This document shows, one piece after another, positions 1 through 64,000 of a stretch of 64,000 nt of DNA (position 1 is its first letter; every line of letters starts with the position of its first letter). The position numbers and the translations under genes were made by a program. The notes beneath the pieces are model-generated. The model saw only the letters and a program-made list of their open reading frames with translations, had not been told where the DNA came from and ran no database searches. The DNA lies in the IMG/VR virus record IMGVR_UViG_3300036670_000209, positions 1 through 64,000 of that record, one strand, 5' to 3'. Origin of the DNA: a virus.

Positions 1-323
1 ACCGTGCGTAGCTCACGAGTGCGTTCCAGTGTGTATTTAAATTGTGACACGTATTCATCAGTTTCCACAAACAGTGTCTGGGCCTGCTGCTGAATCTGCT
101 GATCCACAGTGGATGAAATTCTACTGATAATATCAGATACCTCCCGGGCACTGGCATCCAGTACCATCAGCCGATTACTGATATTGCTCAAACCAAATTC
201 ATCCGTCAAATCAGTGAAGGGTAATAATTCATCCTCTGCGGCACGTGTCAAAGAAAATACCGGCGACAGATCAAATACACCTGGTAGTGCATTTTTCAAT
301 GCAGTTAGTTGTCGTAGTTTCAT
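1..323 (-). CDS. Partial hypothetical protein, N-terminal part
   Basis: An open frame starts at ATG 323 and runs off the left edge, giving the first 107 residues. It begins MKLRQLTALKNALPGVFDLS and has an amphipathic, Gln-rich stretch (HDQQIQQQAQTL-like, near residue 80) that could form a coiled coil. The gene lies one base downstream of the DNA polymerase stop, so the two are probably co-transcribed. Codon use and lack of stops over 320 bases support coding. I do not recognise the family. Confidence 0.7.
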   Translation of the reverse strand, partial: MKLRQLTALKNALPGVFDLSPVFSLTRAAEDELLPFTDLTDEFGLSNISNRLMVLDASAREVSDIISRISSTVDQQIQQQAQTLFVETDEYVSQFKYTLERTRELRT

Positions 324-324
324 A

Positions 325-3048
325 TTATTCAAAAGTAAATAAAGATTGATATGTTGTTTTCACATCAGTGAGCTCAGTGAGACGCCAGTTCAACACTCCC
401 AACAGATTTTCTACTTTCTGATTCACGATAGTCATTTCCATGAGGTCATTATCAAAAGGCAAATCCTTGAACCACTGGGGGACCTGTGTGGTATCTGTGG
501 GATAGCCCACACTGGTGAAACCAATGGGATTGGGCTTGAGTTTGCACACAATGGTTTTCATACCATCAGTGATGGAGGTACTGTACATGTCACCGTAGAT
601 ACGTTTAAGGTTATTCCAGTTCATGGCTGCTCGCACATGTCCTGGCATGTTGGCCCGACCTTTTTTACTGTTGGCCTCCTCAGCAGCGTATTTGGTAAGA
701 TTGTTCACACGCTTGGGTGTACCTTTTTCCCAGGCTGGCAGATCAGCAAACCATTGTTTAAAATCCCTGACCTTGTCCACGATCACATCCTTGTCCACAC
801 CAGTGAGTGCATCAGTGAGAATCTTACTCAGGAATTCCTGCACTACCTTGGGGGTGTCGCTGCGTTTAAGATCCAGCCCCATGGCCTTGAGTTTACCCAC
901 CCCAGGTATTACCTTTTTCTTAGCAGCTTTTTCGTCATCATACTGATCCAGTCGCTCTCCTTCGGAGTCATATATCAGTACTGCATATCGCTTCTTGGTA
1001 ATAAACAGACCCTTGATGGCAATCAACTCCCTGCCACCCTGGATAATGGCGCCCATGTCCCTGGGCACATGACACGCACGCTCCATGAATCCTGGGAAAC
1101 TAGCATTTACGTCGTCTGCAATTTTGTCATACAGTTGCACACAAATATCCTTGTTCCATTCCATGGTACCAGCAGCCACTTCGTCACGGATCATGGGCCA
1201 GGCACTAAAATACACGGAATCGGTATCACCATATATCACACTCTGACCCAAATGATTATATTCTCCAGTGATGGCTTGGTTTACAGTGGCATCCATGTGC
1301 CGGGCGATGATCCTGCCCATGAGTGTGGTACTCTGCCCAATACGATGGTCAAAATACCGGCAGCCTGGATTCAGGATAGCACCGTACAAGCTATTTAAAT
1401 TAATCTTCTTGACCAGCTGACGTTTATCCCAGTATTCAATATCCCCGGGGGTAACTGCTGCCTTTTTCTTGGCCTGCATCTCTGTGCGTTCAGCGTACCA
1501 TCTTTCCAGCAATGCTGGGATAATACCCTTCTGGTCGTATTTGAATATGGTTCCATTTGCACTGAGCACCCAGGGCTGATCACCTTCAAATATCAGACTC
1601 CAAACCTCAGCCGCTGGCAGCGTTGAACTACCGCCGCGCTCCCAGTCAATTATGATATCAGTACTATCACCATTCATTACCGCAGTGTATTCCATGCTGC
1701 CAAACAACCCCTCCCAGGCTTCCGCAAATCCTGCCCCCAGAACTCGCTTGCCATTGACTATTTTATTTTCCCTTTTGTTGGAAATATAAGCGTCGGTCAT
1801 CACTGGTCTAAGCTGTCCCACAATGGTCTCTGGGCCCATGTTGAGCGCACGAATAGCCGAGGGATAGAGCGATTTGATGTCAATAGCTCCAATGTATTCA
1901 TGCATTCCTTTTTGTGGGTAAGCAACATAGGCACCTGCGGCTTGCGCTTCCTGCTGATCATCTCTGTTGGGTTTATTTGGTACAATTAGGCCTCTATGGT
2001 GTGCATCGTTGGTAATGGCTTGTTCAGTGACCGCCACTGCGCCCATGGTTGTGGCCAGCAGTACGGTATTATCATGTGCCAGCTCATTGGCCAGATCCAA
2101 AAAGCGAAGTTTTTTATCCAGCCTGCCCAGCAGTGCTGTATCCTGACGATTGTATTCAATAAACTTGGGAAAGTCACGATTGTACAACTGATCCAGGGTA
2201 CCAGAATACGGAGTTTTATGCTCTGATAATTCATACTCTGCAATGGCATCCAGGCTGTAGCTGTGCCGTTCTTCATAGGTGTACTTGCGATATAATTGCA
2301 TGTAGTCCAAATGCACCCGACCAATCAGATCATATGTAATTTGGGTTGCCCCAAACCGTTCAAATTCTCTCATCTTGGGCAGCTGATTCCACAAACAAAA
2401 TTTTCTTGTATCGTTTTTGCTCAGTGTACGAGTCATACGATTCACCAGGTAGGGTATGTCATAGCCCTCACTGTTCCAACCACTGAGAATGTCTGCATCA
2501 TCAATCAGATCCAGGAAAGTCAGCAACATGTCATTTTCGTTGTCAAACAAATAACAATCATCAAATCCTGCACATATTTCCTGTGCAGACTCCCAGCTGT
2601 AGCTCTTGGGCGGCAACACCAGCGTAACCAGACGATCCAGCCAGTCCATGTATATGGAGATGGCTGTGACCTTGTTGAATGGGTCAGTGGTGGGACTGTA
2701 TCCCAGTTCTGGGTGGAAGTCCACCTCAATATCGAAAAATGCAGTCTGTAACTTGGGGCTGGGTCGTCCTATGTAGTTTTCTTCCAGGCAGCGAAACACT
2801 GGCTTGAAGTCACTTTCCCACAGCTTGCTCTTGTCATGCATACGAACTTCCTTCTGGAACTCCTTGCCACTGCGAGTGCTGAATCTACTCACAGGTGTGT
2901 CGTATATGGTACGAAACTTTCCCTTGGGGTCGTCAAAGTAAAAAGTGTAGTTCACTGGGTACTCTGTGTATACCCGTTTACCATCAACTCGTTCCACCAC
3001 ATGGATACGGTCCTTGGTTCTATCTAATAATGCATCAACATAACTCAT
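325..3048 (-). CDS. 43: Family B DNA polymerase, T4 gp43-like
   Basis: Replicative DNA polymerase with 3'-5' proofreading, 907 residues against 898 for T4 gp43. Visible in order: Exo I FFDIEVDF (D106, E108), Exo II SGWNSEGYDIPYL near 190, Exo III YNRQDTALL near 300, polymerase motif A DIKSLYPS near 390, motif B KINLNSLYGA near 550, motif C YGDTDSVYF near 620. All catalytic carboxylates are present and there is no intein or split, unlike some relatives. The start ATG at 3048 follows an AGGAG ribosome site. It acts with a clamp, loader and helicase that lie outside this window. Confidence 0.98.
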   Translation of the reverse strand: MSYVDALLDRTKDRIHVVERVDGKRVYTEYPVNYTFYFDDPKGKFRTIYDTPVSRFSTRSGKEFQKEVRMHDKSKLWESDFKPVFRCLEENYIGRPSPKLQTAFFDIEVDFHPELGYSPTTDPFNKVTAISIYMDWLDRLVTLVLPPKSYSWESAQEICAGFDDCYLFDNENDMLLTFLDLIDDADILSGWNSEGYDIPYLVNRMTRTLSKNDTRKFCLWNQLPKMREFERFGATQITYDLIGRVHLDYMQLYRKYTYEERHSYSLDAIAEYELSEHKTPYSGTLDQLYNRDFPKFIEYNRQDTALLGRLDKKLRFLDLANELAHDNTVLLATTMGAVAVTEQAITNDAHHRGLIVPNKPNRDDQQEAQAAGAYVAYPQKGMHEYIGAIDIKSLYPSAIRALNMGPETIVGQLRPVMTDAYISNKRENKIVNGKRVLGAGFAEAWEGLFGSMEYTAVMNGDSTDIIIDWERGGSSTLPAAEVWSLIFEGDQPWVLSANGTIFKYDQKGIIPALLERWYAERTEMQAKKKAAVTPGDIEYWDKRQLVKKINLNSLYGAILNPGCRYFDHRIGQSTTLMGRIIARHMDATVNQAITGEYNHLGQSVIYGDTDSVYFSAWPMIRDEVAAGTMEWNKDICVQLYDKIADDVNASFPGFMERACHVPRDMGAIIQGGRELIAIKGLFITKKRYAVLIYDSEGERLDQYDDEKAAKKKVIPGVGKLKAMGLDLKRSDTPKVVQEFLSKILTDALTGVDKDVIVDKVRDFKQWFADLPAWEKGTPKRVNNLTKYAAEEANSKKGRANMPGHVRAAMNWNNLKRIYGDMYSTSITDGMKTIVCKLKPNPIGFTSVGYPTDTTQVPQWFKDLPFDNDLMEMTIVNQKVENLLGVLNWRLTELTDVKTTYQSLFTFE

Positions 3049-3084
3049 AAATTCTCCTAGCGGCTTATGGCCCGCGTGCCGTGA

Positions 3085-3384
3085 TTAATTTGACAATTGA
3101 AGTACTAACCGTATGTATGCAAACACATCAATGGTGACCATAAGAGTATAGTTACATACCATACCAAAGCTCTTACGAGTCCAAGCAGCCCATCCAAATA
3201 TCATACACTGTGACATAAACAGGGGATATAGTATGATGAACGGCGGGTGCGGTAAGGTGAGTGCCATGGTAACGGCACATCCTATGCTGGCTGCCCAGGC
3301 AATCAGTTCCATCACAAATCTAAAAGGCCAGGTGGCATAATCCGCCAGTGCCCATTTGTATATATTACCGATCGCAGCCAACAT
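3085..3384 (-). CDS. Small multi-pass membrane protein
   Basis: 99 residues with about three hydrophobic segments (roughly 20-42, 48-66, 75-95), rich in Trp, Ala and Ile. It starts one base inside the stop of the upstream gene (TAATG overlap), so translation is probably coupled. Conserved-looking, but no function can be assigned; an inner-membrane location is inferred. Confidence 0.75.
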   Translation of the reverse strand: MLAAIGNIYKWALADYATWPFRFVMELIAWAASIGCAVTMALTLPHPPFIILYPLFMSQCMIFGWAAWTRKSFGMVCNYTLMVTIDVFAYIRLVLQLSN

Positions 3385-3674
3385 TATAGAGTTTTACCCA
3401 CTGTTTCCAGGATGGTATTCAGCTCGTCGTGGTCTCGATTGGTTTCACCCAGTTTGGCCTTCTGTGCAATTTTAACTGCACGCTTGAGCAAGGCTGGTTT
3501 AATTTCCAACTCTTCTGCGATGCTTTTGATTGTATCATTGAGCCCTGCGCTGAGGTCTTCAATCTCCCTGAGCACTCGATTGCTATCATTGAACAATTGC
3601 ATCAATTTAATTTTAGCAGCACCGTTGAATGTGCGATTTGCACCTGGGTCATTAGGGGTTTCCTGATCTGTCAT
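3384..3674 (-). CDS. DsbA-like small DNA-binding protein (tentative)
   Basis: 96 residues, charged and mostly helical. The central part, with a loop of the form LNDTIKSIAEEL followed by a short Lys-rich helix region and an acidic tail, resembles the layout of the T4 DsbA family (about 89 residues), a double-strand DNA binder that stimulates late transcription. The match is by pattern only, without a catalytic motif to confirm it. A sigma70-like promoter lies just upstream at 3699-3727. Confidence 0.45.
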   Translation of the reverse strand: MTDQETPNDPGANRTFNGAAKIKLMQLFNDSNRVLREIEDLSAGLNDTIKSIAEELEIKPALLKRAVKIAQKAKLGETNRDHDELNTILETVGKTL

Positions 3675-3698
3675 ATTAGCTCCTGTGTGTAGTAGTAT

Positions 3699-3727
3699 AT
3701 TATAACAGATATCCGTCAGCGGTGCAA
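3699..3727 (-). promoter_or_regulatory. Sigma70-like promoter upstream of DsbA-like gene
   Basis: On the minus strand TTGCAC, a 17-base spacer and a perfect TATAAT. It lies 25 bases upstream of the 96-residue gene. One of few sigma70-type promoters in the left, otherwise late-type, part. Confidence 0.6.
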
Positions 3728-3797
3728 GAGCAATGAGCAGATGTACGAAAAATAGTGCTCACTTTTAAGATTCCAGGATTCCCGGCCCGGCCGTCTC

Positions 3798-3814
3798 GGG
3801 GCAGCAGCCGCCCC
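3798..3814. other. GC-rich stem-loop in intergenic region
   Basis: GGGGC and GCCCC arms around a seven-base loop, inside a very GC-rich patch (3781-3816) in the 199-base gap between 3674 and 3874. No T-run follows on either strand, so it is not a classical terminator. It could be an RNA structure or processing site. Confidence 0.35.
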
Positions 3815-3861
3815 ACACAAGTAACCACGAAGGTACTAAGGTAGTGTGTTGGTTAATATAA

Positions 3862-3869
3862 TATTTATG
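3862..3869 (-). promoter_or_regulatory. T4-type late promoter octamer
   Basis: Minus strand reads CATAAATA, one mismatch from the T4 late consensus TATAAATA. It lies about 190 bases upstream of the DsbA-like gene. Confidence 0.45.
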
Positions 3870-3873
3870 ATAC

Positions 3874-3975
3874 TCACCCTGGGCTGTATGGATTCTTGGG
3901 AGTATCGTATCCATCAGGTTCAGGGTACACTGGGTATTGATTTCCTGGGATGGGTTCTGGTGTGGTCTCGCTCAT
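3874..3975 (-). CDS. 33-residue proline-rich peptide
   Basis: Starts MSETTPEPIPGNQYPVYPEP and is rich in Pro and Tyr. It has a strong ribosome site (CAGGAG, seven bases before ATG) and a late-type octamer 20 bases upstream at 3995-4002, the spacing seen for other late genes here. Both signals make a real small late gene likely despite its size. Function unknown; possibly a small virion or tail-fibre-associated peptide. Confidence 0.6.
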   Translation of the reverse strand: MSETTPEPIPGNQYPVYPEPDGYDTPKNPYSPG

Positions 3976-3993
3976 GGTATACTCCTGGTCAGA

Positions 3994-4410
3994 TTATTTA
4001 TCAAAGTCGCTGGGGGCGCTCTGTGCATATAGTCGCATGATCACCCCGGCCTGTGCGTTGGCCTGATTTTCCTCGTCACTGCCAGTTTCGCCACTATCCT
4101 GGTCCAGCTGGTTATTCTCTCGCTGGGACCAGTGTACCAGCTCATGTGCCAGAGTGCGCAGTATATCCACTGGATGCCGGTCTGCCACGGCCACTGATAT
4201 GGCCTGCTGCTGGTCATCGTAGCAACCAAATGATGGTTGACTTCCATGATCATTGGGCATGCGCAAAACTGGCCGGATTTTGGGTATGCTGGTCAGTTGC
4301 AATTCACCAATCGCTATGGGTAGCATGTGCTTGATGGCGCTGAGCACACTGGTCAGGTGCTGTTCATGCTCAGTGGTCACCGATTCGCGTATGATCTCAC
4401 TGGATTTCAT
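3994..4410 (-). CDS. Putative zinc metallopeptidase (HELVH), SprT-like layout
   Basis: 138 residues. A clear HExxH motif (LAHELVHWSQ) near residue 90 suggests a zinc peptidase fold; the following ETGSDEENQANAQAG block, rich in Glu, may give the third zinc ligand. The N-terminus MKSSEIIRES is typical of small virion-block proteins of T4-like aquatic phages. It overlaps the upstream gene by 4 bases (ATGA). A processing or virion-associated peptidase is plausible; no substrate can be inferred. Confidence 0.75.
   Translation of the reverse strand: MKSSEIIRESVTTEHEQHLTSVLSAIKHMLPIAIGELQLTSIPKIRPVLRMPNDHGSQPSFGCYDDQQQAISVAVADRHPVDILRTLAHELVHWSQRENNQLDQDSGETGSDEENQANAQAGVIMRLYAQSAPSDFDK
3995..4002 (-). 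promoter_or_regulatory. T4-type late promoter octamer
   Basis: GATAAATA on the minus strand, overlapping the last codons of the metallopeptidase gene and 20 bases upstream of the 33-residue gene at 3975. Confidence 0.55.
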
Positions 4411-5510
4411 TTTTTATGTGCCGTTGACACTTTCATGTCATCCTTCTTGGTCACTGGCTGTGCCATGTGGTCCACGTATGGTTTCATGGGGGTATCAATG
4501 GCACCTGGTGTGCGTCGCTGACTGGCAGCAGTGCGGCCAGTCTTGGGAACTGGTGCATAGCGGTTGATGGCCTGATTCACTGACGGCATCTTGGGAGACA
4601 TCTTGGTGGAGGATTCCAGCAGCTGATTCAATTGAGTCATGCCCTGCTCAATCAGCTGACCAAATTGCTCCACGCTCTCACAGTTCCATTTTCTCAGTGC
4701 CAGTGCCTTGCGGGTGGGATCGCCATTGGGCTTTTTCATGGGGCCCTTGTTGCCACCCATTCTGGCACAGAAACTTTTACGACGGCCTGCTGCTTTGCTA
4801 CCTGCTTTGAGTTTGCTGGGCGGTGTGGTCACGGCCTTTTGCAGCTTGCTACCTGGATTGGCTGCACGATAGCTGGCCACTCCCCGATCATTCAATCCGC
4901 CGTTCTTATTCTTACCCTCCTTGCGTTTCCAGGCCTCTGCCTCTGAGATCACGCCACTGGCATCATTGATCATGTCACGCAATCTGGCAACCATGGACTC
5001 TGACATCTGCTGTGGCTCGCGGGACTGGGCACGCGAAATTCCTCGATTACGCCGATCCAGCACTCGCCCAGCAATGTCCTGGTACTCGCCCTGAGTGGCA
5101 TATTTTTTAGCCTGCTGTGCCTGTTCTCTAGCACGTGATCCATAGGACTTGAGTGTTTGTTGCGACAGCTCGTTTAAATCTTCATCAGAAGTCTGATCCC
5201 GCCAGTGTGCATTTTCTTCTAGACCAGCAGTGATCTGCTGCTTGAGTGCCCTGATACTGGATAACTGCTGTTTCACACGATCCATCAGCTGATGATTGCC
5301 GGTATCTGCTGCCTGCTGGCACATATCGCCCAGTTTCCCTAGCAATTGTGCCAGTGCTTGCAACTGCTCCTGGTCTGGCGCACATTGCTCCTGCATGGCA
5401 CCTGGCCGTCCATCCTGTGTTTCGGTGGTAACACCGGGCTGCACCGCTGCAAGATTATTTGCCACCGCGGTGTATGCCTCCTGGAGTCTGGTGAAATCAT
5501 TGATAAACAT
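4407..5510 (-). CDS. Virion-block protein with DUF6321 domain
   Basis: 367 residues starting MFINDFTRLQEAY. The N-terminal half is Gln/Glu-rich and helical (coiled coil likely, 45-160). Residues about 195-280 form a basic domain with SEAEAWKRKEGKNKNGGLN, KLKAGSKAAGRRKSFCARMG and PTRKALALRKWNC, the signature of DUF6321 proteins common in phages. The C-terminus is basic and Pro-rich. Overlaps neighbours by 1-4 bases, so it belongs to one operon with 3994-8907. The very basic domain may contact DNA inside the head; that is inference. Confidence 0.8.
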   Translation of the reverse strand: MFINDFTRLQEAYTAVANNLAAVQPGVTTETQDGRPGAMQEQCAPDQEQLQALAQLLGKLGDMCQQAADTGNHQLMDRVKQQLSSIRALKQQITAGLEENAHWRDQTSDEDLNELSQQTLKSYGSRAREQAQQAKKYATQGEYQDIAGRVLDRRNRGISRAQSREPQQMSESMVARLRDMINDASGVISEAEAWKRKEGKNKNGGLNDRGVASYRAANPGSKLQKAVTTPPSKLKAGSKAAGRRKSFCARMGGNKGPMKKPNGDPTRKALALRKWNCESVEQFGQLIEQGMTQLNQLLESSTKMSPKMPSVNQAINRYAPVPKTGRTAASQRRTPGAIDTPMKPYVDHMAQPVTKKDDMKVSTAHKK

Positions 5511-6763
5511 TATTGGGTCTTTCCTGCTTGCTTTAATAGTGTATTTAGCTGAGGTGCCAGCTGTGGATTACTCAGCGCCTTGGCCACCATGCCATTCAGC
5601 GGTGCAGTGGCAGCCGCGTCAGCATCGGTACTGGTTGCCCCAGGAGTACTGGCTGCTTGCAATGACTTTTGTGCCTGGGCGGGGTCAATATTTGCACCAG
5701 CCGCCTTGAGTCCAGACAGACTACTTTTTAGTGTGTTCTGAGCCTGTGTGGTTTGCTGTGTGGTGGCAGTGACTTGTTTACCAGTGGCTGGCGTAGCAGT
5801 GGATGCACCGGGATTCATTTTCTGATTGGCAGTGGGTACTGACGCTGGCATGGCCTCTGCCACCTGTGCATCCTTGACCAGTCTCAGTGATTGGCCAGGC
5901 ATGTTGTCAGACTGCACACCGTTGTCCAGGTCCACATTGTAGGATTTTGGTGCGCTGGCGTGTGCCCCACGCAGTACTTCCCTGATCCAGCCCAGTTGTC
6001 CGGCATTGGGCCCCTGCACCACGCGCACCCGTTTCTTTAATCCCTTGGCCTCCTCCACCTGACTGGGCACGCAATTGGGTACCTGTCGACCGCCTTTGTT
6101 TTTTGTCCCCAGCTGTCGATAGCCCTTCCAGCAAGCCTCATCCAGGGATTTACTTTTTAGTGCCTGATGCAGTGCATGCTGAAATATGCTCATGAGATCA
6201 TCAGCGGCACCATCACCCCACTCTATGCTTTTGGATAGTGCTCTGGGGCCGTCTGTGCGTATCTGTTGTAGAATATGGTGTATCATCTCACGGGTCACAT
6301 GTGGTAATCCCTCTGGTTCACCTTCTGCCTCGTCCATGCTGTGCTGATCAGTGACAATTTTATCATAATCTGCCATGGTCAGGGTACCCTGGTCACTGAG
6401 TGCAATCAAACGCTCGGTGATATCATGCAGTTCCATATCAGTTTTGGCATCCTCTCTGGCATATTCAAACATGCGTATCAGCAGTGGAATATCCATGCTC
6501 ACTGAATCAGTGCCAGCAGTGCCCTCGCCAAACCGATCGTACTGCTCACTGAGTGACCATTCAATACCCTGCTTCCTGGCATGCTGATCCAGCTCAGCCA
6601 TAAAACTACCAGTGTAGCTTTCTACCAAACGTCGCTGGCCGCCTGGTGCCCCAGAGGGCACTGCTCTTTGCAGCGGCGTGGCGGTCTGATTTTTTTGTTT
6701 CACTGGGGTCTGGTTAGCCTGGATGGAATCCAGGCTGGCCAGTAGTTTACGCATGTTAGACAT
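5510..6763 (-). CDS. Virion-block protein with DUF5872-like and KOW-like segments
   Basis: 417 residues from the ATG at 6763; a TTG one codon earlier is also possible. A segment near 210-230 reads CWKGYRQLGTKNKGG and ends VPNCVP, matching the DUF5872 pattern. It is followed by a basic KGLKKRVRVVQGPNAG stretch resembling a KOW/SH3-like barrel. The last 120 residues are Ala/Thr/Gln-rich low complexity. Start overlaps the upstream stop (TTGATG). Function unknown; position suggests a virion or scaffold role. Confidence 0.75.
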   Translation of the reverse strand: MSNMRKLLASLDSIQANQTPVKQKNQTATPLQRAVPSGAPGGQRRLVESYTGSFMAELDQHARKQGIEWSLSEQYDRFGEGTAGTDSVSMDIPLLIRMFEYAREDAKTDMELHDITERLIALSDQGTLTMADYDKIVTDQHSMDEAEGEPEGLPHVTREMIHHILQQIRTDGPRALSKSIEWGDGAADDLMSIFQHALHQALKSKSLDEACWKGYRQLGTKNKGGRQVPNCVPSQVEEAKGLKKRVRVVQGPNAGQLGWIREVLRGAHASAPKSYNVDLDNGVQSDNMPGQSLRLVKDAQVAEAMPASVPTANQKMNPGASTATPATGKQVTATTQQTTQAQNTLKSSLSGLKAAGANIDPAQAQKSLQAASTPGATSTDADAAATAPLNGMVAKALSNPQLAPQLNTLLKQAGKTQ

Positions 6764-8907
6764 CAATATATTCCTTTACCCAGTTTAATTTTCTTCGGTA
6801 ACACTCGATTGCTCACTGATTTGGGTACACCAGTACCTGGTTTGTTGTGCTGGCCGCCCTGGGCGACGCCAGTGGCAACGGCACCACCAGCAGTTCCGCC
6901 AGCACTGGCACTCTCACTAAACTTGCGTACACCATAACCCAGACCCAAATACTGATGCTGTGATCGGGTTAGCTGTTTCATATAATGTTTGGCACATGCG
7001 CTGGCCTCTGCCAGGTTGTCAAACACACGCACTGGCTGTTGGCTGTCTCTGGCGCCCAGGCTGCTGCCTTCACGGAACACACCGTATCGCAAATTGGTTA
7101 GTCTAGACTCAGTCTGCAGACCATTTAAATTTCCACCAGTACCATTGAGCATACCTCCTTGGCCTGGGTCCCCATGCCAGGCATCACCCCCAGTGTCATC
7201 CTCGGCCATGCCCAGTACCTTGTTGCCCTGAGCGTCCAGTCCCCGGGGTACCGGCATACCTGCCACACCACCAGTTTGTGTAATCAGTGGTGCTCCATTT
7301 TCGGTTTCAGCCACCGGCTGAGCCACATGCACTGTTTTGTATGCACCAGTGCGGGTGTTCCTCAGTTGCACATGCCGTCCCGGCACAGGATCTGACTGCG
7401 ATTCCCAGGTTCCGTCGCGAAATAATTTGTTTAGCTGCTCCAGTGAGTAGGATTTATATCCGTAACTATTGGTTGCCTCTGACATGCCCCGATTACCAAT
7501 CTTATCCGCGGCTACTTTTCGGGATGCTGTTCGTTGGTCATCATTTTGTTTTTTCTTGTTTGCCAACCTTTGCGCTAATACTGCGGATTGTTTATCTTGC
7601 TGAGACCTGGGCAGCTTGCCTGTGTTGGTCTTGAATGAATTCTCCAATACACCATCACCTATTACACCTGCCTCTTTTCGCTCTGGCCAACCCCTACCCT
7701 GCTCCCGCCCCATTCGTTTCATTTGTGCAATATATTCAGGGTCTTTTTGTAGTTTTGCAAATGCTTCATCCGGATCATACCACTTGCCTGTTTTACGGTC
7801 TTGCACTTGTTTCTTCTCGCTCTCCGTCATACCTTGCCCAGCATGTTTTTCAGCCGACGCTTCATTGTCAAATACCGAGATATTTCCGTTATGATCACAT
7901 GCTTGATATCTAACTTGTTTTGTGTGTCGGTTCCGGACTTTTCTAACAGTACCCCTCGCTGACAGATTAGTATGAGTGCGAACTTCGTCGTCAGTTGGAT
8001 CAGCACCCTCAGCCATACCTTGCTGACTATTTGAAGTCTGACCAGTAAACATCATAAATGCTTGTTTGGCTGTAATAGGCATACCGTTCTTTAGTTTGAT
8101 CTGATGCTTAGTTGCTTTGTCTTTGGGTAAATTGAATCCGTTGCCATTTTTACCCACTATTACGAAATAATAGTCACCTTCGTCTTTAATATCGGTAACG
8201 CGAGTAAAGCCACGAGAAGCCACGGTCATACCCGGATACTGTCCTCCACCCTTGACATATATTTCCGGAGCCGCAGGTTTATAATCATCCGGATAATGGC
8301 CATCGGTTCTTTCATCGTCAGGAGTTCTACCCTCAGTCACGTCTGGTTCAGATTTAACGGAATTATTTGCGTGTGTGAGCTCTGCTATCTGAGAGTATAC
8401 TGCTGACATCCTGGCGGCCAGTGCCATTTCTCTGGGACCCTGCTCGTGTCGGCCCCGGGCGCGACGCTGCTCTCTGGCCATGCCCAGTTGCCCCAGGATG
8501 GTGTCATATTTCCGTTGCAATGGGGCAATTTTATTATCAGTGCTGGTACTCTCTGCCATGCCAGGCGGCGATGATTTCCCCAGGGCAACATTATCTTCCA
8601 TGATTCCATTCATAAAGTCATCAGCCACGCCCGTATTAAATTCAGGCATCTGCTGATCAGACTGATCGCCGTGTTCCTGATTACACAACTGATCGCAGAC
8701 TGCGGCCACTGTGTCGCAGGACACTGACAGATGTTGGATCACTCCTTGTACCAGTGCTGGGTCCAGGCCCGGTAATGCTGAATGCAATTTTATGGCATTC
8801 TGGGCCAGTGTAAAACAGTGCTCACGGGCCACGTCAATCACATGTCCTAATTCCATGGCATGGGCGTCCTGTGCAATCCCCTCATTGATAAAATCTGATG
8901 GCTTCAT
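6763..8907 (-). CDS. Large modular virion-block protein with GMxE motifs
   Basis: 714 residues starting MKPSDFINEGIAQD. It is built of short unlike modules separated by repeated motifs: PPGMAEST, QQGMAEGAD, GQGMTESEK, NRGMSEATN and VLGMAEDD. Modules include a basic helical block near 140-175, a beta-rich block near 210-290, a segment TGKWYDPDEAFAKLQKD, and a C-terminal Gly-rich tail. The GMxE sites resemble the (hydrophobic)-x-Glu cleavage consensus of the T4 head protease gp21, suggesting a precursor processed in the prohead. That is inference. A late octamer lies 20 bases upstream. Confidence 0.75.
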   Translation of the reverse strand: MKPSDFINEGIAQDAHAMELGHVIDVAREHCFTLAQNAIKLHSALPGLDPALVQGVIQHLSVSCDTVAAVCDQLCNQEHGDQSDQQMPEFNTGVADDFMNGIMEDNVALGKSSPPGMAESTSTDNKIAPLQRKYDTILGQLGMAREQRRARGRHEQGPREMALAARMSAVYSQIAELTHANNSVKSEPDVTEGRTPDDERTDGHYPDDYKPAAPEIYVKGGGQYPGMTVASRGFTRVTDIKDEGDYYFVIVGKNGNGFNLPKDKATKHQIKLKNGMPITAKQAFMMFTGQTSNSQQGMAEGADPTDDEVRTHTNLSARGTVRKVRNRHTKQVRYQACDHNGNISVFDNEASAEKHAGQGMTESEKKQVQDRKTGKWYDPDEAFAKLQKDPEYIAQMKRMGREQGRGWPERKEAGVIGDGVLENSFKTNTGKLPRSQQDKQSAVLAQRLANKKKQNDDQRTASRKVAADKIGNRGMSEATNSYGYKSYSLEQLNKLFRDGTWESQSDPVPGRHVQLRNTRTGAYKTVHVAQPVAETENGAPLITQTGGVAGMPVPRGLDAQGNKVLGMAEDDTGGDAWHGDPGQGGMLNGTGGNLNGLQTESRLTNLRYGVFREGSSLGARDSQQPVRVFDNLAEASACAKHYMKQLTRSQHQYLGLGYGVRKFSESASAGGTAGGAVATGVAQGGQHNKPGTGVPKSVSNRVLPKKIKLGKGIY

Positions 8908-8927
8908 ATAAAAATCCTGTGTTGTTG

Positions 8928-8935
8928 TATTTAGT
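8928..8935 (-). promoter_or_regulatory. T4-type late promoter-like octamer
   Basis: Minus strand ACTAAATA (two mismatches to TATAAATA) followed by CAAC, 20 bases before the ATG of the 714-residue protein. It overlaps the stop of the next upstream gene. Confidence 0.45.
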
Positions 8936-9206
8936 AGAGGTTAAAGGTAGCAGCCGAAGGTTCACCGTCAATGGTTATGTTTTCCATGAAAAATGTACCA
9001 GCCACTGCACCACAATGTTGTATTTGTACCGTATGAACTCCTGGGGGCAATCTAACCTCCATGTGTTCGCATATATAGGCACGATCTGAGTCCCAGATGA
9101 ACCTGCGTTCAGTGAGTAGTTCTCCTGAAACTATTACCCGATAGCTGGGAGGATCCTGACCATCCCACTTGCACCATACATCCACGTCAATGCAGGTATG
9201 TTTCAT
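8931..9206 (-). CDS. Small beta-sandwich-like protein (CBM-like)
   Basis: 91 residues with alternating hydrophobic strands: YRVIVSGELLTERRFIW, HMEVRLPPGVHTVQI and FFMENITIDGEPS. The pattern resembles small carbohydrate-binding-like or Ig-like beta sandwiches found near virion genes of T4-like aquatic phages. It overlaps the nucleotidyltransferase stop by 4 bases. A surface-binding role is plausible, not shown. Confidence 0.65.
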   Translation of the reverse strand: MKHTCIDVDVWCKWDGQDPPSYRVIVSGELLTERRFIWDSDRAYICEHMEVRLPPGVHTVQIQHCGAVAGTFFMENITIDGEPSAATFNLY

Positions 9207-10147
9207 TTTGTATCCCTGAACAGGTGATTCATATATGACTCAAATACCTGACTTTCCTTGGCCTGAGACTTAAAGTATCCCACCTCGCCCTCATGCTGGG
9301 CTGCGGCGTGGTGGGTGGGGAATGTTCCCAGGTTCTTGCCTTTTTTTGACAATAACCTGAACTCTTTACCGTGTTTGACAATATGTTCCTGCACTGAACC
9401 TCTGCCCAGCTCTGGTGATTGCCCCTCTGCTGTCACTGTGGGAATCTTGTCCAACACACGGCCCACCTCTGGATCATTGCGGCCATACATCTGCACCAGA
9501 TACTCAGCACGACCCTGCGGATCATTGCGCACCTGATTCCACAGTGCCCTGGCCTGGGTGCCGTGTGATGCATCATAACCCTGACCACCAATGGTCACAG
9601 TTTTTAATCTCTCCTCAGCCACTATACAGTAACCATGCTGGTCAGCTGACCCACTGTCATCCAGGGATTTAAAACTCTTGAAGTAGCTGGCTGACCCATC
9701 TTTCTTGATACCATCAGTACCCAATCGTTGAGCATCAGGCGCACCCACTGCCACTATAAAGATGGTGTTGGTTGGATCAAACTGTGCTGGTAATTTATAG
9801 GGGCTCACCACTTCCAGTATTCGGTCCAGTGGTACACCTGCTGCCGTCATGAATACAGTCTTGTTACTGAAGTTGAATGGTGATTTGACTGCATCTGTTT
9901 TGTTGCTGGTGGCGATATACACATGTTCACGCCCAAATCTTTCCTGCAAGCTGCGAAAAACGTCAGCATGCCCCAGATGAAACGGTTGAAATCTTCCTGG
10001 ATACAACACAACCACCTGCAATTGTGCATCCTCCACATACATGCGTTCATCTGGAGATGTATGTTGTGGGCGAACACTGTCGTCAAACCCCTGCTGACGT
10101 ATCTGGTCCACTGCGGTAAAATTCTCGAATAAGTCATTAATAAACAT
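9203..10147 (-). CDS. Nucleotidyltransferase of the cytidylyltransferase-like fold
   Basis: 314 residues. Residues about 46-65 hold VVVLYPGRFQPFHLGHADVF, with the HxGH-type motif (here FHLGH) of nucleotidyltransferases that couple ATP or CTP to a small substrate. The second signature (ISTxx-like) is not obvious. The N-terminus MFINDLFENF and C-terminal KHGKEFRLLSKKGKNLG tail match the type found among late genes of T4-like cyanophages, where the substrate is unknown. It is distinct from the NMN adenylyltransferase at 44912. A late octamer lies 20 bases upstream. Confidence 0.85.
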   Translation of the reverse strand: MFINDLFENFTAVDQIRQQGFDDSVRPQHTSPDERMYVEDAQLQVVVLYPGRFQPFHLGHADVFRSLQERFGREHVYIATSNKTDAVKSPFNFSNKTVFMTAAGVPLDRILEVVSPYKLPAQFDPTNTIFIVAVGAPDAQRLGTDGIKKDGSASYFKSFKSLDDSGSADQHGYCIVAEERLKTVTIGGQGYDASHGTQARALWNQVRNDPQGRAEYLVQMYGRNDPEVGRVLDKIPTVTAEGQSPELGRGSVQEHIVKHGKEFRLLSKKGKNLGTFPTHHAAAQHEGEVGYFKSQAKESQVFESYMNHLFRDTK

Positions 10148-10166
10148 GTTGTAAGATCCTGTATGG

Positions 10167-10174
10167 TATTTATT
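10167..10174 (-). promoter_or_regulatory. T4-type late promoter octamer
   Basis: AATAAATA on the minus strand, 19 bases before the nucleotidyltransferase ATG, with an AGGAT ribosome site between. Confidence 0.6.
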
Positions 10175-10185
10175 GTCAGGTGGCG

Positions 10186-10217
10186 AAACGCATGCAGCCC
10201 TGGACCCACATGCGTTT
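10186..10217. terminator. Inverted repeat, possible terminator
   Basis: Perfect 9-base arms AAACGCATG / CATGCGTTT around a 14-base loop, just downstream of the glycosyltransferase stop. There is no long T-run, so termination is possible but not certain. Confidence 0.4.
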
Positions 10218-10238
10218 GCTTGACTTACCAGTTACTGA

Positions 10239-11147
10239 TCAGGGCGCTTTCTTAGCCTGATGCAGTGCAGCATTCAACGAATCCGGCATGGCGGAATCTG
10301 ATCCAATTTCCAGTCCACCAAAGGTGGGCATCTTGTCCAGGTTACCAGCAAATTCATAATGACCAATATGATTTAATAGAACTTTACCATGTGCCCAAAT
10401 CTCCCCACCCAGCTGTTGCCAGCGACGGCAGAACAACCAATCCTCTGAGAGATAGTGACCTTTTTCGTCAATCTTACAATCAAAGATACTGTACATCATG
10501 GGCTCATACTGCTTGCCCAGACCCACATCGTCCACATATTTGGTTTCAGGATGGGCAGCAATCAACTGCTCATACACCCCACGCTTGAACATGAGGAAGC
10601 CAGTGGCCATGGTATCCACTGTGAACAAATCGCCCTGTACCTTGGTGTGTGGATTTAGATTGATATTGTAGGAGATGGGCAGGGTCTTCTTGGGATACAG
10701 TCCACCAATCACATCCTTGTCACAGGCAATCATACGCAAGGGATCTTCTGGTTGGAATCGTATGTCAGCGTCAATAAAGAAAAAGTGTGTGGCCTTCTCA
10801 TTGGTCATCATCTTGGCCATGAGATTGTTTCGTGCTCGCGTGACCAAACTCTCATTGACCATGGTGTCCAGACTCCATTGCAGGCCCACCTGCTGTGCCA
10901 GTAGTGCAAATCGCAGGAAGCTGGTCATGGTGGGTTCAGAGATCATACCACCATAGCAGGGGATACCTATGTGCAGATGCCATTTACTAAAATCCACTGG
11001 TGTCCCCTGCGGAGTGGTGGACTGTGCGACTGGTTCCTGCTTATTTTTGGCCGCTGCTGCGGCAGCACGAATTGCCGCCACTGCATCGTCGGTGCTCATT
11101 TTAGGCAGGGTAGTAGTGGTTTGTGGGCGTTTAGTTTTCTTTACCAT
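10239..11147 (-). CDS. Glycosyltransferase, GT-A fold
   Basis: 302 residues. After a low-complexity start there is a GT-A domain with HFFFIDADIRFQPED near 135-150, carrying the DxD metal/nucleotide-sugar site, and further SEDWLFCRRW near 245, typical of these enzymes. Such genes occur among late genes of cyanophage-like myoviruses and presumably decorate virion protein or DNA; substrate unknown. Followed downstream by an inverted repeat. Confidence 0.85.
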   Translation of the reverse strand: MVKKTKRPQTTTTLPKMSTDDAVAAIRAAAAAAKNKQEPVAQSTTPQGTPVDFSKWHLHIGIPCYGGMISEPTMTSFLRFALLAQQVGLQWSLDTMVNESLVTRARNNLMAKMMTNEKATHFFFIDADIRFQPEDPLRMIACDKDVIGGLYPKKTLPISYNINLNPHTKVQGDLFTVDTMATGFLMFKRGVYEQLIAAHPETKYVDDVGLGKQYEPMMYSIFDCKIDEKGHYLSEDWLFCRRWQQLGGEIWAHGKVLLNHIGHYEFAGNLDKMPTFGGLEIGSDSAMPDSLNAALHQAKKAP

Positions 11148-11161
11148 GTGTTCTTTCTTGT

Positions 11162-11332
11162 TTATTGTTGGTCAATCTCAATCATCACATCAGGGCCCAC
11201 CAGTTCCTGAATTACTGCTTCCAGACTTTCCTGTGCATCGTCGGCCAGCAATGGATTATCAACATTGAGTTGATGGGTTCTAACCATACGGCTAAGAGTG
11301 ATTGTGAGTTGTTGTGTTTGTAGCGTTGCCAT
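11162..11332 (-). CDS. 56-residue acidic protein
   Basis: Starts MATLQTQQLTITLSRMVRTH and ends with an acidic helix EVIGPD-type region. It has an AAGGA ribosome site seven bases before ATG and a late octamer at 11355-11362. Both support a real small gene between the glycosyltransferase and the 240-residue protein. Function unknown. Confidence 0.65.
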   Translation of the reverse strand: MATLQTQQLTITLSRMVRTHQLNVDNPLLADDAQESLEAVIQELVGPDVMIEIDQQ

Positions 11333-11354
11333 AGTGAATCCTTGGTTATAGTAG

Positions 11355-11362
11355 TATTTATT
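11355..11362 (-). promoter_or_regulatory. T4-type late promoter octamer
   Basis: AATAAATA (within AATAAATAAATAC) on the minus strand, 22 bases upstream of the 56-residue gene. Confidence 0.6.
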
Positions 11363-12080
11363 TATTCACGACCACCATCTCCTGGATCCTACTGATAAGC
11401 ACTGGACATATAAGTGATAAAAATGTCATGACCCCCAGATCGTTGCTATTAATATGACCGGGCCAGATATATCCGTGAGTGGCAGCCAGGGAATCCATCA
11501 AACTTTTGGACCCATGTGCAACCACTGGATCCAATGTCTTGAGATACATGTGTAATTGATACTTTTGCTCACTGGTATATATTCCAGTCCTAACATATGC
11601 CTTGTATTTGAATTTATTTTTGCTACCAGTGAGCTGTAGCCCTTCTGCTAATAATGTTTGCTGCTGCTGATTTTCTGGCATGATGATACTGGTCATACTG
11701 GTGTAAAAGGCCGGACCCAGTTCATGTGCCAATCTTTCTATTTGATTGGAGGATTCAGCATACACGAACACCTGCGCCCCATTAATTATAAATTTTACAG
11801 TTGGATTTTTCTCGATAAAGTCATGCATGCTGGACAGCAGAGCAAGGTCCACCTGGCTTGCAAATTCCTGAAAATCTTTTGTATCCCAAAATGAACGTCT
11901 TTTTTCTTTTTCTTTGATCAGCATCAGGTATTCGCTGGGTGGGCGGCCACTGGATAACATCCTAGCACAGGGAAGAAACACACACAGCCGGTATAAATAT
12001 TTTCCATAACTAATTTTTAATGTACGTCGTATCTTGATGTACGGATTTATTTTATTCCAAAATATATGTGTGGTATTCAT
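11358..12080 (-). CDS. Hypothetical protein, 240 residues
   Basis: Basic N-terminus (about 1-40), then charged helical segments and hydrophobic strands (KFIINGAQVFVYAES near 95-110). No catalytic motif seen. Likely start is at 12080; the Lys/Arg-rich N-terminus leaves room for a later start. It follows the clpA-like gene by 16 bases and is probably co-transcribed. Confidence 0.65.
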   Translation of the reverse strand: MNTTHIFWNKINPYIKIRRTLKISYGKYLYRLCVFLPCARMLSSGRPPSEYLMLIKEKEKRRSFWDTKDFQEFASQVDLALLSSMHDFIEKNPTVKFIINGAQVFVYAESSNQIERLAHELGPAFYTSMTSIIMPENQQQQTLLAEGLQLTGSKNKFKYKAYVRTGIYTSEQKYQLHMYLKTLDPVVAHGSKSLMDSLAATHGYIWPGHINSNDLGVMTFLSLICPVLISRIQEMVVVNK

Positions 12081-12096
12081 GTGTATAAATGAGTTG

Positions 12097-14376
12097 TTAC
12101 GCCAGCACTATAAAACCGTGCTCGTCCACTGAGGGCGTGGACTTTCCATCCAGCATCAGCTGAACTGAGAATGTAATCCGATTGTCCACACAGTCAACAA
12201 CTATCAGACTGTTGGCACCAATATTTTCAAACAGTATTTTCCTGGACAGCGGAGTTTTAATTAGATCTGATATCTTACGTTTAACTGGGCGCGCACCCAT
12301 CTTGGCATCGAATCCTTCCTGAATCAGGTGATCCACTGTGGCCTCAGTGACTCTGATTTTAAGCATTTTGTCCAGCATCAGCTCATTTAGCTCTGCAATA
12401 TTCTTGGCCACGATCTTACGCATGCTCAGTCGATCCAGAGTGTTAAACTTGATGATACCATCCAGTCGGTTGCGGAACTCTGGCTTGAAGAAGTTTTTTA
12501 CAGCTTTGTCATCTTCATCAGACTTTTGTAGTTCCCGACCAAATCCAATGTTATTCCGCTCATTTGCCGCTGCACCCAGATTACTGGTTAGTACAATAAT
12601 ACAATTACGGCAATCAGCCTGCTTGCCATTGGACCCAGTGACCATACCCTCATCCATCATGGTCAACAATATGTTGGACACATCAGGGTGAGCTTTTTCC
12701 ACCTCATCAAACAGAATCACTGCATTGGGATTTTTTTCAATGTCACTGATCAGCTTGCCGCCAGCCATGGCACCATCATCATATCCCACATAACCAGGAG
12801 GCGCACCAATCAACTTGGCCACTGTGTGCTTTTCCTGATACTCACTCATATCATAACGCAATAATTTCATGCCCATGTTTTCAGCAATCAGCTTACTAAG
12901 TTCTGTTTTTCCGGTACCACTGGGGCCCAGAAACAGGAAGCTACCAATGGGCTTGTTCAGTTCCTTGAGACCAGCCTTGGCCACGTAAATTTTCTCCAGC
13001 ACATTATCCACTGCGCTGTCCTGGCCATAGAGTTTTTCCTTGATGTCGCCTTCCAGTGTGGTCAGGCTACTACTAGTTTCAACTTGCCCAATCTGATCTG
13101 CGGGAATTTTGGTAAACTTGCTGATAGCATCCACCACATCCTTCTTGGTAATATGAAACACTGTGTTGCGTATGCGCTGACGTGCACAGCAGGTGTCAAT
13201 GATGTCAATAGCCTTGTCCGGTAACTTTTTATCGTGCTGGTATCTGACAGTGAGATCCACTGCTGCATCAATGGCTTCATCAGATACTGTGCCGCCGTGG
13301 AACTTTTCAAATTTATCACGGAGGCCGCGAAGAATTTCCTTGGCCACTGCTGGTGCTGGCTCGTCCACTGTGATACGCTGGAAACGGCGCATGAGTGCGC
13401 GATCCTTGTCAAAGGATTGATTGTATTCTTCCCAGGTGGTACTGGCAATTACCTTGATCTCGCCCTTGCTCAGTGCTGGTTTAATCATGTTGCTGAAGTC
13501 CACGCTACTATTACTGCCACCACCGGCACCGCGCATCTGATGTGCCTCATCAATAAACAGTATGGTTTTGCCCTTGACCTTGAGTGCTTTGAGTACATTT
13601 TGTAGTTTTTCTTCAAATTCACCACGATATTTACTGCCAGCCAGCAAGCTACCAATATCCAGGTTGTATACTGTGTATCCCAGCAAATAGTCAGGTACAC
13701 GGCCCTGTACAATATTCAGTGCAATGCCTTCTGCAATGGCAGTTTTACCCACGCCTGGGTCTCCAACCAGTAGAACATTACTCTTGTTACGCTTGGCCAG
13801 TACCTCAGTGATTTCTTCCAGTTCCTGGTCGCGACCAATCACTGGATCAATCTTATCCTCACGGGCGACCTTGTTCAGATCAGTACAGTATTGCTCCAGG
13901 AATTCATCCACCTGCTCCAGGCTGGCCTGGGTCATGTTAACATCTTCCTTGTAGTTGCGATTATAGTATTCCACCAGCTGCTGGCGATCCATGCCATATT
14001 TGACCATGAAGTAATGGGCATAGCTGTTGACTTCTGCAAAGATGGCCAGATACAGATCAATCAGTTGTATGTGAGTTCGGCCACTGAACAGCACCTGTGT
14101 GAATGCTCGGTTAAAAATACGTTCCAGTGCATGTGTTTTCTTGGGCTCTGATTCAGTGGACTTTACTGCATCGCTCAGTCCCAGCAGATAAACCCTGAGA
14201 TCAGTGGTGATACCCTTTAGGTCCACGCCAAAGCCAAACAGTAGTTCATTGAATGGCTTGTATTGAACTAGTGCCAGAGTCAGATGCTCCACTGTAACAT
14301 ATTCATGTTTGTGCTCCTTGGCCAGTATAGTGGCTTCGGATACGATTTGGTCGATTTCTGGGTTTGTTTGTAACAT
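12097..14376 (-). CDS. clpA: ClpA-type AAA+ unfoldase
   Basis: 759 residues, the length of E. coli ClpA (758). Order: Clp N-domain repeats (1-140), AAA+ module 1 with Walker A GDPGVGKT near 205 and Walker B LFIDEAH near 270, then AAA+ module 2 with GPSGTGKT near 490 and VILFDEVEKAHPD near 555, and a C-terminal D2-small domain. There is no ClpB/Hsp104 middle coiled coil. The loop NNIGFGRELQ carries an I-G-F tripeptide at the place of the ClpP-docking loop, suggesting it can feed substrates to the host ClpP; no clpP lies here. Three bases separate it from the dnaJ-like gene. Confidence 0.95.
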   Translation of the reverse strand: MLQTNPEIDQIVSEATILAKEHKHEYVTVEHLTLALVQYKPFNELLFGFGVDLKGITTDLRVYLLGLSDAVKSTESEPKKTHALERIFNRAFTQVLFSGRTHIQLIDLYLAIFAEVNSYAHYFMVKYGMDRQQLVEYYNRNYKEDVNMTQASLEQVDEFLEQYCTDLNKVAREDKIDPVIGRDQELEEITEVLAKRNKSNVLLVGDPGVGKTAIAEGIALNIVQGRVPDYLLGYTVYNLDIGSLLAGSKYRGEFEEKLQNVLKALKVKGKTILFIDEAHQMRGAGGGSNSSVDFSNMIKPALSKGEIKVIASTTWEEYNQSFDKDRALMRRFQRITVDEPAPAVAKEILRGLRDKFEKFHGGTVSDEAIDAAVDLTVRYQHDKKLPDKAIDIIDTCCARQRIRNTVFHITKKDVVDAISKFTKIPADQIGQVETSSSLTTLEGDIKEKLYGQDSAVDNVLEKIYVAKAGLKELNKPIGSFLFLGPSGTGKTELSKLIAENMGMKLLRYDMSEYQEKHTVAKLIGAPPGYVGYDDGAMAGGKLISDIEKNPNAVILFDEVEKAHPDVSNILLTMMDEGMVTGSNGKQADCRNCIIVLTSNLGAAANERNNIGFGRELQKSDEDDKAVKNFFKPEFRNRLDGIIKFNTLDRLSMRKIVAKNIAELNELMLDKMLKIRVTEATVDHLIQEGFDAKMGARPVKRKISDLIKTPLSRKILFENIGANSLIVVDCVDNRITFSVQLMLDGKSTPSVDEHGFIVLA

Positions 14377-14379
14377 GAA

Positions 14380-15252
14380 TTATTCCGCTTTAATTAGTTG
14401 TTTGATGGTGTCCAGTTGTTCCTGCGACAGATTGGTGGGTATTTGGATATTTGCTATGATCAACATGTCTCCCCGGGAGGAGGTTTTGGTATTTACCTGA
14501 TATAGTCCCTGACCAGAAACTTTAAATTTCTGCCCAGGTTGAGTTCCTGCTGGCACGGTTAATTCAAAAGCTTTTCCTTCCAAACTGGAAAATTCCAGTG
14601 TACAGCCTATTATAGCATCCAGTGCACATAAGTCAATGGCCTGAATCAGATTCAGCCCCTGGACCTGAAACTGAGTATGATCACGAATGGTAATCATGGC
14701 CATCAGATCCCCAGCTGCCAGATTTTCAAACATGTGGTCTCCCTGCCCTGTGTATTTGATAACTGTACCTGACAGAGAGCCACGTGGTATTTGTATTTCT
14801 AGTTCCACTGGAGGCTGGCCATTACGCTTGTTCACACGCACAGTTCTGCGCTGATCCAGCAAGGTTTCCTCCAGTGTCAGAGTCAACTGTACTGAGATAT
14901 TGCTATTCTTGCGGCCACCTGCCGGGCGAAACTGCTCAAAAGGGTTCCCCCCACCTGTACCGAAATTAAATCCTTTGAGCAAGTCCTCCATGCCCGGTGG
15001 GTAGGATCTGTTGGCTGACTGATCTGCACCAAAATTAGCATGAGATACAAAAGGATTGCTGCGTGAACGATCATATTGTTCACGCTGCTGCACATCCCCC
15101 AACACTGCATACGCTGCCTGTATACTTTGAAACTTGGCAGTGTCCCCACCTTTGTCTGGGTGATGTAGACTGGCCAGTTTTCTAAATGCTTGTTTGATTT
15201 CATCAGCAGTGGCGCTGGGCTCTATTGCTAGTACATCATAGTAATTATCCAT
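14380..15252 (-). CDS. DnaJ/CbpA-type co-chaperone
   Basis: 290 residues. J domain at 1-65 with the HPD tripeptide (HHPDKGGDT) that stimulates DnaK ATPase; a short Gly/Phe-rich linker (about 80-120) and two C-terminal beta domains (PPVELEIQIPRG, GDLMAMITIRDH, FELTVPAGTQPGQKF). The Cys zinc-finger of DnaJ is absent, so it is CbpA/DnaJ type II. It probably recruits host DnaK for phage proteins or for handing substrates to the adjacent ClpA-like unfoldase. Confidence 0.93.
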   Translation of the reverse strand: MDNYYDVLAIEPSATADEIKQAFRKLASLHHPDKGGDTAKFQSIQAAYAVLGDVQQREQYDRSRSNPFVSHANFGADQSANRSYPPGMEDLLKGFNFGTGGGNPFEQFRPAGGRKNSNISVQLTLTLEETLLDQRRTVRVNKRNGQPPVELEIQIPRGSLSGTVIKYTGQGDHMFENLAAGDLMAMITIRDHTQFQVQGLNLIQAIDLCALDAIIGCTLEFSSLEGKAFELTVPAGTQPGQKFKVSGQGLYQVNTKTSSRGDMLIIANIQIPTNLSQEQLDTIKQLIKAE

Positions 15253-15294
15253 GACCTATTGTACGGTAGATCCTGGATAATAGCAAGTCCAGTG

Positions 15295-15558
15295 TTACCG
15301 TTTATTTTTAAATATCTGAGATTGGATGCGATACCAATCATTCCAGGCATCCACTTGCGCTGAGCACAGGTGATACTGTTGATAGTTTTCAGCCACTGTT
15401 CTGGTCAGGTCACTGAGTTTGGTATCCAATGGTACCAATTTAAGACCGGCACAGTTCTGTGTAAGTTCCATGGGTGCCACTGGAAAGGCTGGGTCCACTG
15501 GTAGTACAGTTGCACATCCAGATAGAGCCAGTAAACACAAGATCAATGGTATTTTCAT
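15295..15558 (-). CDS. o-spanin (Rz1-type outer-membrane lipoprotein)
   Basis: 87 residues with a signal peptide MKIPLILCLLALSGC whose lipobox (LSGC) places the mature lipoprotein in the outer membrane. The rest is short and Pro/helix-rich. It overlaps the i-spanin gene by 4 bases, in the order expected for Rz/Rz1 pairs, although not nested. It joins the i-spanin to fuse the inner and outer membrane at lysis. Confidence 0.85.
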   Translation of the reverse strand: MKIPLILCLLALSGCATVLPVDPAFPVAPMELTQNCAGLKLVPLDTKLSDLTRTVAENYQQYHLCSAQVDAWNDWYRIQSQIFKNKR

Positions 15559-16022
15559 TTGATGGCGCCTGTTGCACTGAGGTTCAACTGTTCCACGCTG
15601 ATGTTCAGCGCAGCGGCGTTCACGGCACGCACCACTGGTGCTGGAATCACACAGGCCGCGTCATACTTGGTTACTTCACGGTCCACATATTGTATCACTG
15701 CGGCGCTCTGTTTGGTAATGTATACTTTCTTTTCCACAATCTTTTCCACCACCAGGGTGTTGGCCTGGGCTGACTCAGTGGCCAGTCTGGCAGCCTCTAT
15801 TCTGGCAGCCTGTACCTTGGCCTCCCAGCCAGCACGCTCAGATATACCTCCCTGCACCCATACCCCAGCAACCAATAACAGCACTGATACCAGTTGTATG
15901 GGCAGCCGCATCTGACTCATCAGTGGTACGGCACCCAGCAGCAGACTGGCCAGCATACCCAGCGCACCTAATACTATCATGCCATGAATCACGTATCCCG
16001 GCAACCAATCCAATATCCACAT
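15555..16022 (-). CDS. i-spanin with extra N-terminal membrane segments
   Basis: 156 residues from ATG 16022, which has a GGGAG ribosome site; an upstream start at 16094 would lie inside the endolysin gene. Two strong hydrophobic segments lie near 8-31 and 45-62, then a periplasmic coiled coil rich in Ala/Glu (about 70-110) typical of i-spanins. Ordinary i-spanins have one membrane segment, so the extra one might supply a holin-like role; no separate holin was seen. That is inference. Confidence 0.8.
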   Translation of the reverse strand: MWILDWLPGYVIHGMIVLGALGMLASLLLGAVPLMSQMRLPIQLVSVLLLVAGVWVQGGISERAGWEAKVQAARIEAARLATESAQANTLVVEKIVEKKVYITKQSAAVIQYVDREVTKYDAACVIPAPVVRAVNAAALNISVEQLNLSATGAIK

Positions 16023-16023
16023 G

Positions 16024-16692
16024 CTATGCTCCCAGGACCACCAGGGCCTTGTTATATCTGGCCAGACGGTCAGCCAACCCATTGGTTCCACCATTGATTA
16101 TTTTGGTTACCCTGGTGGTATCTCCCAGATCAGACCATCGATTCAAATCATTGTTTTTCCAGAACCAGCAGGCACTTTCCACAGCGCCCAGCTGGGTTCC
16201 CAGATATGCAGTAACGGCTGTTATGGGCATTTCCACTGAGAATGCAAACAATTGGTAGTTGGCGGCTCCGGTCAACTGGATCAACCCACGACCGCAGTGT
16301 GCCCAGCCATCTCCACTGGATTCATCGCCATTGCCCATGCGATTAGCATAGGTGGCGTTGGCAATTTTTTCCGGTTGCCGTGAAATAGAATTGGCCTTAT
16401 CGTTGGGGGCATAGGGCTTAATAGCTGTGCCAGTGGAATCAGTAATTGCATACCTGTTGGGCCAGGTGTTGGCCAATCCCTGTGCTGAATAATTTAGATT
16501 TTCAACATAGGCAGTAAAATCGTTGGATTCATGCCCAGTTTGTGCAATGAATTGTGCCACACGAATTTTACTGGTGATCTGATATTTTGGCAACATGTCA
16601 CACAGTGCAGTGTACCATTCAGTTGGGTGACGATTATTGTTGATCAGCTGAGCTAGCTGATCATTCGTGAATTTGAAATCGAACTCTGACAT
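16024..16692 (-). CDS. GH19-type endolysin (muramidase/chitinase-like)
   Basis: 222 residues. Contains AQFIAQTGHESNDF with the catalytic Glu in a GHES motif near 73, NLNYSAQGLANTWPNRY, and GRGLIQLTGAANY near 140, the signature of glycoside hydrolase 19 endolysins. It cleaves peptidoglycan glycan strands. No signal peptide is visible, so release needs a holin. Followed by the spanin genes; preceded by a late octamer at 16715-16722. Confidence 0.93.
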   Translation of the reverse strand: MSEFDFKFTNDQLAQLINNNRHPTEWYTALCDMLPKYQITSKIRVAQFIAQTGHESNDFTAYVENLNYSAQGLANTWPNRYAITDSTGTAIKPYAPNDKANSISRQPEKIANATYANRMGNGDESSGDGWAHCGRGLIQLTGAANYQLFAFSVEMPITAVTAYLGTQLGAVESACWFWKNNDLNRWSDLGDTTRVTKIINGGTNGLADRLARYNKALVVLGA

Positions 16693-16714
16693 ATTTGATA
16701 CTCCTGGTATCAGG

Positions 16715-16722
16715 TATTTATG
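16715..16722 (-). promoter_or_regulatory. T4-type late promoter octamer
   Basis: CATAAATA on the minus strand, 22 bases upstream of the endolysin ATG, with a CAGGAG ribosome site between. Fits late expression of lysis genes. Confidence 0.65.
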
Positions 16723-16735
16723 TCAGGTCAGCTGA

Positions 16736-17287
16736 TTAGATTATTCCAGCCCAGCGGCGCAATTGCTCGGTCATCTCGTTTTTTGGTGCCTTGGTATCTA
16801 TTTTGACACCAGCGGCGGCTTTCATGCGATCAATCTCAGATTTGCCAAACTTTCGATTATATTGCTCTCTGCTCAGGGGTATAATTTCTCCCAGCACCTG
16901 CTCAGTGAGATCATAATCAGTACCATCCTTCTGATACCGCACTGTCCAGTCATCCAGCGATTGCTCAGTGAGATTCATCAGATCCTGCATAATACCATGG
17001 ATTTGTCCTGGTAACTCGGCAGTTCGTTCAATCTCCACAAACACTATGTAATCACCATCTGGCATTTCTCCGCCTGAGGTATCACTGTCCAGTATGAAGG
17101 AATAACCTTTTTCAAAGAATCCCATGAGATCCAGTGCTGGCTCCTTGCCGTCCAGTTTGAAACTCAGCACGCATACATCAGAGTCACGTCCCAGTTTACT
17201 CTTAAACTCATCTATGTGCAGGGAAGGAAATACCAGTCTGGTGAGATCTCCTTGTTCCATGCCTTCATTAAACTGTGGGTGCTGCAT
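16736..17287 (-). CDS. Conserved T4-like phage protein, unknown role
   Basis: 183 residues from the ATG at 17287 (MQHPQFNEGM), which has an AAGGA ribosome site; the longer upstream frame would read through the neighbouring gene. It has a mixed alpha/beta segment (VFPSLHIDEFKSKLG, VCVLSFKLDGKEPA, GDYIVFVEIERT) like conserved cyanophage proteins. It ends with a Lys-rich helix. The start lies 20 bases inside the upstream gene, suggesting coupling. Confidence 0.75.
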   Translation of the reverse strand: MQHPQFNEGMEQGDLTRLVFPSLHIDEFKSKLGRDSDVCVLSFKLDGKEPALDLMGFFEKGYSFILDSDTSGGEMPDGDYIVFVEIERTAELPGQIHGIMQDLMNLTEQSLDDWTVRYQKDGTDYDLTEQVLGEIIPLSREQYNRKFGKSEIDRMKAAAGVKIDTKAPKNEMTEQLRRWAGII

Positions 17288-17855
17288 TTGGTTGTCCTTG
17301 TTGTTGTCCTGGTACTGGCACGGGTGATGCGGCCCCGGCCGCATCAGTTCCGTCACCAGCCTTGTATTGTTTCTCATCATCGCCCTGCTCATATGCATTT
17401 TCCACATCTTCCATGTCTATGGTGCCAGTTTCCAGTTCCAGACTACCCTGATGAATTTCCTGCATGAGTTTCTTGGGCATGACAATTTTAACCAACCATA
17501 TGGGTGCTTCACCCTTGCGCGGGACCTTGGAGTTTGGCCGAAAGTCCCCGGGATTCTTGACCTTGATGGGATATTCCAGTGTATCACGCTTGTATCCCAC
17601 CTCGCATCCATAATCCACCAGACGTTCAGCAGCATGTGGGTCTGGCATGAACTTGTAGGGCCACATGAAAGTACAGGTGACAAAGTACTTTTCATATATA
17701 GGACCTTCCACCAGTTCTCCCTGTTTCCAGTTGGCAAAGGCGTATAGGTCCAGTTCGTCCACCACACGTTCAAAATCCATGAGGGTCTTCAACGCACTGT
17801 CAGTTACTGACAGTGTCTTGGAGTTTTCTATTACATCTTTTATATGTTTTGCCAT
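17268..17855 (-). CDS. Conserved phage protein, unknown role
   Basis: 195 residues. The first 150 form an alpha/beta domain (DELDLYAFANWKQGELVEG, EKYFVTCTFMWPYKFMPDP); the last 45 are low-complexity Ala/Gly/Pro/Gln. It resembles conserved structural-region proteins of cyanophage-like myoviruses. A late octamer (17877-17884) lies 21 bases upstream. Confidence 0.75.
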   Translation of the reverse strand: MAKHIKDVIENSKTLSVTDSALKTLMDFERVVDELDLYAFANWKQGELVEGPIYEKYFVTCTFMWPYKFMPDPHAAERLVDYGCEVGYKRDTLEYPIKVKNPGDFRPNSKVPRKGEAPIWLVKIVMPKKLMQEIHQGSLELETGTIDMEDVENAYEQGDDEKQYKAGDGTDAAGAASPVPVPGQQQGQPNAAPTV

Positions 17856-17876
17856 TGCTTTTAATCCAGTATGTAA

Positions 17877-17884
17877 TATTTATC
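17877..17884 (-). promoter_or_regulatory. T4-type late promoter octamer
   Basis: GATAAATA on the minus strand between the tctC-like gene and 17268-17855. Confidence 0.6.
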
Positions 17885-17902
17885 CAGTGCGCTGCTGCTC
17901 AG

Positions 17903-18961
17903 TTACTGGCGTGATTTGGTGGCAACATTGTCCTTGTATATTGCGTCCACGCCAAATACATTACTGGACCACCACACCAGGTCCTTGAGGGCAGCACGTG
18001 TGGTCAGCTGATACAGGGTAATCATGGCCCGGGTAACTTCAGTGCCCACTAAAAATTCATACTTGCCGTTGGCACGATTAATGGATTCCATGGCCACTGG
18101 GTCAGCCACCAGGTCGCGCAGTGCTTGTCGTAATTTTTCAGTGTTTGGATTACCTGCATTTACCCACAACGATTTTTGCAACACATCCCTCCAATTTTTA
18201 ACCAGCATGTAACTGTTGTACAGCTCTCCGCTGGGGGCCACACCCCACTTGTTGCGATATACTGTTTCAAAAAATACACTGGCTGGATAATTTGTATCTG
18301 CAACCACTTTACCAGTTTTAATATCCAAAACTCCCTCATTGAACCAGGTGCTGTTATATGCCAGCGGTACAAAAAACTTGTTGTATGCAGATGGAGTCTC
18401 ACGCATGACATTCAGCTCACCACGCATGAATGCCAGTCGTCGTTCACTGGCAGACATACCGTTTATAAATTTAACATTTTCTCGATAACACGTGGCATAT
18501 GCGGCAAGATTGGCACGTGGGCCGCACATGAGCAGGGTCATGGCCATCATGTCTGGATTATTACCACTACCAGCAGCAAACTTCACCTGCTGATAGGGGT
18601 CACTATCAGTGCGCTGTCCCACCACCACGGTGATGTTCATGGCACCAATGGGAGACCAGTCTTTGTAGTTATATTTGACATTTTCCAGCAAAAAGCTTTC
18701 TGCATTGCCACCATGCGCCACCATGACCGTTTTATTGTCAAATCTCAAAGTTTCCTGAAATTTGGTGGGTCCTGGAATATCCCTGGCACCGGGTAAATGC
18801 TGAATGTAGATTCTTTCCCCCAGCTTCTTTTCCAATTCTCTGGTAACAATGCTAGCCCACACACTGGTGCCACCGCCAGGTTCCTGTGGTACAATAAAGG
18901 TATAGTCAGCATGGGCTGCCAGGCTGCATGCAGCCAGCAGAGATAATAAATATTTTTTCAT
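17903..18961 (-). CDS. tctC: TctC/Bug-type periplasmic substrate-binding protein
   Basis: 352 residues. A signal peptide (MKKYLLSLLAACSLAAHA) is followed by FIVPQEPGGGTSVWASIVTRELEKKLG, the start of Bug-family domains, with a Gly-rich ligand loop and VVGQRTDSDPYQQ further on. It is the periplasmic receptor of tripartite tricarboxylate transporters; ligand class (citrate, nicotinate, amino acid, other carboxylate) cannot be inferred. It overlaps the small membrane gene upstream by 4 bases. Partner permease at 20663. Confidence 0.9.
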   Translation of the reverse strand: MKKYLLSLLAACSLAAHADYTFIVPQEPGGGTSVWASIVTRELEKKLGERIYIQHLPGARDIPGPTKFQETLRFDNKTVMVAHGGNAESFLLENVKYNYKDWSPIGAMNITVVVGQRTDSDPYQQVKFAAGSGNNPDMMAMTLLMCGPRANLAAYATCYRENVKFINGMSASERRLAFMRGELNVMRETPSAYNKFFVPLAYNSTWFNEGVLDIKTGKVVADTNYPASVFFETVYRNKWGVAPSGELYNSYMLVKNWRDVLQKSLWVNAGNPNTEKLRQALRDLVADPVAMESINRANGKYEFLVGTEVTRAMITLYQLTTRAALKDLVWWSSNVFGVDAIYKDNVATKSRQ

Positions 18962-19191
18962 TTGTGTAGTAGTCCTTGAAATATAAAATAGTCAGCAAAA
19001 AAAGTCAGCTCAGCACCCACAAATAATGCAAAGTAAAATATATACATGGGCGATATATGCGGGCACCTGATTATTATAGCATCGCGTATGGTTTTAATCA
19101 ACCACCAGGCAGCCAAAACTCTCAGTGTGTAGATAATACAGGTTTGAAAAGTGTCCATGAGAAAATAATATAATCCATCCAAAAACTGCAT
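18958..19191 (-). CDS. Two-TM small membrane protein (first of a pair)
   Basis: 77 residues (66 if the ATG at 19158 is used, which aligns with the paralogue). Two hydrophobic segments are seen. Its C-terminal part (ELTFFADYFIFQGLLHK) resembles the end of the next gene (QCSFWMDYIIFSWTLFK), so the two are paralogues. Located exactly between tctC and the rest of the cluster, where a TctB would be expected. No good ribosome site, so translation is probably coupled. Confidence 0.7.
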   Translation of the reverse strand: MQFLDGLYYFLMDTFQTCIIYTLRVLAAWWLIKTIRDAIIIRCPHISPMYIFYFALFVGAELTFFADYFIFQGLLHK

Positions 19192-19334
19192 TGTGCCATG
19201 GTTATTACCGCCAGGTACCAGGACCAGCTGTCACCAACCCAACGACGATAAACACTGGCAAATAATAAAACCAGATTGCCAGTTATAAACAGTCTCAAAC
19301 TAACATAGGTCAGGTTTGCTATTAAAAAATCCAT
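19122..19334 (-). CDS. Two-TM small membrane protein (second of a pair)
   Basis: 70 residues from ATG 19334 (MDFLIANLTYVSLR). Two hydrophobic segments and a C-terminus alike to its neighbour's. It overlaps that neighbour's frame and the amidotransferase frame by 35-70 bases, so gene borders are tightly packed. Together the two 2-TM proteins could replace a 4-TM TctB; this is inference. Confidence 0.65.
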   Translation of the reverse strand: MDFLIANLTYVSLRLFITGNLVLLFASVYRRWVGDSWSWYLAVITMAQCSFWMDYIIFSWTLFKPVLSTH

Positions 19335-19863
19335 GAATTTCCAGGGGTAACCAGGCACCAATCATGCGCTCAGGATGCCACATGATGCCTGCAATTTTAC
19401 CATCAATCCAGGACTCACAGTTGCCCTGATGGTCAGTAACCAGCACTGTGGCGGAAGATGGTGGGGTATTAATATATAGCGTGTGAAAACTATTCAGTGA
19501 AATTTCCTGCCCGTTATACCAGGCAGGGTGTTCAGTGTCCTGGTGCCCGGAAATTTCTCCAACAGTGCCGCCCAGTACGTCAGTGAGTAATAGACAACCA
19601 TGACATACTCCCAGTATGGGCTTACCCAGTTGTAACATGGCAGTGGCCAGTTTGAGCTCCACTGTGCGCCGTATGGCGCTATCATCACCACCAGTGATGA
19701 TAAACATATCCAAATGCTGTGCAAGTTGTAAAAAATCCTGATCTGTCCTGTTGGCCACACAGAAAAGCGTATGATCAACTAACCATGAATACCATCCATG
19801 ATCAATTGAATCATACGCTCTTGATTTATGGTACAGGACTCTTTGTGAGAGTCCTATGATCAT
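19300..19863 (-). CDS. Class I glutamine amidotransferase / peptidase C26-like
   Basis: 187 residues. Nucleophile elbow GVCHGC (C87) preceded by an acidic ITGGDDS oxyanion region at 57-62, and HPE (H163, E165) in MWHPERM complete the catalytic triad of class I glutamine amidotransferases. The single-domain form resembles gamma-glutamyl-GABA hydrolase (PuuD)-type hydrolases. Substrate may be a gamma-glutamyl compound. It is 3 bases from the diiron protein, suggesting a joint metabolic step. Confidence 0.88.
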   Translation of the reverse strand: MIIGLSQRVLYHKSRAYDSIDHGWYSWLVDHTLFCVANRTDQDFLQLAQHLDMFIITGGDDSAIRRTVELKLATAMLQLGKPILGVCHGCLLLTDVLGGTVGEISGHQDTEHPAWYNGQEISLNSFHTLYINTPPSSATVLVTDHQGNCESWIDGKIAGIMWHPERMIGAWLPLEIHGFFNSKPDLC

Positions 19864-19866
19864 ATA

Positions 19867-20562
19867 TTACCAGCCGTAGGCTGCTGTGACCAGTGCGACT
19901 GCTGCTGGCACCTCTTGCGTATTTTTGCAACTGATATCAAACAGGTCTCTGCGCATCAGTTCAACCAGTTCTTGCACCCGATTTTGAGATTCAACATCTC
20001 CAACCAGCTGTGTAAGTTTACGGGCACCAATCTTGCTGTGGAATCCCTCATCTCTGGCAATTTTTGCATAGGCACCTGAGATGAATGGATCAGAAATGCA
20101 TTGTGCCATCTGATCCCATACTGCTTCGGCACGGCCCTCGGCCACCAGTTGATATACTGCCAGAGCAGCTGGATCATTGGAGGCCTCATACTTGTCCAGT
20201 AAAGCTGCACCCTTGGCTGAAGGCTTGGCTGCCTCGGCAGCGATGGCCGCGGCCACATCCACTGGCTTGCCACTGATATGTTCAATCACTTCCTTGACCA
20301 AACGAAAGTGAACTGCCTCGTCACGGGCCTGCTGGCTGAGCAGTTGTAATTCCACTGGATCAGTATCCACTGGCATGGCTGCCACCTGACGGCTGAGCTC
20401 TACCATGTTCATTCTCTCATTAACCATACGGCCAGTAAAGTGCTCAATCAGTGACTCCTGTGACGGATTACTATCAAAATATGCTTTGACGTTGATCTTG
20501 GATGCATCAAACAAAGCCTGATTTTCTGCCACAATTTTGGCAACGAATTTTTTTGCGTTCAT
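19867..20562 (-). CDS. Ferritin-like diiron protein
   Basis: 231 residues from ATG 20562, preceded by AAGGAAAATTT (good ribosome site); the longer frame has no such site. Two ExxH motifs (DEAVHF, E82/H85; DEGFHS, E172/H175) plus Glu residues in the paired helices (E49/E55, E142/E146) give the ExnExxH-ExnExxH diiron signature of ferritin-like oxygenases. An enzyme using O2, or iron storage, is possible; the exact reaction is unknown. It sits between TctA and the amidotransferase. Confidence 0.85.
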   Translation of the reverse strand: MNAKKFVAKIVAENQALFDASKINVKAYFDSNPSQESLIEHFTGRMVNERMNMVELSRQVAAMPVDTDPVELQLLSQQARDEAVHFRLVKEVIEHISGKPVDVAAAIAAEAAKPSAKGAALLDKYEASNDPAALAVYQLVAEGRAEAVWDQMAQCISDPFISGAYAKIARDEGFHSKIGARKLTQLVGDVESQNRVQELVELMRRDLFDISCKNTQEVPAAVALVTAAYGW

Positions 20563-20628
20563 AAATTTTCCTTGTGAATACTGGCCATTATATCCATACA
20601 TAATTACATTAATATGGCCCAGCTGTAA

Positions 20629-20636
20629 TATTTATG
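20629..20636 (-). promoter_or_regulatory. T4-type late promoter octamer
   Basis: CATAAATA on the minus strand, 67 bases upstream of the diiron protein start, within the 100-base gap after TctA. It places the diiron-amidotransferase-TctC genes under late control. Confidence 0.55.
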
Positions 20637-20662
20637 CCTTTGGGTGGTAAATATACCGCATA

Positions 20663-22123
20663 CTATACATAACTGATTTTGGTTTTATTGAAGAATACAC
20701 CAAAAATCACAGCAATAACTATGGCCAACATCAATACCAGGCTGATGGGCCGGTTCAGTAAATCAGTAAACTTGTACAGTGTCAGAAATTGAATCCCAGT
20801 GGATTCAATTCTGGCTGATAGTATGAATCCAATCACCACACATGCTCTGCTGATCTTGGCAAACTTTAGCAACATGCCCAGCAGGCCGCAGGCCGCCAGC
20901 ATGGCATAATCTTCCCAGCCACCAGTGTACTGTGCACAGCTCCAGGTAATAATACCCAGCAATGGTACGAAATAATACTTGAAGGGTATACTGGTAAAAC
21001 TATTTGCATACTTGATGAACCAGATGCTCAGGGCAAAGGTCAATAACAAACTTATTCCAAATCCATAACTCAGTGCATGGAAAAAAGTATTATCAGTGAG
21101 TAACTGTGGCGACCCCATTTCCAAACCCACATACATATATAATGCCATGACCACTACCTCAAAGGGCGCCCCGGGGACACCAAACAGAACAGTGGGAACA
21201 TATGCGGTGGCTTTTTGTGCCATGCCGCTGCCTTCAGCACCCACCACGCCACGCACATTACCCTGGCCGAATGGAATAATATCACGATCTTTGGCGCCGG
21301 CCACGGTCTGGCCATAAGCCAACCAGTCCACTATGGCCCCGCCAACCCCTGGCAGCAGGCCTATGATACCACCAATTAATCCACCACGTATACTGTCCCA
21401 GCGATATTGCCATGCATCCCTGGCACCCTGCACTATCTGTGCCAGTGGATTCCTTGGCGGAGGCACGTGCGCAACTCTGAGAAATAATGCTTGTAGAATC
21501 TCAGGCATGGCCAGTACTCCGCTCATCAGCGTGATAACCTGTATACCATTGGCCAAATAAAACCATCCGCCAGTGAACCGTTCAGCAGTGGTAATGGGAT
21601 CACTACCCACCAGTCCCAAAAATATACCCACACACGCTCCCAGAATTCCACGCATCCAGTAGTTGGAATTGATAAAGCTCACGCTGGTCAGTGCCAGCAA
21701 CATGAACATCAGCATCTCTGGGATGCCAAAATGCAGCACTATTTCAGTATAATAGGGTAGAAAAGCAAATACCAAAACTCCCCAGAGTAAGCCCTGCCCA
21801 CAGCTGGAAAATACCGCAGCACTCAATGCCCTGGCACTTTGTCCCTGCTGAGTCATGGGGAACCCATCCACCATGGTTGCTGCGCTGCCGTTGCCCCCGG
21901 GAATATTCATCACTATGCTGCTGAACAAATCGCCCACACTACAACTGACCACCAGTGCAGTGGTAAATACCACCAGACTATAGGGATCATACCTGAATAG
22001 ATATAAAAAACTATACACAGTGAGTAGTCCAGTACTGGCCCCAGCAATGGGAACCAGACCAAAAATAAATCCGTACAGTGTACCTGCAATCACATAGGGA
22101 AAATAATGTATTAAAAAATCCAT
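20663..22123 (-). CDS. tctA: TctA-type tripartite tricarboxylate transporter permease
   Basis: 486 residues, about 12 hydrophobic segments. Hallmarks: GLVPIAGAS near 23, SIVMNIPGGNGS near 70, GGIIGLLPGVGGAIVDW near 255 and VLFGVPGAPFE near 310, the Pro-Gly re-entrant loops of TctA. It would move the substrate delivered by the TctC protein across the inner membrane using ion gradient. Full length and intact, so probably functional. Confidence 0.95.
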   Translation of the reverse strand: MDFLIHYFPYVIAGTLYGFIFGLVPIAGASTGLLTVYSFLYLFRYDPYSLVVFTTALVVSCSVGDLFSSIVMNIPGGNGSAATMVDGFPMTQQGQSARALSAAVFSSCGQGLLWGVLVFAFLPYYTEIVLHFGIPEMLMFMLLALTSVSFINSNYWMRGILGACVGIFLGLVGSDPITTAERFTGGWFYLANGIQVITLMSGVLAMPEILQALFLRVAHVPPPRNPLAQIVQGARDAWQYRWDSIRGGLIGGIIGLLPGVGGAIVDWLAYGQTVAGAKDRDIIPFGQGNVRGVVGAEGSGMAQKATAYVPTVLFGVPGAPFEVVVMALYMYVGLEMGSPQLLTDNTFFHALSYGFGISLLLTFALSIWFIKYANSFTSIPFKYYFVPLLGIITWSCAQYTGGWEDYAMLAACGLLGMLLKFAKISRACVVIGFILSARIESTGIQFLTLYKFTDLLNRPISLVLMLAIVIAVIFGVFFNKTKISYV

Positions 22124-22126
22124 GAT

Positions 22127-22708
22127 TTATTTAAGAATGGTTACCAAAATATCACTGGTATCAAAGGAAATGGGTGCCACCCGGTGCCCAAAGTTGTCAG
22201 CAATCCAGTCCACTGAAAAATTAGTCCAGCTGAGTTTGTGATCATGTGCGAATTTAAGTAATGCAGCATTTTGTCGTTGTATTTCAAATAACATGGTCAT
22301 GCTGTCCTGATATATATCATATTTGGGGTAGGTTATATTGAACCCACCAGCCTGATGCCACCAGGCATTACTTTCCAGAGTGGGACGATACACCAGCATC
22401 AGCCAATCATCAGGAAAGGCTGCATGAGTCTCTGGTAGTTGATAGGCCCAATCATGACTTTTTATCAATCTGCAGCCAGCATGAGTCAGGTGGGCCTGGT
22501 CAATGTTATCCACGGTCAGATGGGTGTCAAATTCCATGCCGGCACCAAAATATGCACCCTTGTGGCCGCCATAACGATCGTGAGTATAGTCGCGGCCCGG
22601 AGTACGATCACTGGTATTCATTCCGGGTACTAGTTCAATGGTCTGGGCCACTCCACTCCAGCGCGAGCCAGGTACTCCGGTGAAGAAAATTCTATTGGGT
22701 AGGTTCAT
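22127..22708 (-). CDS. Sulfotransferase-like P-loop protein
   Basis: 193 residues from ATG 22708; the longer frame would run into the divergent gene. The N-terminus RIFFTGVPGSRWSGVAQ carries a phosphate-binding loop like the PAPS site of sulfotransferases, with TPGRDYTHDRYGGH and YRPTLESNAWWHQAGG later. It resembles proteins paired with a methyltransferase in cyanophages. Stop is 3 bases before tctA, so they are co-transcribed; divergent with the methyltransferase. Confidence 0.75.
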   Translation of the reverse strand: MNLPNRIFFTGVPGSRWSGVAQTIELVPGMNTSDRTPGRDYTHDRYGGHKGAYFGAGMEFDTHLTVDNIDQAHLTHAGCRLIKSHDWAYQLPETHAAFPDDWLMLVYRPTLESNAWWHQAGGFNITYPKYDIYQDSMTMLFEIQRQNAALLKFAHDHKLSWTNFSVDWIADNFGHRVAPISFDTSDILVTILK

Positions 22709-22746
22709 AATTGTGTAAATATTGTTAACACGAGTATAACATACAC

Positions 22747-23292
22747 ATGACACAAAATCAACAGCAACTGGATAAATATTTTTCAACAATTTGGAAACAA
22801 AGAAATCGTAATCTGGACCAGTATACCCACACTGGCTGGGCCCTGGCAGATAAAATACAACCCGGTGAATCAGTGGTGGATGTGGGCTGCGGCGATAATC
22901 CATTCAGGGAAATCATACCAAATTTGATTGGTTTTGACCCAGCATTCGTGGAGGCTGACGCACAACTGACCCTGGAGCAATTTACACTGAGTAATCATCA
23001 GATATTTGATGTGGCCCTGTGCCTGGGATCAATAAATTTTGGTGATCGGGAGAATATTGAACGACAAATTGGGCTGGTGGTGGGCATGTTGTCTGCTCAG
23101 GGCAGGATCTACTGGAGATGTAATCCAGGCAGCCAGGACCACGGAAATGTGGAATGTGAAAGTATAATTTTTTATCCCTGGTCCATACCCGAGCATGTGA
23201 GGCTGGCTGATAAATTTGGTTTTGATCTGGTGGACTGCTGCTGGGATACCGGCAACAGAATATATGCCCACTGGCAACGACGCCAGTGCTAG
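22747..23292 (+). CDS. SAM-dependent methyltransferase
   Basis: 181 residues on the plus strand. Motif I VVDVGCGDNPF near 40-50 binds SAM; HTGWALADKI, VALCLGSINFGD and RIYWRCNPGSQDHG follow as in class I methyltransferases of cyanophages. Substrate unknown. Divergent from the sulfotransferase-like gene with only 38 bases between starts. Confidence 0.85.
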   Translation: MTQNQQQLDKYFSTIWKQRNRNLDQYTHTGWALADKIQPGESVVDVGCGDNPFREIIPNLIGFDPAFVEADAQLTLEQFTLSNHQIFDVALCLGSINFGDRENIERQIGLVVGMLSAQGRIYWRCNPGSQDHGNVECESIIFYPWSIPEHVRLADKFGFDLVDCCWDTGNRIYAHWQRRQC

Positions 23293-23312
23293 CAGGGCAA
23301 AGGAATACTTAT

Positions 23313-23398
23313 CCTGGGTATTCACTATTATAAGCACATATAATTGACCTGATTTTAGATTGTTAAATACTATTGTGAGCACAGTAGTAATACCCAGG
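23313..23398. repeat. Inverted repeat flanking phoH promoter region
   Basis: Arms CCTGGGTATT (23313-23322) and AATACCCAGG (23389-23398) are perfect inverted repeats enclosing 66 bases. The enclosed sequence holds a plus-strand promoter candidate (TTGACC, then TACTAT 18 bases on). Could be an operator or an attenuator. Confidence 0.4.
23345..23374 (+). promoter_or_regulatory. Candidate sigma70 promoter for phoH
   Basis: TTGACC, about 18 bases, TACTAT; a late-like TTAAATAC overlaps the -10. Start codon lies about 70 bases downstream. Moderately weak. Confidence 0.4.
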
Positions 23399-23445
23399 TT
23401 CACAAGGTATTATGCAACTGAGTCACACCTATCAAGGAGACAGAT

Positions 23446-24252
23446 TTGTCAAACAAGCGTACTAACCGTGCTATCGCGCGCAAGCCCAGCCAACAGTCCA
23501 GTAAAAATCGCGACGTTCGCGATCCCCGTGATCTGCATGGAACACGAGGCACAGTGAACCAAAATAATACCATAGATTTGGATAGTTATAGACCACAGCG
23601 CCAGCGCCCGATTATTTTAGTACCCAAATCACGTACTCAGGAAGCGTATTTGGATCTGCTGACTGATGACTCCAAAACAATTGTATTCGCCACTGGCCCC
23701 GCCGGTACTGGTAAAACCATGCTGGCAGTGTTGGCTGCATTGCAGGCACTGCGCACTGGCGAATGCAAGAAGATCATTATCACACGACCAGCAGTGGGTG
23801 TGGACGATGAACAGCATGGATTCCTTCCAGGGGACCTCAATGCTAAAATGGCGCCATGGACCAGACCTATTATGGATTATATACAAGAGTATTACAGACC
23901 CATTGAGATCGAAAAAATGCTAGAAGAACAAACTATAGAGATCTCCCCACTAGCATACATGCGAGGACGTACATTTAAAAATGCCTGGATCATTGCTGAT
24001 GAAATGCAAAATGCCACTCCAGAACAAATGAAAATGTTGCTAACTCGTATTGGCGAAGGCTCCAAAATTGTGGTTACAGGTGACACTCGTCAGGCTGATC
24101 GCAGAGAAAATGATAATGGACTACTAAATTTTAAAAATCTAGTGGGACAATATCAGAACTGTAAATTTGTCAGCGGAATTGAGTTTGGCCAGAAGGATAT
24201 ACAGAGACATCCAGCTGTGGCTGAAATATTGAAAATTTACGGAGAGGTATAA
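23446..24252 (+). CDS. phoH: PhoH-like P-loop ATPase
   Basis: 268 residues starting at TTG, with AAGGAGA seven bases upstream. Walker A GPAGTGKTM near 84, Walker B region WIIADEMQNATPEQ and sensor VVTGDTRQ near 205 mark a PhoH-type ATPase/RNA-helicase-like protein common in marine and aquatic myoviruses. The basic N-terminus is unusual. Exact role unknown. A rho-independent terminator follows. Confidence 0.95.
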   Translation: MSNKRTNRAIARKPSQQSSKNRDVRDPRDLHGTRGTVNQNNTIDLDSYRPQRQRPIILVPKSRTQEAYLDLLTDDSKTIVFATGPAGTGKTMLAVLAALQALRTGECKKIIITRPAVGVDDEQHGFLPGDLNAKMAPWTRPIMDYIQEYYRPIEIEKMLEEQTIEISPLAYMRGRTFKNAWIIADEMQNATPEQMKMLLTRIGEGSKIVVTGDTRQADRRENDNGLLNFKNLVGQYQNCKFVSGIEFGQKDIQRHPAVAEILKIYGEV

Positions 24253-24284
24253 CTATTGATTACCTACACACAATAAATCAAATT

Positions 24285-24307
24285 AAAGGGGCGTGATGCC
24301 CCTTTTT
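24285..24307 (+). terminator. Rho-independent terminator after phoH
   Basis: GGGGC, loop GTGAT, GCCCC followed by TTTTT, with an A-run in front; textbook intrinsic terminator on the plus strand, about 30 bases past the phoH stop. Confidence 0.9.
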
Positions 24308-24308
24308 G

Positions 24309-24316
24309 CATAAATA
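24309..24316 (+). promoter_or_regulatory. T4-type late promoter octamer
   Basis: CATAAATA on the plus strand, immediately after the terminator and 21 bases before the 79-residue gene. Confidence 0.6.
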
Positions 24317-24337
24317 ACTTAAAATAGGAATTATATT

Positions 24338-24577
24338 ATGATCGTTGAAACTATAACCGTATGGCCATCACAGGAATTTTTTGACTCAGCAATGCTGACA
24401 TTTAATCAGGATCAATCACAACTGCAGGGCACCAACCTTTCATCAGTGGCTGAGGCTGATGGAACTATTACCCGTATCACTCAGTGGACTGAAGAGCATG
24501 CTGACCTGGCCATGGCCTGGAACCTGGCAAACGGTGCACTATCATCAGTGATATATACCCCTCCTGCTACAGAATAA
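24338..24577 (+). CDS. Hypothetical late small protein, 79 residues
   Basis: Acidic, no membrane segment; sequence starts MIVETITVWPSQEFFDSAML. AGGAA ribosome site seven bases before ATG. Late promoter octamer upstream and terminator before it mark an independent late unit, the only late gene on the plus strand. Function unknown. Confidence 0.7.
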   Translation: MIVETITVWPSQEFFDSAMLTFNQDQSQLQGTNLSSVAEADGTITRITQWTEEHADLAMAWNLANGALSSVIYTPPATE

Positions 24578-24589
24578 TTAATCTGCCCG

Positions 24590-24643
24590 TGTTATCAACT
24601 AAAATATTTCTGTTCAGTAGTTAACAACTGAGTACGAGTATAC
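24590..24643 (-). pseudogene. Remnant of the HAD nucleotidase 3' end
   Basis: Colinear with 25790-25843 (40 of 53 bases identical by hand count, no gaps), the C-terminal end of the HAD gene. Translated it gives VYSYSVVNY*TEIF*LITRA, against VCSYPVVKNWKEIFQLITSA of the intact gene, with two stops. It lies on the other side of the radical SAM gene, 1.2 kb away, so that gene is flanked by direct repeats. Confidence 0.7.
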
Positions 24644-24707
24644 AGGTAGCACTCTCCCGTGAGATTGGCTAACCATGTGTTTAACACTAAATTAACATAC
24701 CTCTCAG

Positions 24708-25685
24708 CTAGGTCAACATCTGAATGGAATCAATAAACCGGGGAATATAGTTACGAGCATCAATTCCCTTTAGTTTATCTTGTTTACGTAGTTCAGCGAT
24801 ACATTGATCAGCCAATGGATGCCCTGCCAGCACATCAGGGTGGAAGTATTCGGGATAATAAACCACATTGTGGTTAAACTGTAGATGGTTATCATTAAAC
24901 CATTCAATGGTTTCTTTGTGATATAAGACATTTAGATTGCTAATAGTATAGCTAACGCTTAACTGTATTCCCAAACTCCTATAGAGTACTATATTGTCAA
25001 GTAGTACATTCCATTTAAGTGGATATCGTAGGTATTCAAAGACTGATCCCACTCCATCAATACTTAAACAGAAATTTAAGTTTTTAAACTTGGATAGAAT
25101 ATCAATTTGACGTTGATTTATTTTAGTGGATCCATTTGTGACCATGGATATAAAACAGTCGGTATTGTCTGCATGAATCAATTGCTCCAATATTTCAAAG
25201 TTAAGCTTTTCGTAAAGTGGTTCACCACCAACAAAAGTTAGCATTTTAATTTGAGTCAAATCCATGCCAGACAGCGTATGGTCTGGAATCTTCTTTATCT
25301 CAATATGTTTACCATCTAGTGCCGCCCATGCCGAACTAGCAGTTGCATTACACGTAACACAGGTTGAATTACATATGTTACTGGTGTATAATTTAACTAT
25401 TTGTTGAGAATATAAACCTTTTGCACAATCTTTTTTTACAAACTTGATGTCACGATCAGCATAAAAATCATAGGCCTGATTCTTAAGTTGCCTATCGCTT
25501 TCCAATCCTAGATCTTCATTGGCCCAACACTTGTTGCATTCCCTGGGGCGAACATCATTAATAAAGTCTTCACGTATTTGCTCCATGGATCTATCGCTGG
25601 GAGCCATCAAACAACACGGTGTGTCAAACCCAGATTTGTTATATTCAGCACCAAAGAATGGCATCACGCAAAAGTTTTTATCCAT
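24708..25685 (-). CDS. Twitch-type radical SAM protein
   Basis: 325 residues. A C-x3-C-x2-C cluster (SNICNSTCVTCNA) near 105-115 binds the 4Fe-4S-SAM cofactor, GGEP near 155 follows it, and further Cys (CCLMAP near 25, ECNKCW near 50) resemble twitch/auxiliary cluster regions. Reaction unknown; could modify a peptide or sugar. AT-richer than neighbours and no clear ribosome site. Flanked by direct repeats (24590, 25790). Confidence 0.85.
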   Translation of the reverse strand: MDKNFCVMPFFGAEYNKSGFDTPCCLMAPSDRSMEQIREDFINDVRPRECNKCWANEDLGLESDRQLKNQAYDFYADRDIKFVKKDCAKGLYSQQIVKLYTSNICNSTCVTCNATASSAWAALDGKHIEIKKIPDHTLSGMDLTQIKMLTFVGGEPLYEKLNFEILEQLIHADNTDCFISMVTNGSTKINQRQIDILSKFKNLNFCLSIDGVGSVFEYLRYPLKWNVLLDNIVLYRSLGIQLSVSYTISNLNVLYHKETIEWFNDNHLQFNHNVVYYPEYFHPDVLAGHPLADQCIAELRKQDKLKGIDARNYIPRFIDSIQMLT

Positions 25686-25777
25686 AATATTATTTATTGA
25701 TACTGTTCATACATATAACTTGGTATAGCCACTGGCAAATTTTGAAATCCAACAAACCACCCACAGTGGCGGGACGA

Positions 25778-26395
25778 CTATGTCGCACTGGTTATCAGCT
25801 GAAATATTTCCTTCCAGTTTTTAACCACTGGATATGAGCACACATGATGCATGTTGTGTCCATGTTCTACCAATATGGATTTGAGTCCCAGTGCATGCCC
25901 ACAGTCGGCATTTTCCGCACGATCCTCGATCCAGTACATACCAGTGTCACGATAGGGCGCCAGTGCCTGATCCTTGTCCGCGCCGGTGGCCAGACACACC
26001 ACACTTTCCACGGCATCACCAAACAACTTGCGCAGGTTCATCTCCCGTAACCTGCCAGCATTGCGATCCAGGCTCAGGCTGGTTATGAACCTAAACTGAT
26101 ATCCATATTCTTCATGTAACCGTCGAACATAGTAGGTGGAGTCACGCAGTGCCGGGAGAAAACCAATGGCTGCTGACTCATTGAATTGTTTTACTATTTT
26201 AGGAACCTGCTGCTCACTGAGCCCATGATAACGGTCATGCAGACTATAACTGAATTTACTCAGGTGAGTTTGCTGGTACCCACGCTCAGTGATCCAGCAA
26301 TTAAATGCCCATTCCCAGTCCAGCACCACTCCATCGGCATCAGATAGTATTAATCGGTCTGGTCGGGGCAGTGTATTATTCAATGTCATGTGCAA
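25778..26395 (-). CDS. HAD-type 5'(3')-nucleotidase-like phosphatase
   Basis: 205 residues. Motif I LSDADGVVLDW (D residues as nucleophile and acid) near 18-28, motif II FITSLS with Thr/Ser near 108, and later Asp pair IEDRAENAD near 162. Matches NT5C-type HAD nucleotidases that dephosphorylate (deoxy)nucleotides, found in cyanophages too. Start M3 (LNNTLP) is an alternative. Gene start overlaps the upstream gene by 20 bases. Confidence 0.8.
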   Translation of the reverse strand: MHMTLNNTLPRPDRLILSDADGVVLDWEWAFNCWITERGYQQTHLSKFSYSLHDRYHGLSEQQVPKIVKQFNESAAIGFLPALRDSTYYVRRLHEEYGYQFRFITSLSLDRNAGRLREMNLRKLFGDAVESVVCLATGADKDQALAPYRDTGMYWIEDRAENADCGHALGLKSILVEHGHNMHHVCSYPVVKNWKEIFQLITSAT

Positions 26396-26588
26396 TCAGT
26401 TCCTGAATCATTAAAATATCATGCGAAAGCATTGCCAGCCGATCCCTGAGTTGTGTGTACTTTTCATGCTCCTGCTGGGTTCCCTGATTCTGTATCAGTT
26501 GCAAGTACATCCCGGCACATTGTTTTTTACATGCATCATATGCACTCTGGGTCAGCAATAGCCTCTCCGTTAGTTTGCTACCATTCAT
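26376..26588 (-). CDS. Small hypothetical helical protein
   Basis: 70 residues, mostly charged/Gln helices with an LMLQLIQNQGTQQEHEK-type stretch that could form a coiled coil. It overlaps its neighbours by 4 and 20 bases, indicating a packed operon. No family recognised. Confidence 0.6.
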   Translation of the reverse strand: MNGSKLTERLLLTQSAYDACKKQCAGMYLQLIQNQGTQQEHEKYTQLRDRLAMLSHDILMIQELIAHDIE

Positions 26589-26716
26589 TGTAAATCCTCC
26601 AATATATTAAAAAGTTTGTCCACCAATATACTGAGCCACTCTACCAGATAGGAGAGTGGGAGAACCAGCGCTGATATCAGCAGTATACCCAGTGTGCGCA
26701 ACAGTGAATGTTTCAT
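26585..26716 (-). CDS. 43-residue single-pass membrane peptide
   Basis: MKHSLLRTLGILLISALVLP starts a hydrophobic segment of about 25 residues, then an amphipathic tail. It overlaps neighbours by 4 bases at each end (ATGA), which argues for translation. Function unknown. Confidence 0.65.
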   Translation of the reverse strand: MKHSLLRTLGILLISALVLPLSYLVEWLSILVDKLFNILEDLQ

Positions 26717-26961
26717 TTTATTTGCACCAATGCATGTGCTTCCTGTGATTTGATTACCAGTATGTTATAGGTTTGATGATTTACTCTAAAGGGTAAATCC
26801 AGAGTAATGGTTACCATGGGACCTTCCAGCTCACTGACCACTCGATCATTTCCCAGACTTCCCACCCAGCGCACTCCCTGGAATACCCCTGTGACTCTTT
26901 CACCCAACTGCCGTGGTCCCATGTACCTGTTGGCCAAAAACCATTCAGTCTGACTGATCAT
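26713..26961 (-). CDS. Hypothetical protein, 82 residues
   Basis: Beta-rich; motif-free. Contains VTGVFQGVRWVGSLG and VTITLDLPFRV. Overlaps the next gene by 1 base and its upstream neighbour by 4. No function assignable. Confidence 0.6.
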   Translation of the reverse strand: MISQTEWFLANRYMGPRQLGERVTGVFQGVRWVGSLGNDRVVSELEGPMVTITLDLPFRVNHQTYNILVIKSQEAHALVQIK

Positions 26962-27182
26962 CAGATCTTGCCCTGTGCAATCATGGTCTCAAACACATTA
27001 AACATCTGTTCAAACTTCATCTGATACAGTGTTTGTAGGCCCAATAGAGCATTACGCCGTTCGTCGTCACTGATGGGTCTGAGGTCAGCCATGCTGGCGA
27101 CTACTTGTAAGTCATCTACTACATTCCAGCAGTGCATGATGGCCTGTTCCAGGGTAAATCTATCCGGTGTTAAATTATTCAT
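26961..27182 (-). CDS. Hypothetical protein, 73 residues
   Basis: Helical; begins MNNLTPDRFTLEQAIMHCWN. It overlaps the upstream gene by 8 bases. Resembles small T4-like early proteins. Unknown. Confidence 0.6.
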   Translation of the reverse strand: MNNLTPDRFTLEQAIMHCWNVVDDLQVVASMADLRPISDDERRNALLGLQTLYQMKFEQMFNVFETMIAQGKI

Positions 27183-27393
27183 GTGTTATACTCATTAGTT
27201 CTCTACAGTAAATTAATTGTTTGTTCATTTCAGTATCGCCATAGCTGGTGATGTTATTCAGTGCATCCAACAACACAATACATTCTGCCAGGTGCATCTC
27301 TGCACCCACTGGAGTGTTATGCTGTTGCAGCATGGCCATTAGTACATTATCCATGCATCGTTTGATAGTAACCTGAGGGGGATTGTATGTCAT
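27175..27393 (-). CDS. Hypothetical protein, 72 residues
   Basis: Helical, with MLQQHNTPVGAEMHLAECIV near the centre; similar in style to the preceding gene (Cys and Met in amphipathic helix). Unknown function. Confidence 0.6.
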   Translation of the reverse strand: MTYNPPQVTIKRCMDNVLMAMLQQHNTPVGAEMHLAECIVLLDALNNITSYGDTEMNKQLIYCRELMSITHE

Positions 27394-27433
27394 ATGAACT
27401 CCTGAAATGATGGTGGGATTGTAACTACTGAAA

Positions 27434-27616
27434 TCAGGATTTATCGTATCTGGTGAGCAACATCTGATATTGTTGCTCCAGTGCTTTCATGTGATTGTCC
27501 AGGGATTTCTGCTGTGTGTTGCGGTCAGCCTTGGCTGATTGCCATGCATGCCACAGCGCATATGCTTGTGAATTCTTGGCCAACTGGTTGCCGCGGTACA
27601 CTGGTAATTTACTCAT
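27434..27616 (-). CDS. Hypothetical coiled-coil protein, 60 residues
   Basis: Acid/base-rich helix with KADRNTQQKSLDNHMKALEQ. Overlaps its upstream neighbour by 8 bases. Unknown. Confidence 0.55.
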   Translation of the reverse strand: MSKLPVYRGNQLAKNSQAYALWHAWQSAKADRNTQQKSLDNHMKALEQQYQMLLTRYDKS

Positions 27617-27800
27617 GATTCATGTACTGTTCTACATCTTTGAGGATGTCAGTGAGCTCAGTCAGGTTGATCTGTAGCAGTATTTTCATGTTATTTACCG
27701 CAGTGCTTGCTGTGTTGTTATTATCAACCATCTCGTCCAACATGTGTTGCTTGCCTGCAATAGTGCGTATCAGGTTGTCTCTTATGGTTTCAATTTTCAT
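27609..27800 (-). CDS. Hypothetical coiled-coil protein, 63 residues
   Basis: MKIETIRDNLIRTIAGKQHM start and Asn/Leu-rich heptads predict a coiled coil. Overlaps both neighbours by 4 to 8 bases. Unknown. Confidence 0.6.
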   Translation of the reverse strand: MKIETIRDNLIRTIAGKQHMLDEMVDNNNTASTAVNNMKILLQINLTELTDILKDVEQYMNHE

Positions 27801-27949
27801 TTTCTGTGCTCACAATATTCTAGTATGGATTGGGTGGTTTGTATTTGTTTCTGCTGCATACACTGTATTTGACTGGAGTATGGCCGCTCAGTGTACACTG
27901 TGATGCCAGTGCCCTGTTGTGTAAGTGATACCAGCAGCAGAATCCACAA
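27797..27949 (-). CDS. 50-residue secreted or membrane peptide, TTG start
   Basis: TTG at 27949 gives MWILLLVSLTQQG, a signal-like hydrophobic start, then a charged Gln-rich tail. Stop overlaps the next start (ATGA) and TTG follows the upstream stop directly. Ribosome site is weak (GGGG), so certainty is moderate. Confidence 0.45.
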   Translation of the reverse strand: MWILLLVSLTQQGTGITVYTERPYSSQIQCMQQKQIQTTQSILEYCEHRK

Positions 27950-27950
27950 C

Positions 27951-28388
27951 TCAAAGCCCCAGCAGACTTATTTCATCAGCAGTGAGTTTGCCCATGGCCG
28001 CCGCAAACCTGGCCTCACGACATGATTTGGATACCAGGCGTACATATTCACGTTCCACCGCCGCTTCTAGCACGCACAGTGCATTCTTAATGCTGTTGTT
28101 ATAGTACAGGGGAAGATACACATCCAATGAATGTTCAAATTCCCAGGTCATTTTATACTGAAATAAATATCTGCTGTCGGACTGCTGAACCACTGTGAAT
28201 CCCTGATGATTGATATCATGGAATGCATGTATCACTGCCGCCAGGCGGGCAGGGTATTGTTCGGTGAACTTAGCCCATTCAGCATCCAGCTCCAAAAATT
28301 CCACATGTTCACTCAGCTGTTCCTGTTGGGCAGTATCCAGAACCTGTGACACCAATTGATTCAGCGACTTGCTGGTATTATAACTCAT
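27951..28388 (-). CDS. Hypothetical protein with LTADEISLLGL tail
   Basis: 145 residues from ATG 28388, which follows a GGAG ribosome site; the longer frame would begin inside the promoter. The C-terminal LTADEISLLGL motif also ends the proteins at 51573-51938, 62280-62648 and the 20-codon mini-gene at 53688. The rest is charged and helical with an Asp/Glu-rich middle. Driven by the TTGACA-TACAAT promoter just upstream. Confidence 0.7.
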   Translation of the reverse strand: MSYNTSKSLNQLVSQVLDTAQQEQLSEHVEFLELDAEWAKFTEQYPARLAAVIHAFHDINHQGFTVVQQSDSRYLFQYKMTWEFEHSLDVYLPLYYNNSIKNALCVLEAAVEREYVRLVSKSCREARFAAAMGKLTADEISLLGL

Positions 28389-28418
28389 CTGCGTACTCCA
28401 AAAACTGTTGAATAAACT

Positions 28419-28447
28419 ATTGTATATTATAACTGTATGGGTGTCAA
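28419..28447 (-). promoter_or_regulatory. Sigma70 early promoter
   Basis: Perfect TTGACA, 17-base spacer, TACAAT (minus strand), directly upstream of 27951-28388. Confidence 0.75.
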
Positions 28448-28662
28448 CTGAGCTCGTCGGCTGGAATGATCCGGTACAGGTCATCAATACTCACCAGCAG
28501 CTGCTCCAGTTGCTCACCGTATGCACATATGGGCTGGTCCACTGTCACAGTGTGTTGCACGGCTCCACCAAATTTTACACGACTGTTAACCACCCGGCCG
28601 CTGAAGGGCCAGAGGCCCAAATACATACCGGTAACTTCCATGCCTTCTAGGTCCCAGATCAT
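28444..28662 (-). CDS. Small hypothetical protein
   Basis: 72 residues using the ATG at 28662, which has the better spacing from the GGGAG ribosome site than the ATG at 28668. Strand-rich N-terminus (MIWDLEGMEVTGMYLGLW) then helical, acidic C-terminus (QLEQLLVSIDDLYRIIPAD). Unknown. Confidence 0.65.
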   Translation of the reverse strand: MIWDLEGMEVTGMYLGLWPFSGRVVNSRVKFGGAVQHTVTVDQPICAYGEQLEQLLVSIDDLYRIIPADELS

Positions 28663-28698
28663 ATGCATCTCCCTGTGTAATTAACTATTTAAGCCACT

Positions 28699-28727
28699 AT
28701 TTTACATTAAACCTATTAATGTGTCAA
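28699..28727 (-). promoter_or_regulatory. Sigma70 early promoter
   Basis: TTGACA, 17 bases, TAAAAT on the minus strand, overlapping the stop of the SLOG gene; drives 28444-28662. Confidence 0.7.
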
Positions 28728-29119
28728 ACTGGATAAATCACAACAACAGGTTGTTGTTTCTTAACAGCATAGTCATGTGTATACCAGGTACCTCCCCTGG
28801 GTTGCCAGGTTGTTTGCAATGGCACCACTATCAAAAGATCTGTGCTCTCTACAATTTTGCGATCACGCTGCAAATATCCCAGAGGTGGCTCACTGCGATC
28901 GCTAGCAAAATAAGCTCGTAATGCGCTGCTGGTTGGGGGATGACATATAATGGTAAACCCCAATTCTTTGGCCATGATGGCCACCTGATGATCAACACCC
29001 TGACAGTCACCATGATGTAACTCAGCTGGGAGTGGTATGGCAATTAACACCTGATATACCTCCAATAGCTGCTGGTCGCTGGCACCCTGTCTAGTGCCGG
29101 TGATTCCCACTCTGATCAT
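28724..29119 (-). CDS. SLOG-family Rossmann protein
   Basis: 131 residues. N-terminal VGITGTRQGASDQQ, a Gly-rich GTR loop, and PRGGTWYTHDYA near 107-118 with the GGT motif match SLOG/DprA-Smf-like nucleotide-binding proteins. SLOG domains sense or process nucleotide derivatives such as NAD-related or cyclic molecules, notably in anti-phage defence and its counteraction. Ligand here not determinable. Lies next to the AAA+ ATPase. Confidence 0.85.
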   Translation of the reverse strand: MIRVGITGTRQGASDQQLLEVYQVLIAIPLPAELHHGDCQGVDHQVAIMAKELGFTIICHPPTSSALRAYFASDRSEPPLGYLQRDRKIVESTDLLIVVPLQTTWQPRGGTWYTHDYAVKKQQPVVVIYPV

Positions 29120-29125
29120 GTGAGC

Positions 29126-30196
29126 TTAAAACGCATAGAAATCAAACTTCTGGCGATTGCTGATCTCGGTGACAATCAGCATTTCGGTGTTTTTCTTGAA
29201 AGTAAACTCGCCCTTGCCACTGTCCATGTGTACAAGATCTTCCAATCCCATGTATATAAAGTGACAGTCGTAGTTGCCAGATTTACTTTTTTCTATGGAA
29301 TATCTCACACTCAGATCATCAGGATTTAGTGGGTTGCCCGACCACTCAGCGGACCCCTCTATCTTGTCCTGGGGCACAGCAACTCCTTTGTGTATCACTC
29401 TCATTGAGTAGCGTTTTCCACCGTCAAACTCCGGTTTGGCATTCAGCATCCTGATTGCCTCCTGAGGAGATTCACTATATCGATTCATTTCTTCACACAG
29501 TGCCTTGAGCATGTCAAAGTTGAATTGTCCAAACATCCTGGAAATCTTATACACGTTCCCCACATGTGACTGATCCTGCAGATTGTCCACACAATACTCT
29601 CTGATAAACTCAGCATCCAGTCCAGTAAAATCCAGCATGTAAAATATTCTACCTGGCCGATTTCGCATGTGTGTGTCTATACGCCATTTGTCATTGCAAG
29701 TTAGCACAAACAGCTTCTTGCTGGGAAACACACCGTCCAGCAGGGTGAGTATGCCTTCCTGATCTTCTTTTTTGTAGACTTTTTCGAATTCATCAAACAA
29801 TATGATCACCGGTTGCTCGATCATTTGAAGAAACGAATTAAATTTGTCCCCAACCCAGGCCGTGTTGATTATAATGGTGGGGATGCCAGTCAATGCAGCA
29901 GTAACAGCAATACTCTTGGCCAGCAGGGTCTTGCCTGATCCTTTTTCCCCGTTCAACATCACACCAGTGGATGATGGGCGGCTCATGAAAGTGTTCAATA
30001 TTCGATCAGTCTGTTTGAGAGTGTCACCATACACCTTGCCAGTGATCGCAAACGAATCAATCTGTTCAAGAAAAAGATTTTCAAACATGTCCTGCTTGAT
30101 CACATAGTTGCCGGCAGGTAACTGGTCGTGTAGATCCAGTGCTTCTTTGGAAGACACCTTGAATGTGTTGCCTGATCGCATGAAATAACTGGACAT
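29126..30196 (-). CDS. AAA+ ATPase
   Basis: 356 residues. Walker A GEKGSGKT near 85, Walker B ILFDEFEKV near 135, sensor and Arg-finger-like RNRPGRIF near 180; the C-terminal half is beta-rich and could bind a partner. Looks like a phage-specific single-ring ATPase of central-domain (ClpX/RuvB-like) type; a chaperone or anti-defence role is possible. Own promoter at 30228-30256. Confidence 0.85.
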   Translation of the reverse strand: MSSYFMRSGNTFKVSSKEALDLHDQLPAGNYVIKQDMFENLFLEQIDSFAITGKVYGDTLKQTDRILNTFMSRPSSTGVMLNGEKGSGKTLLAKSIAVTAALTGIPTIIINTAWVGDKFNSFLQMIEQPVIILFDEFEKVYKKEDQEGILTLLDGVFPSKKLFVLTCNDKWRIDTHMRNRPGRIFYMLDFTGLDAEFIREYCVDNLQDQSHVGNVYKISRMFGQFNFDMLKALCEEMNRYSESPQEAIRMLNAKPEFDGGKRYSMRVIHKGVAVPQDKIEGSAEWSGNPLNPDDLSVRYSIEKSKSGNYDCHFIYMGLEDLVHMDSGKGEFTFKKNTEMLIVTEISNRQKFDFYAF

Positions 30197-30227
30197 GAAA
30201 TTCTTCCTAATGATTGTTTAACTGTGT

Positions 30228-30256
30228 ATAGTACTTGATAACTAGCAAGAGGTCAA
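30228..30256 (-). promoter_or_regulatory. Sigma70 early promoter
   Basis: TTGACC, 17 bases, TACTAT on the minus strand; drives the AAA+ gene. Confidence 0.65.
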
Positions 30257-30444
30257 CATGTATGCCACTGACCCCGGTCAGTGGGAAACCTGGGCGGACT
30301 GTGCAGTATCTTTTGATTGTGGGCATTTACCACGCAGCCCAACATTTCCACTATGTCGTGTCCACCACCGGTTCGGCGCACCAGGATAGGATAGGTTAAA
30401 TTATCCTGATACGTCGCTGCTAACTGAACTTTATTCACACACAT
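30253..30444 (-). CDS. Small hypothetical protein downstream of NAMPT
   Basis: 63 residues from ATG 30444, which overlaps the NAMPT stop by 14 bases (start codon embedded in GTGTGTGAATAA). Basic; contains RRTGGGHDIVEMLG. No function seen. Confidence 0.6.
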   Translation of the reverse strand: MCVNKVQLAATYQDNLTYPILVRRTGGGHDIVEMLGCVVNAHNQKILHSPPRFPTDRGQWHTC

Positions 30445-31840
30445 TTTTCCGAACCTGTGCAAATGTCATGTCGCGTATCAGCTCACCATTGCGGTACACT
30501 TCCTCCAATGCGCTGGGCATCCAGTCTTCGCGACCACTGAAATATTCACCACGCATGTCACGCATGAGTACCACTCGCCCACGCTTGCTCTGTTTGCCAG
30601 AATCAGTGATTGGGTCCTTGTACACATCCTGCCATTCAAGAGTGGTACCGTTAACCGTGCCACCCCCTTGCTGGGCAGGAATCCTGATTCCAATGGATGA
30701 TGCTTTCATGGCAAACTGCAGAGTGTCACGATTTACCTGTTGCAGCAGAGCACCGCCCTGACCAAACGCAATATTATCTGCACTGAATCCAGCCATTTCC
30801 ATGCAAAATAATATGCTGCGAATGCTGGCATGATTAATACCATCACCCTGCAACACCCGCACCTGGTTCAGCACTCGATAGCCCTTGGCGTTTTTCACAG
30901 AACCAAAGTGTTTTTCCAGTATGTACAAACATTTGACCACCACTTCGCTGGGTTCACCGCTGTCCGGGCGAATTACCACTGTGGCACCACTGTCCAACAC
31001 CTGTTGCTTGAGATCGGTGCCCCATAACCTGCAAGCCTCATAGATGTCATAACTGTCACTCACACAGGCCACCAGTGCCCCTGGTTTGGCATACTGGTTC
31101 AACATGTTGCGATAAGCATCGACCTCATGATCACGACCCCAGCTGGTTACTGTGCTGTGTTCCATTGCAGGTATGCTAAAGCCGGCCACACCAGCAGCAT
31201 AGTACTCACGAGCATACAGCAGGCCAGTAATATTATCCGTGCCCATAAAGTTAACCAGGTGTGCTGCGCCACCGATACCACTACTTTCCATACTAGACAC
31301 GCCACGAGCGCCGAAATCATGCAGTTTGAAATCAATAGTAGATGGATCACCTGTTTTCTCCAATGCGTTGAGTATGAGTTTCCTGGATTCGCGACTGTTG
31401 GTAGCCACTGTGGTGGGATACCAGATGGCACGGAGTATGGCAGTTTCCAGGAAGGATGTGAGCCAGTAACATGCAGGGTCAGTGTTTTCAATGGTTGCCA
31501 GCACATTGCGGGTGGGAATAATGCATCCTTCTGGTGCTGCACGAATCACTACTGGCAGGCGGCCGCCATGTGTATTCAGAATATATTCCCAGCCCACGCG
31601 ATTGAATGGTTCGCCATGAGCAGTGATGATTTCAGCAGCCTGGTCAATGTCCTGCTGTGTGATGGGAGTGCACAGGTATTCCTTGATGAATGCTTGCAGG
31701 CCAAAAAACACAGTGCTGTCCCATTCGCCACCGCGTGCCTCCACATAGGAATACACATATTCAGTGCCTGGGGGATATTGATTGAATTGACTGTATTTGT
31801 AGGAGTCAGAGTTCAGTATGATGTTGTGTGATAGTTTCAT
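30431..31840 (-). CDS. nadV: Nicotinamide phosphoribosyltransferase (NAMPT/NadV)
   Basis: 469 residues from ATG 31840, which has an AAGGA ribosome site. It makes NMN from nicotinamide and PRPP. Seen: SDSYKYSQFNQYPPGTE at the N-terminus, DFGARGVSSMESSGIGGAAHL with the catalytic-site region near 175, VIRPDSGEP near 285 (PRPP-binding Asp), GQGGALLQQVNRD near 375. Full length for the family (about 490). Pairs with the NMN adenylyltransferase at 44912. Own strong promoter at 31898-31925. Confidence 0.97.
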   Translation of the reverse strand: MKLSHNIILNSDSYKYSQFNQYPPGTEYVYSYVEARGGEWDSTVFFGLQAFIKEYLCTPITQQDIDQAAEIITAHGEPFNRVGWEYILNTHGGRLPVVIRAAPEGCIIPTRNVLATIENTDPACYWLTSFLETAILRAIWYPTTVATNSRESRKLILNALEKTGDPSTIDFKLHDFGARGVSSMESSGIGGAAHLVNFMGTDNITGLLYAREYYAAGVAGFSIPAMEHSTVTSWGRDHEVDAYRNMLNQYAKPGALVACVSDSYDIYEACRLWGTDLKQQVLDSGATVVIRPDSGEPSEVVVKCLYILEKHFGSVKNAKGYRVLNQVRVLQGDGINHASIRSILFCMEMAGFSADNIAFGQGGALLQQVNRDTLQFAMKASSIGIRIPAQQGGGTVNGTTLEWQDVYKDPITDSGKQSKRGRVVLMRDMRGEYFSGREDWMPSALEEVYRNGELIRDMTFAQVRKNVCE

Positions 31841-31897
31841 TTTAAAAGTTCCTTTTAATTTTGGTATGCCGGACGTCTTTCGTCTGGTCTTGCTGCT

Positions 31898-31925
31898 AGT
31901 ATAACATATCACTAAAAAATGTCAA
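31898..31925 (-). promoter_or_regulatory. Sigma70 promoter for NAMPT
   Basis: Perfect TTGACA, 16-base spacer, TATACT on the minus strand. Leader of about 50 bases contains a short GACG-AAAGA-CGTC inverted repeat. Confidence 0.75.
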
Positions 31926-31940
31926 CCACCCGGTGCACCG

Positions 31941-32288
31941 TTAAAACTTCCTAATACTATTGGTCAGTCGTTGCAATTGAACCAATTGGGTGGTGTGATC
32001 ACTGACCACAGCATCCAGCTGATCCAATCGCTGCCACTGGTCCTGTGATTTTTGCTCAGGATATTCATGCCCAGTTACCAGTGGTACTTGGCCAATTAAA
32101 CCAAGCATGGCGGCGATATCGCAAATGTGCTCACGCAAGTAGTTTTGTATCTGAGCGTGACCACATACCATGGGTAGATTTTTACTCAGGTGCTGTGATA
32201 GTTCCTCGCCAGACTCGTATTTTCTACACGCATCCTGAGTTACAAATAATTTTCCATCGCTGGATTCATAAACAATTTTCATTTTCAT
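31941..32288 (-). CDS. Hypothetical protein, 115 residues
   Basis: Starts MKMKIVYESSDGKLFVTQDA; Gln/His-rich later, with a long C-terminal helix. ATG has a GAGGG ribosome site and overlaps the upstream stop (ATGA). Unknown function. Confidence 0.65.
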   Translation of the reverse strand: MKMKIVYESSDGKLFVTQDACRKYESGEELSQHLSKNLPMVCGHAQIQNYLREHICDIAAMLGLIGQVPLVTGHEYPEQKSQDQWQRLDQLDAVVSDHTTQLVQLQRLTNSIRKF

Positions 32289-32635
32289 TTTTCCCTCACT
32301 GCATTGATGAATGCCACTGCTTTTTGCTGGTAGTATCCCCGGTCTATTCTTTCCTGTGATACCTGATGATCATGTTCCCACACCACATGCTTGCAGTAGT
32401 CAGATTTTAGTTCTTTCAGATCATCATCACTGATCTGGGCATTGGTATTCTGCTGATCCAGACATAATTCCATGCGGTACATATCAGTATAGTGGTCAAG
32501 GGTTTCTCTAACCAGGGTACTGCCAGTAATAACGGGGGCGATATCCTGCCAATTCCCCCGGGCGCTATCCCACAACAGGATGTCAGGATCACCCTCGATT
32601 GCCACGAGCAAATCCATCAGCTGTTGTTTTTTCAT
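32285..32635 (-). CDS. Hypothetical protein, 116 residues
   Basis: Contains LLVAIEGDPDILLWDSARG near 8-30, an acidic strand/loop reminiscent of phage proteins that pack against nucleic acid; rest is helical and charged (SDDDLKELKSDYC). Overlaps the downstream gene by 4 bases. Unknown. Confidence 0.6.
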   Translation of the reverse strand: MKKQQLMDLLVAIEGDPDILLWDSARGNWQDIAPVITGSTLVRETLDHYTDMYRMELCLDQQNTNAQISDDDLKELKSDYCKHVVWEHDHQVSQERIDRGYYQQKAVAFINAVREK

Positions 32636-32680
32636 AATATAAATTCTGTGCCGCTATACTAGTTAATATACCAGTATACA

Positions 32681-32917
32681 TTAAACCAATTTATATGTCG
32701 ACTGTGTTCCTGGGCCCAGCGCAGAACTGTACATATCGCACTGTGTGTTGGTGCATGCAAATGACTGTGCACCAGTGCGGGGCGCCCCACAGATACTGCA
32801 CACAGCAGACGGTGATGTCAGCAATGCTGGCGACGCCGGATACATGGGCATATGATCAGTGAAGGTTCCATCTGAGTACATGGTGATGATTCTAACAATT
32901 TGTTTGGGTGTTTTCAT
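32681..32917 (-). CDS. Small zinc-ribbon protein
   Basis: 78 residues; CSICGAPRTGAQSFACTNTQC near 40-60 forms a Cys4 zinc ribbon. Starts at ATG 32917 and overlaps the next upstream gene by 26 bases. Role unknown. Confidence 0.65.
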   Translation of the reverse strand: MKTPKQIVRIITMYSDGTFTDHMPMYPASPALLTSPSAVCSICGAPRTGAQSFACTNTQCDMYSSALGPGTQSTYKLV

Positions 32918-33107
32918 TTGATTTTCCTAAATTTTTGTAACATGTGAGGCACACGCTACCGTAACGGGGGCCACCATGACTACTGATGACATTAGTGCAG
33001 TGAGCGCACAGAATAAAAGCCTGAGTATAAACTCTTCCCCTGGGTTGTATTATGGGTTGCCATTCGTGGTCGTCCAGTTTAGAATAACCCAGGATATCCA
33101 AGTTCAT
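32892..33107 (-). CDS. Small zinc-ribbon protein
   Basis: 71 residues; CAHCTNVISS, later SVCLTCYKNLG give a Cys4 zinc site. Its stop overlaps the next gene's coding start region. Role unknown. Confidence 0.65.
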   Translation of the reverse strand: MNLDILGYSKLDDHEWQPIIQPRGRVYTQAFILCAHCTNVISSHGGPRYGSVCLTCYKNLGKSNENTQTNC

Positions 33108-33331
33108 ATTGGTTTACCAGCAAGGCTGTTCCAAGCCTGAATAATTGCTGTGTTGCCATTTGGTATATTGTCAAAGTCTGCGTGTATGGATATATTCATA
33201 CCACAATTTGAGTCTAATGTTCTTGTACACTCAATGCTCAGAGTTTGCCATGCATTACCATAACACTCCAAACTCCCGGTTGATTCTAGTACAGCAGGAC
33301 TCCCACACATGGCACACGGTAATATTTTCAT
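33104..33331 (-). CDS. Lar-like zinc protein (tentative)
   Basis: 75 residues; PCAMCGSPAVLES at the N-terminus and an ECTRTLDSNCG pair, with an AIIQAWNSLAG end, resemble the Lar restriction-alleviation family. The central spacer is short, so the assignment is tentative. Overlaps the upstream frame by 4 bases. Confidence 0.5.
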   Translation of the reverse strand: MKILPCAMCGSPAVLESTGSLECYGNAWQTLSIECTRTLDSNCGMNISIHADFDNIPNGNTAIIQAWNSLAGKPI

Positions 33332-33334
33332 AGC

Positions 33335-33565
33335 CTAACCTTTTTTATTCCACAAACGATTATTACGCCAGTACACCCACCAAAGAACAGCATTTAATGG
33401 CAGCAGACCCACAGTGCCACTCAACAACACCCAAATAAGCCACAGCAGTTGATTCAACAATCCAACTAACCACGTCTTTGGGTGCATTTTACCGGCCAAC
33501 AAAGTCATCCAGATAGTCACTGCCGATAGCAACCAGGGCATGTATTCCACAAGTAAGTTTGTCAT
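33335..33565 (-). CDS. Small inner-membrane protein
   Basis: 76 residues, about three hydrophobic segments with many Trp, PnuC-like in appearance but too short for that transporter. Unknown substrate. Confidence 0.65.
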   Translation of the reverse strand: MTNLLVEYMPWLLSAVTIWMTLLAGKMHPKTWLVGLLNQLLWLIWVLLSGTVGLLPLNAVLWWVYWRNNRLWNKKG

Positions 33566-33575
33566 GTTTTATTTT

Positions 33576-33884
33576 TTATGATATGTTGTAGTTTAACAAC
33601 ATTTGATTATTTTTTAAAATTTCTGCAGGTGTTACAGTCATCATTTTTTCTGATCTACCATTTAATATGTAGTCACTCACACTCATTTTTTTATGGTCAG
33701 TGTGTGGTGTATCAGAACACAAAGTCCATTCACGATTGATTGAACTTCTTTTGTGAACATACACAAATATTGATTTTCGTAAATTAAAGTCCGTAAACAA
33801 TTCGGAAGTAATTTTAACTTCTGTTCCATCAGTTCTACACAATATCTGAGAAAATTTTGTATAATTTGATTCAACTATATTCAT
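33576..33884 (-). CDS. Hypothetical protein, 102 residues
   Basis: Starts MNIVESNYTKFSQILCRTDG. Strand-rich N-terminus, Asn-rich C-terminus; AT-rich. No function seen. Confidence 0.6.
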   Translation of the reverse strand: MNIVESNYTKFSQILCRTDGTEVKITSELFTDFNLRKSIFVYVHKRSSINREWTLCSDTPHTDHKKMSVSDYILNGRSEKMMTVTPAEILKNNQMLLNYNIS

Positions 33885-33886
33885 AG

Positions 33887-34255
33887 TTAATGCACACTGG
33901 ATAGATAAAAATAGTATCCAACCTCAAATGCGCTGTGGTTGATGTTTTCATTTGAAAAATCATATGGATTTTCCGTTTGAGTAGTCTGATTCATATTTGA
34001 TTTTGCTGCATCATACCCCTCTGCAGACACACGCAAAAACTCTGATCTATACCCGTCAGTGAGAGTTTGGTTGAGACTTGTTTTGCTGCGGTCCAACAAT
34101 GATTGACCCTCAGAAAAACCCATGTCCCATGATTTTTTACATGTATCATCAATATAGGGATTTTTACTTGTTCTTGTGGATTGTCCCTTGCCCACACCCT
34201 GCTCATATGCAGTGGTAATTTTTAATATGTCAAAATCGGTTGGTGTTGAATTCAT
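33887..34255 (-). CDS. Hypothetical protein, 122 residues
   Basis: Contains EQGVGKGQSTRTSKNPYID near 20-40 and Asn-rich helices; hydrophilic. Its start overlaps the next gene's stop by 1 base. Unknown. Confidence 0.6.
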   Translation of the reverse strand: MNSTPTDFDILKITTAYEQGVGKGQSTRTSKNPYIDDTCKKSWDMGFSEGQSLLDRSKTSLNQTLTDGYRSEFLRVSAEGYDAAKSNMNQTTQTENPYDFSNENINHSAFEVGYYFYLSSVH

Positions 34256-34605
34256 CAGATGTTTCCTGTGTTGGATGGCTGTGTTTTTTGTGAACGAAAT
34301 TTATCAAGCTCCAGCAATAGACTGGCTATTGCCACAGGGTTGCATGCTGCAATGTATTGCGCATCATTATGTGCTTGTTTGCTACTTTCTGTTTTATCCC
34401 AGGGAAAATCCCAACTATCCGCAGTGCATGCAATGGGGTAATGTTTGCCATTCACTGCATCAACAATCAGAACACCATCCGCAAAAGTTCCACTGGACCA
34501 TTCACCGGCCCTGGCCAGTGGAAGAAAACTTCTTATGGTTTTTTCAGACTCTGAAATATCTGTGGTTATATTTTTCGTTAAATTAATGGACTCATGAATA
34601 TTCAT
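34255..34605 (-). CDS. Ead/Ea22-like protein
   Basis: 116 residues from ATG 34605 (MNIHESINLTKNI). Ends HNDAQYIAACNPVAIASLLL, the typical Ead/Ea22 signature of phage early proteins (phage lambda-type ninR-region relatives). Exact role unknown. Confidence 0.65.
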   Translation of the reverse strand: MNIHESINLTKNITTDISESEKTIRSFLPLARAGEWSSGTFADGVLIVDAVNGKHYPIACTADSWDFPWDKTESSKQAHNDAQYIAACNPVAIASLLLELDKFRSQKTQPSNTGNI

Positions 34606-34625
34606 ACTGTTTCCTCTGTGCATTT

Positions 34626-34784
34626 CTAACAGGAATCATCACAGGGCGCGTCGCCACATTCGTCACATAAAACTGGTGACCAGTGACAGCCATGTTGAGC
34701 CACGCCACAAACCGTAGGCTCCCCGCAGGTACCGCATTCACCATCTACCTCAACATCTGGACTGGTCCAACCTTCAGAGCACAT
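34626..34784 (-). CDS. 52-residue Cys-rich zinc protein
   Basis: Starts MCSEGWTSPDVEVDGECGTC; pairs CGTCG, CDECG and a C-terminal CDDSC suggest two zinc sites. The Met at 34784 has a GGAAT ribosome-like site (weak). Resembles a known T4-like phage small zinc protein. It fills the gap left between the two neighbours. Confidence 0.65.
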   Translation of the reverse strand: MCSEGWTSPDVEVDGECGTCGEPTVCGVAQHGCHWSPVLCDECGDAPCDDSC

Positions 34785-34794
34785 GACAATTCCT

Positions 34795-35007
34795 TTATTG
34801 TATTCTTTTTATAATATTAAAATCAGTTTCCACAGTTTCACCTACTTCTAGATTCATCACGTGATCATTCCAAAACCAACGGTTATCCATGGTGGATCCG
34901 GCAATACCGCCCTCACACAGCCAGAGTGGCGCAGTGTAGCCATTGAATTTGGTCTCTGTGTCGAGTGTGACAAATATAGTACTAGTGAGGGTAAATTCTT
35001 TAAGCAT
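34795..35007 (-). CDS. Conserved early protein with beta-strand N-terminus
   Basis: 70 residues from ATG 35007, the start codon nested in the stop of the upstream gene (CATGCTTAA). Strands FTLTSTIFVTLDTE, TAPLWLCEGG, NRWFWNDHVM. Resembles small T4-like phage proteins. Role unknown. Confidence 0.6.
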   Translation of the reverse strand: MLKEFTLTSTIFVTLDTETKFNGYTAPLWLCEGGIAGSTMDNRWFWNDHVMNLEVGETVETDFNIIKRIQ

Positions 35008-35197
35008 GCGGTGAATCCATATCCAGTTTTTTATTGATTTCATCAATCATCTTTTCAAGATTCTTTGCGAAAACACGACTAAAATTTTCAGCAACTAATG
35101 TGCCGTTATCTAACTGTGAATTGAATACAGTATAACCTCTATATACTGCATGCCCACGTTTGTTATATGTAACTTGATGTTTGTTATCTGTGTTCAT
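35000..35197 (-). CDS. Hypothetical protein, 65 residues
   Basis: Starts MNTDNKHQVTYNKRGHAV, basic and hydrophilic with an amphipathic C-terminal helix (FAKNLEKMIDEINKK). Unknown. Confidence 0.6.
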   Translation of the reverse strand: MNTDNKHQVTYNKRGHAVYRGYTVFNSQLDNGTLVAENFSRVFAKNLEKMIDEINKKLDMDSPHA

Positions 35198-35200
35198 ATT

Positions 35201-35425
35201 TTATACCGGTAAGTTAAGTTGGGTTTCGACACGTTTTTCCAGTATCTGTTGTGATAATGAATTATCTTGAACAGCATACCCTACTTTTAAAATTTTATTC
35301 CATTCTGAAGCAGATAGATAATTTTTATATAAACTCTTAGCTTTGTGCAATGATAAGTCTTTAAACATTACTATACCATCACAGTAATTTACAAACACAT
35401 AATAATTTATTTTGCAGTTTTTCAT
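35201..35425 (-). CDS. Hypothetical protein, 74 residues
   Basis: Basic, aromatic; MFKDLSLHKAKSLYKNYL near the middle looks like an amphipathic helix. Unknown. Confidence 0.55.
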   Translation of the reverse strand: MKNCKINYYVFVNYCDGIVMFKDLSLHKAKSLYKNYLSASEWNKILKVGYAVQDNSLSQQILEKRVETQLNLPV

Positions 35426-35443
35426 AGCATAGTTTATTTTCCG

Positions 35444-35800
35444 TTAAGGTATTTTTATATCTTTGCATCCTACACAATCTTTACAACCTATGCAATCTTC
35501 ACAATCTTCACAATATTTACAATCTTTGCAACCTATGCAATCTCTGCAAGCTTTGCAATCTTCACAATCTTCACAATCTTCACAAACTTTGCAAACTTTG
35601 CAACCTATGCAATCTTTGCAACCTTTGCAACCTATGCAATCTCTGCAACCTATGCAACCTATGCAATCTTTGCAACTTACGCAACCAACGCATTTAAAGT
35701 TATTACTCTCGTCCATCTTTAAAGCTTGCTGATCAGCGGCTTCCTGCGATATATTAGACTTACCTGTATTGCCGTTATTTGTTTTTTCGCTTGTAAACAT
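35444..35800 (-). CDS. Cys-x-x repeat protein, copy 1
   Basis: 118 residues. After an N-terminal polar leader (QEAADQQALKMD) come 26 triplets of the form C-x-x (CIGCKDCKYC...), one Cys every third residue. The regular 3-residue period could form a solenoid or a metal/disulfide-rich rod; nothing similar is known to me with an assigned role. The DNA has a 9-base period. Ribosome site AGGAAAA before ATG. First of three tandem paralogues. Confidence 0.7.
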   Translation of the reverse strand: MFTSEKTNNGNTGKSNISQEAADQQALKMDESNNFKCVGCVSCKDCIGCIGCRDCIGCKGCKDCIGCKVCKVCEDCEDCEDCKACRDCIGCKDCKYCEDCEDCIGCKDCVGCKDIKIP

Positions 35801-35803
35801 TGT

Positions 35804-36151
35804 TTATTTTCCTGTTTGACTATCTAAATCTTTGCAACCTATGTGACCCACACAACGCACACAACCTATGCAATCTTTGCAACCTTTGCAACCTATGCAA
35901 TGTTCACAAGCTTTACAATCTACGCAATATGTGCAATCTACACAATATGCGCAATCTGTGCAATCTACGCAATCTACGCAATATGTGCAATCTACGCAAT
36001 CGTTACAGTCTATGCAACCTTTGCAATCGTTGCAACCAACGCAGTTAAAATTCCCACCCTCATCCATTTTTGAAGCCTGTATATCAGCAGCTTCTTGAGA
36101 CATATTAGACTTACCTACATTTCCGTTCTTTGTTTTTTCGCTGATAAACAT
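35804..36151 (-). CDS. Cys-x-x repeat protein, copy 2
   Basis: 115 residues. Same leader as copy 1 (QEAADIQASKMD), then 24 triplets, 23 with Cys and one with His. The same triplet rule, but with different filler residues, shows independent divergence of repeats. Ribosome site AGGGAAA before ATG. Confidence 0.7.
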   Translation of the reverse strand: MFISEKTKNGNVGKSNMSQEAADIQASKMDEGGNFNCVGCNDCKGCIDCNDCVDCTYCVDCVDCTDCAYCVDCTYCVDCKACEHCIGCKGCKDCIGCVRCVGHIGCKDLDSQTGK

Positions 36152-36154
36152 TGT

Positions 36155-36511
36155 TTATTTCCCTGAGCAACTTATGCGACCTGTACAATCTGCACAATCA
36201 GCGCAACCTATGCAATTTATACAATCTTTACAATCTCTGCAACCTGTACATTCAGCGCAGGTTTTGCAACCTGTGCAATCACCAGAGCTTGAACAATATT
36301 TACAACCTGTGCAAAACCTACACTCAATACAATCCTCGCAATCAGTGCAATTTATACAAGCAGAGCAGGTTTTGCAGTTAATACAGTTAATGCAATCTAT
36401 ACAATTTGTGTTGCCCCCGGAATCCATTAAGTTGGCTCTTGCGTCCGCATCCTTTTGAGTAAACTTGGAAGTTGCTACATTACCATTGGCTGTCATTGTG
36501 CTGATAAACAT
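36155..36511 (-). CDS. Cys-x-x repeat protein, copy 3
   Basis: 118 residues. Leader is more different (KFTQKDADARANL) but the Cys-triplet part again has 25 Cys in 27 triplets, with SSSGD interrupting. Its stop overlaps the RNA ligase stop/start region by one base (start 36511). Unknown function. Confidence 0.7.
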   Translation of the reverse strand: MFISTMTANGNVATSKFTQKDADARANLMDSGGNTNCIDCINCINCKTCSACINCTDCEDCIECRFCTGCKYCSSSGDCTGCKTCAECTGCRDCKDCINCIGCADCADCTGRISCSGK

Positions 36512-37524
36512 TATTGTGCCCTGAGTAGAAATTTATTGGATATAACCTTGAAGGACACTGCCAGTTGATTGCACTTGTACACCAGCCCCTCCTGCCAGGG
36601 AGCCGGTGTCACTGGCATGCTACTGCGGGAGTCAGCGGCCAGTAACAGTTGGTCCATGGACTCAGTGAGAACTGCGGCTGAGGCAATCACTGGCACATGA
36701 GGCCAGCCCATGTGAGTTACCAGTTGTGTTCGTTGATCAGGAGTCAGATATTCCCCAGCATCTATATCAAAGATATCAAAAATCATGAATGTCTGGCCCC
36801 GCCGGGCATAACGATTGTCCTGGATGTCATTACCAATCAATTCTCCCTGCAAGGCCAGGTTTCTGCCCAGCTGCTCCAGCCCTGATTTCAAATATAATTC
36901 TCCAGCCACACGCCACGGGGTGTTTCCTGGACGGTCAGCCAGTTGCCAGTTGCGGCTGCACACACCAAATAGTCCCTGATTCCAAAACACTGTCATGGAA
37001 CTGCCATCCAACTTCTCAGTGACTTCCCAGGTCAGTGACTGGGTAGTCCACTGTGCTAGTTCCAGGGTCAGGTTCTGTATGCGTTCCTGATCAGTTTTGG
37101 GAATAAAGCCCGGCAATGCGCCTGTGACCTCACCAGCGATACAGGCAGGAATGGGTGCCTCATATTTGAGTATGTTCAGGGATTCTGATACATCATCCCC
37201 CAGCTGGGAATCACCGGGAGCAGTGCATACGGTGATGGGCAGCAGCAGACCCTGGCTCAGCTGGCCCCTGAGTCGAACGGTGCGTAGTCGCTCACCCAGC
37301 ACCTGCTCAAATGTGCGTGGGGCATTTCCACGGCTGAGAAAGGGTGCCAGCTCATGTGGAATCCAGCTGTCAGGTTCTGCATACACCACCAGATCACCCA
37401 GCAGATACTTGTTCACCTGATCCACCACCCACCAGCCGTCCACACGATATGCACAAATCAGGTCAGCGCCAATAATGGGTCGTATCTCAGCAATTTTGCG
37501 TATGGTGGCCATTTTGCGTGTCAT
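36511..37524 (-). CDS. RNA ligase, DRB0094/Rnl5-like
   Basis: 337 residues from ATG 37524, which has an AGGAA ribosome site. N-terminal OB-like domain (about 1-150), then the nucleotidyltransferase with motif I TEKLDGSSMTV (Lys of K-L-D-G as adenylated lysine, near 190), GVCSRNWQLADR, YARRGQTFMIFDIFDI (near 268), and VYKCNQLAVSFKVIS. Seals nicked RNA 5'-phosphate/3'-OH ends, possibly repairing host-damaged tRNA. Family lengths agree (about 340). Confidence 0.9.
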   Translation of the reverse strand: MTRKMATIRKIAEIRPIIGADLICAYRVDGWWVVDQVNKYLLGDLVVYAEPDSWIPHELAPFLSRGNAPRTFEQVLGERLRTVRLRGQLSQGLLLPITVCTAPGDSQLGDDVSESLNILKYEAPIPACIAGEVTGALPGFIPKTDQERIQNLTLELAQWTTQSLTWEVTEKLDGSSMTVFWNQGLFGVCSRNWQLADRPGNTPWRVAGELYLKSGLEQLGRNLALQGELIGNDIQDNRYARRGQTFMIFDIFDIDAGEYLTPDQRTQLVTHMGWPHVPVIASAAVLTESMDQLLLAADSRSSMPVTPAPWQEGLVYKCNQLAVSFKVISNKFLLRAQ

Positions 37525-37542
37525 TTGGATTCCTGGTGTACT

Positions 37543-37572
37543 AATATAGTGTATTGAATGCAAGGGCGTCAA
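37543..37572 (-). promoter_or_regulatory. Sigma70 promoter for RNA ligase
   Basis: TTGACG, 18 bases, TATATT on the minus strand, 19 bases before the ATG at 37524. Confidence 0.6.
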
Positions 37573-37577
37573 CGTGG

Positions 37578-37784
37578 TCAAGCAATGACATCCAGGTCAA
37601 AATAGTCAGCCATTCTCTGAGCCAGTTGATGACCAGAGCCCTGATCGTCCTGCACAAATTGCATGCATTGCTGTACCACAAGTTGTGTGAACAGAGTCTG
37701 ATCCACGGTTACATGGGTGCCCAATCCACTGATCCAGGATCTACTGGTGGCTTGCTCAGTGAGCATAGAAATATTTGCGTTCAT
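37578..37784 (-). CDS. Small hypothetical protein, LIVxEC-like
   Basis: 68 residues, with QLVVQQCMQFVQDDQ near 35 standing where FAELIVEEC stands in the small early family. Starts MNANISMLTEQATSR. Possibly a diverged member. Sigma70 promoter just upstream. Confidence 0.6.
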   Translation of the reverse strand: MNANISMLTEQATSRSWISGLGTHVTVDQTLFTQLVVQQCMQFVQDDQGSGHQLAQRMADYFDLDVIA

Positions 37785-37841
37785 ATATACCTTGTGTGCA
37801 GTGCCAACGGATGTTTGCTGCGTTATTTAACTTCTGCTACC

Positions 37842-37870
37842 AGTATACATTAGTGGGATTTGTCTGTCAA
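37842..37870 (-). promoter_or_regulatory. Strong sigma70 promoter
   Basis: Perfect TTGACA, 17 bases, TATACT on the minus strand; upstream of 37578-37784. Confidence 0.8.
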
Positions 37871-38148
37871 ATACTGGGCAATAGCTGGCTGATCATGTCA
37901 GAAATCACACCATCAATTGCATGATTGTGTGCTATCTGGGCACTTGACTCCATGGTATCCACTGTCAGGTATCGTGCACTGGCAGCAGCCACACACTGGG
38001 CAACTATTAATCGAGCAAACTCCTCCTGGAACAATAGTTCCAGCTCACTGGTGCTGATAATTCGATTGTGTGTGCGGGCCATAACACCAGCCTGGTCGGA
38101 TGAAGTTATCAGCGCCTGATCTGCAAAGTTCCTGATTAATGGTATCAT
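37867..38148 (-). CDS. Small protein with FARLIVAQCV helix
   Basis: 93 residues from ATG 38148 (MIPLIRNFADQALIT). The central FARLIVAQCVAAASARYL resembles the LIVxEC helix. Diverged member of that family. Unknown function. Confidence 0.6.
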   Translation of the reverse strand: MIPLIRNFADQALITSSDQAGVMARTHNRIISTSELELLFQEEFARLIVAQCVAAASARYLTVDTMESSAQIAHNHAIDGVISDMISQLLPSI

Positions 38149-38184
38149 ATGATTTCCTATATTATTAATGAGCCACACCGTGCA

Positions 38185-38394
38185 TTATTTCCCCCAGTGT
38201 GCCCATTTGAGTAAAAATACCATGTGATCAATTTCATGGGCGAATCTAATTTCATATGCCTGCTTGGGCCACCAACGGTCCATTGCAGGTGGCCCGTACT
38301 GCTGTTCACACCAGGAAATCAAATCTGCCCAGGGTGCTGTGGTTACTGCCCTGCCACTGATATCACGAGTGCGTACATGCACACGATATTTCAC
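38185..38394 (-). CDS. Small hypothetical protein
   Basis: 69 residues, basic, Trp-rich C-terminus (MDRWWPKQAYEIRFAHEIDH). Overlaps the macro-domain gene by 4 bases, so co-translated with it. Unknown. Confidence 0.6.
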   Translation of the reverse strand: MKYRVHVRTRDISGRAVTTAPWADLISWCEQQYGPPAMDRWWPKQAYEIRFAHEIDHMVFLLKWAHWGK

Positions 38395-38894
38395 ATGAAT
38401 TCCACCAGTGTGACCGTGCCGCCAGTGGCACTCATGCGTTGGGCAAAGTTATCCAGCATGGATGTGATTAGTGCAGGATCACCTCCGGCCAGACCCATGC
38501 CAATGTACGGAAATCCAATTCGTTTATCACCATAGGCATGCAGCAGTTTTTGTAGGATCAGTTCAAATGCCACATACTCAAACACATCAGTGCCCTGGCT
38601 CATATGGTATTGAGTATAAGCATTGATGATGATAAAATTATCTTGGTTATCCTGCTGGGGTGTGTTAAACCAGGCATATCCCAGAGTCCAATTGCCCAAC
38701 TTGGCATAGTCACCCCTGGCAGTCATAGCATCAGCCTGTGCTACTTCTGGGTAGCGCGTTCGAATTTCTCGCGCTATACCGCCACCCATGGTATTAAAGC
38801 AATTACATCCTTGTACTATCAGATCAAAGTTCCCCTGTTGGGCCAGATCTAATAAATTACCCTGTGCATGTTGTAGCTTGCTATTTGTTGACAT
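38391..38894 (-). CDS. Macro-domain protein, Poa1p/ADP-ribose-phosphatase-like
   Basis: 167 residues. Macro-fold motifs IVQGCNCFNTMGGGIAREI near 26-45 and FPYIGMGLAGGD near 123, loops that bind ADP-ribose. Similar to Appr-1"-p phosphatases of yeast Poa1p type. It may remove or sense ADP-ribose derivatives produced by NAD-consuming defence. Lies with the NAD genes and overlaps its downstream gene. A TTGACG-TACAAT promoter (38928) lies upstream. Confidence 0.9.
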   Translation of the reverse strand: MSTNSKLQHAQGNLLDLAQQGNFDLIVQGCNCFNTMGGGIAREIRTRYPEVAQADAMTARGDYAKLGNWTLGYAWFNTPQQDNQDNFIIINAYTQYHMSQGTDVFEYVAFELILQKLLHAYGDKRIGFPYIGMGLAGGDPALITSMLDNFAQRMSATGGTVTLVEFM

Positions 38895-38927
38895 ATATTA
38901 TTCCAATGGTGGTGATGATTTGTATAA

Positions 38928-38956
38928 ATTGTAGCATGTTTTGTTTATGCCGTCAA
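38928..38956 (-). promoter_or_regulatory. Sigma70 promoter
   Basis: TTGACG, 17 bases, TACAAT on the minus strand; the -10 part lies over the end of the 38945 gene. Drives the macro-domain gene. Confidence 0.65.
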
Positions 38957-39316
38957 ACCCATATTTTGCAACACTTCCAGCCCCTGCAGCCAGGGTAATA
39001 GATCTGCACCGTGTGTATCATTGTTAAGTATCACCATGACCCTGGCCTGATCCAGGGTCATATCAAAATATTTGATAATATCAGGGCTGGAAAACAGGGC
39101 CATGATAGCATCCTGTGCTGCTGGAATCAGGGTACATCGCTCGGAGTTCCAGGATGCTAGCTCCTCACTATGACGTATGGGATCCTGTGCTGCCATGGTC
39201 TCAAAAAATTCTGTTTTCCACTGATGTTTTGGCAGATCCACTGTGATCTGCAGATGTTTATACAGTTTGATGGCGGTCTGTATTTCTTTGATTCTGGTGG
39301 TATATGTGTGAGTCAT
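38945..39316 (-). CDS. Diverged WSHLPN-family protein
   Basis: 123 residues from ATG 39316 (MTHTYTTRIKE). Lacks the W-x-H-L-P head but keeps the tail, with AQDAIMALFSSPDIIKYFDM, then TLDQARVMVILNND and LLPWLQGLEVL. First gene of the first array; its place next to a promoter suggests an ancestral position. Confidence 0.65.
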   Translation of the reverse strand: MTHTYTTRIKEIQTAIKLYKHLQITVDLPKHQWKTEFFETMAAQDPIRHSEELASWNSERCTLIPAAQDAIMALFSSPDIIKYFDMTLDQARVMVILNNDTHGADLLPWLQGLEVLQNMGLTA

Positions 39317-39339
39317 GTGGATTATTGTATAATACAAAC

Positions 39340-39368
39340 ACTATAACATCTGACCACCAGCACGTCAA
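39340..39368 (-). promoter_or_regulatory. Sigma70 promoter
   Basis: TTGACG, 17 bases, TATAGT on the minus strand; upstream of 38945-39316. Confidence 0.65.
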
Positions 39369-39406
39369 CTACACCGGTTCCCATGACCGATCGCCACAGA
39401 TAGTCA

Positions 39407-39769
39407 CTATTCTGGTATCTGGTTCACTGCCAGGTATTGTAACCAAGCCCACAGCAATAATCCCCCAGGATCCTGTTTAAGTGCAATTAACACCAGTGCC
39501 TCCCCACTGGGCATGGTCATGTAACTGGCACATGACTCATGATATACCAGTGCCCACATGGCTGCAATATTAGCTGCGTGACCGTTGGACCGCCTGGAAC
39601 ACTCACTGAATATCAGCAACTGGTCGTTTGATATTGGATGGGCCACATGGTCCCATGTCTCCATGAGTGTGACAAATACCCCGTCGCAGTTATGCGAGCT
39701 AGTTTCCACTGGAAATTGTAGGACTCGATCAATGTGTGCCGAATTGGGCAGGTGACTCCATGCTGTCAT
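39407..39769 (-). CDS. WSHLPN family, repeat-free basal form
   Basis: 120 residues from ATG 39769, after AAGGAAAC. Head TAWSHLPNSAHIDRVLQF and tail MTMPSGEALVLIALKQDPGG are present, but the Ala/Trp repeat middle is missing. It shows the family can fold without the repeat region. It shares a perfect 78-base repeat with 40713-40790. Confidence 0.75.
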   Translation of the reverse strand: MTAWSHLPNSAHIDRVLQFPVETSSHNCDGVFVTLMETWDHVAHPISNDQLLIFSECSRRSNGHAANIAAMWALVYHESCASYMTMPSGEALVLIALKQDPGGLLLWAWLQYLAVNQIPE

Positions 39770-39842
39770 GATGTTTCCTTGGTTGTTCATGTGACAATTA
39801 TAACACCAGATCTGTGGTTATCGTCTGAATTTCTTCTAAAAA
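39765..39842. repeat. 78-base direct repeat, copy 1
   Basis: Identical to 40713-40790 (offset 948). Spans a gene junction: start of one gene, leader, and end of the next. Marks a recent duplication unit in the array. It contains a TGTTATAAT-type extended -10 promoter element (39797-39802). Confidence 0.9.
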
Positions 39843-40283
39843 AGTCACATATGGCACCAGTAGAATCGCGGCAGGATCGTCACTCAAAGCACTCCAAATT
39901 TGCAGTTGATCTGCGGTCATGGTCAGGTAGCGGGCACAGTGATCATAGGCAATCAGAGCCAATACTGCATTCCATGCTGCATCCCGTGCTGCGGACCATA
40001 CTGCATGCTGTGCCGCCGTGAGGGTGTTACTTATCACAGGCCATGCGACATCCCATACCTGAGTCTTGGTCACGATCCAAGCAGCTATCCGTGGTGCATC
40101 AGGTATCAGGTAGTTAACTGTTCTCAGAGTCATATCCATGCGCAACGCCATGCTTTCGCTGGTCTTGTCAAGTGTTTCCCTTGCGTGTTGATAGTTGACA
40201 CCGGATGCAGAGAAGGATGATGACATATTGGCTATCACTGCATCAATATGCAGTGCATTGGGCAAGAGAATACATTCAGTCAT
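39798..40283 (-). CDS. WSHLPN family, long middle
   Basis: 161 residues from ATG 40283, whose ATGA overlaps the upstream stop. The head is TECILLPNALHIDAVI; the middle contains a HARETLDKTSESMALRMD insertion before short Ala/Trp stretches; tail DQLQIWSALSDDPAAILLV then FLEEIQTITTDLVL, identical to that at 40746. Confidence 0.75.
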   Translation of the reverse strand: MTECILLPNALHIDAVIANMSSSFSASGVNYQHARETLDKTSESMALRMDMTLRTVNYLIPDAPRIAAWIVTKTQVWDVAWPVISNTLTAAQHAVWSAARDAAWNAVLALIAYDHCARYLTMTADQLQIWSALSDDPAAILLVPYVTFLEEIQTITTDLVL

Positions 40284-40717
40284 GATGTTTCCTTTGTTTT
40301 GATGTGCCCCAAGAAAGTCACATAGGGTAGTAATAGCACACTGGCAGGATCTGTGCTCAGTGCACCCCATATTTTCAGTTGATCTGAGGTCATGGTCAGA
40401 TATCGGTCACAGTGATCATGGGCAACTAATGCCAATATTGCATCCCATACCATGTTACTTACTCCGTCACGTGCCACATATCGTGCCACATCCTTGGCTG
40501 TATCCTTCGCTGTACCCAATGCCGCATTCCATGCCGCACTCAAAGCCACATCCCTTGCCGCATCAAATACCGCACTCAATGCCACATTTCTTGCCGCGGC
40601 CCATACCACATCCCTTGTCGCATCGCGTGCTGGCATTGGTCTAATAGGAAACAATTCCACGTAGGTCAACACCTGATCAATATGTGCCGCATTGGGCAAG
40701 TGACTCCATTCAGTCAT
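40280..40717 (-). CDS. WSHLPN family, Ala/Lys-repeat form
   Basis: 145 residues from ATG 40717 after AAGGAAAC. The middle has ALSAAWNAALGTAKDTAKDV, a 4-residue period like the A-A-R-D repeats of other members but partly Ala-Lys-Asp. Tail LKIWGALSTDPASVLLLPYV. Confidence 0.75.
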   Translation of the reverse strand: MTEWSHLPNAAHIDQVLTYVELFPIRPMPARDATRDVVWAAARNVALSAVFDAARDVALSAAWNAALGTAKDTAKDVARYVARDGVSNMVWDAILALVAHDHCDRYLTMTSDQLKIWGALSTDPASVLLLPYVTFLGHIKTKETS

Positions 40718-40790
40718 GATGTTTCCTTGGTTGTTCATGTGACAATTATAACACCAGATCTGTGGTTATCGTCTGAATTTCTTCTAAAAA
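40713..40790. repeat. 78-base direct repeat, copy 2
   Basis: Identical to 39765-39842 (see there); here its -10-like element lies at 40745-40750. Confidence 0.9.
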
Positions 40791-41156
40791 GGTCACATAG
40801 GGGACCAGTAGAATTGCTGCAGGATCATCGCTCAATGTGCCCCATACCCGCAGTTGATCAGCGGTCATGGTCAGGTAGCGGGCACATTGGTCATAGGCCA
40901 CTAATGTCAGTATGGCCTGTCTTGCTGCATTCCATTGTGACCCCCAGACCACATCTCCTGCTGAATTGCGTAGTGCTTCTTTTTTCACTGCATTCCATAT
41001 ATCATCCCTGGATCGCTCATAAATATTATCCCATACTGCATCTATTGCTGGATTTACTTTCTCTGGCAGTACACCAATTCTGTCGGGATATGCCAGTAAA
41101 GTAGCCAGCACCTGATTGATGTGCACAGCATTGGGCAAGTGACTCCATGCAGTCAT
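40746..41156 (-). CDS. WSHLPN family, short
   Basis: 136 residues. Head TAWSHLPNAVHINQVLATLL, middle is repeat-poor (DDIWNAVKKEALRNSAGD) and charged. The tail end is identical to that of 39798-40283, showing gene conversion or duplication of the 3' ends. Confidence 0.75.
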   Translation of the reverse strand: MTAWSHLPNAVHINQVLATLLAYPDRIGVLPEKVNPAIDAVWDNIYERSRDDIWNAVKKEALRNSAGDVVWGSQWNAARQAILTLVAYDQCARYLTMTADQLRVWGTLSDDPAAILLVPYVTFLEEIQTITTDLVL

Positions 41157-41590
41157 ACCTGTTCCTTTATTGCAGCATGTTCAAATAGGGTCACATAGGG
41201 CAGTAACAGCACGGCTGCAGGATCTGCACCCAACGCACACCATACACGCAGTTGATCTGCGGTCATGGTCAGATATCGGTCACTGTGGTCATAGGCAATC
41301 AGGGCCAATATTGCATCCTGCCCACTATCCCATCGTTCCATGTCAACAGGCATATCACTTACGGTATCCCATGCTGCATCCCGCGCTGCGTTCCATGCCG
41401 TATTCTTTGCTGCATCATGGACCACATCCTGCGCCACCTCCCATGCCGCAAAGCGCGGACTCCATTCCGGCTCACCCTCTGTGCTTCTGGTACGTTGATA
41501 GGATGACCCAAATGCATATGAACATACTGCCAAGTCAGACAACACCTGATCAATATGTGCCGCATTGGGCAAATAGTTCCAATCGGTCAT
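41153..41590 (-). CDS. WSHLPN family
   Basis: 145 residues. Head is TDWNYLPNAAHIDQVLSDLA, with N instead of S-H. Middle holds AAKNTAWNAARDAAWDTVSD. ATGA overlap with each neighbour in the array. Confidence 0.75.
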   Translation of the reverse strand: MTDWNYLPNAAHIDQVLSDLAVCSYAFGSSYQRTRSTEGEPEWSPRFAAWEVAQDVVHDAAKNTAWNAARDAAWDTVSDMPVDMERWDSGQDAILALIAYDHSDRYLTMTADQLRVWCALGADPAAVLLLPYVTLFEHAAIKEQV

Positions 41591-42030
41591 GATATATTCC
41601 TTGTTTGGTCACAACATCCACTGATCGTCATTGCTTCAATACTTTCCAATATGGTCACATAGGAAAGTACCAAGGCGCTGGAAGGATAACCGCTTAACTC
41701 ACTCCACACTTGCAGTTCATCTGCAGTCATGGACAAATAATGACCACTATGATCGTATGCAACCAGTGCCAACGTCACATCCCACATGATCCATCTAGCT
41801 GACCATGTCCATGTGATCAACTTTGACGGCATCGCTGATTCCACTGCCACCAACACTGCATCCCATTCCTTTTCTCTTGATGCTGCTTTGACCGCACGCC
41901 ACGCAGCGTGCTGTATGTCTGTGCCGCATCCTGTGTGATGCACTGCATCAAGATGAGTGGAGAATGCCCCCACTTTAGACATTACCTGATCTATGTGCCG
42001 TGCATTGGGCAAGTGACTCCATGCAGTCAT
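41587..42030 (-). CDS. WSHLPN family, variable middle
   Basis: 147 residues. Head TAWSHLPNARHIDQVMSKVG; middle RAVKAASREKEWDAVLVA is not strictly periodic. Tail is slightly changed: MTADELQVWSELSGYPSSAL with an added cysteine-containing end CCDQTRNIS. Confidence 0.75.
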   Translation of the reverse strand: MTAWSHLPNARHIDQVMSKVGAFSTHLDAVHHTGCGTDIQHAAWRAVKAASREKEWDAVLVAVESAMPSKLITWTWSARWIMWDVTLALVAYDHSGHYLSMTADELQVWSELSGYPSSALVLSYVTILESIEAMTISGCCDQTRNIS

Positions 42031-42467
42031 GCTGTTTCCTTGTTGATGTTTTCCAAGAAAGTCACATATGGAACCAACAAGATCGCTGCTGGATCTGTGC
42101 CCAGGGCGCTCCAGGCGCGTAGCTGATCTGCGGTCATGGTCAGATATCGGTCACTGTAATCATAGGCAACCAATGCCAATATCGCATCCCGCATCACTAT
42201 GTCGACGATCACCTGCCGTGGCGCATCCCATGCTGCATCCCTTGCCGCACGCCATGCCGTACGCCGTGCCGCATCCCTTGCCGCATCCCTTGCCGCATCC
42301 CACGCCACATTCTTCGCCGCACGCCATGCCGCGCCCGATGGCAGCAAAGCTTGTGCCACCTCTTGTGACACACATGCGGCTGGAATTGGTGTAATATGTA
42401 ACAACCGTATATTGGCTATCACTGCATCAATATGCAGTGCATTGGGCAGGTGACTCCATGCAGTCAT
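42027..42467 (-). CDS. WSHLPN family, clearest tetrapeptide repeat
   Basis: 146 residues. The best example of the repeat: AARDAARDAARRTAWRAARD, four residues (12 bases) per unit with Trp replacing the Arg in some. The DNA has micro-repeats, so the length can change by slippage. Head TAWSHLPNALHIDAVIANIR. Confidence 0.8.
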   Translation of the reverse strand: MTAWSHLPNALHIDAVIANIRLLHITPIPAACVSQEVAQALLPSGAAWRAAKNVAWDAARDAARDAARRTAWRAARDAAWDAPRQVIVDIVMRDAILALVAYDYSDRYLTMTADQLRAWSALGTDPAAILLVPYVTFLENINKETA

Positions 42468-42877
42468 GCCAGTTCCTTTGAGGTATTATGCTCCATGAAA
42501 GTCACATAGGGCAGTAACAGTACGGCTGCTGGATCTGTGCCCAGGGCGCTCCAGGCGCGTAGCTGATCTGCGGTCATGGTCAGATATCGGTCACTGTAAT
42601 CATAGACAACCAGTGCTAGTATCACAGACTGTGATACATCCCATGCTGCACCCCATGACGAATTCCACGCCGCATTCCACGCTGCATCTAATATTGTATC
42701 TCTTGATGCTGCTTGGGCCGCAAGCCATGCCACATCTTGCGCCACATCCTGTACCGCACGCCATGCCGTATGGCCCGCCACACTACATGCTGGCGTCGGT
42801 CTAACATGTAATAACTGTATGTTAATCAACGCCTGATCTATGTGCCGTGCATTGGGCAAGTGACTCCATGCAGTCAT
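42464..42877 (-). CDS. WSHLPN family
   Basis: 137 residues. Middle AVQDVAQDVAWLAAQAASRD; the tail diverges only slightly. Head RHIDQALINIQLLHV includes Ala in place of Val at the HIDxV position, shared with 49867 and 50711. Confidence 0.75.
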   Translation of the reverse strand: MTAWSHLPNARHIDQALINIQLLHVRPTPACSVAGHTAWRAVQDVAQDVAWLAAQAASRDTILDAAWNAAWNSSWGAAWDVSQSVILALVVYDYSDRYLTMTADQLRAWSALGTDPAAVLLLPYVTFMEHNTSKELA

Positions 42878-43269
42878 GCCAGTTCCTTTGAGGTATTATG
42901 CTCCATGAAAGTCACATAGGACAGTAACAAGATCGCTGCAGGATCTGCGCTCAGCGCACCCCATACCTGTAGTTGGTCTGAGGTCATGGTCAAATATCGG
43001 TCACAATAATCATAGGCAACTAATGCCAATATCGCATACTGCGCCGCATCTCTCGCCGTATTCCTTGCCGCACTCCACGATGTAGTCCATGCCGCATCTA
43101 GTATTCTATCTCTCGATGCTGCGTTGGCCGCATCTCTTGCCGCATACCATGCCGCAACCACCGCCGCATCCCGCGCCACACTGTGTACTGGTGTAATGAG
43201 CAACGACCGTATATTGGCTATCACTGCATTAATATGCCGTGCATTGGGCAAGTGACTCCACGCGTTCAT
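42874..43269 (-). CDS. WSHLPN family
   Basis: 131 residues. Head NAWSHLPNARHINAVIANIR; middle RDAANAASRDRILDAAWTTS. Same tail sequence YVTFMEHNTSKELA as 42464, implying conversion between neighbours. Confidence 0.75.
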   Translation of the reverse strand: MNAWSHLPNARHINAVIANIRSLLITPVHSVARDAAVVAAWYAARDAANAASRDRILDAAWTTSWSAARNTARDAAQYAILALVAYDYCDRYLTMTSDQLQVWGALSADPAAILLLSYVTFMEHNTSKELA

Positions 43270-43745
43270 ATGTTTTCCTGAGTAGTAGTTGTTATACCAG
43301 TTGTGTTGATCGCGTCACGTAGTTGTAACCAAGTGAGTATTGTTCTCCAGCCCATGGGTTGCGCCAGTGCCAGTATGACTCCTGCGTGCTCCAATCCCAT
43401 GAGAGAATAATCAATCAATGAATCATTGGTAACCAGCAGCATGATCATATCCAGCAACCAGCGGGCTCGCTCCAGGTCAATGTCGTGGTCCCGATCACTA
43501 TCACTTAGATAATAACCACTATCACCTAGATAATAACCCAGTGGGCCGTTCATCTGATGGTCCACTGCTTCACAGATCTGAACTTGCTGTATGGTTTTGG
43601 CATCTCTGCACTGTAGCCAATCATCATCGCACAAACACTGCACATCAATCTGAGGTAGGCTATCCCAGATGTTTGATTTGGACTGCATGAGCTGAATCAG
43701 CTCATCAATCAGCTGGGCGTTGGCCAGATGTGACCAGAATACCAT
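43266..43745 (-). CDS. WSHLPN family, diverged acidic form
   Basis: 159 residues from ATG 43745 (VFWSHLANAQLIDELIQLMQ); longer frames would overlap the mini-gene. The middle lacks Ala repeats and instead has acidic tandem YYLGDSGYYLSDSDRD. Tail retains a ILALAQPMGWRTILTWLQL variant. Start overlaps the mini-gene stop (TAATG). Confidence 0.65.
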   Translation of the reverse strand: MVFWSHLANAQLIDELIQLMQSKSNIWDSLPQIDVQCLCDDDWLQCRDAKTIQQVQICEAVDHQMNGPLGYYLGDSGYYLSDSDRDHDIDLERARWLLDMIMLLVTNDSLIDYSLMGLEHAGVILALAQPMGWRTILTWLQLRDAINTTGITTTTQENI

Positions 43746-43843
43746 TATTGTGCTTCCAGGTGTATGGCATGACGTACATGCAAATAGGGCATCAGCAGCT
43801 GGTCCAGGTAAACTGCATTGGGCAGCTGACACCAGGCATTCAT
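43745..43843 (-). CDS. 32-residue mini WSHLPN gene (internal deletion)
   Basis: MNAWCQLPNAVYLDQLLMPY joins a head like NAWSHLPN...IDQVL directly to a tail like LLPYVTFLE (LHVRHAIHLEAQ). The middle is deleted in frame. It starts just inside the end of the UV-endonuclease gene (ATGA) and its stop overlaps the next start, which argues it is still translated. Confidence 0.65.
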   Translation of the reverse strand: MNAWCQLPNAVYLDQLLMPYLHVRHAIHLEAQ

Positions 43844-44850
43844 GATATACACTGGGAAAATGCCAGGCTGGCAATATTCTTACCCTTGGCCTCGCACTGT
43901 ATGTCAAAGTCTTGTGAAAATCCTGCTGCCCAGCGATTCACCGCGTGATTCCAATAATAGTCAGAATGCGCTCGTAATTTCTGACGATTATGCCCAGTGC
44001 CCAGCAGACTGGCCAGATCTGGCCTGACCTCAGGATCATGTGCCACCAGATAGTCCTCACGAGATACCGAATAATGACACGCAGGTCTGACACCTCTCCA
44101 GCTGTCAATAACTCGCCGGACCTGATCGTCCTGGGGATCAATATATTCCCCTTCACGAATCCAATTGTGATGGATATCCATCACAATGGGCACAATGTCT
44201 GCAATTTGCAAGCAGTCACTGAGCCCCCAACTATTTTCTTCGTTTTCTATGGTAATACAATTCCTGGCCTCAGGGCTCAGCTGCTGGTATGCACGTCGGA
44301 TACCATCAGGGCCCTGTTTACCGCTGATGTGCACATTGATCTTAAAGTCTTGAAAAGTTTTGCCGTAGCCCATCCAGCGTGCCATGTCAGCATGATACTC
44401 AAACTCAGCCAGACTACGCTCCACGATACCAGGATTTTCACTGGCCAGTACCACAAACTGTCCTGGATGCATGCTCAGTCTCACATCCAGTGCTCGGGCA
44501 GCCTGCCCCACCCTGGCAAACTCCCTGGCGCAGTATTCACGAACATCGTCACGTTGCCAGAAATAACTCCAATCTCGCTGTGTATACACGGGCAGCTGAT
44601 TGCTGCCCAGCCGCACCATGCGCAGATTGTCCGGCAGGCTGCCCACATACTGCACCAGGTTCAGTGCACTGCCGGTATTATGCACCATGATGTCCCACAG
44701 TCTTTGCTCGGCATCTGCACGTGTCTGTCTGTTTAACCAGGCCACCGTGGTACATTTTTCAGTACGAGCTCGCTGAATTTCTTCCAGTAATTTCACTGGC
44801 TGTGTTTGGTCTGGATGTAAATACTTACAGCAAAATCCCACTCTACCCAT
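43840..44850 (-). CDS. uvsE: UV damage endonuclease (UvdE/UvsE)
   Basis: 336 residues from ATG 44850, which has a GGAG ribosome site six bases away; a TTG two codons earlier (44856) is less likely. Visible: MGRVGFCCKYLHPD, SMHPGQFVVLASEN near 125, FKINVHISGKQGPD near 165, ENEENSWGL near 205 and VMDIHHNWI near 220, giving the metal-binding His and Glu of the TIM barrel. It nicks 5' to UV photoproducts to start repair. Rare in phages, helpful in sunlit water. Confidence 0.93.
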   Translation of the reverse strand: MGRVGFCCKYLHPDQTQPVKLLEEIQRARTEKCTTVAWLNRQTRADAEQRLWDIMVHNTGSALNLVQYVGSLPDNLRMVRLGSNQLPVYTQRDWSYFWQRDDVREYCAREFARVGQAARALDVRLSMHPGQFVVLASENPGIVERSLAEFEYHADMARWMGYGKTFQDFKINVHISGKQGPDGIRRAYQQLSPEARNCITIENEENSWGLSDCLQIADIVPIVMDIHHNWIREGEYIDPQDDQVRRVIDSWRGVRPACHYSVSREDYLVAHDPEVRPDLASLLGTGHNRQKLRAHSDYYWNHAVNRWAAGFSQDFDIQCEAKGKNIASLAFSQCIS

Positions 44851-44911
44851 GATCAACTCCAGTAATATAATTAATAATTCGCAATGTGTACATTATACAC
44901 TATAATGCTGG

Positions 44912-45928
44912 TTAGAAACCAACCAGGTCCTGAATAATTTCATAGTGATCTTCAAAGCACTCGGCACTGTTTATTTCTGCAAAAGGTACCCAACGTGCTC
45001 GTGTGGCATCATCTGAACCTTTTACACGTGGTAAATCACCATCAGGCAACCGAATCAGTTGCACATGGGTGATGATTCTACCACGCGCACTGCGATCTAT
45101 TGCATCATATACCCGGCTGCGTACAATGCTACCACGTAACACTGGTTCAGGTACCCTGATCAGGGTTTCTTCTCTGAGTTCTCGGATAGCTGCATCCACT
45201 ACGGTGTTGTCAGTCTGTGCATTAATGTATCCGCCAGGCAGCGCCCATAACCCACGGCCCGGCTCAGCGCGTCGTTTGATCATGAGCACATGTCCGCTGC
45301 ACACCACCACTGCATCAGCAGTGCTGAATATAGGAGGATACCTGAGCCCAGCATATTGCCGATTATGATCCACGATAAATTCACGCTCCCTGATCACCTG
45401 AGAGTAGTCATCAGTGCGGGCAAAATTCTCCAACCAGTCATGCACTGGCAAGGGTACCACTCCTTTGATGAAATTATAGTTCACCTGGCGTTTGAAATAC
45501 AGGTCCCTGATGTCCACTGCGCTCAGTGGCTGTATACTTTCCACATTCTCGTATGCCCACTGTGGAAACATATCCAGATAAAAGGAACTTTCATCTTTTT
45601 TATGCCCAATCATGCCCACACGGGCACCGGAATGCGCATGTGCGGCCACCAGCTGTTGTACCCTGGTGGCCCAGGCCTGGTTATTGTACAGGCTGTCAGT
45701 GGTGGATTCCACGGAAATATTCAAGCTCAATCCGCCAGTGGCCAGGCGTATCATGTGCGCACGTTCTACAAAAGTAAATGGATTCTTGAATGTTCGGGGA
45801 AGATTTGCACTACCCACCACAATCACCAGTTTGTCACACATGGCGGTTGCTCGCTTGATGATCTCCAGGTGAGCATTGTGCAGTGGTTGGAATCTGCCAA
45901 TAAAAACCAAAACGTCATATTTGTTCAT
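44912..45928 (-). CDS. nadM: Bifunctional NMN adenylyltransferase / Nudix hydrolase
   Basis: 338 residues. N-terminal half: FIGRFQPLHNAHLEI (nucleotidyltransferase GxFxPxHxxH) makes NAD from NMN and ATP. C-terminal half: Nudix domain near 200-330, box GGYINAQTDNTVVDAAI then RELREETLI. Two box positions deviate: the first Glu is Asn and the late Gly is Leu, so ADP-ribose pyrophosphatase activity may be reduced. With NAMPT at 30431 it completes nicotinamide-to-NAD. It starts beside the next small gene with a 4-base overlap. Confidence 0.95.
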   Translation of the reverse strand: MNKYDVLVFIGRFQPLHNAHLEIIKRATAMCDKLVIVVGSANLPRTFKNPFTFVERAHMIRLATGGLSLNISVESTTDSLYNNQAWATRVQQLVAAHAHSGARVGMIGHKKDESSFYLDMFPQWAYENVESIQPLSAVDIRDLYFKRQVNYNFIKGVVPLPVHDWLENFARTDDYSQVIREREFIVDHNRQYAGLRYPPIFSTADAVVVCSGHVLMIKRRAEPGRGLWALPGGYINAQTDNTVVDAAIRELREETLIRVPEPVLRGSIVRSRVYDAIDRSARGRIITHVQLIRLPDGDLPRVKGSDDATRARWVPFAEINSAECFEDHYEIIQDLVGF

Positions 45929-46257
45929 TTTAGTGACTCCTTTGCCAGTTTAAACACCTTCAATGCGGTGTCAGCTGCTATACCTTCAGCCTGGCAGGCG
46001 TGAGTAAATTTCAGAGCTTTTTGCAAATACTCTCCATGAGTATGAGCAAGCCAGTCATCCTGTTTGTTTTTCATCTCATAGAACCATCCGCAACCATCCG
46101 TGTGATTATGAGTACAAAATATACTGTGCAGTGTTTTGGCCAGTTGGTAACGGGGTTCAAGTTTAGCTAATGTGAGCTGTTGCTCAAGATCGGCCAATTC
46201 TCGGGTACGTTTTTTGATTTCTTCTTCAATTTCGAAGAGTGTTAGGGCTGTTGACAT
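45925..46257 (-). CDS. Conserved phage protein, coiled-coil plus HNHTDGC motif
   Basis: 110 residues. N-terminal coiled coil (FEIEEEIKKRTRELADLEQQ) and central CTHNHTDGCGWFYE, which recurs in phage proteins and might bind metal; then a helical end. Role unknown. Strong promoter upstream. Confidence 0.75.
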   Translation of the reverse strand: MSTALTLFEIEEEIKKRTRELADLEQQLTLAKLEPRYQLAKTLHSIFCTHNHTDGCGWFYEMKNKQDDWLAHTHGEYLQKALKFTHACQAEGIAADTALKVFKLAKESLK

Positions 46258-46322
46258 TGAAAAATCCTTTCAATTAATATCATGTTGCGTTGCGTCTATC
46301 GCATTGCTTGCTGTTCCATATC

Positions 46323-46351
46323 AGTATAACACCAAATTATATATCTGTCAA
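46323..46351 (-). promoter_or_regulatory. Strong sigma70 promoter
   Basis: Perfect TTGACA, 17 bases, TATACT on the minus strand. It would drive 45925, nadM, uvsE and the first WSHLPN array. Confidence 0.8.
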
Positions 46352-46378
46352 GTGCTGGCACCCAGTGTGACACTGTGA

Positions 46379-46603
46379 TTATTGGTTAACTCCAAAATGT
46401 TTCCTAATCCGTTTTGAACACTCGCTGACTATCGAGCCCCTTGAATCTGACTCGGATACTATCCAACATTGTGTTACACATTCTTCTACAATCAACTCAG
46501 CAAACTTTTTTAACTCTTGTTCGCAATCATCACCTGATTCACTGAACCAAGAATCCATGAATCCGGCCACATCAGCCAGTTGTTTTATTCGTTCATTTAT
46601 CAT
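46379..46603 (-). CDS. LIVxEC-family small early protein
   Basis: 74 residues with MNERIKQLADVAGFMDSWF head, KFAELIVEECVTQC helix near 40 and KHFGVNQ end. This is a widely spread phage early family (MNERI...FAELIVEEC...HFGV), function unknown. Overlaps the upstream gene by 4 bases. Confidence 0.75.
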   Translation of the reverse strand: MINERIKQLADVAGFMDSWFSESGDDCEQELKKFAELIVEECVTQCWIVSESDSRGSIVSECSKRIRKHFGVNQ

Positions 46604-46800
46604 GTGGGTTTTCTCAAACTATCAGCAAACCATTCATTCAGATTAGCATTCAGTGCGGGCAAAGTATCCTCATTGAATTCATGCTCGCACTCCGCTCTAA
46701 TCATTCGAAATAATTCAGTGATTCGTTCTGAATGACTAAAACCCTGCGTGACTTCGCGTCGAATAATTCTACGCATGAACCATTGTTCAAAAATATTCAT
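46600..46800 (-). CDS. Conserved small early protein with NEWFADSLRKPT tail
   Basis: 66 residues. MNIFEQWFMRRIIRREVTQG, Arg-rich start; acidic middle; ends ALNANLNEWFADSLRKPT. Its C-terminus recurs in the 44-residue gene at 58126. Unknown. Confidence 0.7.
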   Translation of the reverse strand: MNIFEQWFMRRIIRREVTQGFSHSERITELFRMIRAECEHEFNEDTLPALNANLNEWFADSLRKPT

Positions 46801-46846
46801 TCCTTACTCCTAAAATGTTGTTTGATTTTTGTTGATCCACTGGTGC

Positions 46847-47104
46847 TCATACTAGATCTTTATCTACACTGTCCATCATTTTTACAATATGGTCATCCAA
46901 TGTAATTTTTCCATCTGTATATTCATATAGATACGCAGTTGGATCATTAATCGTAACGGCCAAATCCTGGTGTACAAAATCGTATTCTTTGAATGTCCAA
47001 GCTGGCAAACTTTTATCATAAACTCGAAAAACATACTTGTCATGCGACCACATGATAACTCCATTGATACCATCTGCACTAGTGTTTGAAATAAGCTTGC
47101 TCAT
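46847..47104 (-). CDS. Small hypothetical protein
   Basis: 85 residues; strands VIMWSHDKYVFRVYD and LYEYTDGKITLDDHIVK. Overlaps the next upstream start by 4 bases. Unknown. Confidence 0.6.
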   Translation of the reverse strand: MSKLISNTSADGINGVIMWSHDKYVFRVYDKSLPAWTFKEYDFVHQDLAVTINDPTAYLYEYTDGKITLDDHIVKMMDSVDKDLV

Positions 47105-47298
47105 TTTACAAACCTTGGCATTCTATTATGTATGCCATCATAAATGTAGCAGCCCAAACACGGCAACATACCTTCGAGATCATCACTGGAATGACGATCA
47201 ATGAGAGAATGGTCACCATCAACTAGCATATAATATAAACTGGTTGTACCTTCGTCAATCTGCGGTTTAAAAATATGTTCTAGGTCAGTTAGTGTCAT
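47101..47298 (-). CDS. Small hypothetical protein
   Basis: 65 residues, MTLTDLEHIFKPQIDEGTTS; acidic. Ends with a CLGCYIYDG Cys pair. Unknown. Confidence 0.6.
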   Translation of the reverse strand: MTLTDLEHIFKPQIDEGTTSLYYMLVDGDHSLIDRHSSDDLEGMLPCLGCYIYDGIHNRMPRFVK

Positions 47299-47300
47299 TA

Positions 47301-47495
47301 TTAATCTCCAAAATGTTGTTTGATTTTCTTATTCACAAAGGCATAACGCTCAGTATCAATTAATCCCTCTGCCCATTGTGCCCCAACATCAGCACATTCC
47401 ATCACAATTAACTCGGCGAACTTTGCCAAGTCAATATTGTGCTGAGAATAACTGTGATGGCATTGTGCAGCAAGCTGTAAAATTCGTTCGTTCAT
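47301..47495 (-). CDS. LIVxEC-family small early protein
   Basis: 64 residues, MNERILQLAAQCHHSYS... then KFAELIVMECADVG and KKIKQHFGD. Short and with a long insert between head and helix; overlaps the downstream gene by 4 bases. Confidence 0.75.
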   Translation of the reverse strand: MNERILQLAAQCHHSYSQHNIDLAKFAELIVMECADVGAQWAEGLIDTERYAFVNKKIKQHFGD

Positions 47496-47674
47496 TTATG
47501 TAACCATGTGTTATATGCAATATTCGTACCAATGAGTAGCCAAATGATAGCAAGTCCAGCCTGGCTGTGAAACAAGAAATTTAAACCAGCTGCTGTGTTT
47601 AGTGCACTGACTGTATATCCGATGGGCCTATGATTATGTGATAACCAGTCTGCAACAAAGATAATTTTATTCAT
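47492..47674 (-). CDS. Small membrane protein
   Basis: 60 residues, one or two hydrophobic segments (AGLNFLFHSQAGLAIIWLLI). Unknown. Confidence 0.6.
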   Translation of the reverse strand: MNKIIFVADWLSHNHRPIGYTVSALNTAAGLNFLFHSQAGLAIIWLLIGTNIAYNTWLHK

Positions 47675-48152
47675 TTTTAATTCCCAAATGTGTTGCCAGC
47701 TGCTGCTCTGGTTTGCTGATATGGTTTAATATCAGCTGTATATAATTTGCCAACAGTATTGCCGCAGGGTCATTTTTAAGCAGCCCCCAGGGCAGTAGTT
47801 GGTTGGCGTTCGCTTCCAGATAGTCAGATGCATGGTCCCATATCAGTATGGCTTGCATGGCATCCACTATGATCACACTGCTGAAGTTCACTATACTATC
47901 ATGATATGCCTGGAACTCGTTACTGAACATACGTTCCACACGTATTTGACGCAGTTGCCACCAAACTTTGTGCTGGGCGCTAGTTTCCGGCTGCTGGCGT
48001 ACCAGTGCCACCATCAACTCCCGGGCACCAGCCAACTGATGCAGATCCACTGCACCAGGATCAATGGAGGGCACCACCGGTGCATTCTGCATATGTTCCC
48101 ACATGTTTTCAAGTATTGCACTGTTGGGTTGTTGTGTAAATATTGGCTTCAT
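47667..48152 (-). CDS. Diverged WSHLPN-family protein
   Basis: 161 residues from ATG 48152. The head is QQPNSAILENMWEHM, far from W-S-H-L-P-N, and there is no Ala/Trp repeat; the tail AILIWDHASDYLEANANQLL and WGLLKNDPAAILLANYI is clearly related. Promoter 48178-48206. Confidence 0.65.
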   Translation of the reverse strand: MKPIFTQQPNSAILENMWEHMQNAPVVPSIDPGAVDLHQLAGARELMVALVRQQPETSAQHKVWWQLRQIRVERMFSNEFQAYHDSIVNFSSVIIVDAMQAILIWDHASDYLEANANQLLPWGLLKNDPAAILLANYIQLILNHISKPEQQLATHLGIKNE

Positions 48153-48177
48153 ATGGTGTGTTTGATGGACTGATACC

Positions 48178-48206
48178 AGTATACAGTAAAGCGACATACC
48201 TGTCAA
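48178..48206 (-). promoter_or_regulatory. Strong sigma70 promoter
   Basis: Perfect TTGACA, 17 bases, TATACT on the minus strand; drives 47667-48152. Confidence 0.8.
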
Positions 48207-48214
48207 ACTCCAGA

Positions 48215-48394
48215 TCATAGCATGTTAAACAGTGCTGGCATGTAGTAAAAATAGGTAAATAACATCCAAATAGCCATCCATCTCTGTTGCCGGCCCTGGC
48301 AATATTCACGATAGGTCAATAGCACCAAGGAAATATAAATCACATGAGGAATTAATAATTTGATTATCATCTGGGTACTCATAGCAGTGGGCAT
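48215..48394 (-). CDS. 59-residue two-TM membrane peptide
   Basis: Starts MPTAMSTQMIIKLLIPHVIY; hydrophobic segments near 8-27 and 40-57. No clear ribosome site; a start at the second Met (48382) is possible. The gap would otherwise be empty. Unknown. Confidence 0.5.
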   Translation of the reverse strand: MPTAMSTQMIIKLLIPHVIYISLVLLTYREYCQGRQQRWMAIWMLFTYFYYMPALFNML

Positions 48395-48461
48395 GGTTAT
48401 TTAATTGGCAGGCCATGTGCAGGCTGAGCGAACATGGCATCTGGTTTCGTAAGTGGAATTT

Positions 48462-48800
48462 TTAAAAGGCAATGCCATCTGTCCACTCGGGAGGTGGTAT
48501 AAATTGGGGTGTGAGCGGGCCTTGCCAATTGGGGTCGCTCCAATTGTCAAAAACCTGATTGTATGCCGAGTTTGTGCTGTGTGACGGGCAGCGCAGTCGA
48601 TCCTGATCTTCACTGAGCTTGCGCATGGTATCAATCATACTGTAAGGGTGCCAGGCATCCCAAATGGTAACATGGCCATCACAGTAGGTACCATCCCATG
48701 CACCATTGATCACCCAAAAATCAAAATCATCGGGTGATCGTGATCGGTTCACTATGACCAACAGCAGGGGACGATGTGGCAGTCCCAACATCAGTCTCAT
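48462..48800 (-). CDS. Hypothetical protein, 112 residues
   Basis: Aromatic-rich (many Trp); DFDFWVINGAWDGTYCDGHV suggests a beta-rich fold. Starts ATG 48800 overlapping the mini-gene stop (ATGA). Unknown. Confidence 0.65.
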   Translation of the reverse strand: MRLMLGLPHRPLLLVIVNRSRSPDDFDFWVINGAWDGTYCDGHVTIWDAWHPYSMIDTMRKLSEDQDRLRCPSHSTNSAYNQVFDNWSDPNWQGPLTPQFIPPPEWTDGIAF

Positions 48801-48898
48801 GGTTCAATTCCCATGTGTTGGCTGATGCTGTCAATCAACCCGCTGTGATCCACATCAGTTTTCAAGTGATCAGCCAGCTGTTGTATTAGATTGCTCAC
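48797..48898 (-). CDS. 33-residue LIVxEC mini-gene, GTG start
   Basis: GTG 48898 gives MSNLIQQLADHLKTDVDHSG and ends ISQHMGIEP, resembling the head (MNERIQQLADQ...) and tail (IKKHFGVE) of the LIVxEC family with the FAELIVEEC helix lost. Overlaps both neighbours by 4 bases (GTGA and ATGA), so translated in coupling. Confidence 0.6.
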   Translation of the reverse strand: MSNLIQQLADHLKTDVDHSGLIDSISQHMGIEP

Positions 48899-48978
48899 TG
48901 GTCAAGTGCCAAGTGGTCGATGTTATCTGGTACCTGATTCAGGTATGCAGCGTTGGTCAAGTGGTTATGATCTGTCAT
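48895..48978 (-). CDS. 27-residue WSHLPN mini-gene, truncated head
   Basis: MTDHNHLTNAAYLNQVPDN... keeps the head pattern (WSHLPNAAHIDQV) but stops early (IDHLALDQ). Followed without gap by the LIVxEC mini-gene. It sits at the end of the second array (48975-51546), like the 43745 mini-gene at the first. Confidence 0.55.
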   Translation of the reverse strand: MTDHNHLTNAAYLNQVPDNIDHLALDQ

Positions 48979-49433
48979 GTTGCCTTTGTTTGTATTGATT
49001 GTGCTTGCGTCAAGTGTGCTGGTACCCCCAGGGCGTTTGCAGTTCCCATGAAAGTTACGTAGGGCAGCAATAGCACACTGGCAGGATCTGCGTTTAACTT
49101 ACTCCAAACAGCCAGGTGATCTGAGGTCATGGTCAGATATCGGTCACAGTGATCATAGGCGATCAGGGCCATTATTGCATCTCTTGCTGCATCCCTTGCT
49201 ACACTCACAGCAGCCACCTCCCAGGTTACATCACGTAGCGCATTACGCGCCGCGCGCTTTGCTGAAATCCATGCGGCATCCCGTTCCGCATTCCACAACT
49301 CACCCCAGGCCGCATTCCAAGCCGTATTCCTTGCCGCATCACACGCCGGTATTGGTCTAATAGAGAACGACTGTATGTGGGCCAATACCTGATCAATATG
49401 CGCCGCATTGGGTAAATGACTCCATGCAGTCAT
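48975..49433 (-). CDS. WSHLPN family
   Basis: 152 residues. Head TAWSHLPNAAHIDQVLAHIQ, middle RAARNALRDVTWEVAAVSVA, tail WSKLNADPASVLLLPYVTFM, with a unique C-terminal extension NALGVPAHLTQAQSIQTKAT. Confidence 0.75.
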   Translation of the reverse strand: MTAWSHLPNAAHIDQVLAHIQSFSIRPIPACDAARNTAWNAAWGELWNAERDAAWISAKRAARNALRDVTWEVAAVSVARDAARDAIMALIAYDHCDRYLTMTSDHLAVWSKLNADPASVLLLPYVTFMGTANALGVPAHLTQAQSIQTKAT

Positions 49434-49870
49434 GCTGTTTCCTTTGAGGTAGCAGGTTCCATGAGGGTCACGTAGGGCAACAACAAGATTGCCGCCGGTT
49501 CTGTGCTCAACTTACTCCAAACAGCCAGTTCGTCAGCAGTCATGGTCAGATATTGGGCACTGTGGTCATAGGCAATCAGGGCTATTATCACATCCTGTGC
49601 CGCATCCCATGCCACATCCAATGCCGCATTCCATGCCACATCCCCCGTTACGGTCAGCACCAGTGCACTGTATACCGCACGCCGCGCCGCGCACCATGCT
49701 GCATCTTGTGACACCTCTTGTACCCCATCCTGTGCCGCACGCCAGGCCGCATTTTGTGCCACCTTTTGTACCACATGTTCGGTTGGCATTGATCTAATAG
49801 AGAACGACCCCAAGTTGGCTATCACTGCATCAATATGCAGTGCATTGGGCAAGTGACTCCATGCAGTCAT
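49430..49870 (-). CDS. WSHLPN family
   Basis: 146 residues. Middle is VTGDVAWNAALDVAWDAAQD with a strand-like inserted VYSALVLTVTG; head TAWSHLPNALHIDAVIANLG. Tail YVTLMEPATSKETA. Confidence 0.75.
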   Translation of the reverse strand: MTAWSHLPNALHIDAVIANLGSFSIRSMPTEHVVQKVAQNAAWRAAQDGVQEVSQDAAWCAARRAVYSALVLTVTGDVAWNAALDVAWDAAQDVIIALIAYDHSAQYLTMTADELAVWSKLSTEPAAILLLPYVTLMEPATSKETA

Positions 49871-50280
49871 ACTGGTTGCTCGGTTGTGGAGTGTTCCAAT
49901 AGGGTCACATAGGGCAGTAGTAGGATTGCCGCTGGATCTGTGCCCAGGGCGCTCCAGGCGCGTAGTTGATCTGCGGTCATGTTCATGTATCGGTCACTGT
50001 GGTCATAGGCAACTAATGCCATTATTGCATCTTGTACCGACCGCCATGCCCCATGCCACGCCACATCCCATGCCACATTCCATGCCGCATCCCATGCCGC
50101 ATCCCATACCACATCTCTTGATGCCGCCTGCGCCGCACCCCATGCCGCATCACGTGCCACATCCCATGATGCACGCCATGCCGCATCATGTGCCGGCATT
50201 GGTCTAATAGAGAACAACTTCATGTTGATCAATGCCTGATCTATGTGCCGTGCATTGGGCAAGTGACTCCATTCCGTCAT
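49867..50280 (-). CDS. WSHLPN family
   Basis: 137 residues from ATG 50280. Middle WDAAWDAAWNVAWDVAWHGA, Trp-rich and strongly periodic. This gene and the next two share leader and 5' ends almost base for base, indicating recent copies. Confidence 0.78.
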   Translation of the reverse strand: MTEWSHLPNARHIDQALINMKLFSIRPMPAHDAAWRASWDVARDAAWGAAQAASRDVVWDAAWDAAWNVAWDVAWHGAWRSVQDAIMALVAYDHSDRYMNMTADQLRAWSALGTDPAAILLLPYVTLLEHSTTEQPV

Positions 50281-50714
50281 GCTGTTTCCTTGGTTGTGAT
50301 GTGTTCCAATAGGGTCACATAGGGCAGTAACAGCACACATGCAGGATCCGCACCCAACGCACTCCATACCTGTAGTTGATCTGCTGTCATGTGCATGTAT
50401 CGGTCACAGTGGTCATAGGCGATCAGGGCCATTATTGCATCTTGTGCCGACCGCCATGCCACATCTTGCACCACATCTATTGCCGCGTTCCACGCCGCAT
50501 CCCATGCCCCATTCCATGCCACATCTCTTGATGCCACCAGCGCCGCGTTCCACGCCGCGTTCCACGCCGCGTTCCACGCCGCGTCTCGTGCTGTACGCCA
50601 TGCCGCACGCCATGCTGCATCATGTGCCGGCATTGGTCTAATAGAGAACGACTCCAAGTTGGCCAATACCTGATCTATGTGCCGTGCATTGGGCAAATGA
50701 CTCCATTCCGTCAT
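50277..50714 (-). CDS. WSHLPN family
   Basis: 145 residues from ATG 50714. Contains NAAWNAAWNAALVASRDVAW, a 12-base DNA micro-repeat (about 50525-50580). The leader CAAGGAAACAGCATG is shared across this array. Confidence 0.78.
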   Translation of the reverse strand: MTEWSHLPNARHIDQVLANLESFSIRPMPAHDAAWRAAWRTARDAAWNAAWNAAWNAALVASRDVAWNGAWDAAWNAAIDVVQDVAWRSAQDAIMALIAYDHCDRYMHMTADQLQVWSALGADPACVLLLPYVTLLEHITTKETA

Positions 50715-51124
50715 GCTGTTTCCTTGGTTGTGATGTGTTCCAATAGGGTCACATAGGGCAGTACTAGGATTGCCGCTGGATCCGTACCCAACGCGCCCCA
50801 TATTTTCAGTTGATCTGCGGTCATGGTCAGATATTGGGCACTGTGGTCATAGGCAACTAATGCCATTATTGCATCTTGTGCCGATCGCCATGCCACATCC
50901 CATTCCACATCTCTTGCCGCGTTCCACGCCGCATTCCATGCCGCATTCCATGCCACATCTCTTGATGCCGCCTGCGCCGCATCCCATGCCGCATCTCGTG
51001 CTGTACGCCGTGCCGCACGCCGTACAGCATCATATGCCGGCATTGGTCTAATAGAGAACAACTGCGTGTTAATCAATGCCTGATCTATGTGCCGTGCATT
51101 GGGCAAATAACTCCATTCCGTCAT
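50711..51124 (-). CDS. WSHLPN family
   Basis: 137 residues from ATG 51124. Head TEWSYLPNARHIDQALINTQ; middle NAAWNAAWNAARDVEWDVAW. Nearly the same as the two neighbouring copies. Confidence 0.78.
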   Translation of the reverse strand: MTEWSYLPNARHIDQALINTQLFSIRPMPAYDAVRRAARRTARDAAWDAAQAASRDVAWNAAWNAAWNAARDVEWDVAWRSAQDAIMALVAYDHSAQYLTMTADQLKIWGALGTDPAAILVLPYVTLLEHITTKETA

Positions 51125-51546
51125 GCTGTTTCCTTTGAGGTAGCATGCTCCAAGAAAGTCACATATGGAATCAACAAGATCGCAGCGGGATCCTCGTTCA
51201 GAGCACCCCATACCTGTAGTTGGTCTGAGGTCATGGTCAAATATCGGTCACAATAATCATAGGCAACTAATGCCAATATCGAATACCTTGCCGCAGTCCG
51301 TGCCGCATCCAATGCCGCACTCCACGATGTAGTCCATGCCGCATCCAATTCCGCATACCATGCCGCATCTCTTGCCGCATACCATGCTGCATCTCTTGCC
51401 GCAGCTATTGCCGCATCCAATGCCGCAGCTATGATCTCAGCCTGACACGTTTGATATGCCCTGCTGGCTTCAGTGGGATACGAGTGTAAGTTGGCTATCA
51501 CTGCATCAATATGCCGTGCATTGCGCAAGTGACTCCATTTGGTCAT
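51121..51546 (-). CDS. WSHLPN family, second-array first gene
   Basis: 141 residues. Head KWSHLRNARHIDAVIANLHS with Arg for Pro; middle AALDAAIAAARDAAWYAARD, mostly Ala with Tyr instead of Asp in places. Tail FLEHATSKETA. Confidence 0.75.
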   Translation of the reverse strand: MTKWSHLRNARHIDAVIANLHSYPTEASRAYQTCQAEIIAAALDAAIAAARDAAWYAARDAAWYAELDAAWTTSWSAALDAARTAARYSILALVAYDYCDRYLTMTSDQLQVWGALNEDPAAILLIPYVTFLEHATSKETA

Positions 51547-51572
51547 ATTGTTTCCTTTGAGGCAACGAGTGG

Positions 51573-51938
51573 TTACAGGCCCAGTAGCTGGCGTTCTTCA
51601 TCAGTGAGTTTGGCCAGCGCACCAGCTTTGAGTTTGAGTAAACGACTGGCCTCTGCTGCTTTTTGCTCCTTGTACTCCACTGCACGATCCAAGTCAAACA
51701 GATCCAGGTCTGACTTCACGCTCCATTTGGAACTGATTAGAAAAGCATCACCGCACTGATCGTCAAGATCCTCAAGGTAGAAATCCGAGCCTCTGACACT
51801 GAGCTCAATGTACACTGCACCTGCACGATCCAACACTCCCATCATGCGCATGATATAAGTGTCTCGGTCCAGCTGTTCAACCTGAGTGTGCACTGAGTCA
51901 TTGCGCTGTGCTCTTTGTGCTTGGGTCTCTTTTGTCAT
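51573..51938 (-). CDS. Conserved early protein with LTDEERQLLGL tail
   Basis: 121 residues from ATG 51938 (MTKETQAQRAQRND). Helix, then beta segment AVYIELSVRGSDFYL, then helices ending LAKLTDEERQLLGL. Paralogues: 62280-62648, and a mini version at 53688. Function unknown. Confidence 0.75.
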   Translation of the reverse strand: MTKETQAQRAQRNDSVHTQVEQLDRDTYIMRMMGVLDRAGAVYIELSVRGSDFYLEDLDDQCGDAFLISSKWSVKSDLDLFDLDRAVEYKEQKAAEASRLLKLKAGALAKLTDEERQLLGL

Positions 51939-51971
51939 CTTGTGCTTTCTATTGCGGCTGTTTATGTGTTG

Positions 51972-52000
51972 ATTATAGCACAGTTGAATAACCCTGTCAA
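51972..52000 (-). promoter_or_regulatory. Sigma70 promoter cassette
   Basis: Perfect TTGACA, 17 bases, TGCTATAAT extended -10, then AACACATAAACAGC leader (minus strand); drives 51573-51938. Confidence 0.85.
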
Positions 52001-52011
52001 CCGGCGGGTCT

Positions 52012-52401
52012 TTAATTTTTATAAAGTGTAACTGATTGTGGATAGGGCACACTCTCATTGGCCTGTATTATTACCATTTTGCCTTCAACTTCAAAAACCA
52101 CATACATATAATGTTTATCAGAACGGATTTTTCCACTCTGTTCACTATACCCCTCTGGCTGAAAACTTACAAACTTACCGACGACACGTTCATTTTTAAA
52201 AACTTGTGTTTCTTGATTAGTCAAGTGGTAGCTGACACCGTAAACAATTAAGCAACAAATGGTTGAAATGAAAAAGTATCCAAAGAACTCAGAAGGTTCA
52301 TTTGAAAATACAATCACCAAGAAAATAATGCAGAATGCAAAGACAAACCAAAAGCCTGTATGGTCTGGTGTAATAGTTTGCAGTGGGTTGATGGTATACA
52401 C
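52012..52401 (-). CDS. Two-TM membrane protein with soluble C-domain
   Basis: 129 residues. N-terminus MYTINPLQTITPDHTG, hydrophobic segments near 17-32 and 40-57, then a beta-rich region (VFKNERVVGKFVSF, VFEVEGKMVII). The N-terminus resembles that of 52793-53011. Unknown. Confidence 0.65.
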   Translation of the reverse strand: MYTINPLQTITPDHTGFWFVFAFCIIFLVIVFSNEPSEFFGYFFISTICCLIVYGVSYHLTNQETQVFKNERVVGKFVSFQPEGYSEQSGKIRSDKHYMYVVFEVEGKMVIIQANESVPYPQSVTLYKN

Positions 52402-52436
52402 AGTGTACTTTCTAGTCTGTTGCTGTTTATGTGTTG

Positions 52437-52465
52437 ATTATAGCATATTTGGATAATCCTGTCAA
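52437..52465 (-). promoter_or_regulatory. Sigma70 promoter cassette
   Basis: Perfect TTGACA, 17 bases, TGCTATAAT, then ACACATAAACAGCAACAG (minus strand); drives 52012-52401. Confidence 0.85.
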
Positions 52466-52719
52466 ACGATCAGCAATGCTTCAATGTCTGCTTCGCCGCC
52501 CTGATCAAACCGCACATACTCTTTTCCATTGTAGCCAGCAGTGACCTTGAGTCCAGGCGCACTGATCACTGTGGTATATCCTTCATCCATTAACTGGATT
52601 GTAACCTGTTCACGGCACCAGGTATCCACTGTCCAGCCAGCGCCTATGGTTTGATAATCACGTGGCTCGTGGAATTCAGGAGTTTTGACCATGTTGATCA
52701 ACATTTGGATGTTAGTCAT
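52462..52719 (-). CDS. Small hypothetical protein
   Basis: 85 residues; VTIQLMDEGYTTVISAPGLK near the middle, mixed alpha/beta. Starts MTNIQMLINMVKTPEF. Unknown. Confidence 0.6.
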   Translation of the reverse strand: MTNIQMLINMVKTPEFHEPRDYQTIGAGWTVDTWCREQVTIQLMDEGYTTVISAPGLKVTAGYNGKEYVRFDQGGEADIEALLIV

Positions 52720-52745
52720 ATCATTTGCTTTATTGCTATGTGTTA

Positions 52746-52774
52746 ATTATAACACTTTCAGATAACCCAGTCAA
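52746..52774 (-). promoter_or_regulatory. Sigma70 promoter
   Basis: TTGACT, 17 bases, TGTTATAAT on the minus strand; drives 52462-52719. Confidence 0.8.
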
Positions 52775-52792
52775 TCGTAGGGTCTTTAGTTC

Positions 52793-53011
52793 TTATACTG
52801 TATAAGTGGCACCGTAAGCAATGCCAGCTATGATAGTGGCAACCAAGAAACGTAGTACAAAACTGTCAGCAGGTTTATGGTCTACAATTTCAGCCAACTG
52901 TTTGGCTGTAGACGTAAGACCTCGCACAGCTAAATACACCACATACACAATACAAATTAATAGTCTCAGATCATCTACTGGAATATGTTCCATTGGATTA
53001 ATAGTGATCAT
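52793..53011 (-). CDS. Small membrane protein related to 52012 N-terminus
   Basis: 72 residues: MITINPMEHIPVDDLRLLIC, then hydrophobic segment (near 16-33) and C-terminal hydrophobic stretch (FLVATIIAGIAYGAT). Unknown. Confidence 0.6.
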   Translation of the reverse strand: MITINPMEHIPVDDLRLLICIVYVVYLAVRGLTSTAKQLAEIVDHKPADSFVLRFLVATIIAGIAYGATYTV

Positions 53012-53046
53012 GTGTTGCTTTCTACTGTGTTGCTGTTTATGTGTTA

Positions 53047-53075
53047 ATTATAACACGTTTTCGGGACCTGGTCAA
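53047..53075 (-). promoter_or_regulatory. Sigma70 promoter cassette
   Basis: TTGACC, 17 bases, TGTTATAAT, followed by the AACACATAAACAGCAACAC leader (minus strand). Confidence 0.85.
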
Positions 53076-53239
53076 TCCAAGGGTTGTTCCTCGACTGCTT
53101 CAAACCATTCTGTTTTAAATGGATTGTCATTATTAGCCGATTCAGCAAATTGGTCTGCTTCAACTTCTGTGGCAAACTGAGCTACTTCATTTCTGAGTAC
53201 CTCATCATAATCTCTAACGCAATGTTTTACGATCCACAT
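53072..53239 (-). CDS. 55-residue acidic protein
   Basis: MWIVKHCVRDYDEVLRNEVA and an acidic, aromatic C-terminus. It fills the gap before a promoter and overlaps it by 4 bases. Unknown. Confidence 0.6.
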   Translation of the reverse strand: MWIVKHCVRDYDEVLRNEVAQFATEVEADQFAESANNDNPFKTEWFEAVEEQPLD

Positions 53240-53254
53240 ATAATTTCCCAATTC

Positions 53255-53488
53255 TCAAAATTTACATTCTATATTTTGGCCACACCAAATTCTTTCAACT
53301 GCACCTTTAATTCCCGTTTGTTTTACTGTATCTACGTTATTATATACAGTTGACCCAATAAAAATATAAAAGCAAACAATTCCAACAAAAATTACTGAGG
53401 CAATAATCGCTAGTACCCGAAACAATATATTAAACAAACTGAAACCTTGATCAAGTTTATTGCGATTAAATTTTTTTGTGTTAAACAT
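53255..53488 (-). CDS. Small membrane protein
   Basis: 77 residues from ATG 53488 (MFNTKKFNRNKLDQ), with a GGGAA ribosome site; hydrophobic segment near 20-45. Overlaps the upstream gene by 8 bases. Unknown. Confidence 0.6.
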   Translation of the reverse strand: MFNTKKFNRNKLDQGFSLFNILFRVLAIIASVIFVGIVCFYIFIGSTVYNNVDTVKQTGIKGAVERIWCGQNIECKF

Positions 53489-53678
53489 TTCCCAGTGCTT
53501 TCCAGCCGTAACGACTCGCAAAAATCTCTGCATCACTGCGCAGTTGATATTCCCGAACACACTTGGTCATATAACATTCAATCTGGCGAATAGTGTCAAA
53601 CTTGAGTTCACGCACTGTGACCACATATTTTGGATATTCTTTTGTACCTGGATATATATTTGCTATAAACTTTTTCAT
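53481..53678 (-). CDS. Small hypothetical protein
   Basis: 65 residues. Basic start MKKFIANIYPGTKEYPKYVV, then KFDTIRQIECYMTKCVREYQ; looks like an amphipathic helical protein. Unknown. Confidence 0.6.
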   Translation of the reverse strand: MKKFIANIYPGTKEYPKYVVTVRELKFDTIRQIECYMTKCVREYQLRSDAEIFASRYGWKALGNV

Positions 53679-53687
53679 GATATAAAC

Positions 53688-53750
53688 TTAATAATTATTG
53701 AGACCCAGCAGCTGGCGTTCTTCAGGTGTAAGTTTGGTTTCTTTTGCCAT
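53688..53750 (-). CDS. 20-residue mini-gene of the LTxEERQLLGL family
   Basis: MAKETKLTPEERQLLGLNNY joins the head MTKET of 51573-51938 to its tail LTDEERQLLGL by deletion of the middle. A near-perfect copy of both ends in 20 codons argues it arose by internal deletion. Whether it is translated is unknown. Confidence 0.5.
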   Translation of the reverse strand: MAKETKLTPEERQLLGLNNY

Positions 53751-53761
53751 ATTGCACTTGA

Positions 53762-53944
53762 TTAGTCAATTTTTAATTTTGCAGTCATTCTTCGCAAATT
53801 TTCTTGAGCCGTCTTGGTTATCGACTCGGACAATGATTGATTATGAAAATGTGAATGATTCTTGCGCAACAAATCATAACAACTATTGAGCCTAATTTTT
53901 GACTCAATAGATTCAATCTCTTTGTTTAAATTATCTGGTTTCAT
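53762..53944 (-). CDS. Small hypothetical helical protein
   Basis: 60 residues, MKPDNLNKEIESIESKIRLN; charged, coiled-coil-like with basic end. Unknown. Confidence 0.55.
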   Translation of the reverse strand: MKPDNLNKEIESIESKIRLNSCYDLLRKNHSHFHNQSLSESITKTAQENLRRMTAKLKID

Positions 53945-53966
53945 AATAAGCCTTTGTTGATAGTTT

Positions 53967-53994
53967 ATTATAACATAGTGATAACAAAAGTAAA
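53967..53994 (-). promoter_or_regulatory. Sigma70-like promoter
   Basis: TTTACT, 16 bases, TGTTATAAT on the minus strand; less perfect -35; drives 53762-53944. Confidence 0.6.
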
Positions 53995-54000
53995 CTTATT

Positions 54001-54330
54001 TCATAATTTCTTAACAGTGAATTCGTGTCCAAGAACATAATACTGGTCATTATCCGAGTCACACCCATAAAGAAATGTTGATGTACCAATATACAGATCT
54101 TCACCTATGCTGAATTTTCTCCAATATTCATCATCACCACAGCATGCGCGTACTGAGCAATCTTCCAGAGCAAGATTAAATAACTCATTTTCTATGCTTT
54201 TGCTTAATTCTTCTAATGCTTCACCAGAGTTGATTACGGGTTTCTTACTTAATTCATCTAACTTGCGATTCAAAACCCCAAGTTTACACGTTAGTTCAAA
54301 AATATTATATTCGAGTTCTTGTTTATTCAC
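54001..54330 (-). CDS. HEFxV-family early protein, GTG start
   Basis: 109 residues from GTG 54330 (MNKQELEYNIFELT), whose GTGA overlaps the upstream stop. Middle Cys-rich (DCSVRACCGDDEYW), then KFSIGEDLYIGTS and HEFTVKKL. Paralogues 57112 and 57586. Confidence 0.7.
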   Translation of the reverse strand: MNKQELEYNIFELTCKLGVLNRKLDELSKKPVINSGEALEELSKSIENELFNLALEDCSVRACCGDDEYWRKFSIGEDLYIGTSTFLYGCDSDNDQYYVLGHEFTVKKL

Positions 54331-54635
54331 TGTGCATCTGCAATCATAGGACATTGTCCGGTCATGCTGGCTGAGACACTGTTTGGACAAATCCAACCAG
54401 ATTGTTTTTTAATATCAAAATGTTTTACTATATCACTATTCAACCAAGAGGCAGTTTCTTGTGTGTTGCGTCCAAGGTCAATGGATTCACCCATAGTCGC
54501 ATTTACAACATCTAAACAGTCTTTTATAATTAGCTCTGCAAAATGTTCTATTGCGGCTCTCTGAACTGGACCGGTTTTAAAGAAGTCTGCAATACGTTCA
54601 TTGCATTGTGCTATTTCTTGTATTCGTTCGTTCAT
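54327..54635 (-). CDS. LIVxEC-family protein with C-terminal extension
   Basis: 102 residues from ATG 54635. MNERIQEIAQ..., HFAELIIKDCLDVVN and VKHFDIKK give the family pattern, but an extra tail GWICPNSVSASMTG follows. Probably a fusion or read-through product. Confidence 0.7.
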   Translation of the reverse strand: MNERIQEIAQCNERIADFFKTGPVQRAAIEHFAELIIKDCLDVVNATMGESIDLGRNTQETASWLNSDIVKHFDIKKQSGWICPNSVSASMTGQCPMIADAQ

Positions 54636-54696
54636 GACAATATTCCAATTAATATTATGGTTAAACCGATTACTATTAACCATTTACACCAGTTGA

Positions 54697-54903
54697 TTAT
54701 TCAACTCCAAAATGTTTCTTGATGTGCCAGCATGGGTGAATACCATCTTTGGATTCCGGCACAGTATCTGGTAACACATCAGAAACTACATCTAGACATT
54801 CCTGAATGATCAATTGGGCGAACCTTTCATACACCGTGTCGTTAGGCAGTGCGACATAATGCACACCAGCCTGTTCCAATAGGTCTCGAATTTGTTTGTT
54901 CAT
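54697..54903 (-). CDS. LIVxEC-family protein
   Basis: 68 residues from ATG 54903 (MNKQIRDLLEQAGV), GAGGAG ribosome site. RFAQLIIQECLDVVSD and KKHFGVE. Unknown function. Confidence 0.75.
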   Translation of the reverse strand: MNKQIRDLLEQAGVHYVALPNDTVYERFAQLIIQECLDVVSDVLPDTVPESKDGIHPCWHIKKHFGVE

Positions 54904-55064
54904 CAGTAGCACTCCTCAAGAATGACATTGTGACCTAGATGCTCTAACAGGTTCTTGATACCTTGTGTGCCCAGGTCTTCATCATTGTGATCCCAACTGA
55001 AAGTCTTACCATCTACCTTCACTGTCCATCCGTCACAGTGTTGCTCAATTTCAATATTTTTCAT
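54903..55064 (-). CDS. Conserved 53-residue early protein
   Basis: MKNIEIEQHCDGWTVKVDGK, strands, then a helix GIKNLLEHLGH and end VILEECY. A good match to small conserved phage early proteins. Overlaps the next upstream gene by 4 bases (ATGA). Confidence 0.7.
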   Translation of the reverse strand: MKNIEIEQHCDGWTVKVDGKTFSWDHNDEDLGTQGIKNLLEHLGHNVILEECY

Positions 55065-55294
55065 TCTTCAACTCCAAAATGTTTCCTGACCACAGCCACA
55101 CCTTCATCGACATCATTATAGTGCAGTACAATGTTGGTGCATTCTTTAACAATCAACTCAGCGAATTTTTCCAATCCGACACCTTTAGTATAAACAATCT
55201 TTTCAATACCTGTTGCTACTGGAATATACCAATCAGAATCATCCAGAAATTTACATCCAGCCTGTTCAGCAAGTTTTTGAATTCGCTCATTCAT
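55061..55294 (-). CDS. LIVxEC-family protein
   Basis: 77 residues. MNERIQKLAEQAGCKFLDDS, EKFAELIVKECTNIVLHYND, VRKHFGVEE: the most typical member. Confidence 0.78.
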   Translation of the reverse strand: MNERIQKLAEQAGCKFLDDSDWYIPVATGIEKIVYTKGVGLEKFAELIVKECTNIVLHYNDVDEGVAVVRKHFGVEE

Positions 55295-55329
55295 AATTTA
55301 ACTCCTATTATATTTCAGTTTATATATTA

Positions 55330-55358
55330 ATTATAACACAATTAAACAACTGTATCAA
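55330..55358 (-). promoter_or_regulatory. Sigma70 promoter
   Basis: TTGATA, 17 bases, TGTTATAAT on the minus strand; drives the 55061 and following genes. Confidence 0.75.
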
Positions 55359-55369
55359 GCCTAAAGTTT

Positions 55370-55717
55370 TTACCAGGTAACCTGAATGTAAGGCAGCATC
55401 TTAAGCGTAACTTCTTCATCCATGCTTTTGAATCCTCCGCCAATCCGTGTCTCTCGATATGAGATTTTAAACTCATACCCCAGCTGTTTCATTTCTTGTT
55501 CAATTGATCTTTGCAAGGGAGTAAACTCTGCTGAATAAAATGACTCAGTCACAACCCTAAATTCCACATGATATGGAAGGGCTATATCTAACCAAATTTC
55601 GGATTTACCTAGACTAGCAGCAATGCTAATTTTTTCTCCAATCTGCTGTATCCGTTTGGTCATGATGACATGACTGGTTTCAACTGCTGCACGTGCTTGC
55701 TGTGCTGTGATCATCAT
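55370..55717 (-). CDS. Conserved phage early protein
   Basis: 115 residues from ATG 55717 (MMITAQQARAAVETS), with an AAAGGAACAC ribosome site. Mixed alpha/beta; contains YEFKISYRETRIGGGFKSMD. Unknown. Confidence 0.7.
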   Translation of the reverse strand: MMITAQQARAAVETSHVIMTKRIQQIGEKISIAASLGKSEIWLDIALPYHVEFRVVTESFYSAEFTPLQRSIEQEMKQLGYEFKISYRETRIGGGFKSMDEEVTLKMLPYIQVTW

Positions 55718-55752
55718 GTGTTCCTTTGTTGTGATTGGCATTGGCAGGACAG

Positions 55753-55992
55753 TCAGGGGTAGTAATCAACATCCACTGCATCTACTTCATAATACATATT
55801 ACGTCCTGCAATAACCATGGCCTCAATCTCTGTGTAACCCAGTGGTGAACTCATCAGTTGGCGAACATGTTTAGCCTGGCTGGCGCTGCGTAACTGCTCG
55901 CACTCAGCGAATGCCCTGGCTTTTGATGTGTAGCCTTTGACCACCTCATAGCCCAGGTCAATTATTTCACACACCAACCACACGGTGGTCAT
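55753..55992 (-). CDS. Small hypothetical protein
   Basis: 79 residues, MTTVWLVCEIIDLGYEVVKG; helix FAECEQLRSASQAKHVRQ. Unknown. Confidence 0.6.
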   Translation of the reverse strand: MTTVWLVCEIIDLGYEVVKGYTSKARAFAECEQLRSASQAKHVRQLMSSPLGYTEIEAMVIAGRNMYYEVDAVDVDYYP

Positions 55993-55994
55993 GA

Positions 55995-56258
55995 TTAAAC
56001 TCCAAAGTGTTCGTTAATATCCATCTCAGCAGTGGCCATTGCTTCATCTACATTACATTCATCATCAATGGCTTGATTCTTTCTTTTAGAGACAATACTA
56101 ACACATTCAGCCACAATCAATTGGGCGAACCGTTCAATAGATGCCATCCGAATGTCAATAGGAACTCTATACCCATCTGGTGCATTAACTGTATATAAAT
56201 GTACCATATAACCATGCAAATGACTATCTATACACATTTTTCTAATTTGTTCGTTCAT
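55995..56258 (-). CDS. LIVxEC-family protein
   Basis: 87 residues. MNEQIRKMCIDSHLHGYMVH, RFAQLIVAECVSIVSKRKNQ and NEHFGV. Overlaps the next gene by 4 bases. Confidence 0.75.
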   Translation of the reverse strand: MNEQIRKMCIDSHLHGYMVHLYTVNAPDGYRVPIDIRMASIERFAQLIVAECVSIVSKRKNQAIDDECNVDEAMATAEMDINEHFGV

Positions 56259-56473
56259 ACTTCAACTCCAAAGTGTTTCACAATTTTCCAATAGGGATGA
56301 GCACCTTCTTTGGATTCTGCCGCATCATCATCATCGGACACATCCTCAGACACAACATCCATACATTCTTGAATGATCAACTGGGCGAATTTTTCTAGTT
56401 TAGTGGGAATACCCTCTGGATTGTATGTTGGCAACCCAGCCTCATGAGCAAGGTCTCGAATTCGTTGGTTCAT
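56255..56473 (-). CDS. LIVxEC-family protein
   Basis: 72 residues. MNQRIRDLAHEAGLPTYNPE, KFAQLIIQECMDVVSEDVSD, acidic loop, VKHFGVEV. A close partner of 54697. Confidence 0.75.
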   Translation of the reverse strand: MNQRIRDLAHEAGLPTYNPEGIPTKLEKFAQLIIQECMDVVSEDVSDDDDAAESKEGAHPYWKIVKHFGVEV

Positions 56474-56508
56474 GTGTTGCTTTCCGGTGTGTTGCTGTTT
56501 ATGTGTTA

Positions 56509-56530
56509 ATTATAACAAAGACCCTGTCAA
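56509..56530 (-). promoter_or_regulatory. Promoter cassette with 7-base spacer deletion
   Basis: Same sequence and leader as the sister promoter cassettes, but TTGACA and TATAAT are only 10 bases apart, compared with 17 elsewhere. Probably a non-functional copy, or it relies on the extended -10. Confidence 0.7.
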
Positions 56531-56538
56531 CTGATGGG

Positions 56539-56748
56539 TTATTCCGACTCCCATGAATCTGTTACTAGATCGTATTTGTTTTCGCTGTGATAGCTAGCAT
56601 ACGCGTAATCAGCAGCCTTACCGGGTGTGTCGCCATACCCGCAAATTTGGTAGACAGTCATGGTTTTACTGTCTTTGAACGTCAGGAACGCTCGATAATC
56701 CTCATCCTGAATTTTTTCTTGAACTTCAATACTAATAAAATGTATCAT
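56539..56748 (-). CDS. Small hypothetical protein
   Basis: 69 residues; FISIEVQEKIQDEDYRAFLT then QICGYGDTPGKAADYAYA. Two bases from the next gene. Unknown. Confidence 0.6.
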   Translation of the reverse strand: MIHFISIEVQEKIQDEDYRAFLTFKDSKTMTVYQICGYGDTPGKAADYAYASYHSENKYDLVTDSWESE

Positions 56749-56749
56749 T

Positions 56750-56968
56750 TCATTCTCCGTGGATCATTACAAGAACCTTACCAGCCATTTCTGGATATTT
56801 ACGCTGATGAAGTGGATCACGGTAGTCCAGGGTATAACAGCATTCAATGTCCACTGACTGCATGGTCATATGGGTTTCATAACCACGTGATACTTGAACA
56901 CCGCATTCTACTTCAGCATCTTGTGGGAGTGTTTTCATCCATTCAATCATTTGTGCTACTGTTGTCAT
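56750..56968 (-). CDS. Small conserved early protein
   Basis: 72 residues, MTTVAQMIEWMKTLPQDAEV then CGVQVSRGYETHMTM; a DUF-like T4-phage early pattern. Unknown. Confidence 0.65.
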   Translation of the reverse strand: MTTVAQMIEWMKTLPQDAEVECGVQVSRGYETHMTMQSVDIECCYTLDYRDPLHQRKYPEMAGKVLVMIHGE

Positions 56969-57003
56969 GCGTTGCTTTCTGGTGTGTTGCTGTTTATGTG
57001 TTA

Positions 57004-57032
57004 ATTATAGCATAAAACAAAAACCCAGTCAA
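57004..57032 (-). promoter_or_regulatory. Sigma70 promoter cassette
   Basis: TTGACT, 17 bases, TGCTATAAT, then AACACATAAACAGCAACAC leader (minus strand); drives 56750-56968. Confidence 0.85.
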
Positions 57033-57044
57033 GTTTCGGGTTAT

Positions 57045-57085
57045 TGCGCACCAAGGTATTTCTTGATTTTGGTTACTATGAACAT
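57045..57085 (-). pseudogene. Displaced C-terminal tail of the 57112 gene
   Basis: Translates to FIVTKIKKYLGAQ and stop, matching VTTVGKIKKYSGVG at the end of the 57586 gene. It is cut off from 57112-57513 by an 85-base insertion that carries a perfect hairpin. Confidence 0.65.
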
Positions 57086-57107
57086 GTCCTGGCCCAGCGG
57101 CCAGGAC
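57086..57107. other. Perfect GC-rich hairpin within insertion
   Basis: GTCCTGGCC and GGCCAGGAC arms (9 bp) around a 4-base loop. Lies inside the segment that interrupts the HEFxV gene. Possibly a small mobile palindromic element. Confidence 0.6.
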
Positions 57108-57111
57108 GCTG

Positions 57112-57513
57112 TTACCTGCCAGGGCCAATGGCTCTGGTGCATGGAGTGGGCAATTCGTTGGCATCCAGAAACACCAAACTCACGTTAAATTCGTGATCGT
57201 CAATGAAGTAGTAGGTTTTATCGTGTCTGTTGTATTCAAAGCTAGCAACACCTTCATACAAGGTTTCACCCACATAAAATTGTTTTGAATATTGGGCTAG
57301 ACCACAATTGTATGAGCCTTCACAGGCTTGTTCAGCAAGTGCATACAGCTCACCGTGTATCTTAAGTGTAGCATCTTCCAAGCTTTGGAACACATTGTTC
57401 TTGGGATCCTGATTGAAATTGTTCATCTGAAAATTCCAGATCGTCAGCTCAGCTGACACGCGATCAATGTTGTCTTGGATTTCTTGCCTGGATAGTGTGA
57501 CTTTATTCATCAT
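57112..57513 (-). CDS. HEFxV-family protein, altered C-terminus
   Basis: 133 residues. MMNKVTLSRQEIQDNIDRVS, then CEGSYNCGLAQYSKQFYVGE and HEFNVSLVFLDANE. After residue about 110 the sequence (LPTPCTRAIGPGR) differs from its paralogue because of an insertion; the original tail lies at 57045. Confidence 0.75.
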   Translation of the reverse strand: MMNKVTLSRQEIQDNIDRVSAELTIWNFQMNNFNQDPKNNVFQSLEDATLKIHGELYALAEQACEGSYNCGLAQYSKQFYVGETLYEGVASFEYNRHDKTYYFIDDHEFNVSLVFLDANELPTPCTRAIGPGR

Positions 57514-57548
57514 GCGTTGCTTTCTGGTGTGTTGCTGTTTATGTGTTA

Positions 57549-57577
57549 ATTATAGCATAAAACAAAAACCCAGTCAA
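57549..57577 (-). promoter_or_regulatory. Sigma70 promoter cassette
   Basis: TTGACT, 17 bases, TGCTATAAT, then AACACATAAACAGCAACAC leader (minus strand), nearly identical to the 57004 cassette; drives 57112-57513. Confidence 0.85.
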
Positions 57578-57585
57578 ATTTCGGG

Positions 57586-57951
57586 TTATCCAACGCCAGA
57601 GTATTTTTTGATTTTGCCCACAGTAGTCACGGGCACCAAATTCACCGTGAATTCATGTGCAACAATATAATAATAGGTCGTCTGGTTGTATTTAAATTTT
57701 GATATGCCCTCGTACAGAGTACTGCCCACATAAAATTGCTTGGAATATTCATCCTGACCGCACCCATGAGCCCCACTGCATGCTGCTCCGGCAATTGAAT
57801 ACAACTGGTCTCCGATCAGTGCGCTGGCTATTTCCAGGGTGTCATAGACATTATTCTTGGGATTTTTTTCAAAATCCACATCATAAGTGGTACAATCCGC
57901 CAGCGCACTGCTGTCTGTACAAATGTTATTTTGAATTTTTTGTTTGCTCAT
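57586..57951 (-). CDS. HEFxV-family protein, intact form
   Basis: 121 residues. GAHGCGQDEYSKQFYVGSTL, HEFTVNLVPVTTVGKIKKYS. The undisturbed relative of 57112. Function unknown; Cys pair and HEF could bind metal. Confidence 0.75.
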   Translation of the reverse strand: MSKQKIQNNICTDSSALADCTTYDVDFEKNPKNNVYDTLEIASALIGDQLYSIAGAACSGAHGCGQDEYSKQFYVGSTLYEGISKFKYNQTTYYYIVAHEFTVNLVPVTTVGKIKKYSGVG

Positions 57952-58129
57952 TTTTTAAAATTATTTTAATCATTTGATATAAGATTGCAGCGTTCCAGGG
58001 ATTATCCACACAAATCTTTTGCATATTTATTATATCAGCTTCTGCGATTGTGGGCTCATGTTCTATTAACAGTTCACGGACAATTTCTTCGTTTAGTATT
58101 GCGTTCACATCTGGCGTGGTTGGTTTCAT
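57926..58129 (-). CDS. Small hypothetical protein
   Basis: 67 residues. MKPTTPDVNAILNEEIVREL, acidic start, then helix NAAILYQMIKIILKNEQTKN. Overlaps its neighbours by 4 and 26 bases. Confidence 0.6.
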   Translation of the reverse strand: MKPTTPDVNAILNEEIVRELLIEHEPTIAEADIINMQKICVDNPWNAAILYQMIKIILKNEQTKNSK

Positions 58130-58260
58130 ACTGTGGGCTTTCTCAGACTTGCATTAAACCATTCAGTTAGATTTGAATTCAATGTGGCAATGGTGATCTG
58201 ATCCACTGGTGGTCTGATAGTTCTATGGTCTCGTGTGATTCGAGTGTGGTCAATTTTCAT
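58126..58260 (-). CDS. 44-residue gene with NEWF-type tail
   Basis: MKIDHTRITRDHRTIRPPVD, then TLNSNLTEWFNASLRKPTV, which copies the tail of 46600-46800 (ALNANLNEWFADSLRKPT) with a different head. Overlaps the next gene by 4 bases (ATGA). Confidence 0.65.
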   Translation of the reverse strand: MKIDHTRITRDHRTIRPPVDQITIATLNSNLTEWFNASLRKPTV

Positions 58261-58288
58261 TTTTACTTCCAAATAATCGATAAGTGAA

Positions 58289-58465
58289 CTACCAGTTCCT
58301 GAGTAGCAATATCAGCGGCGCACAACATATCAATACCAAATATAATATCCAAATCATACGCCGTGCTGCGATTATTTTTTTCTGTGTTTCAAACATCAGC
58401 AGCATGTAGGTCACAGCATTTAGTATTAATACCAAAATTATTAGTAGTAGTTGTCCGTGGTCCAT
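58289..58465 (-). CDS. 58-residue two-TM membrane peptide
   Basis: MDHGQLLLIILVLILNAVTY begins the first hydrophobic segment; a second (MIWILYLVLICCAPLILLLR) ends it. AGGAGGATCTC ribosome site is excellent, so it is clearly a gene. Confidence 0.75.
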   Translation of the reverse strand: MDHGQLLLIILVLILNAVTYMLLMFETQKKIIAARRMIWILYLVLICCAPLILLLRNW

Positions 58466-58544
58466 GAGATCCTCCTGTTAACTGATACGCTGCGGCCGTG
58501 GTTGCCCTGTCAGCTGCAACTGAAAAATATTATAAGCCCAGGTG

Positions 58545-58766
58545 CTACAGGCGATATTTGGCTAGCACACTGACGGCCAAATCCACTGAATCAATCTGAT
58601 CAGTTATCTCCAGTTGCATCAGCTGGATCAGCAGCTGGCATTGCTGCTGATGCTCCGGGAGCAGGCTGGCTATAAATATGTCCACCCGCGTTTTATTTTC
58701 CATTTGCCAGATTATCTGGCAAAAAAGTTGCTGCAAGCGTGTGAGTCCATTCAGTGTGATATCCAT
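58545..58766 (-). CDS. Small hypothetical helical protein
   Basis: 73 residues, MDITLNGLTRLQQLFCQIIW; amphipathic helices with LLPEHQQQCQLLIQLMQLE. Unknown. Confidence 0.6.
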   Translation of the reverse strand: MDITLNGLTRLQQLFCQIIWQMENKTRVDIFIASLLPEHQQQCQLLIQLMQLEITDQIDSVDLAVSVLAKYRL

Positions 58767-58822
58767 GATTTCTCCAGTATATGTTGATTGTAATGCAGTG
58801 CAGTTTATAAGTCAAACCAGGT

Positions 58823-59251
58823 TCAGTGTTTTTTGTTCAGTGCAAGCTGTACACACACCATTGGGTATAGCAGGCTGCCAGCTGGGGTGGGGTTTAGTAT
58901 ATTCCATACCACCAGCTGATCAGGCGTCAGGTTCAGGTACTGCCCACAATTATCATATATAATCAGTGCCAATAGTATGCCCTGTATCGCAGCCCAGGTA
59001 TAATTATTAACCCGTATCCCATGTTTTTCCAGCATGTTCACGTGATTTTGAATTTTGACCATCATGGTGATCCAAACGTGATTACGCCGTCCATCCCAGA
59101 GTACACTGTGTGCAGCCGACCACGACACGTCCCATTCACTTCCCAGGTGGCTAAAACTCCAAACTGAGTCCCATGCCGGTGTCTCTGGGTCCAAACTGTT
59201 CAGCAGCTGGTTAATATGGGCTGCGTTGGGCAGGTGACTCCATGCTGTCAT
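58823..59251 (-). CDS. WSHLPN family, third-array last gene, repeat-poor
   Basis: 142 residues from ATG 59251. Head TAWSHLPNAAHINQLLNSLD; middle SVWSFSHLGSEWDVSWSAAH has Ser/Trp instead of Ala/Trp. Tail QYLNLTPDQLVVWNILNPTP (Ala-Asp to Pro substitution). Ends LALNKKH. Confidence 0.7.
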   Translation of the reverse strand: MTAWSHLPNAAHINQLLNSLDPETPAWDSVWSFSHLGSEWDVSWSAAHSVLWDGRRNHVWITMMVKIQNHVNMLEKHGIRVNNYTWAAIQGILLALIIYDNCGQYLNLTPDQLVVWNILNPTPAGSLLYPMVCVQLALNKKH

Positions 59252-59267
59252 GCTGTTTCCTTGGTTG

Positions 59268-59732
59268 CTATGCGTCAATTATAGCAGAATTCATTAACCC
59301 AGTCAACTGTGGGGGCTTTACCGTTTCCAATAGAGTCACATATGGAATCAATAAGATCGCAGCGGGATCGTCGCTCAAAGCACCCCATACAGCCAGATGA
59401 TCTGCGGTCATGGTCAGATATCGGTCACTGTGATCATAGGCAACCAATGCCAATATCGCATTTAATGTCGCATCCCACAGCACGATGTCAACGGTCACCT
59501 GCTGTGACGCATCCCATGCCGGCCCCGATACCACATCTCTCACCACACCCCATGCCGCACCCAATGCCTCAGCTCTCGCTGCGACACATGCCACATCCCT
59601 GGCCACATCCCAGTAGGCCGTCGCCAGCCCAACCAAAGACTTTTTGGCATCTGATCTATCTGGAAACGATCGCAAGTGGGCCAGCACCTGATCAATGTGC
59701 CGTGCATTGGCCAAGTGACTCCATTCAGTCAT
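59268..59732 (-). CDS. WSHLPN family
   Basis: 154 residues. Middle GLATAYWDVARDVACVAARA contains Cys; the tail ends PQLTGLMNSAIIDA, which runs through the 59278-59306 promoter, showing the promoter was set inside this gene's end. Confidence 0.75.
   Translation of the reverse strand: MTEWSHLANARHIDQVLAHLRSFPDRSDAKKSLVGLATAYWDVARDVACVAARAEALGAAWGVVRDVVSGPAWDASQQVTVDIVLWDATLNAILALVAYDHSDRYLTMTADHLAVWGALSDDPAAILLIPYVTLLETVKPPQLTGLMNSAIIDA
59278..59306 (-). promoter_or_regulatory. Sigma70 promoter inside gene end
   Basis: TTGACT, 17 bases, TGCTATAAT on the minus strand; drives 58823-59251. Confidence 0.75.
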
Positions 59733-60160
59733 GATGTTTCCTTTGAGGTGGCATTTTCCAAGAAAGTCACATAGGGCAGTAATAGGATCGCTGCGGGATC
59801 ATAGTTCAATGCACACCATACGCGCAGTTGATCTGCGGTCATGGTCAAATATTGGGCACAATGGTCATACACAACCAATGCCAATATCGCATTCAATATC
59901 GCATCCCGCATCACTATGTTGACGGTCACCTGCTGCGGCGCATCCCATGTCACATCCCATGCCGCATCCAACGCCACATCCCTGGTCTCGGTCAGCACCA
60001 GTGCGCCGTACACCTCACACCGCGCCGCGCGCGATGCTGCATCTTGTGCCACCTCTTGTGACACACATGCGGCTGGTATTGGTCTAATAGAGAACGATCT
60101 TATGTTGGTCAATACCCAATCTATATGTGCTGCATTGGGCAGGTGACTCCATGCAGTCAT
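59729..60160 (-). CDS. WSHLPN family
   Basis: 143 residues from ATG 60160. Head TAWSHLPNAAHIDWVLTNIR; middle CVSQEVAQDAASRAARCEVY. The start lies in the ATGA overlap with 60157. Confidence 0.75.
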   Translation of the reverse strand: MTAWSHLPNAAHIDWVLTNIRSFSIRPIPAACVSQEVAQDAASRAARCEVYGALVLTETRDVALDAAWDVTWDAPQQVTVNIVMRDAILNAILALVVYDHCAQYLTMTADQLRVWCALNYDPAAILLLPYVTFLENATSKETS

Positions 60161-60558
60161 ACTGGTTCCTTGTTTGTGGAGTGTTCCAAGAAAGTCACGT
60201 AGGGCAGCAATAGAATTGCCGCTGGGTCGTTGCTCAATGCACCCCATACCCGCAGTTGATCAGCGGTCATTGAAAGACAAGGGGCACAGTGATCGTAAAC
60301 AATCAGGGCCAGCAGTGCATCCCGCCACGTGCTATTAGCGGTACATGATGATGTGTATAATGTGGCGTCCCATATCAGGTGTCTTTTTGTATCCAATATT
60401 GCCCTCCTTGCTGAAACTCTGGCTGCGTCCGTTGCCTCTTGTCTTTCTGCACTCCAGCGCGTATTGCTGGACTCATGGTGAGTACTGGGATATGCTGTTA
60501 GGTTGGATCGCACCAAGTCAATATGTGCTGCATTGGGCAAGTGATTCCATCTATTCAT
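60157..60558 (-). CDS. WSHLPN family, low-repeat
   Basis: 133 residues from ATG 60558. Head NRWNHLPNAAHIDLVRSNLT; middle QEATDAARVSARRAILDTKR has basic residues instead of Trp repeats. SD-like AAGAGA is weak. Confidence 0.7.
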   Translation of the reverse strand: MNRWNHLPNAAHIDLVRSNLTAYPSTHHESSNTRWSAERQEATDAARVSARRAILDTKRHLIWDATLYTSSCTANSTWRDALLALIVYDHCAPCLSMTADQLRVWGALSNDPAAILLLPYVTFLEHSTNKEPV

Positions 60559-61048
60559 ATGTGTCTCTTGGTTGTTCATGTGTTGATTGCAACATCGGAT
60601 CAATTGGCTGTGTCTTGATGTTTTCTAATAAAGACACATAGGGCAGTAACAGCACACATGCTGGATCATCACTCAAGGCACTCCACACTCGTAGTTGATC
60701 TGCGGTCATGGTCAAATATCGGACACTGTGGTCATAGGCAATCAGTGCCAATATTGCATCCTGTACACTGTCCCATACACTATCCCAAATCGCCCTGCGT
60801 GCATCATAACGAGTCATTGTGGCACGAGAGACCAATTGGCACTGGGCGATTACCGCTGCTCTTGCACCATGCCGCAATGCGTCCCGTACTGCTTGCTGAG
60901 CCACTGACCATGCTGACTCCCGTGCCAACCAATTCCACTCCTGTTGCTTTGAAAAGAGTGGCGGGATAGATGCAATAGTAAACGATCGCAAGTAGGATAT
61001 CACCTGATCTATATGTGCCGCATTGGGCAAGTGATCCCATGCCGTCAT
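60551..61048 (-). CDS. WSHLPN family, long C-terminus
   Basis: 165 residues. Head TAWDHLPNAAHIDQVISYLR; the middle is charged (LARESAWSVAQQAVRDALRH). Ends with NIKTQPIDPMLQSTHEQPRD, which appears to be leader sequence read as protein. Confidence 0.7.
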   Translation of the reverse strand: MTAWDHLPNAAHIDQVISYLRSFTIASIPPLFSKQQEWNWLARESAWSVAQQAVRDALRHGARAAVIAQCQLVSRATMTRYDARRAIWDSVWDSVQDAILALIAYDHSVRYLTMTADQLRVWSALSDDPACVLLLPYVSLLENIKTQPIDPMLQSTHEQPRDTYE

Positions 61049-61500
61049 GCCAGTCGCCCGGGGGTAGCATGTTCCAAGAAAGTCACATAGGGCAGTAACA
61101 GCACACCGGCTGAATCATCACTTAGGGCAGCCCACACTTGAAGTTCATCTGCGGTTACGGTCATGTATCGGTCACTGTGGTCATAGGCAATCAGGGCCAT
61201 TATTGCACCCACGGCTGCTCTCCAAGCTTCTCTTGGCGTATCTCTTGCCACATCCCGTGCCACATCCAATGCCGCATCCAATGCTATAATCCTTCCCATG
61301 GACCATATCGTATTAAATGCTGTATTAAATGCTGTATTCAATGCTGTATTCAATTCCGCAAGCTCTAAAAGTACAGCTGGCGCAACCACCTGTTTTTTGC
61401 CATGCACGGGTGACATAATGAATTCAGAGCAACACAACGGTATACCGGTCAGCACCTGGTCAATGTGTGTAGCGTTGGGCAAGTGACTCCATTCCGTCAT
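61045..61500 (-). CDS. WSHLPN family
   Basis: 151 residues. Head TEWSHLPNATHIDQVLTGIP; middle NTALNTAFNTAFNTIWSMGR uses Thr/Phe periodically in place of Ala/Trp, a different repeat. Tail AWRAAVGAIMALIAYDHSDR. Confidence 0.72.
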   Translation of the reverse strand: MTEWSHLPNATHIDQVLTGIPLCCSEFIMSPVHGKKQVVAPAVLLELAELNTALNTAFNTAFNTIWSMGRIIALDAALDVARDVARDTPREAWRAAVGAIMALIAYDHSDRYMTVTADELQVWAALSDDSAGVLLLPYVTFLEHATPGRLA

Positions 61501-61847
61501 ATTGATGTTGCCCCTATCATTGGCCCGTACGATTTTAGCCAGGGCAGCAGCAGGCGCCCGGCTGCGCAGTCGCTTAGCTCAATTATGATGGTTGCGCGGT
61601 CAATGGTCATGGAGTGGTATTTCTGACAGGTCGGGTCCATGATCAGTGCAACCAGTGCACACTGAATGATCACATTCTTTTCAATGTTGGGCACTGTGTC
61701 CCACATGCTGTTGAATCGTTTTTGCTGCGGCCAATCAAGTTCATCACGAGCATCCAGATACACGTGGTATGTGTCTGAGCAATACCATCGTGAATTGCAT
61801 GTGTTGCTTGACATTATCACTTGTTCTATGAGTTCTTGATTGTTCAC
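61497..61847 (-). CDS. Diverged WSHLPN-tail protein
   Basis: 116 residues. No W-S-H-L-P-N head. End region CQKYHSMTIDRATIIIELSD, CAAGRLLLPWLKSY aligns with the family tail. Last relative of the array. Confidence 0.65.
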   Translation of the reverse strand: MNNQELIEQVIMSSNTCNSRWYCSDTYHVYLDARDELDWPQQKRFNSMWDTVPNIEKNVIIQCALVALIMDPTCQKYHSMTIDRATIIIELSDCAAGRLLLPWLKSYGPMIGATSI

Positions 61848-61885
61848 AATAAGCCTACTGTTGATTTACTTGTTTGACTTGTATT

Positions 61886-62020
61886 TTAGCACAGGGTGTG
61901 AGCTAGGGCAGCAGAGATTTTCCCACTGAGTATGATCAAACAGCATCTGGCCTGCGCCACAATTGATCCATGGTATTCAATCAAATTGGAATACATTACC
62001 AGCAGTACCACCGTGGTCAT
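61886..62020 (-). CDS. 44-residue hydrophobic peptide (tentative)
   Basis: MTTVVLLVMYSNLIEYHGSI, hydrophobic with Cys pair later. Its ATGA overlaps the stop of 62017-62241. No independent ribosome site. Coding status uncertain. Confidence 0.4.
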   Translation of the reverse strand: MTTVVLLVMYSNLIEYHGSIVAQARCCLIILSGKISAALAHTLC

Positions 62021-62241
62021 GCTAAATTCTTCTTCATTCTGCGTAATTCTTCAGCTAGTACCGTAAAATTAGAGCTCATGTAAGAATATGCCTCTGCCCG
62101 TTTTGCACATTCTTCTACAATCAATGCAGCGAACTCTTCCAATTCAAATTCAGTAAATAATATTGCATTGCGGCGCCCCAGGCCCATTACGCCACTTGCT
62201 GCACCCACTTGTTGCGTCAGTTGCTCAACCAGTTTATTCAT
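62017..62241 (-). CDS. LIVxEC-family protein, diverged
   Basis: 74 residues. MNKLVEQLTQQVGAASGVMG, EEFAALIVEECAKRAEAYSY; the HFGV end is lost and replaced by Lys-rich RMKKNLA. Confidence 0.7.
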   Translation of the reverse strand: MNKLVEQLTQQVGAASGVMGLGRRNAILFTEFELEEFAALIVEECAKRAEAYSYMSSNFTVLAEELRRMKKNLA

Positions 62242-62279
62242 TATTTTAATCCAAAATGTTGATTATTTTAATATGGTGG

Positions 62280-62648
62280 TTACAAGTTTAAACTCTTGCA
62301 TTCTTCAGATGTAAGTTTGGACAGTGCAGTGGCTTTTAGTCTTATTTTATCCAGATAACATTTTTCTGCATATTCTTCTTCCTTGTATGTTACATGTGTT
62401 TCCAACTTGGCCAAATCCAAATCTGCCGGTTGGCTCCACTCCGCATACAGTGTAAAAACTCTGTTACGATCTTTATTATCATGGAGACGAAACACACCAT
62501 TTTTAACAGTCAAAACAAAATTAAAATTATCAGCCCTTTCAAATACCGCCATCATGCGCTTGACATATGTATGTTGGGCAACTGACAATTTATCCAGTCT
62601 ATCTGTTTCTTCATGCACTGCGCTGTGCACCTTGGATTCTTTAACCAT
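62280..62648 (-). CDS. LTxEERQLLGL-family early protein
   Basis: 122 residues. Paralogue of 51573-51938: helix, FNFVLTVKNGVFRLHDNKDR, then LKATALSKLTSEECKSLNL. The tail has diverged (EECKSLNL). Promoter upstream at 62683. Confidence 0.75.
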   Translation of the reverse strand: MVKESKVHSAVHEETDRLDKLSVAQHTYVKRMMAVFERADNFNFVLTVKNGVFRLHDNKDRNRVFTLYAEWSQPADLDLAKLETHVTYKEEEYAEKCYLDKIRLKATALSKLTSEECKSLNL

Positions 62649-62682
62649 GACGTGCTCCTGATATAATGCTGCTTATGTGTTA

Positions 62683-62711
62683 ATTATAGCATTATCTGAA
62701 TAAACTGTCAA
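62683..62711 (-). promoter_or_regulatory. Sigma70 promoter
   Basis: Perfect TTGACA, 17 bases, TGCTATAAT, then AACACATAAGCAGC leader (minus strand); drives 62280-62648. Confidence 0.85.
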
Positions 62712-62742
62712 TTTCCAAAGTTAAAGTGGCTGCACTGATCAA

Positions 62743-63159
62743 TCATTTACCAATGGATGTCCGCAGATCCACATAGGGTAGAATCGCTTCTGGCTTAAAG
62801 GTTACCCGATAGTTATACACCCCCACTTGAAGTGCATCCTGTTGTTCCACAAAATAGGTCACATTATCTGATAGACCCAGGAAATGTTTTTTGTAGCTAT
62901 CTGCTGACGTTTTGCAAGTAATAGTGATCTGCCGTGGCTTGTCCTGGTTTCCCAGACTACACAGTCCTTCAATGGTAAGCATATAACCACCAGTGATACC
63001 ATTGTAGAATACCACACGGCGGTTGACTTCAAAGTTGTCAGCGGCCTTGCTGAGATTAGCACTGGCCATGTCGGCATCAGTGCATGCTGGTAACAGCAAC
63101 AGGCTGGATGTAGCCAGTAAAAGAGCAACTGATGTTTTGAGCATGTTGGATGTTTTCAT
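62743..63159 (-). CDS. Phage lipoprotein, beta-sandwich type
   Basis: 138 residues. Signal peptide with lipobox LPAC near 26-29, then a conserved extracytoplasmic domain (FEVNRRVVFYNGITGGYML, FLGLSDNVTYFVEQQD, YRVTFKPEAILP). A widely spread phage lipoprotein whose role is unclear; superinfection exclusion is possible. Confidence 0.8.
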   Translation of the reverse strand: MKTSNMLKTSVALLLATSSLLLLPACTDADMASANLSKAADNFEVNRRVVFYNGITGGYMLTIEGLCSLGNQDKPRQITITCKTSADSYKKHFLGLSDNVTYFVEQQDALQVGVYNYRVTFKPEAILPYVDLRTSIGK

Positions 63160-63179
63160 AGTTTTTTCTTGGAAGTAAT

Positions 63180-63662
63180 TTAGGTATTATCGCGGGTATA
63201 CGGGAATGACAGGGTGGCAGCCCAGTGCATGGCATGACGTACTGCCAGACTGGCCAGTTGCTCAAAGGTCAAATTTTGTGTGTTGTGTTCCATGCCATGC
63301 ATAAGAAAGTTGCTGGCAATTTCCTTTTCCTGGTCAGTTAGGTAGCTAACCACTGGCGGCGCAGGTACAGGGGGCGGTACACTGGCGCCACACTGAGCAG
63401 CAATTTCATCCATGGTACTTAACTTGAGCCGGGTGGGTCGTATACCCTCCAGGGAAGTGGTTGCATTGCAGCCATCACTGAATTCTATCTGCACCCAATC
63501 ACCAGCCTCAGTGACACCCTGTGCGATCACTGAGCCAATCAGTCCCACGTATTCTTCAAAATAGGTGGCGTCGTCAGCCCAATCCGAGCCGTCCTCCAGT
63601 GATAGGCTTTCCAGGACTCGCAGGTCCACATGCAGTAGTTCGGCTTTATATTTTTTGGTCAT
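63180..63662 (-). CDS. Hypothetical phage protein, 160 residues
   Basis: From ATG 63662 (MTKKYKAELLHVDLRVLESL). N-terminal acidic beta part, Pro-rich linker (SVPPPVPAPPVVS near 110-125), and C-terminal helix region FLMHGMEHNTQNLTFEQLAS. Unknown. Confidence 0.7.
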   Translation of the reverse strand: MTKKYKAELLHVDLRVLESLSLEDGSDWADDATYFEEYVGLIGSVIAQGVTEAGDWVQIEFSDGCNATTSLEGIRPTRLKLSTMDEIAAQCGASVPPPVPAPPVVSYLTDQEKEIASNFLMHGMEHNTQNLTFEQLASLAVRHAMHWAATLSFPYTRDNT

Positions 63663-63685
63663 GTGTTTCCTTGTTGGTTGTGATG

Positions 63686-63715
63686 ATTGTACACTGATAC
63701 ACCCTGGTGGGTCAA
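63686..63715 (-). promoter_or_regulatory. Sigma70-like promoter
   Basis: TTGACC, 18 bases, TACAAT on the minus strand; upstream of 63180-63662. Confidence 0.6.
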
Positions 63716-63725
63716 TCACTAACTA

Positions 63726-64000
63726 TCAACGGTTAAGAAACATAACCAGCAGGCAGCCCAGTGCCACCACAGTGACAAAGGTGATCACCACCAGTGCGCT
63801 GCTCATGCGCTGTCGAATTTTTTCTGGTCCATGGTTCATATTATGTGTGCCCTGTTGAATTAGTTTGAATATGGAAAGTGCGTCCCCTACTGCTACCTGG
63901 TGTTCGGTGCAGTGGGCGTGCAGTTTTTGTGCACTTATCAGGTATTGTCCCTGAATGGCCGGTGACCAGTCACTGTGATTTTTGCTACATACCAGTGCAT
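63726..64000 (-). CDS. Partial hypothetical protein with C-terminal TM segment
   Basis: Open frame from beyond the right edge down to a TGA at 63726. The last 91 residues are seen; residues near the end form a hydrophobic segment (SALVVITFVTVVALGCLLVM). An internal ATG at 63839 would give a 37-residue membrane peptide instead. Unknown. Confidence 0.6.
   Translation of the reverse strand, partial: ALVCSKNHSDWSPAIQGQYLISAQKLHAHCTEHQVAVGDALSIFKLIQQGTHNMNHGPEKIRQRMSSALVVITFVTVVALGCLLVMFLNR

Follow-up and report, generated by a model that had tools for sequence, protein, structure and literature searches.

Three tandem genes on the minus strand of a 64-kb stretch of viral DNA (hereafter the window, positions 1 to 64,000 of a virus record of 103,039 bases) encode proteins in which cysteine recurs at every third residue and which, judging by sequence, are members of a large, widespread and undescribed phage family with hundreds of members. 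The window proteins are most likely very thin coiled rods with all cysteines stacked inside, and we consider a thin tripeptide beta-solenoid with inward-pointing cysteines probable because of the ladder of beta bridges predicted by AlphaFold2 (AF2), a sequence match to a Tenebrio antifreeze protein that exceeds shuffled controls, and a C-terminal domain that also occurs behind known beta-solenoids. The more inclusive statement, that these are tandem paralogues of a phage 'tripeptide-repeat' beta-solenoid family with a Cys-specific core and a host-directed role, is in our estimate evenly balanced between true and false.

The three window genes (Table 1) are the sole family copies in the 103-kb record. 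Their spacers measure 3 bases and the junctions are nearly identical (GGGAAATAAACAATG / GGAAAATAAACAATG); copies A and B share ~60-64% overall identity, copy C is more distant, and the three appear to be tandem duplicates that are translationally coupled as one set. All cysteines within each copy fall in a single phase of three, with Cys-to-Cys gaps of 25x3 in copy A, 21x3 plus 1x6 in copy B, and 22x3 plus 2x6 in copy C, and the longest unbroken C-x-x runs (26, 22 and 13 triplets, respectively) exceed the maximum of 8-9 obtained by shuffling (0 of 20,000 shuffles per protein). The original prediction had described three tandem proteins made almost wholly of C-x-x triplets after a shared leader. 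Tandem arrangement, Cys counts and register all stand, but the array accounts for only about two thirds of each protein, the remainder being a 36-residue leader and, in the window copies, nothing more than a short tail after the array; the shared leader is borne out both by alignment of the copies and by a leader HMM that finds all three genes.

Table 1. Coordinates of the Cys-repeat genes, their parts and the adjoining gene in the window
Feature	Position	Strand	Description	Evidence
Copy A	35444..35800	-	118 aa, 26 Cys, triplet run unbroken	phrog_15341, E 2e-12
Copy A leader	35693..35800	-	residues 1-36	AF2 pLDDT 87-90 over residues 1-30
Copy A C-x-x tripeptide array	35465..35692	-	residues 37-112	sequence
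Copy B	35804..36151	-	115 aa, 23 Cys, 1 in-register skip close to C-terminus	phrog_15341, E 4e-10
Copy B leader	36044..36151	-	residues 1-36, predicted fold as copy A	AF2 pLDDT 86-87 over residues 1-30
Copy B C-x-x tripeptide array	35834..36043	-	residues 37-106	sequence
Copy C	36155..36511	-	118 aa, 25 Cys, 2 in-register skips (CSSSGDC, CTGRISC)	phrog_15341, E 4e-11
Copy C leader	36404..36511	-	residues 1-36; motif GN....S...S/TQ..AD.....MD common to copies	alignment
Copy C C-x-x tripeptide array	36167..36403	-	residues 37-115	sequence
TAATG	36509..36513	-	RNA ligase stop overlapping copy C start	
RNA ligase	36511..37581	-	upstream neighbour of copy C	PF09414 E 6e-26, phrog_968

The three copies match PHROG 15341 (function unknown), as do distant relatives, down to E 4e-27. 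That they belong to a large phage family had not been recognized in the original prediction. This cluster includes 'cysteine rich' hypothetical proteins of the Campylobacter phages CP220, CPt10, F379 and IBB_35, which have the same leader and repeat as the window proteins and differ from them by sequence divergence only; the libraries and papers searched describe neither a structure nor a function for the family. The window proteins match no family in Pfam or NCBIfam, a defence-system library contains no match for the three, and targeted literature searches found no paper on such repeats. The CPt10 annotation records weak insect-antifreeze (PF02420) and TNFR matches, and that of F379 reads 'cysteine rich'. 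Both a tblastn search with copy A against phage records and a leader-plus-repeat query against phages and plasmids returned no match. Low-complexity filtering is the probable cause, as the family is present in phages that were searched; it has been overlooked partly through such masking in protein searches.

Relatives came instead from IMG/VR and bacterial genomes, searched with DNA patterns and with profiles. Scans with the bare TGY-N6 pattern yielded many off-frame, antisense or low-complexity sequences, and counts were therefore restricted to leader-positive open reading frames (ORFs). The leader HMM retrieves 179 ORFs including the window genes, of which viral sets supply 166 and contigs of bacterial genomes 13. 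The collection comprises 156 unique leader-bearing members, nearly all phage or apparent prophage; phage-type genes close to the bacterial-contig members examined encode a CI-like repressor (Phyllobacterium), ParB (Kaistia) and a phage-type methylase (Thalassobius). One C-terminal subtype by itself accounts for 224 IMG/VR stretches, and in the Firehammervirus group each Campylobacter phage has two family loci. Elsewhere, a single phage contig (L316, IMGVR_UViG_3300028572_000010) holds eight Cys-repeat ORFs within 8.8 kb, all with a DRxLEIEL-type short tail, as in a local gene-family expansion, and Flavobacterium phage FL-1 (L135) encodes a Cys-repeat protein at ~3473-4301 that its deposited annotation misses, with a WHTC C-terminal domain that is frame-shifted in the deposited sequence. 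In addition, the BFVD model A0A5B8IEK9 (ChoanoV1 mimivirus, 'TNFR-Cys') matches the predicted model by fold at E 4e-6, from which the Cys repeat may be present outside phages too.

Among the 156 unique members, 4,177 of 4,229 register slots (98.8%) are Cys, so that relaxed Cys loss in relatives was looked for and not found; the exceptions are 43 replacements that keep the register (25 Ser, 8 Leu, 4 Phe, 6 others) and 9 register breaks. Position x1 of the C-x1-x2 triplet is mainly S, T, R, I, K or V and x2 mainly D, N, G, R or Y, with T very rare at x2. A selection test compared eight orthologues from Campylobacter phages that do not differ in length. In these, 13 of the 26 Cys codons vary, all by TGT<->TGC exchange only (13 synonymous, 0 non-synonymous changes), whereas the 56 filler codons include 7 with silent variation and 11 with a changed residue (Fisher p=0.0004). 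With no non-synonymous change at Cys codons against 11 in the fillers, the thiol itself is therefore under selection, in agreement with the original prediction of selection on the Cys ladder. This result, obtained from relatives, bears on the Cys reading and not on the Leu- and Gln-rich antisense ORFs of the plus strand, which are inevitable from a 9-base repeat.

Array length, on the other hand, is free to change. Arrays range from 6 to 76 triplets (median 25), and the relatives L137 and L138 carry ~9 vs ~55 triplets, though their C-terminal domains are both ~80% identical to that of L007. The other Campylobacter locus codes for a protein of 123 to at least 285 residues, or else stops break it up: located between portal and DNA ligase genes (L163, L164, L162, L160), its array varies widely in length among phages and is interrupted by stops in CPt10 and CJLB-12, and in CP21 a second Cys-array gene adjoins it. 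The net charge of the repeat averages -5 per 100 residues and is negative in 80% of members, too mild to decide on a DNA-mimic idea.

Structure prediction of the repeat was carried out with AF2 on copy B (19 sequences; pLDDT 71, pTM 0.54) and copy A (61 sequences; pLDDT 64, pTM 0.51). Despite the different alignments, both runs put the residue that follows Cys, and so every third residue, into a beta bridge along the whole array, and both build a confident leader of short beta elements followed by a helix at residues 19-31 that runs into the first Cys. The regular ladder thus emerges twice, but confidence within the repeat reaches only 50-75 pLDDT, and repeat sequences can push AF2 towards regular ladders. 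Foldseek recovers family members in BFVD with high probability; there is no significant fold match among solved structures (best E 1.2), and the Tenebrio antifreeze protein 1l1i appears only at E 8.1 and 4.3 with these low-to-moderate-confidence models. The bridge pattern is ambiguous as to coil length, and autocorrelation of the fillers reveals no coil period.

Searching the PDB with a sequence profile, in turn, gives the Tenebrio antifreeze protein 1ezg as top match (E 3e-6). The real score of 27.1 compares with 13.4 +/- 3.2 when cysteines are fixed and fillers permuted (maximum 25.3 of 1,000) and with an average of -12.5 after full shuffling. The fillers therefore agree beyond composition in favoring T/S directly behind Cys and D/N/G ahead of the following inner residue, even if the match is helped by a common Cys-rich composition. 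The Tenebrio coil reads out-in-out-out-in, with inner residues C2, S5, C8 and A11 (PMC8038014). The beetle protein (Tenebrio molitor, PF02420) and the phage family are alike in having an inner residue every third position, a Cys-rich core, many tandem repeats and the above filler preferences; they differ in that half of the inner positions are Cys in the 12-residue antifreeze coil (TCTxSxNCxxAx) whereas every inner position is Cys in the phage family, and in that the former is a secreted insect protein with a TCT ice-binding face and the latter have neither a TCT face nor a visible export signal. Neither a significant fold match nor a Pfam match connects the two; the antifreeze likeness is one of analogy rather than membership.

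The C-terminal domains found in other family members provide a third line of evidence. A small domain of the type GSRN...CGCF...EFE sits after the Cys array in seven relatives (L007, L053, L119, L136-L139), and in other phages the same domain follows, by Pfam assignment, a YdcK beta-solenoid (Ruminococcus phage phiRM10 and Bacteroides phage BF766P1), hexapeptide repeats (Chryseobacterium phage MA9V-1) or pentapeptide repeats (Listeria phages). One domain behind both Cys arrays and known beta-solenoids therefore implies that the Cys array occupies a beta-solenoid's place. The pentapeptide-repeat (PF00805) and the YdcK/hexapeptide left-handed beta-helices (PF18836, PF00132) of phages further resemble the Cys arrays in being built of short tandem repeats of variable number, but the Cys array unit is three residues long and Cys-only, and has no Pfam profile or sequence match to the PF00805 or LbH families. 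A different C-terminal domain, WHTC...HCRAGW, occurs with Cys arrays only (76 of 76 proteins having a complete N-terminus). Taken with the AF2 ladder and the antifreeze match, the domain swap makes the solenoid, which the original prediction had put forward as a possibility, the best-supported architecture.

We therefore favor a model in which each C-x1-x2 triplet would supply a single side of a thin beta-helix: Cys would face inward, x1 (S/T/I/V/R/K) would take part in the bridge and x2 (D/N/G) would occupy the corner, while the leader would serve as N-terminal cap. The nearest precedent would be the 12-residue Tenebrio coil, here with all four inner positions taken by Cys. So thin a core may need Cys-specific chemistry, metal-thiolate or disulfide, to hold it together: the near-absolute Cys requirement argues for such chemistry. 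A core of reduced, packed thiols would be a third candidate; a plain packing role would not obviously require 98.8% Cys. The outward fillers could constitute a fast-changing binding surface whose length shifts by whole triplets, and indeed the freely varying outer residues and array length suggest a binding surface under changing pressure.

The same Cys content could be read in terms of metal binding. At 22% Cys (26 of 118 residues in copy A) and with the CxxC spacing usual for metal ligands, the proteins might be metallothionein-like sponges, flexible chains that have no regular fold and bind Zn, Cu(I) or Fe-S clusters through their many CxxC pairs; Cys-specific selection would also be expected of them. 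We consider this unlikely, because metallothioneins accept altered spacing and also contain CxC and CC, whereas here the spacing is 3 in almost all cases and the single register is rigid; because lost cysteines are replaced in register, in some cases by Leu or Phe, neither of which can bind metal; and because the leader is predicted to be structured and C-terminal domains are shared with beta-solenoids. Metal could also be combined with the solenoid, the inward cysteines of each coil holding Zn, Cu(I) or Fe-S as a one-dimensional metal-thiolate wire within a tube of protein, with the triplet number determining how long the tube is; this is an improbable variant, and our analysis found no described counterpart of such a phage metal or redox rod. 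Alternatively, cysteines pairing within each coil could lock the solenoid by disulfides formed on oxidation, perhaps post-lysis, as in the disulfide-filled beta-helix that is the nearest solved sequence match. Such a protein would be a sub-case of the beta-solenoid reading, not another fold, and we regard it as doubtful given that the proteins have no hydrophobic export leader and the cytoplasm of many hosts is reducing.

Two further explanations concern the repeat rather than its chemistry. Strong variation in repeat number among relatives, with the L137/L138 pair and the stop-broken Campylobacter locus as extreme cases, is what neutral expansion of a 9-bp tandem repeat in phage DNA, with no selected protein function, would produce, yet the codon contrast described above contradicts it: the fillers have diverged while Cys was kept, and leader and C-terminal domains are conserved across very different phages, leaving it very improbable. 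Ice binding in the manner of beetle antifreeze proteins would fit the shared inner-every-third-residue register, the similar fillers and the weak PF02420 matches noted by the CPt10 annotators. It is nonetheless hardly credible, with no Pfam PF02420 match at E<=1, no repeated TCT face (x2 being mainly D/N/G) and members found in phages of Campylobacter and gut bacteria.

The genomic neighborhoods suggest an early, intracellular, DNA-metabolism setting for the family. Recurring same-strand neighbors encode helicases, ParB-methylases, RecE-like exonucleases, DnaB, primase and DNA ligase; family neighborhoods indicate no virion role, and no single function stands out. A cytoplasmic location of the window proteins would likewise follow from the absence of any hydrophobic leader. 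Some pentapeptide-repeat solenoids, such as Qnr and MfpA, are known as inhibitors or decoys, and by analogy we tentatively guess that the Cys-repeat proteins may act early in infection as intracellular inhibitors or decoys of a host protein or nucleic-acid enzyme. The RNA ligase was rejected as a system partner, none of 80 relatives having a Cys-repeat neighbor.

The DNA polymerase of the window phage is nearest to those of the jumbo phages Phosso (48%) and Atu_ph07 (44%), in neither of which was a family member found. Other minus-strand genes of the window include a possible phage NAD salvage pair, with a nicotinamide phosphoribosyltransferase encoded at 30431-31912 (phrog_448, E 2e-149) and an NMN adenylyltransferase/NUDIX-type cytidyltransferase family protein at 44912-45928 (phrog_395, E 1e-76). 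The Macro-domain-like phosphatase at 38391-38894 (phrog_335), which weakly matches a DarG antitoxin model (E 3e-6), is a possible ADP-ribose eraser beside the Cys-repeat operon. A 52-aa protein with several Cys pairs (MCSEGW...CGTCGEPTVC...CDECGDAPC; phrog_13157), encoded at 34626-34784, resembles a small zinc-ribbon. A Radical SAM domain protein (phrog_14086) is encoded at 24708-25685, and radical SAM genes are also close to both Campylobacter phage relatives.

Members of the family occur in Campylobacter and Flavobacterium phages and, among Alphaproteobacteria and Firmicutes, in regions resembling prophages. That three different solenoids precede the same accessory domain suggests that they are interchangeable in phages and do one job. 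If the proposed architecture is true, the Cys repeat would represent the smallest-unit beta-solenoid, with three residues per side and a core made entirely of Cys; it would be a scaffold from nature on which thiols or metals could line up as a regular ladder, and would allow a clear test of the way in which phage proteins of the cytosol hold 20-70 thiols in line.

Follow-up and report, generated by a model that had tools for sequence, protein, structure and literature searches.

The window analysed here is a stretch of 64,000 nucleotides (positions 1 to 64,000) of IMG/VR record IMGVR_UViG_3300036670_000209, a 103-kb bacterial-virus record in which T4-type replication genes are present. The phage encodes a small, previously undescribed protein, predicted to be helical, in about 25 tandem copies. 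The family members and the copy chosen for structure prediction are:

38945..39337, minus strand: diverged relative with a recognisable tail (profile match, E 6.9e-10)
39407..43269, minus strand: cluster 1, nine full family genes (39407, 39798, 40280, 40746, 41153, 41587, 42027, 42464, 42874), from open reading frames (ORFs), alignment and a search within the record itself
43266..43745, minus strand: diverged relative, likely start MVFWSHLANAQLID (profile match, E 2.8e-4, and head motif); the listed ORF extends upstream to 43907
43748..43843, minus strand: head-only mini-gene of 32 codons, MNAWCQLPNAVYLDQLL... (profile E 0.0083, and head motif)
47667..48218, minus strand: diverged relative with a recognisable tail (profile match, E 5.6e-14)
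48975..51546, minus strand: cluster 2, six full family genes, from ORFs, alignment and TRF
50714..51124, minus strand: copy modelled first with AlphaFold2, taken as a representative (m603ec9a563ff, pLDDT 82.8, pTM 0.77)
58823..61500, minus strand: cluster 3, six full family genes, from ORFs and alignment
61497..61847, minus strand: diverged relative, overlapping the copy at 61045-61500 by 4 bases (profile match, E 2.6e-9)

All 21 full copies proposed in an earlier sequence-only reading are present on the minus strand (9 + 6 + 6), and a profile built from them also picks up each of the four diverged relatives that it had named (38945, 43266, 47667 and 61497; E 5.6e-14 to 2.8e-4). That reading had counted 27 members, including two mini-genes. 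One mini-gene was recovered but a second was not: a six-frame search for the head motif gave 43748-43843 as its sole mini-gene, and the total is 26. Likeness between members inside the record is far above chance (E down to 3e-45). Coupling of most copies by ATGA overlaps had been proposed; by coordinates, with the diverged relatives at the cluster ends included, 16 of the 21 within-cluster junctions are 4-base stop/start overlaps (most joints in cluster 1, and 5/5 in cluster 2). AAGGAA occurs at most 25 bases upstream of the start in 16/21 full copies. Across much of cluster 2, TRF identified a tandem period of 410-434 bp, which is the gene length.

The family proteins are about 100-170 amino acids long and consist of a head, a variable number of four-residue A-A-X3-X4 units and a tail. 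In its majority form the head reads W-S-H-L-P-N-A-x-H-I-D, and W-x-x-L-P-N-A-x-x-I-D is found within the first 25 residues, with small departures among the 21 window copies. Over 123 aligned sequences, which were preselected by the head motif, L7 and N9 are invariant and W4, P8, A10, I13 and D14 are conserved in at least 90%. The tail (majority form ALIAYDDC...LLLPAV) carries A-L-[IV]-A-[YW]-D followed by LLLP, with A88, L89, D93, L99 and L120 conserved in at least 90%; by eye, it is weak in the window copies at 39407 and 58823 (2/21). A period-4 middle is seen in the window and in relatives, with several window copies having mostly lost the period. Autocorrelation of Trp and Ala at +4, +8 and +12 gives z of 8-45 (window and relatives tested separately), and recurrence of Trp at these spacings in the window gives z of 8 to 10 against shuffles. 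Of the proposed middle of A-A-R-D and A-A-W-D tetrads, the period stands and is strong, but the tetrads have degenerated in many window middles and occur in clean form (A-A-[WR]-[DGNS]) more often in the relatives, where Ala makes up 33% of the middle vs 21% in the window. X3 is mostly R or W, with some L and Y (R/W 68%), and X4 is mostly D, G, N, A or S (D/G 51%).

AlphaFold2 predicts an all-helical protein, confidently at the head and tail and least confidently in the middle in both models. Helices in the first model span residues 10-22 (head), 33-52, 56-70 and 76-91 (middle), and 93-100, 103-112 and 116-135 (tail). A search of the PDB by fold with this model gave no match at E <5 and no Z of at least 2 among 18 chains; by sequence, nothing convincing was found in the PDB (best E 0.63). 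Against BFVD the same model gave no match at E 0.001. Its nearest predicted-fold match there is A0A6J5NXU4, an uncharacterised protein of an uncultured Caudovirales phage (Foldseek E 0.025, probability 1.00, query TM 0.47), which is likely to be a member of the family.

No convincing match was identified in Pfam or NCBIfam, where the Pfam matches are of a compositional type and confined to single members (glycine zippers in 2/12, copper-octapeptide repeat in 1/12), and none of the 12 members scanned matches the PADLOC anti-phage defence profiles at E 0.1. Three PHROGs of unknown function (phrog_8332, phrog_3416 and phrog_18326) match the Ala-rich repeat and at most part of the head (best E 3.5e-13). 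For PHROG 8332, a full-length match was not found, as the matches listed cover only profile positions 134-225 of 248. Because the matches listed cover mainly the repeat and not the whole tail, this likeness may reflect shared composition.

Relatives are many in IMG/VR: one scan gave 107 confirmed stretches, of which 80 were retained, and 130 sequences were left after filtering (123 were aligned). Searches by tblastn identified no family member, either in 50,697 phage records (four queries) or in plasmids (one query); the single match is to a microvirus at chance level (E 2), and sensitivity is limited because the low-complexity filter masks the repeat. More than 100 confirmed stretches in uncultivated phage contigs, set against zero matches from these four queries in the catalogued records, amount to a sizeable blind spot. 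Bacterial genomes gave no match to the window profile and one match to a broader alignment, a contig (L115) of an Armatimonadetes metagenome-assembled genome that carries AAA and DUF2201 genes.

Copy number had been expected to vary from phage to phage, and it does so widely. Among IMG/VR records, which were chosen because they matched, it ranges from 1 to about 27; a 239-kb record has a single copy and a 77.7-kb record about 25-27, and counts of 8, 7 and 7 were obtained elsewhere. Neither of the two outcomes that would have counted against the earlier reading, even purifying selection across the repeats or a fixed copy number with one-to-one orthologues in distant phages, was seen. The proposed change of repeat length in 12-base steps is also borne out. 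Spacing between head and tail falls in register 2 mod 4 in 90/130 members (of 170 unique members, the 130 with both anchors) and in 59/68 repeat-rich members; in the window alone the register is not significant (7/15, p 0.22). In phages L085 and L086, one 12-bp indel is the sole gap over 8,258 bp. L023 and L026 have identical protein heads and tails with differing middles, although repeat lengths in general are read with the caveat that short-read assembly may misplace 12-bp units. In L035 and L036, 17/25 differences cluster inside 13% of the alignment; a conversion donor for this cluster was searched for and not found.

We compared pi at the third bases of the Ala codons with pi at the first and second bases of X4 within contig groups having at least 10 units (27 groups, 958 units), the comparison being among units and not orthologous sites. 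Mean pi is 0.246 at the Ala third bases vs 0.557 at X4. Nonsynonymous diversity at X4 exceeds synonymous diversity in 26/27 groups, the sole exception being the L082 contig; among the 27, L070 nearly duplicates L067, and L086 nearly duplicates L085. Gene by gene, X4 is higher in 91/98 and equal in 2. The family provides its own control, as nonsynonymous exceeds synonymous diversity in 1/11 groups for heads and 0/12 for tails. X3 is likewise diverse beyond silent sites in the relatives; the counts rest on X4 because variation at the first base of X3 is partly silent (CGG/AGG). In the clearest phages (L028, L085, L093 and L108) the Ala codons are almost fixed in the repeat and mixed in the head and tail, making a clean case of uniform silent sites adjoining diverse amino-acid-changing sites. 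The fixed pair varies by phage (GCG-GCA, GCG-GCT, GCC-GCT, GCT-GCT, GCA-GCA or GCT-GCA). Another control, of a different repeat kind, is given by Cys-repeat genes, where Cys codons are non-uniform (48 TGC, 26 TGT). The order of X3/X4 residues is nearly shuffled among the copies of one phage, although a few groups show weak conservation of order (z 2.2-3.4).

The window's own arrays give a weaker contrast (0.51 at Ala third bases vs 0.66 at X4). Diversification of residues beyond silent sites, in line with the earlier suggestion, is supported in the relatives and weak in the window. Conservation of head and tail around a faster middle, also expected, is clear in the window: pooled Nei-Gojobori dN/dS is 0.23 for the head, 0.54 for the middle and 0.18 for the tail in 19 of the 21 copies (two were left out), values obtained with silent sites near saturation and a poorly aligned middle. 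The weak contrast, the middle dN/dS below 1 and the lack of a significant mod-4 register mean that the window itself does not establish positive selection. Judging from their drifted silent sites and several middles without tetrads, these arrays are apparently older. Head and tail distances in the window are hardly correlated (Mantel r 0.05, p 0.30) and are near-equal within and between clusters, which suggests mosaic exchange of heads and tails there. However, correlation is also weak between the two halves of the tail (r 0.23, p 0.04) and is strong between heads and tails of the 77.7-kb relative (r 0.80, p 0.005, 21 copies); for these reasons we make no general claim of mosaic exchange.

Variation at X3/X4 above the silent level in the relatives suggests a diversified set of candidate binding proteins. 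The interpretation we favour, with slightly less than even confidence, is that slippage or conversion homogenises the repeat of a conserved helical scaffold while its X3/X4 residues are diversified, probably for binding varied host proteins. Head and tail would form the common scaffold and X3/X4 the interaction surface. Separate copies, made together from translationally coupled genes, may bind separate partners, most likely host proteins such as defence or takeover targets. A more specific version, possible but doubtful, is a natural combinatorial binder library, in which the dipeptide of a four-residue unit (R/W/Y/L then D/G/N/S/A) would be diversified by selection, and 12-bp slippage and gene duplication would rebuild length and number.

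Alternatively, X3 and X4 may be tolerant positions in a relaxed scaffold of which the amount or bulk matters (e.g., a structural, chaperone-like or condensate-forming protein selected for dosage), with units kept young by slippage and X3/X4 polymorphism of older date carried along and shuffled. The near-random order of X3/X4 is consistent with this, as are the faster and often degenerate middle in the window and the dosage that many coupled copies would provide. However, tolerance alone predicts that X4 is no more diverse than the four-fold silent Ala sites, and it is more diverse in nearly all groups and genes; residue use at both positions is also narrow, so we consider this explanation rather unlikely. 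Fixed silent bases could instead reflect constraint on the DNA or an overlapping gene (a recombination motif, or an antisense or alternative-frame protein), and long antisense ORFs do span the window repeats. As the fixed Ala codon pair differs by phage, no single DNA motif or antisense peptide is kept across phages; one shared motif or antisense gene is rejected on this ground, and constraint of this kind is highly improbable. The localised nonsynonymous diversity also recalls targets of diversity-generating retroelements, which produce localised protein hypervariation in phages. No reverse transcriptase (PF00078) was identified in the window record and 15 relatives, several of them fragmentary. 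Position 7 of the unit varies among T, C and A, but position-6 adenines are fixed in some phages where position 7 varies (e.g., 63/67 in L058). With reverse transcriptase in 0/16 records we reject this scarcely credible explanation.

Gene neighbourhoods raise another possibility, that a phage MoxR-type AAA ATPase, together with a vWA protein that bears a metallopeptidase domain (DUF2201) at its N terminus, has the family proteins as partners or clients in virion assembly or protein remodelling. Family genes lie between or beside AAA and/or DUF2201 genes in L033, L093, L039 and L115 and adjoin DUF2201 only in L028, and DUF2201 is present in 17/50 records searched; a virion-assembly role has been proposed for an AAA and DUF2201-type pair in jumbo phages (PMC7824862). 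However, the window record (possibly a fragment) lacks DUF2201, which is 19-91 kb away in four others. Proximity is weakly non-random (Fisher p 0.019, uncorrected for relatedness, 14/17 DUF2201 records, leaving out one bacterial contig and two records without listed copy coordinates), and we regard the partnership as quite improbable. A mobile or selfish cassette that spreads for its own sake, both within a phage and from one phage to another, could account for one copy with 1/384 base differences between L032 and L034, where other matching stretches listed are 81-88% alike. This is very unlikely, as heads and tails are under purifying selection and the Pfam, NCBIfam and PHROG matches of the scanned members include no nuclease or recombinase family.

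If the X3/X4 dipeptide is the diversified surface, it would be a very simple natural binding code; the family would constitute a repertoire of phage interaction proteins made without a retroelement, and would serve as a marker for locating the host proteins that the repertoire targets. As a binder library, it would be kept against changing host proteins without reverse transcriptase. TAL effectors, in which units of about 34 residues bind DNA bases through a repeat-variable diresidue in an otherwise uniform unit, are alike in their modular repeat with two variable residues per unit (clear in the relatives, weak in the window). They differ in that their units are long and DNA-binding, whereas those of the family have four residues. 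The large genome of Bacillus phage G likewise holds a small protein, a zinc ribbon of uncertain function, that has expanded in this lineage to about 35 copies (PMC7824862), but the fold is another one and the passages describing it there mention no hypervariable short repeat.

The minus strand of the window encodes 21 full copies of one gene of the AW-tetrad phage family, in three clusters. Four more genes are diverged relatives, and a single mini-gene consists of a head only; the sequence-only reading had counted two mini-genes among 27 members, and the second was not found. Its view that most copies are coupled by overlaps agrees with the coordinates, which give 4-base stop/start overlaps at 16 of the 21 within-cluster junctions. 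An alignment of 123 members shows conservation of the head (W-x-x-L-P-N-A-x-x-I-D) and of parts of the tail (AL[IV]A[YW]D...LLLP). Between them lie four-residue units, A-A-X3-X4, with Ala and Trp periodic at +4, +8 and +12 (z up to 45 in relatives). AlphaFold2 models of a window copy (pLDDT 82.8, pTM 0.77) and of a repeat-rich relative (pLDDT 78.2, pTM 0.62) are all-helical, with confident head and tail and a weaker middle. A PDB fold search with the window-copy model gave no match, and the best match among viral structures was an uncharacterised protein of an uncultured phage (E 0.025). We take the family to be a helical scaffold with a diversified surface.

In the four clearest phages (L028, L085, L093 and L108), the third bases of both repeat Ala codons are nearly fixed, and the head and tail Ala codons of the same genes are mixed. 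The fixed codons vary from phage to phage. In these repeats, by comparison, X4 is diverse at its first two codon bases, as is X3 at its first. Over 27 contig groups with 958 units (including two near-duplicate groups), diversity averages 0.246 at the two silent Ala sites and 0.557 at X4, in a test that contrasts repeat units of metagenomic records rather than orthologous sites. X4 diversity exceeds that of silent sites in 26 of the 27 groups (the exception is the L082 contig) and in 91 of 98 individual genes, with equality in 2. As a control, the family's own heads and tails show the usual relation: nonsynonymous diversity is greater than silent in 1 of 11 groups for heads and in 0 of 12 for tails.

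This pattern is what would be left if slippage or conversion homogenised the units and selection favoured diversity at X3 and X4, and in the relatives this evolutionary part of our reading is well supported. The main rival is a tolerant, dosage-dependent scaffold. Between copies within one phage, the order of X3/X4 residues is near shuffled, although a few groups conserve it weakly. X3 is mostly R (37%) or W (31%), followed by L (7.5%) and Y (5.6%); the leading residues at X4 are D (34%), G (17%), N (9%), A (7%) and S (6.5%). Arg, Trp and Tyr are common hot-spot residues of protein interfaces. We infer that the diversified proteins most likely form a repertoire of small host-protein binders. 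In the window itself the contrast is small (0.51 silent versus 0.66 at X4), the middle of the copies has a dN/dS of 0.54, and the mod-4 register does not reach significance; these arrays look older.

Head and tail anchors lie 50 to 118 residues apart, yet in 90 of 130 members this spacing equals 2 modulo 4, and thus length changes mostly by whole units. Two related loci (L085 and L086) are 99.76% identical over 8,258 bp, the sole gap being 12 bp, or one unit. Another pair (L023 and L026) encodes proteins with identical heads and tails and different middles. In a third (L032 and L034), one family copy is almost unchanged, with a difference at 1 of 384 bases, against 81-88% likeness in the rest of the matching stretches listed.

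Degenerate-pattern scans of IMG/VR returned 30 loci when run with the window profile; a broader alignment gave 107 confirmed stretches. With the repeat masked as low complexity, no family member was detected by four tblastn queries of 50,697 phage records or by one query of 72,556 plasmid records. The records, many of them fragments, carry one copy (e.g., those of 239 and 167 kb), 5-8, or up to about 25-27 (one 77.7-kb record). Therefore, more than one phage has a large array, and copy numbers do not correspond one-to-one between phages. In the 77.7-kb phage, a large array is preceded by dense tandem repeats with 10- to 210-bp periods (L048 3301-4382). The nearest precedent found for the copy number, in PMC7824862, is the zinc-ribbon expansion of phage G (roughly 35 copies). 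No paper on the family, or containing any of four of its peptides, was found in the open-access literature searched.

Genes for a MoxR-type AAA ATPase and/or DUF2201, a vWA protein with a metallopeptidase domain, adjoin or separate family copies at L033, L093, L028, L039, L082 and L115. The last, a short MAG contig, was the one match among bacterial genomes, and its AAA/DUF2201 genes resemble the phage ones. A MoxR-vWA pair that includes a metallopeptidase domain is described for jumbo phages in the same source (PMC7824862). A partnership of the family with the phage AAA/DUF2201 pair is a lead: the genes are interleaved with family genes in some phages, DUF2201 is present in 17 of 50 records, and its closeness to family copies departs only weakly from random.

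The window covers bases 1-64000 of a linear IMG/VR virus record of 103,039 bp. Its family B DNA polymerase is most similar to those of the jumbo phages Phosso (48% identity) and Atu_ph07 (44%), and no catalogued phage matched its first 24 kb at the nucleotide level. An ATP-dependent-protease-type ATPase is also encoded in the window, and a clamp loader and DNA ligase in the remainder of the record. Other features are as follows.

Other genes of the window and of related loci
Window 30431-31912 and 44912-45928: NAD-salvage set, nicotinamide phosphoribosyltransferase (phrog_448) and a cytidylyltransferase-Nudix fusion
Window 38391-38894: Macro-domain match, below cut-off
Window 43840-44856: UvdE-type UV endonuclease
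Window 35444-36511, minus strand: three tandem Cys-repeat paralogues, 115-118 aa, with dense CIGCKDC... repeats
Window 17903-18961 with 20663-22123, and L010 5494-6456 with 6414-7739: two putative TctC-like/TctA-like gene pairs, by eye
L011 2412-2963: putative superoxide dismutase ORF, by eye; no PHROG match
Window 46379-46603, 47301-47495 and 62017-62241: small proteins with a 'EEFAELIVEECA'-type motif, dispersed among the family clusters

The Cys-repeat paralogues, one of which matches phrog_15341 (unknown function; E 2.1e-12), are a second, smaller repeat-protein expansion in this phage. The putative parts of a tripartite tricarboxylate transporter (TctC-like binding and TctA-like membrane proteins) are unusual for a phage. 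Of 49 deduplicated loci, 12 (one of them in the window) share a neighbour cluster that includes ORFs of the 'EEFAELIVEECA' type.
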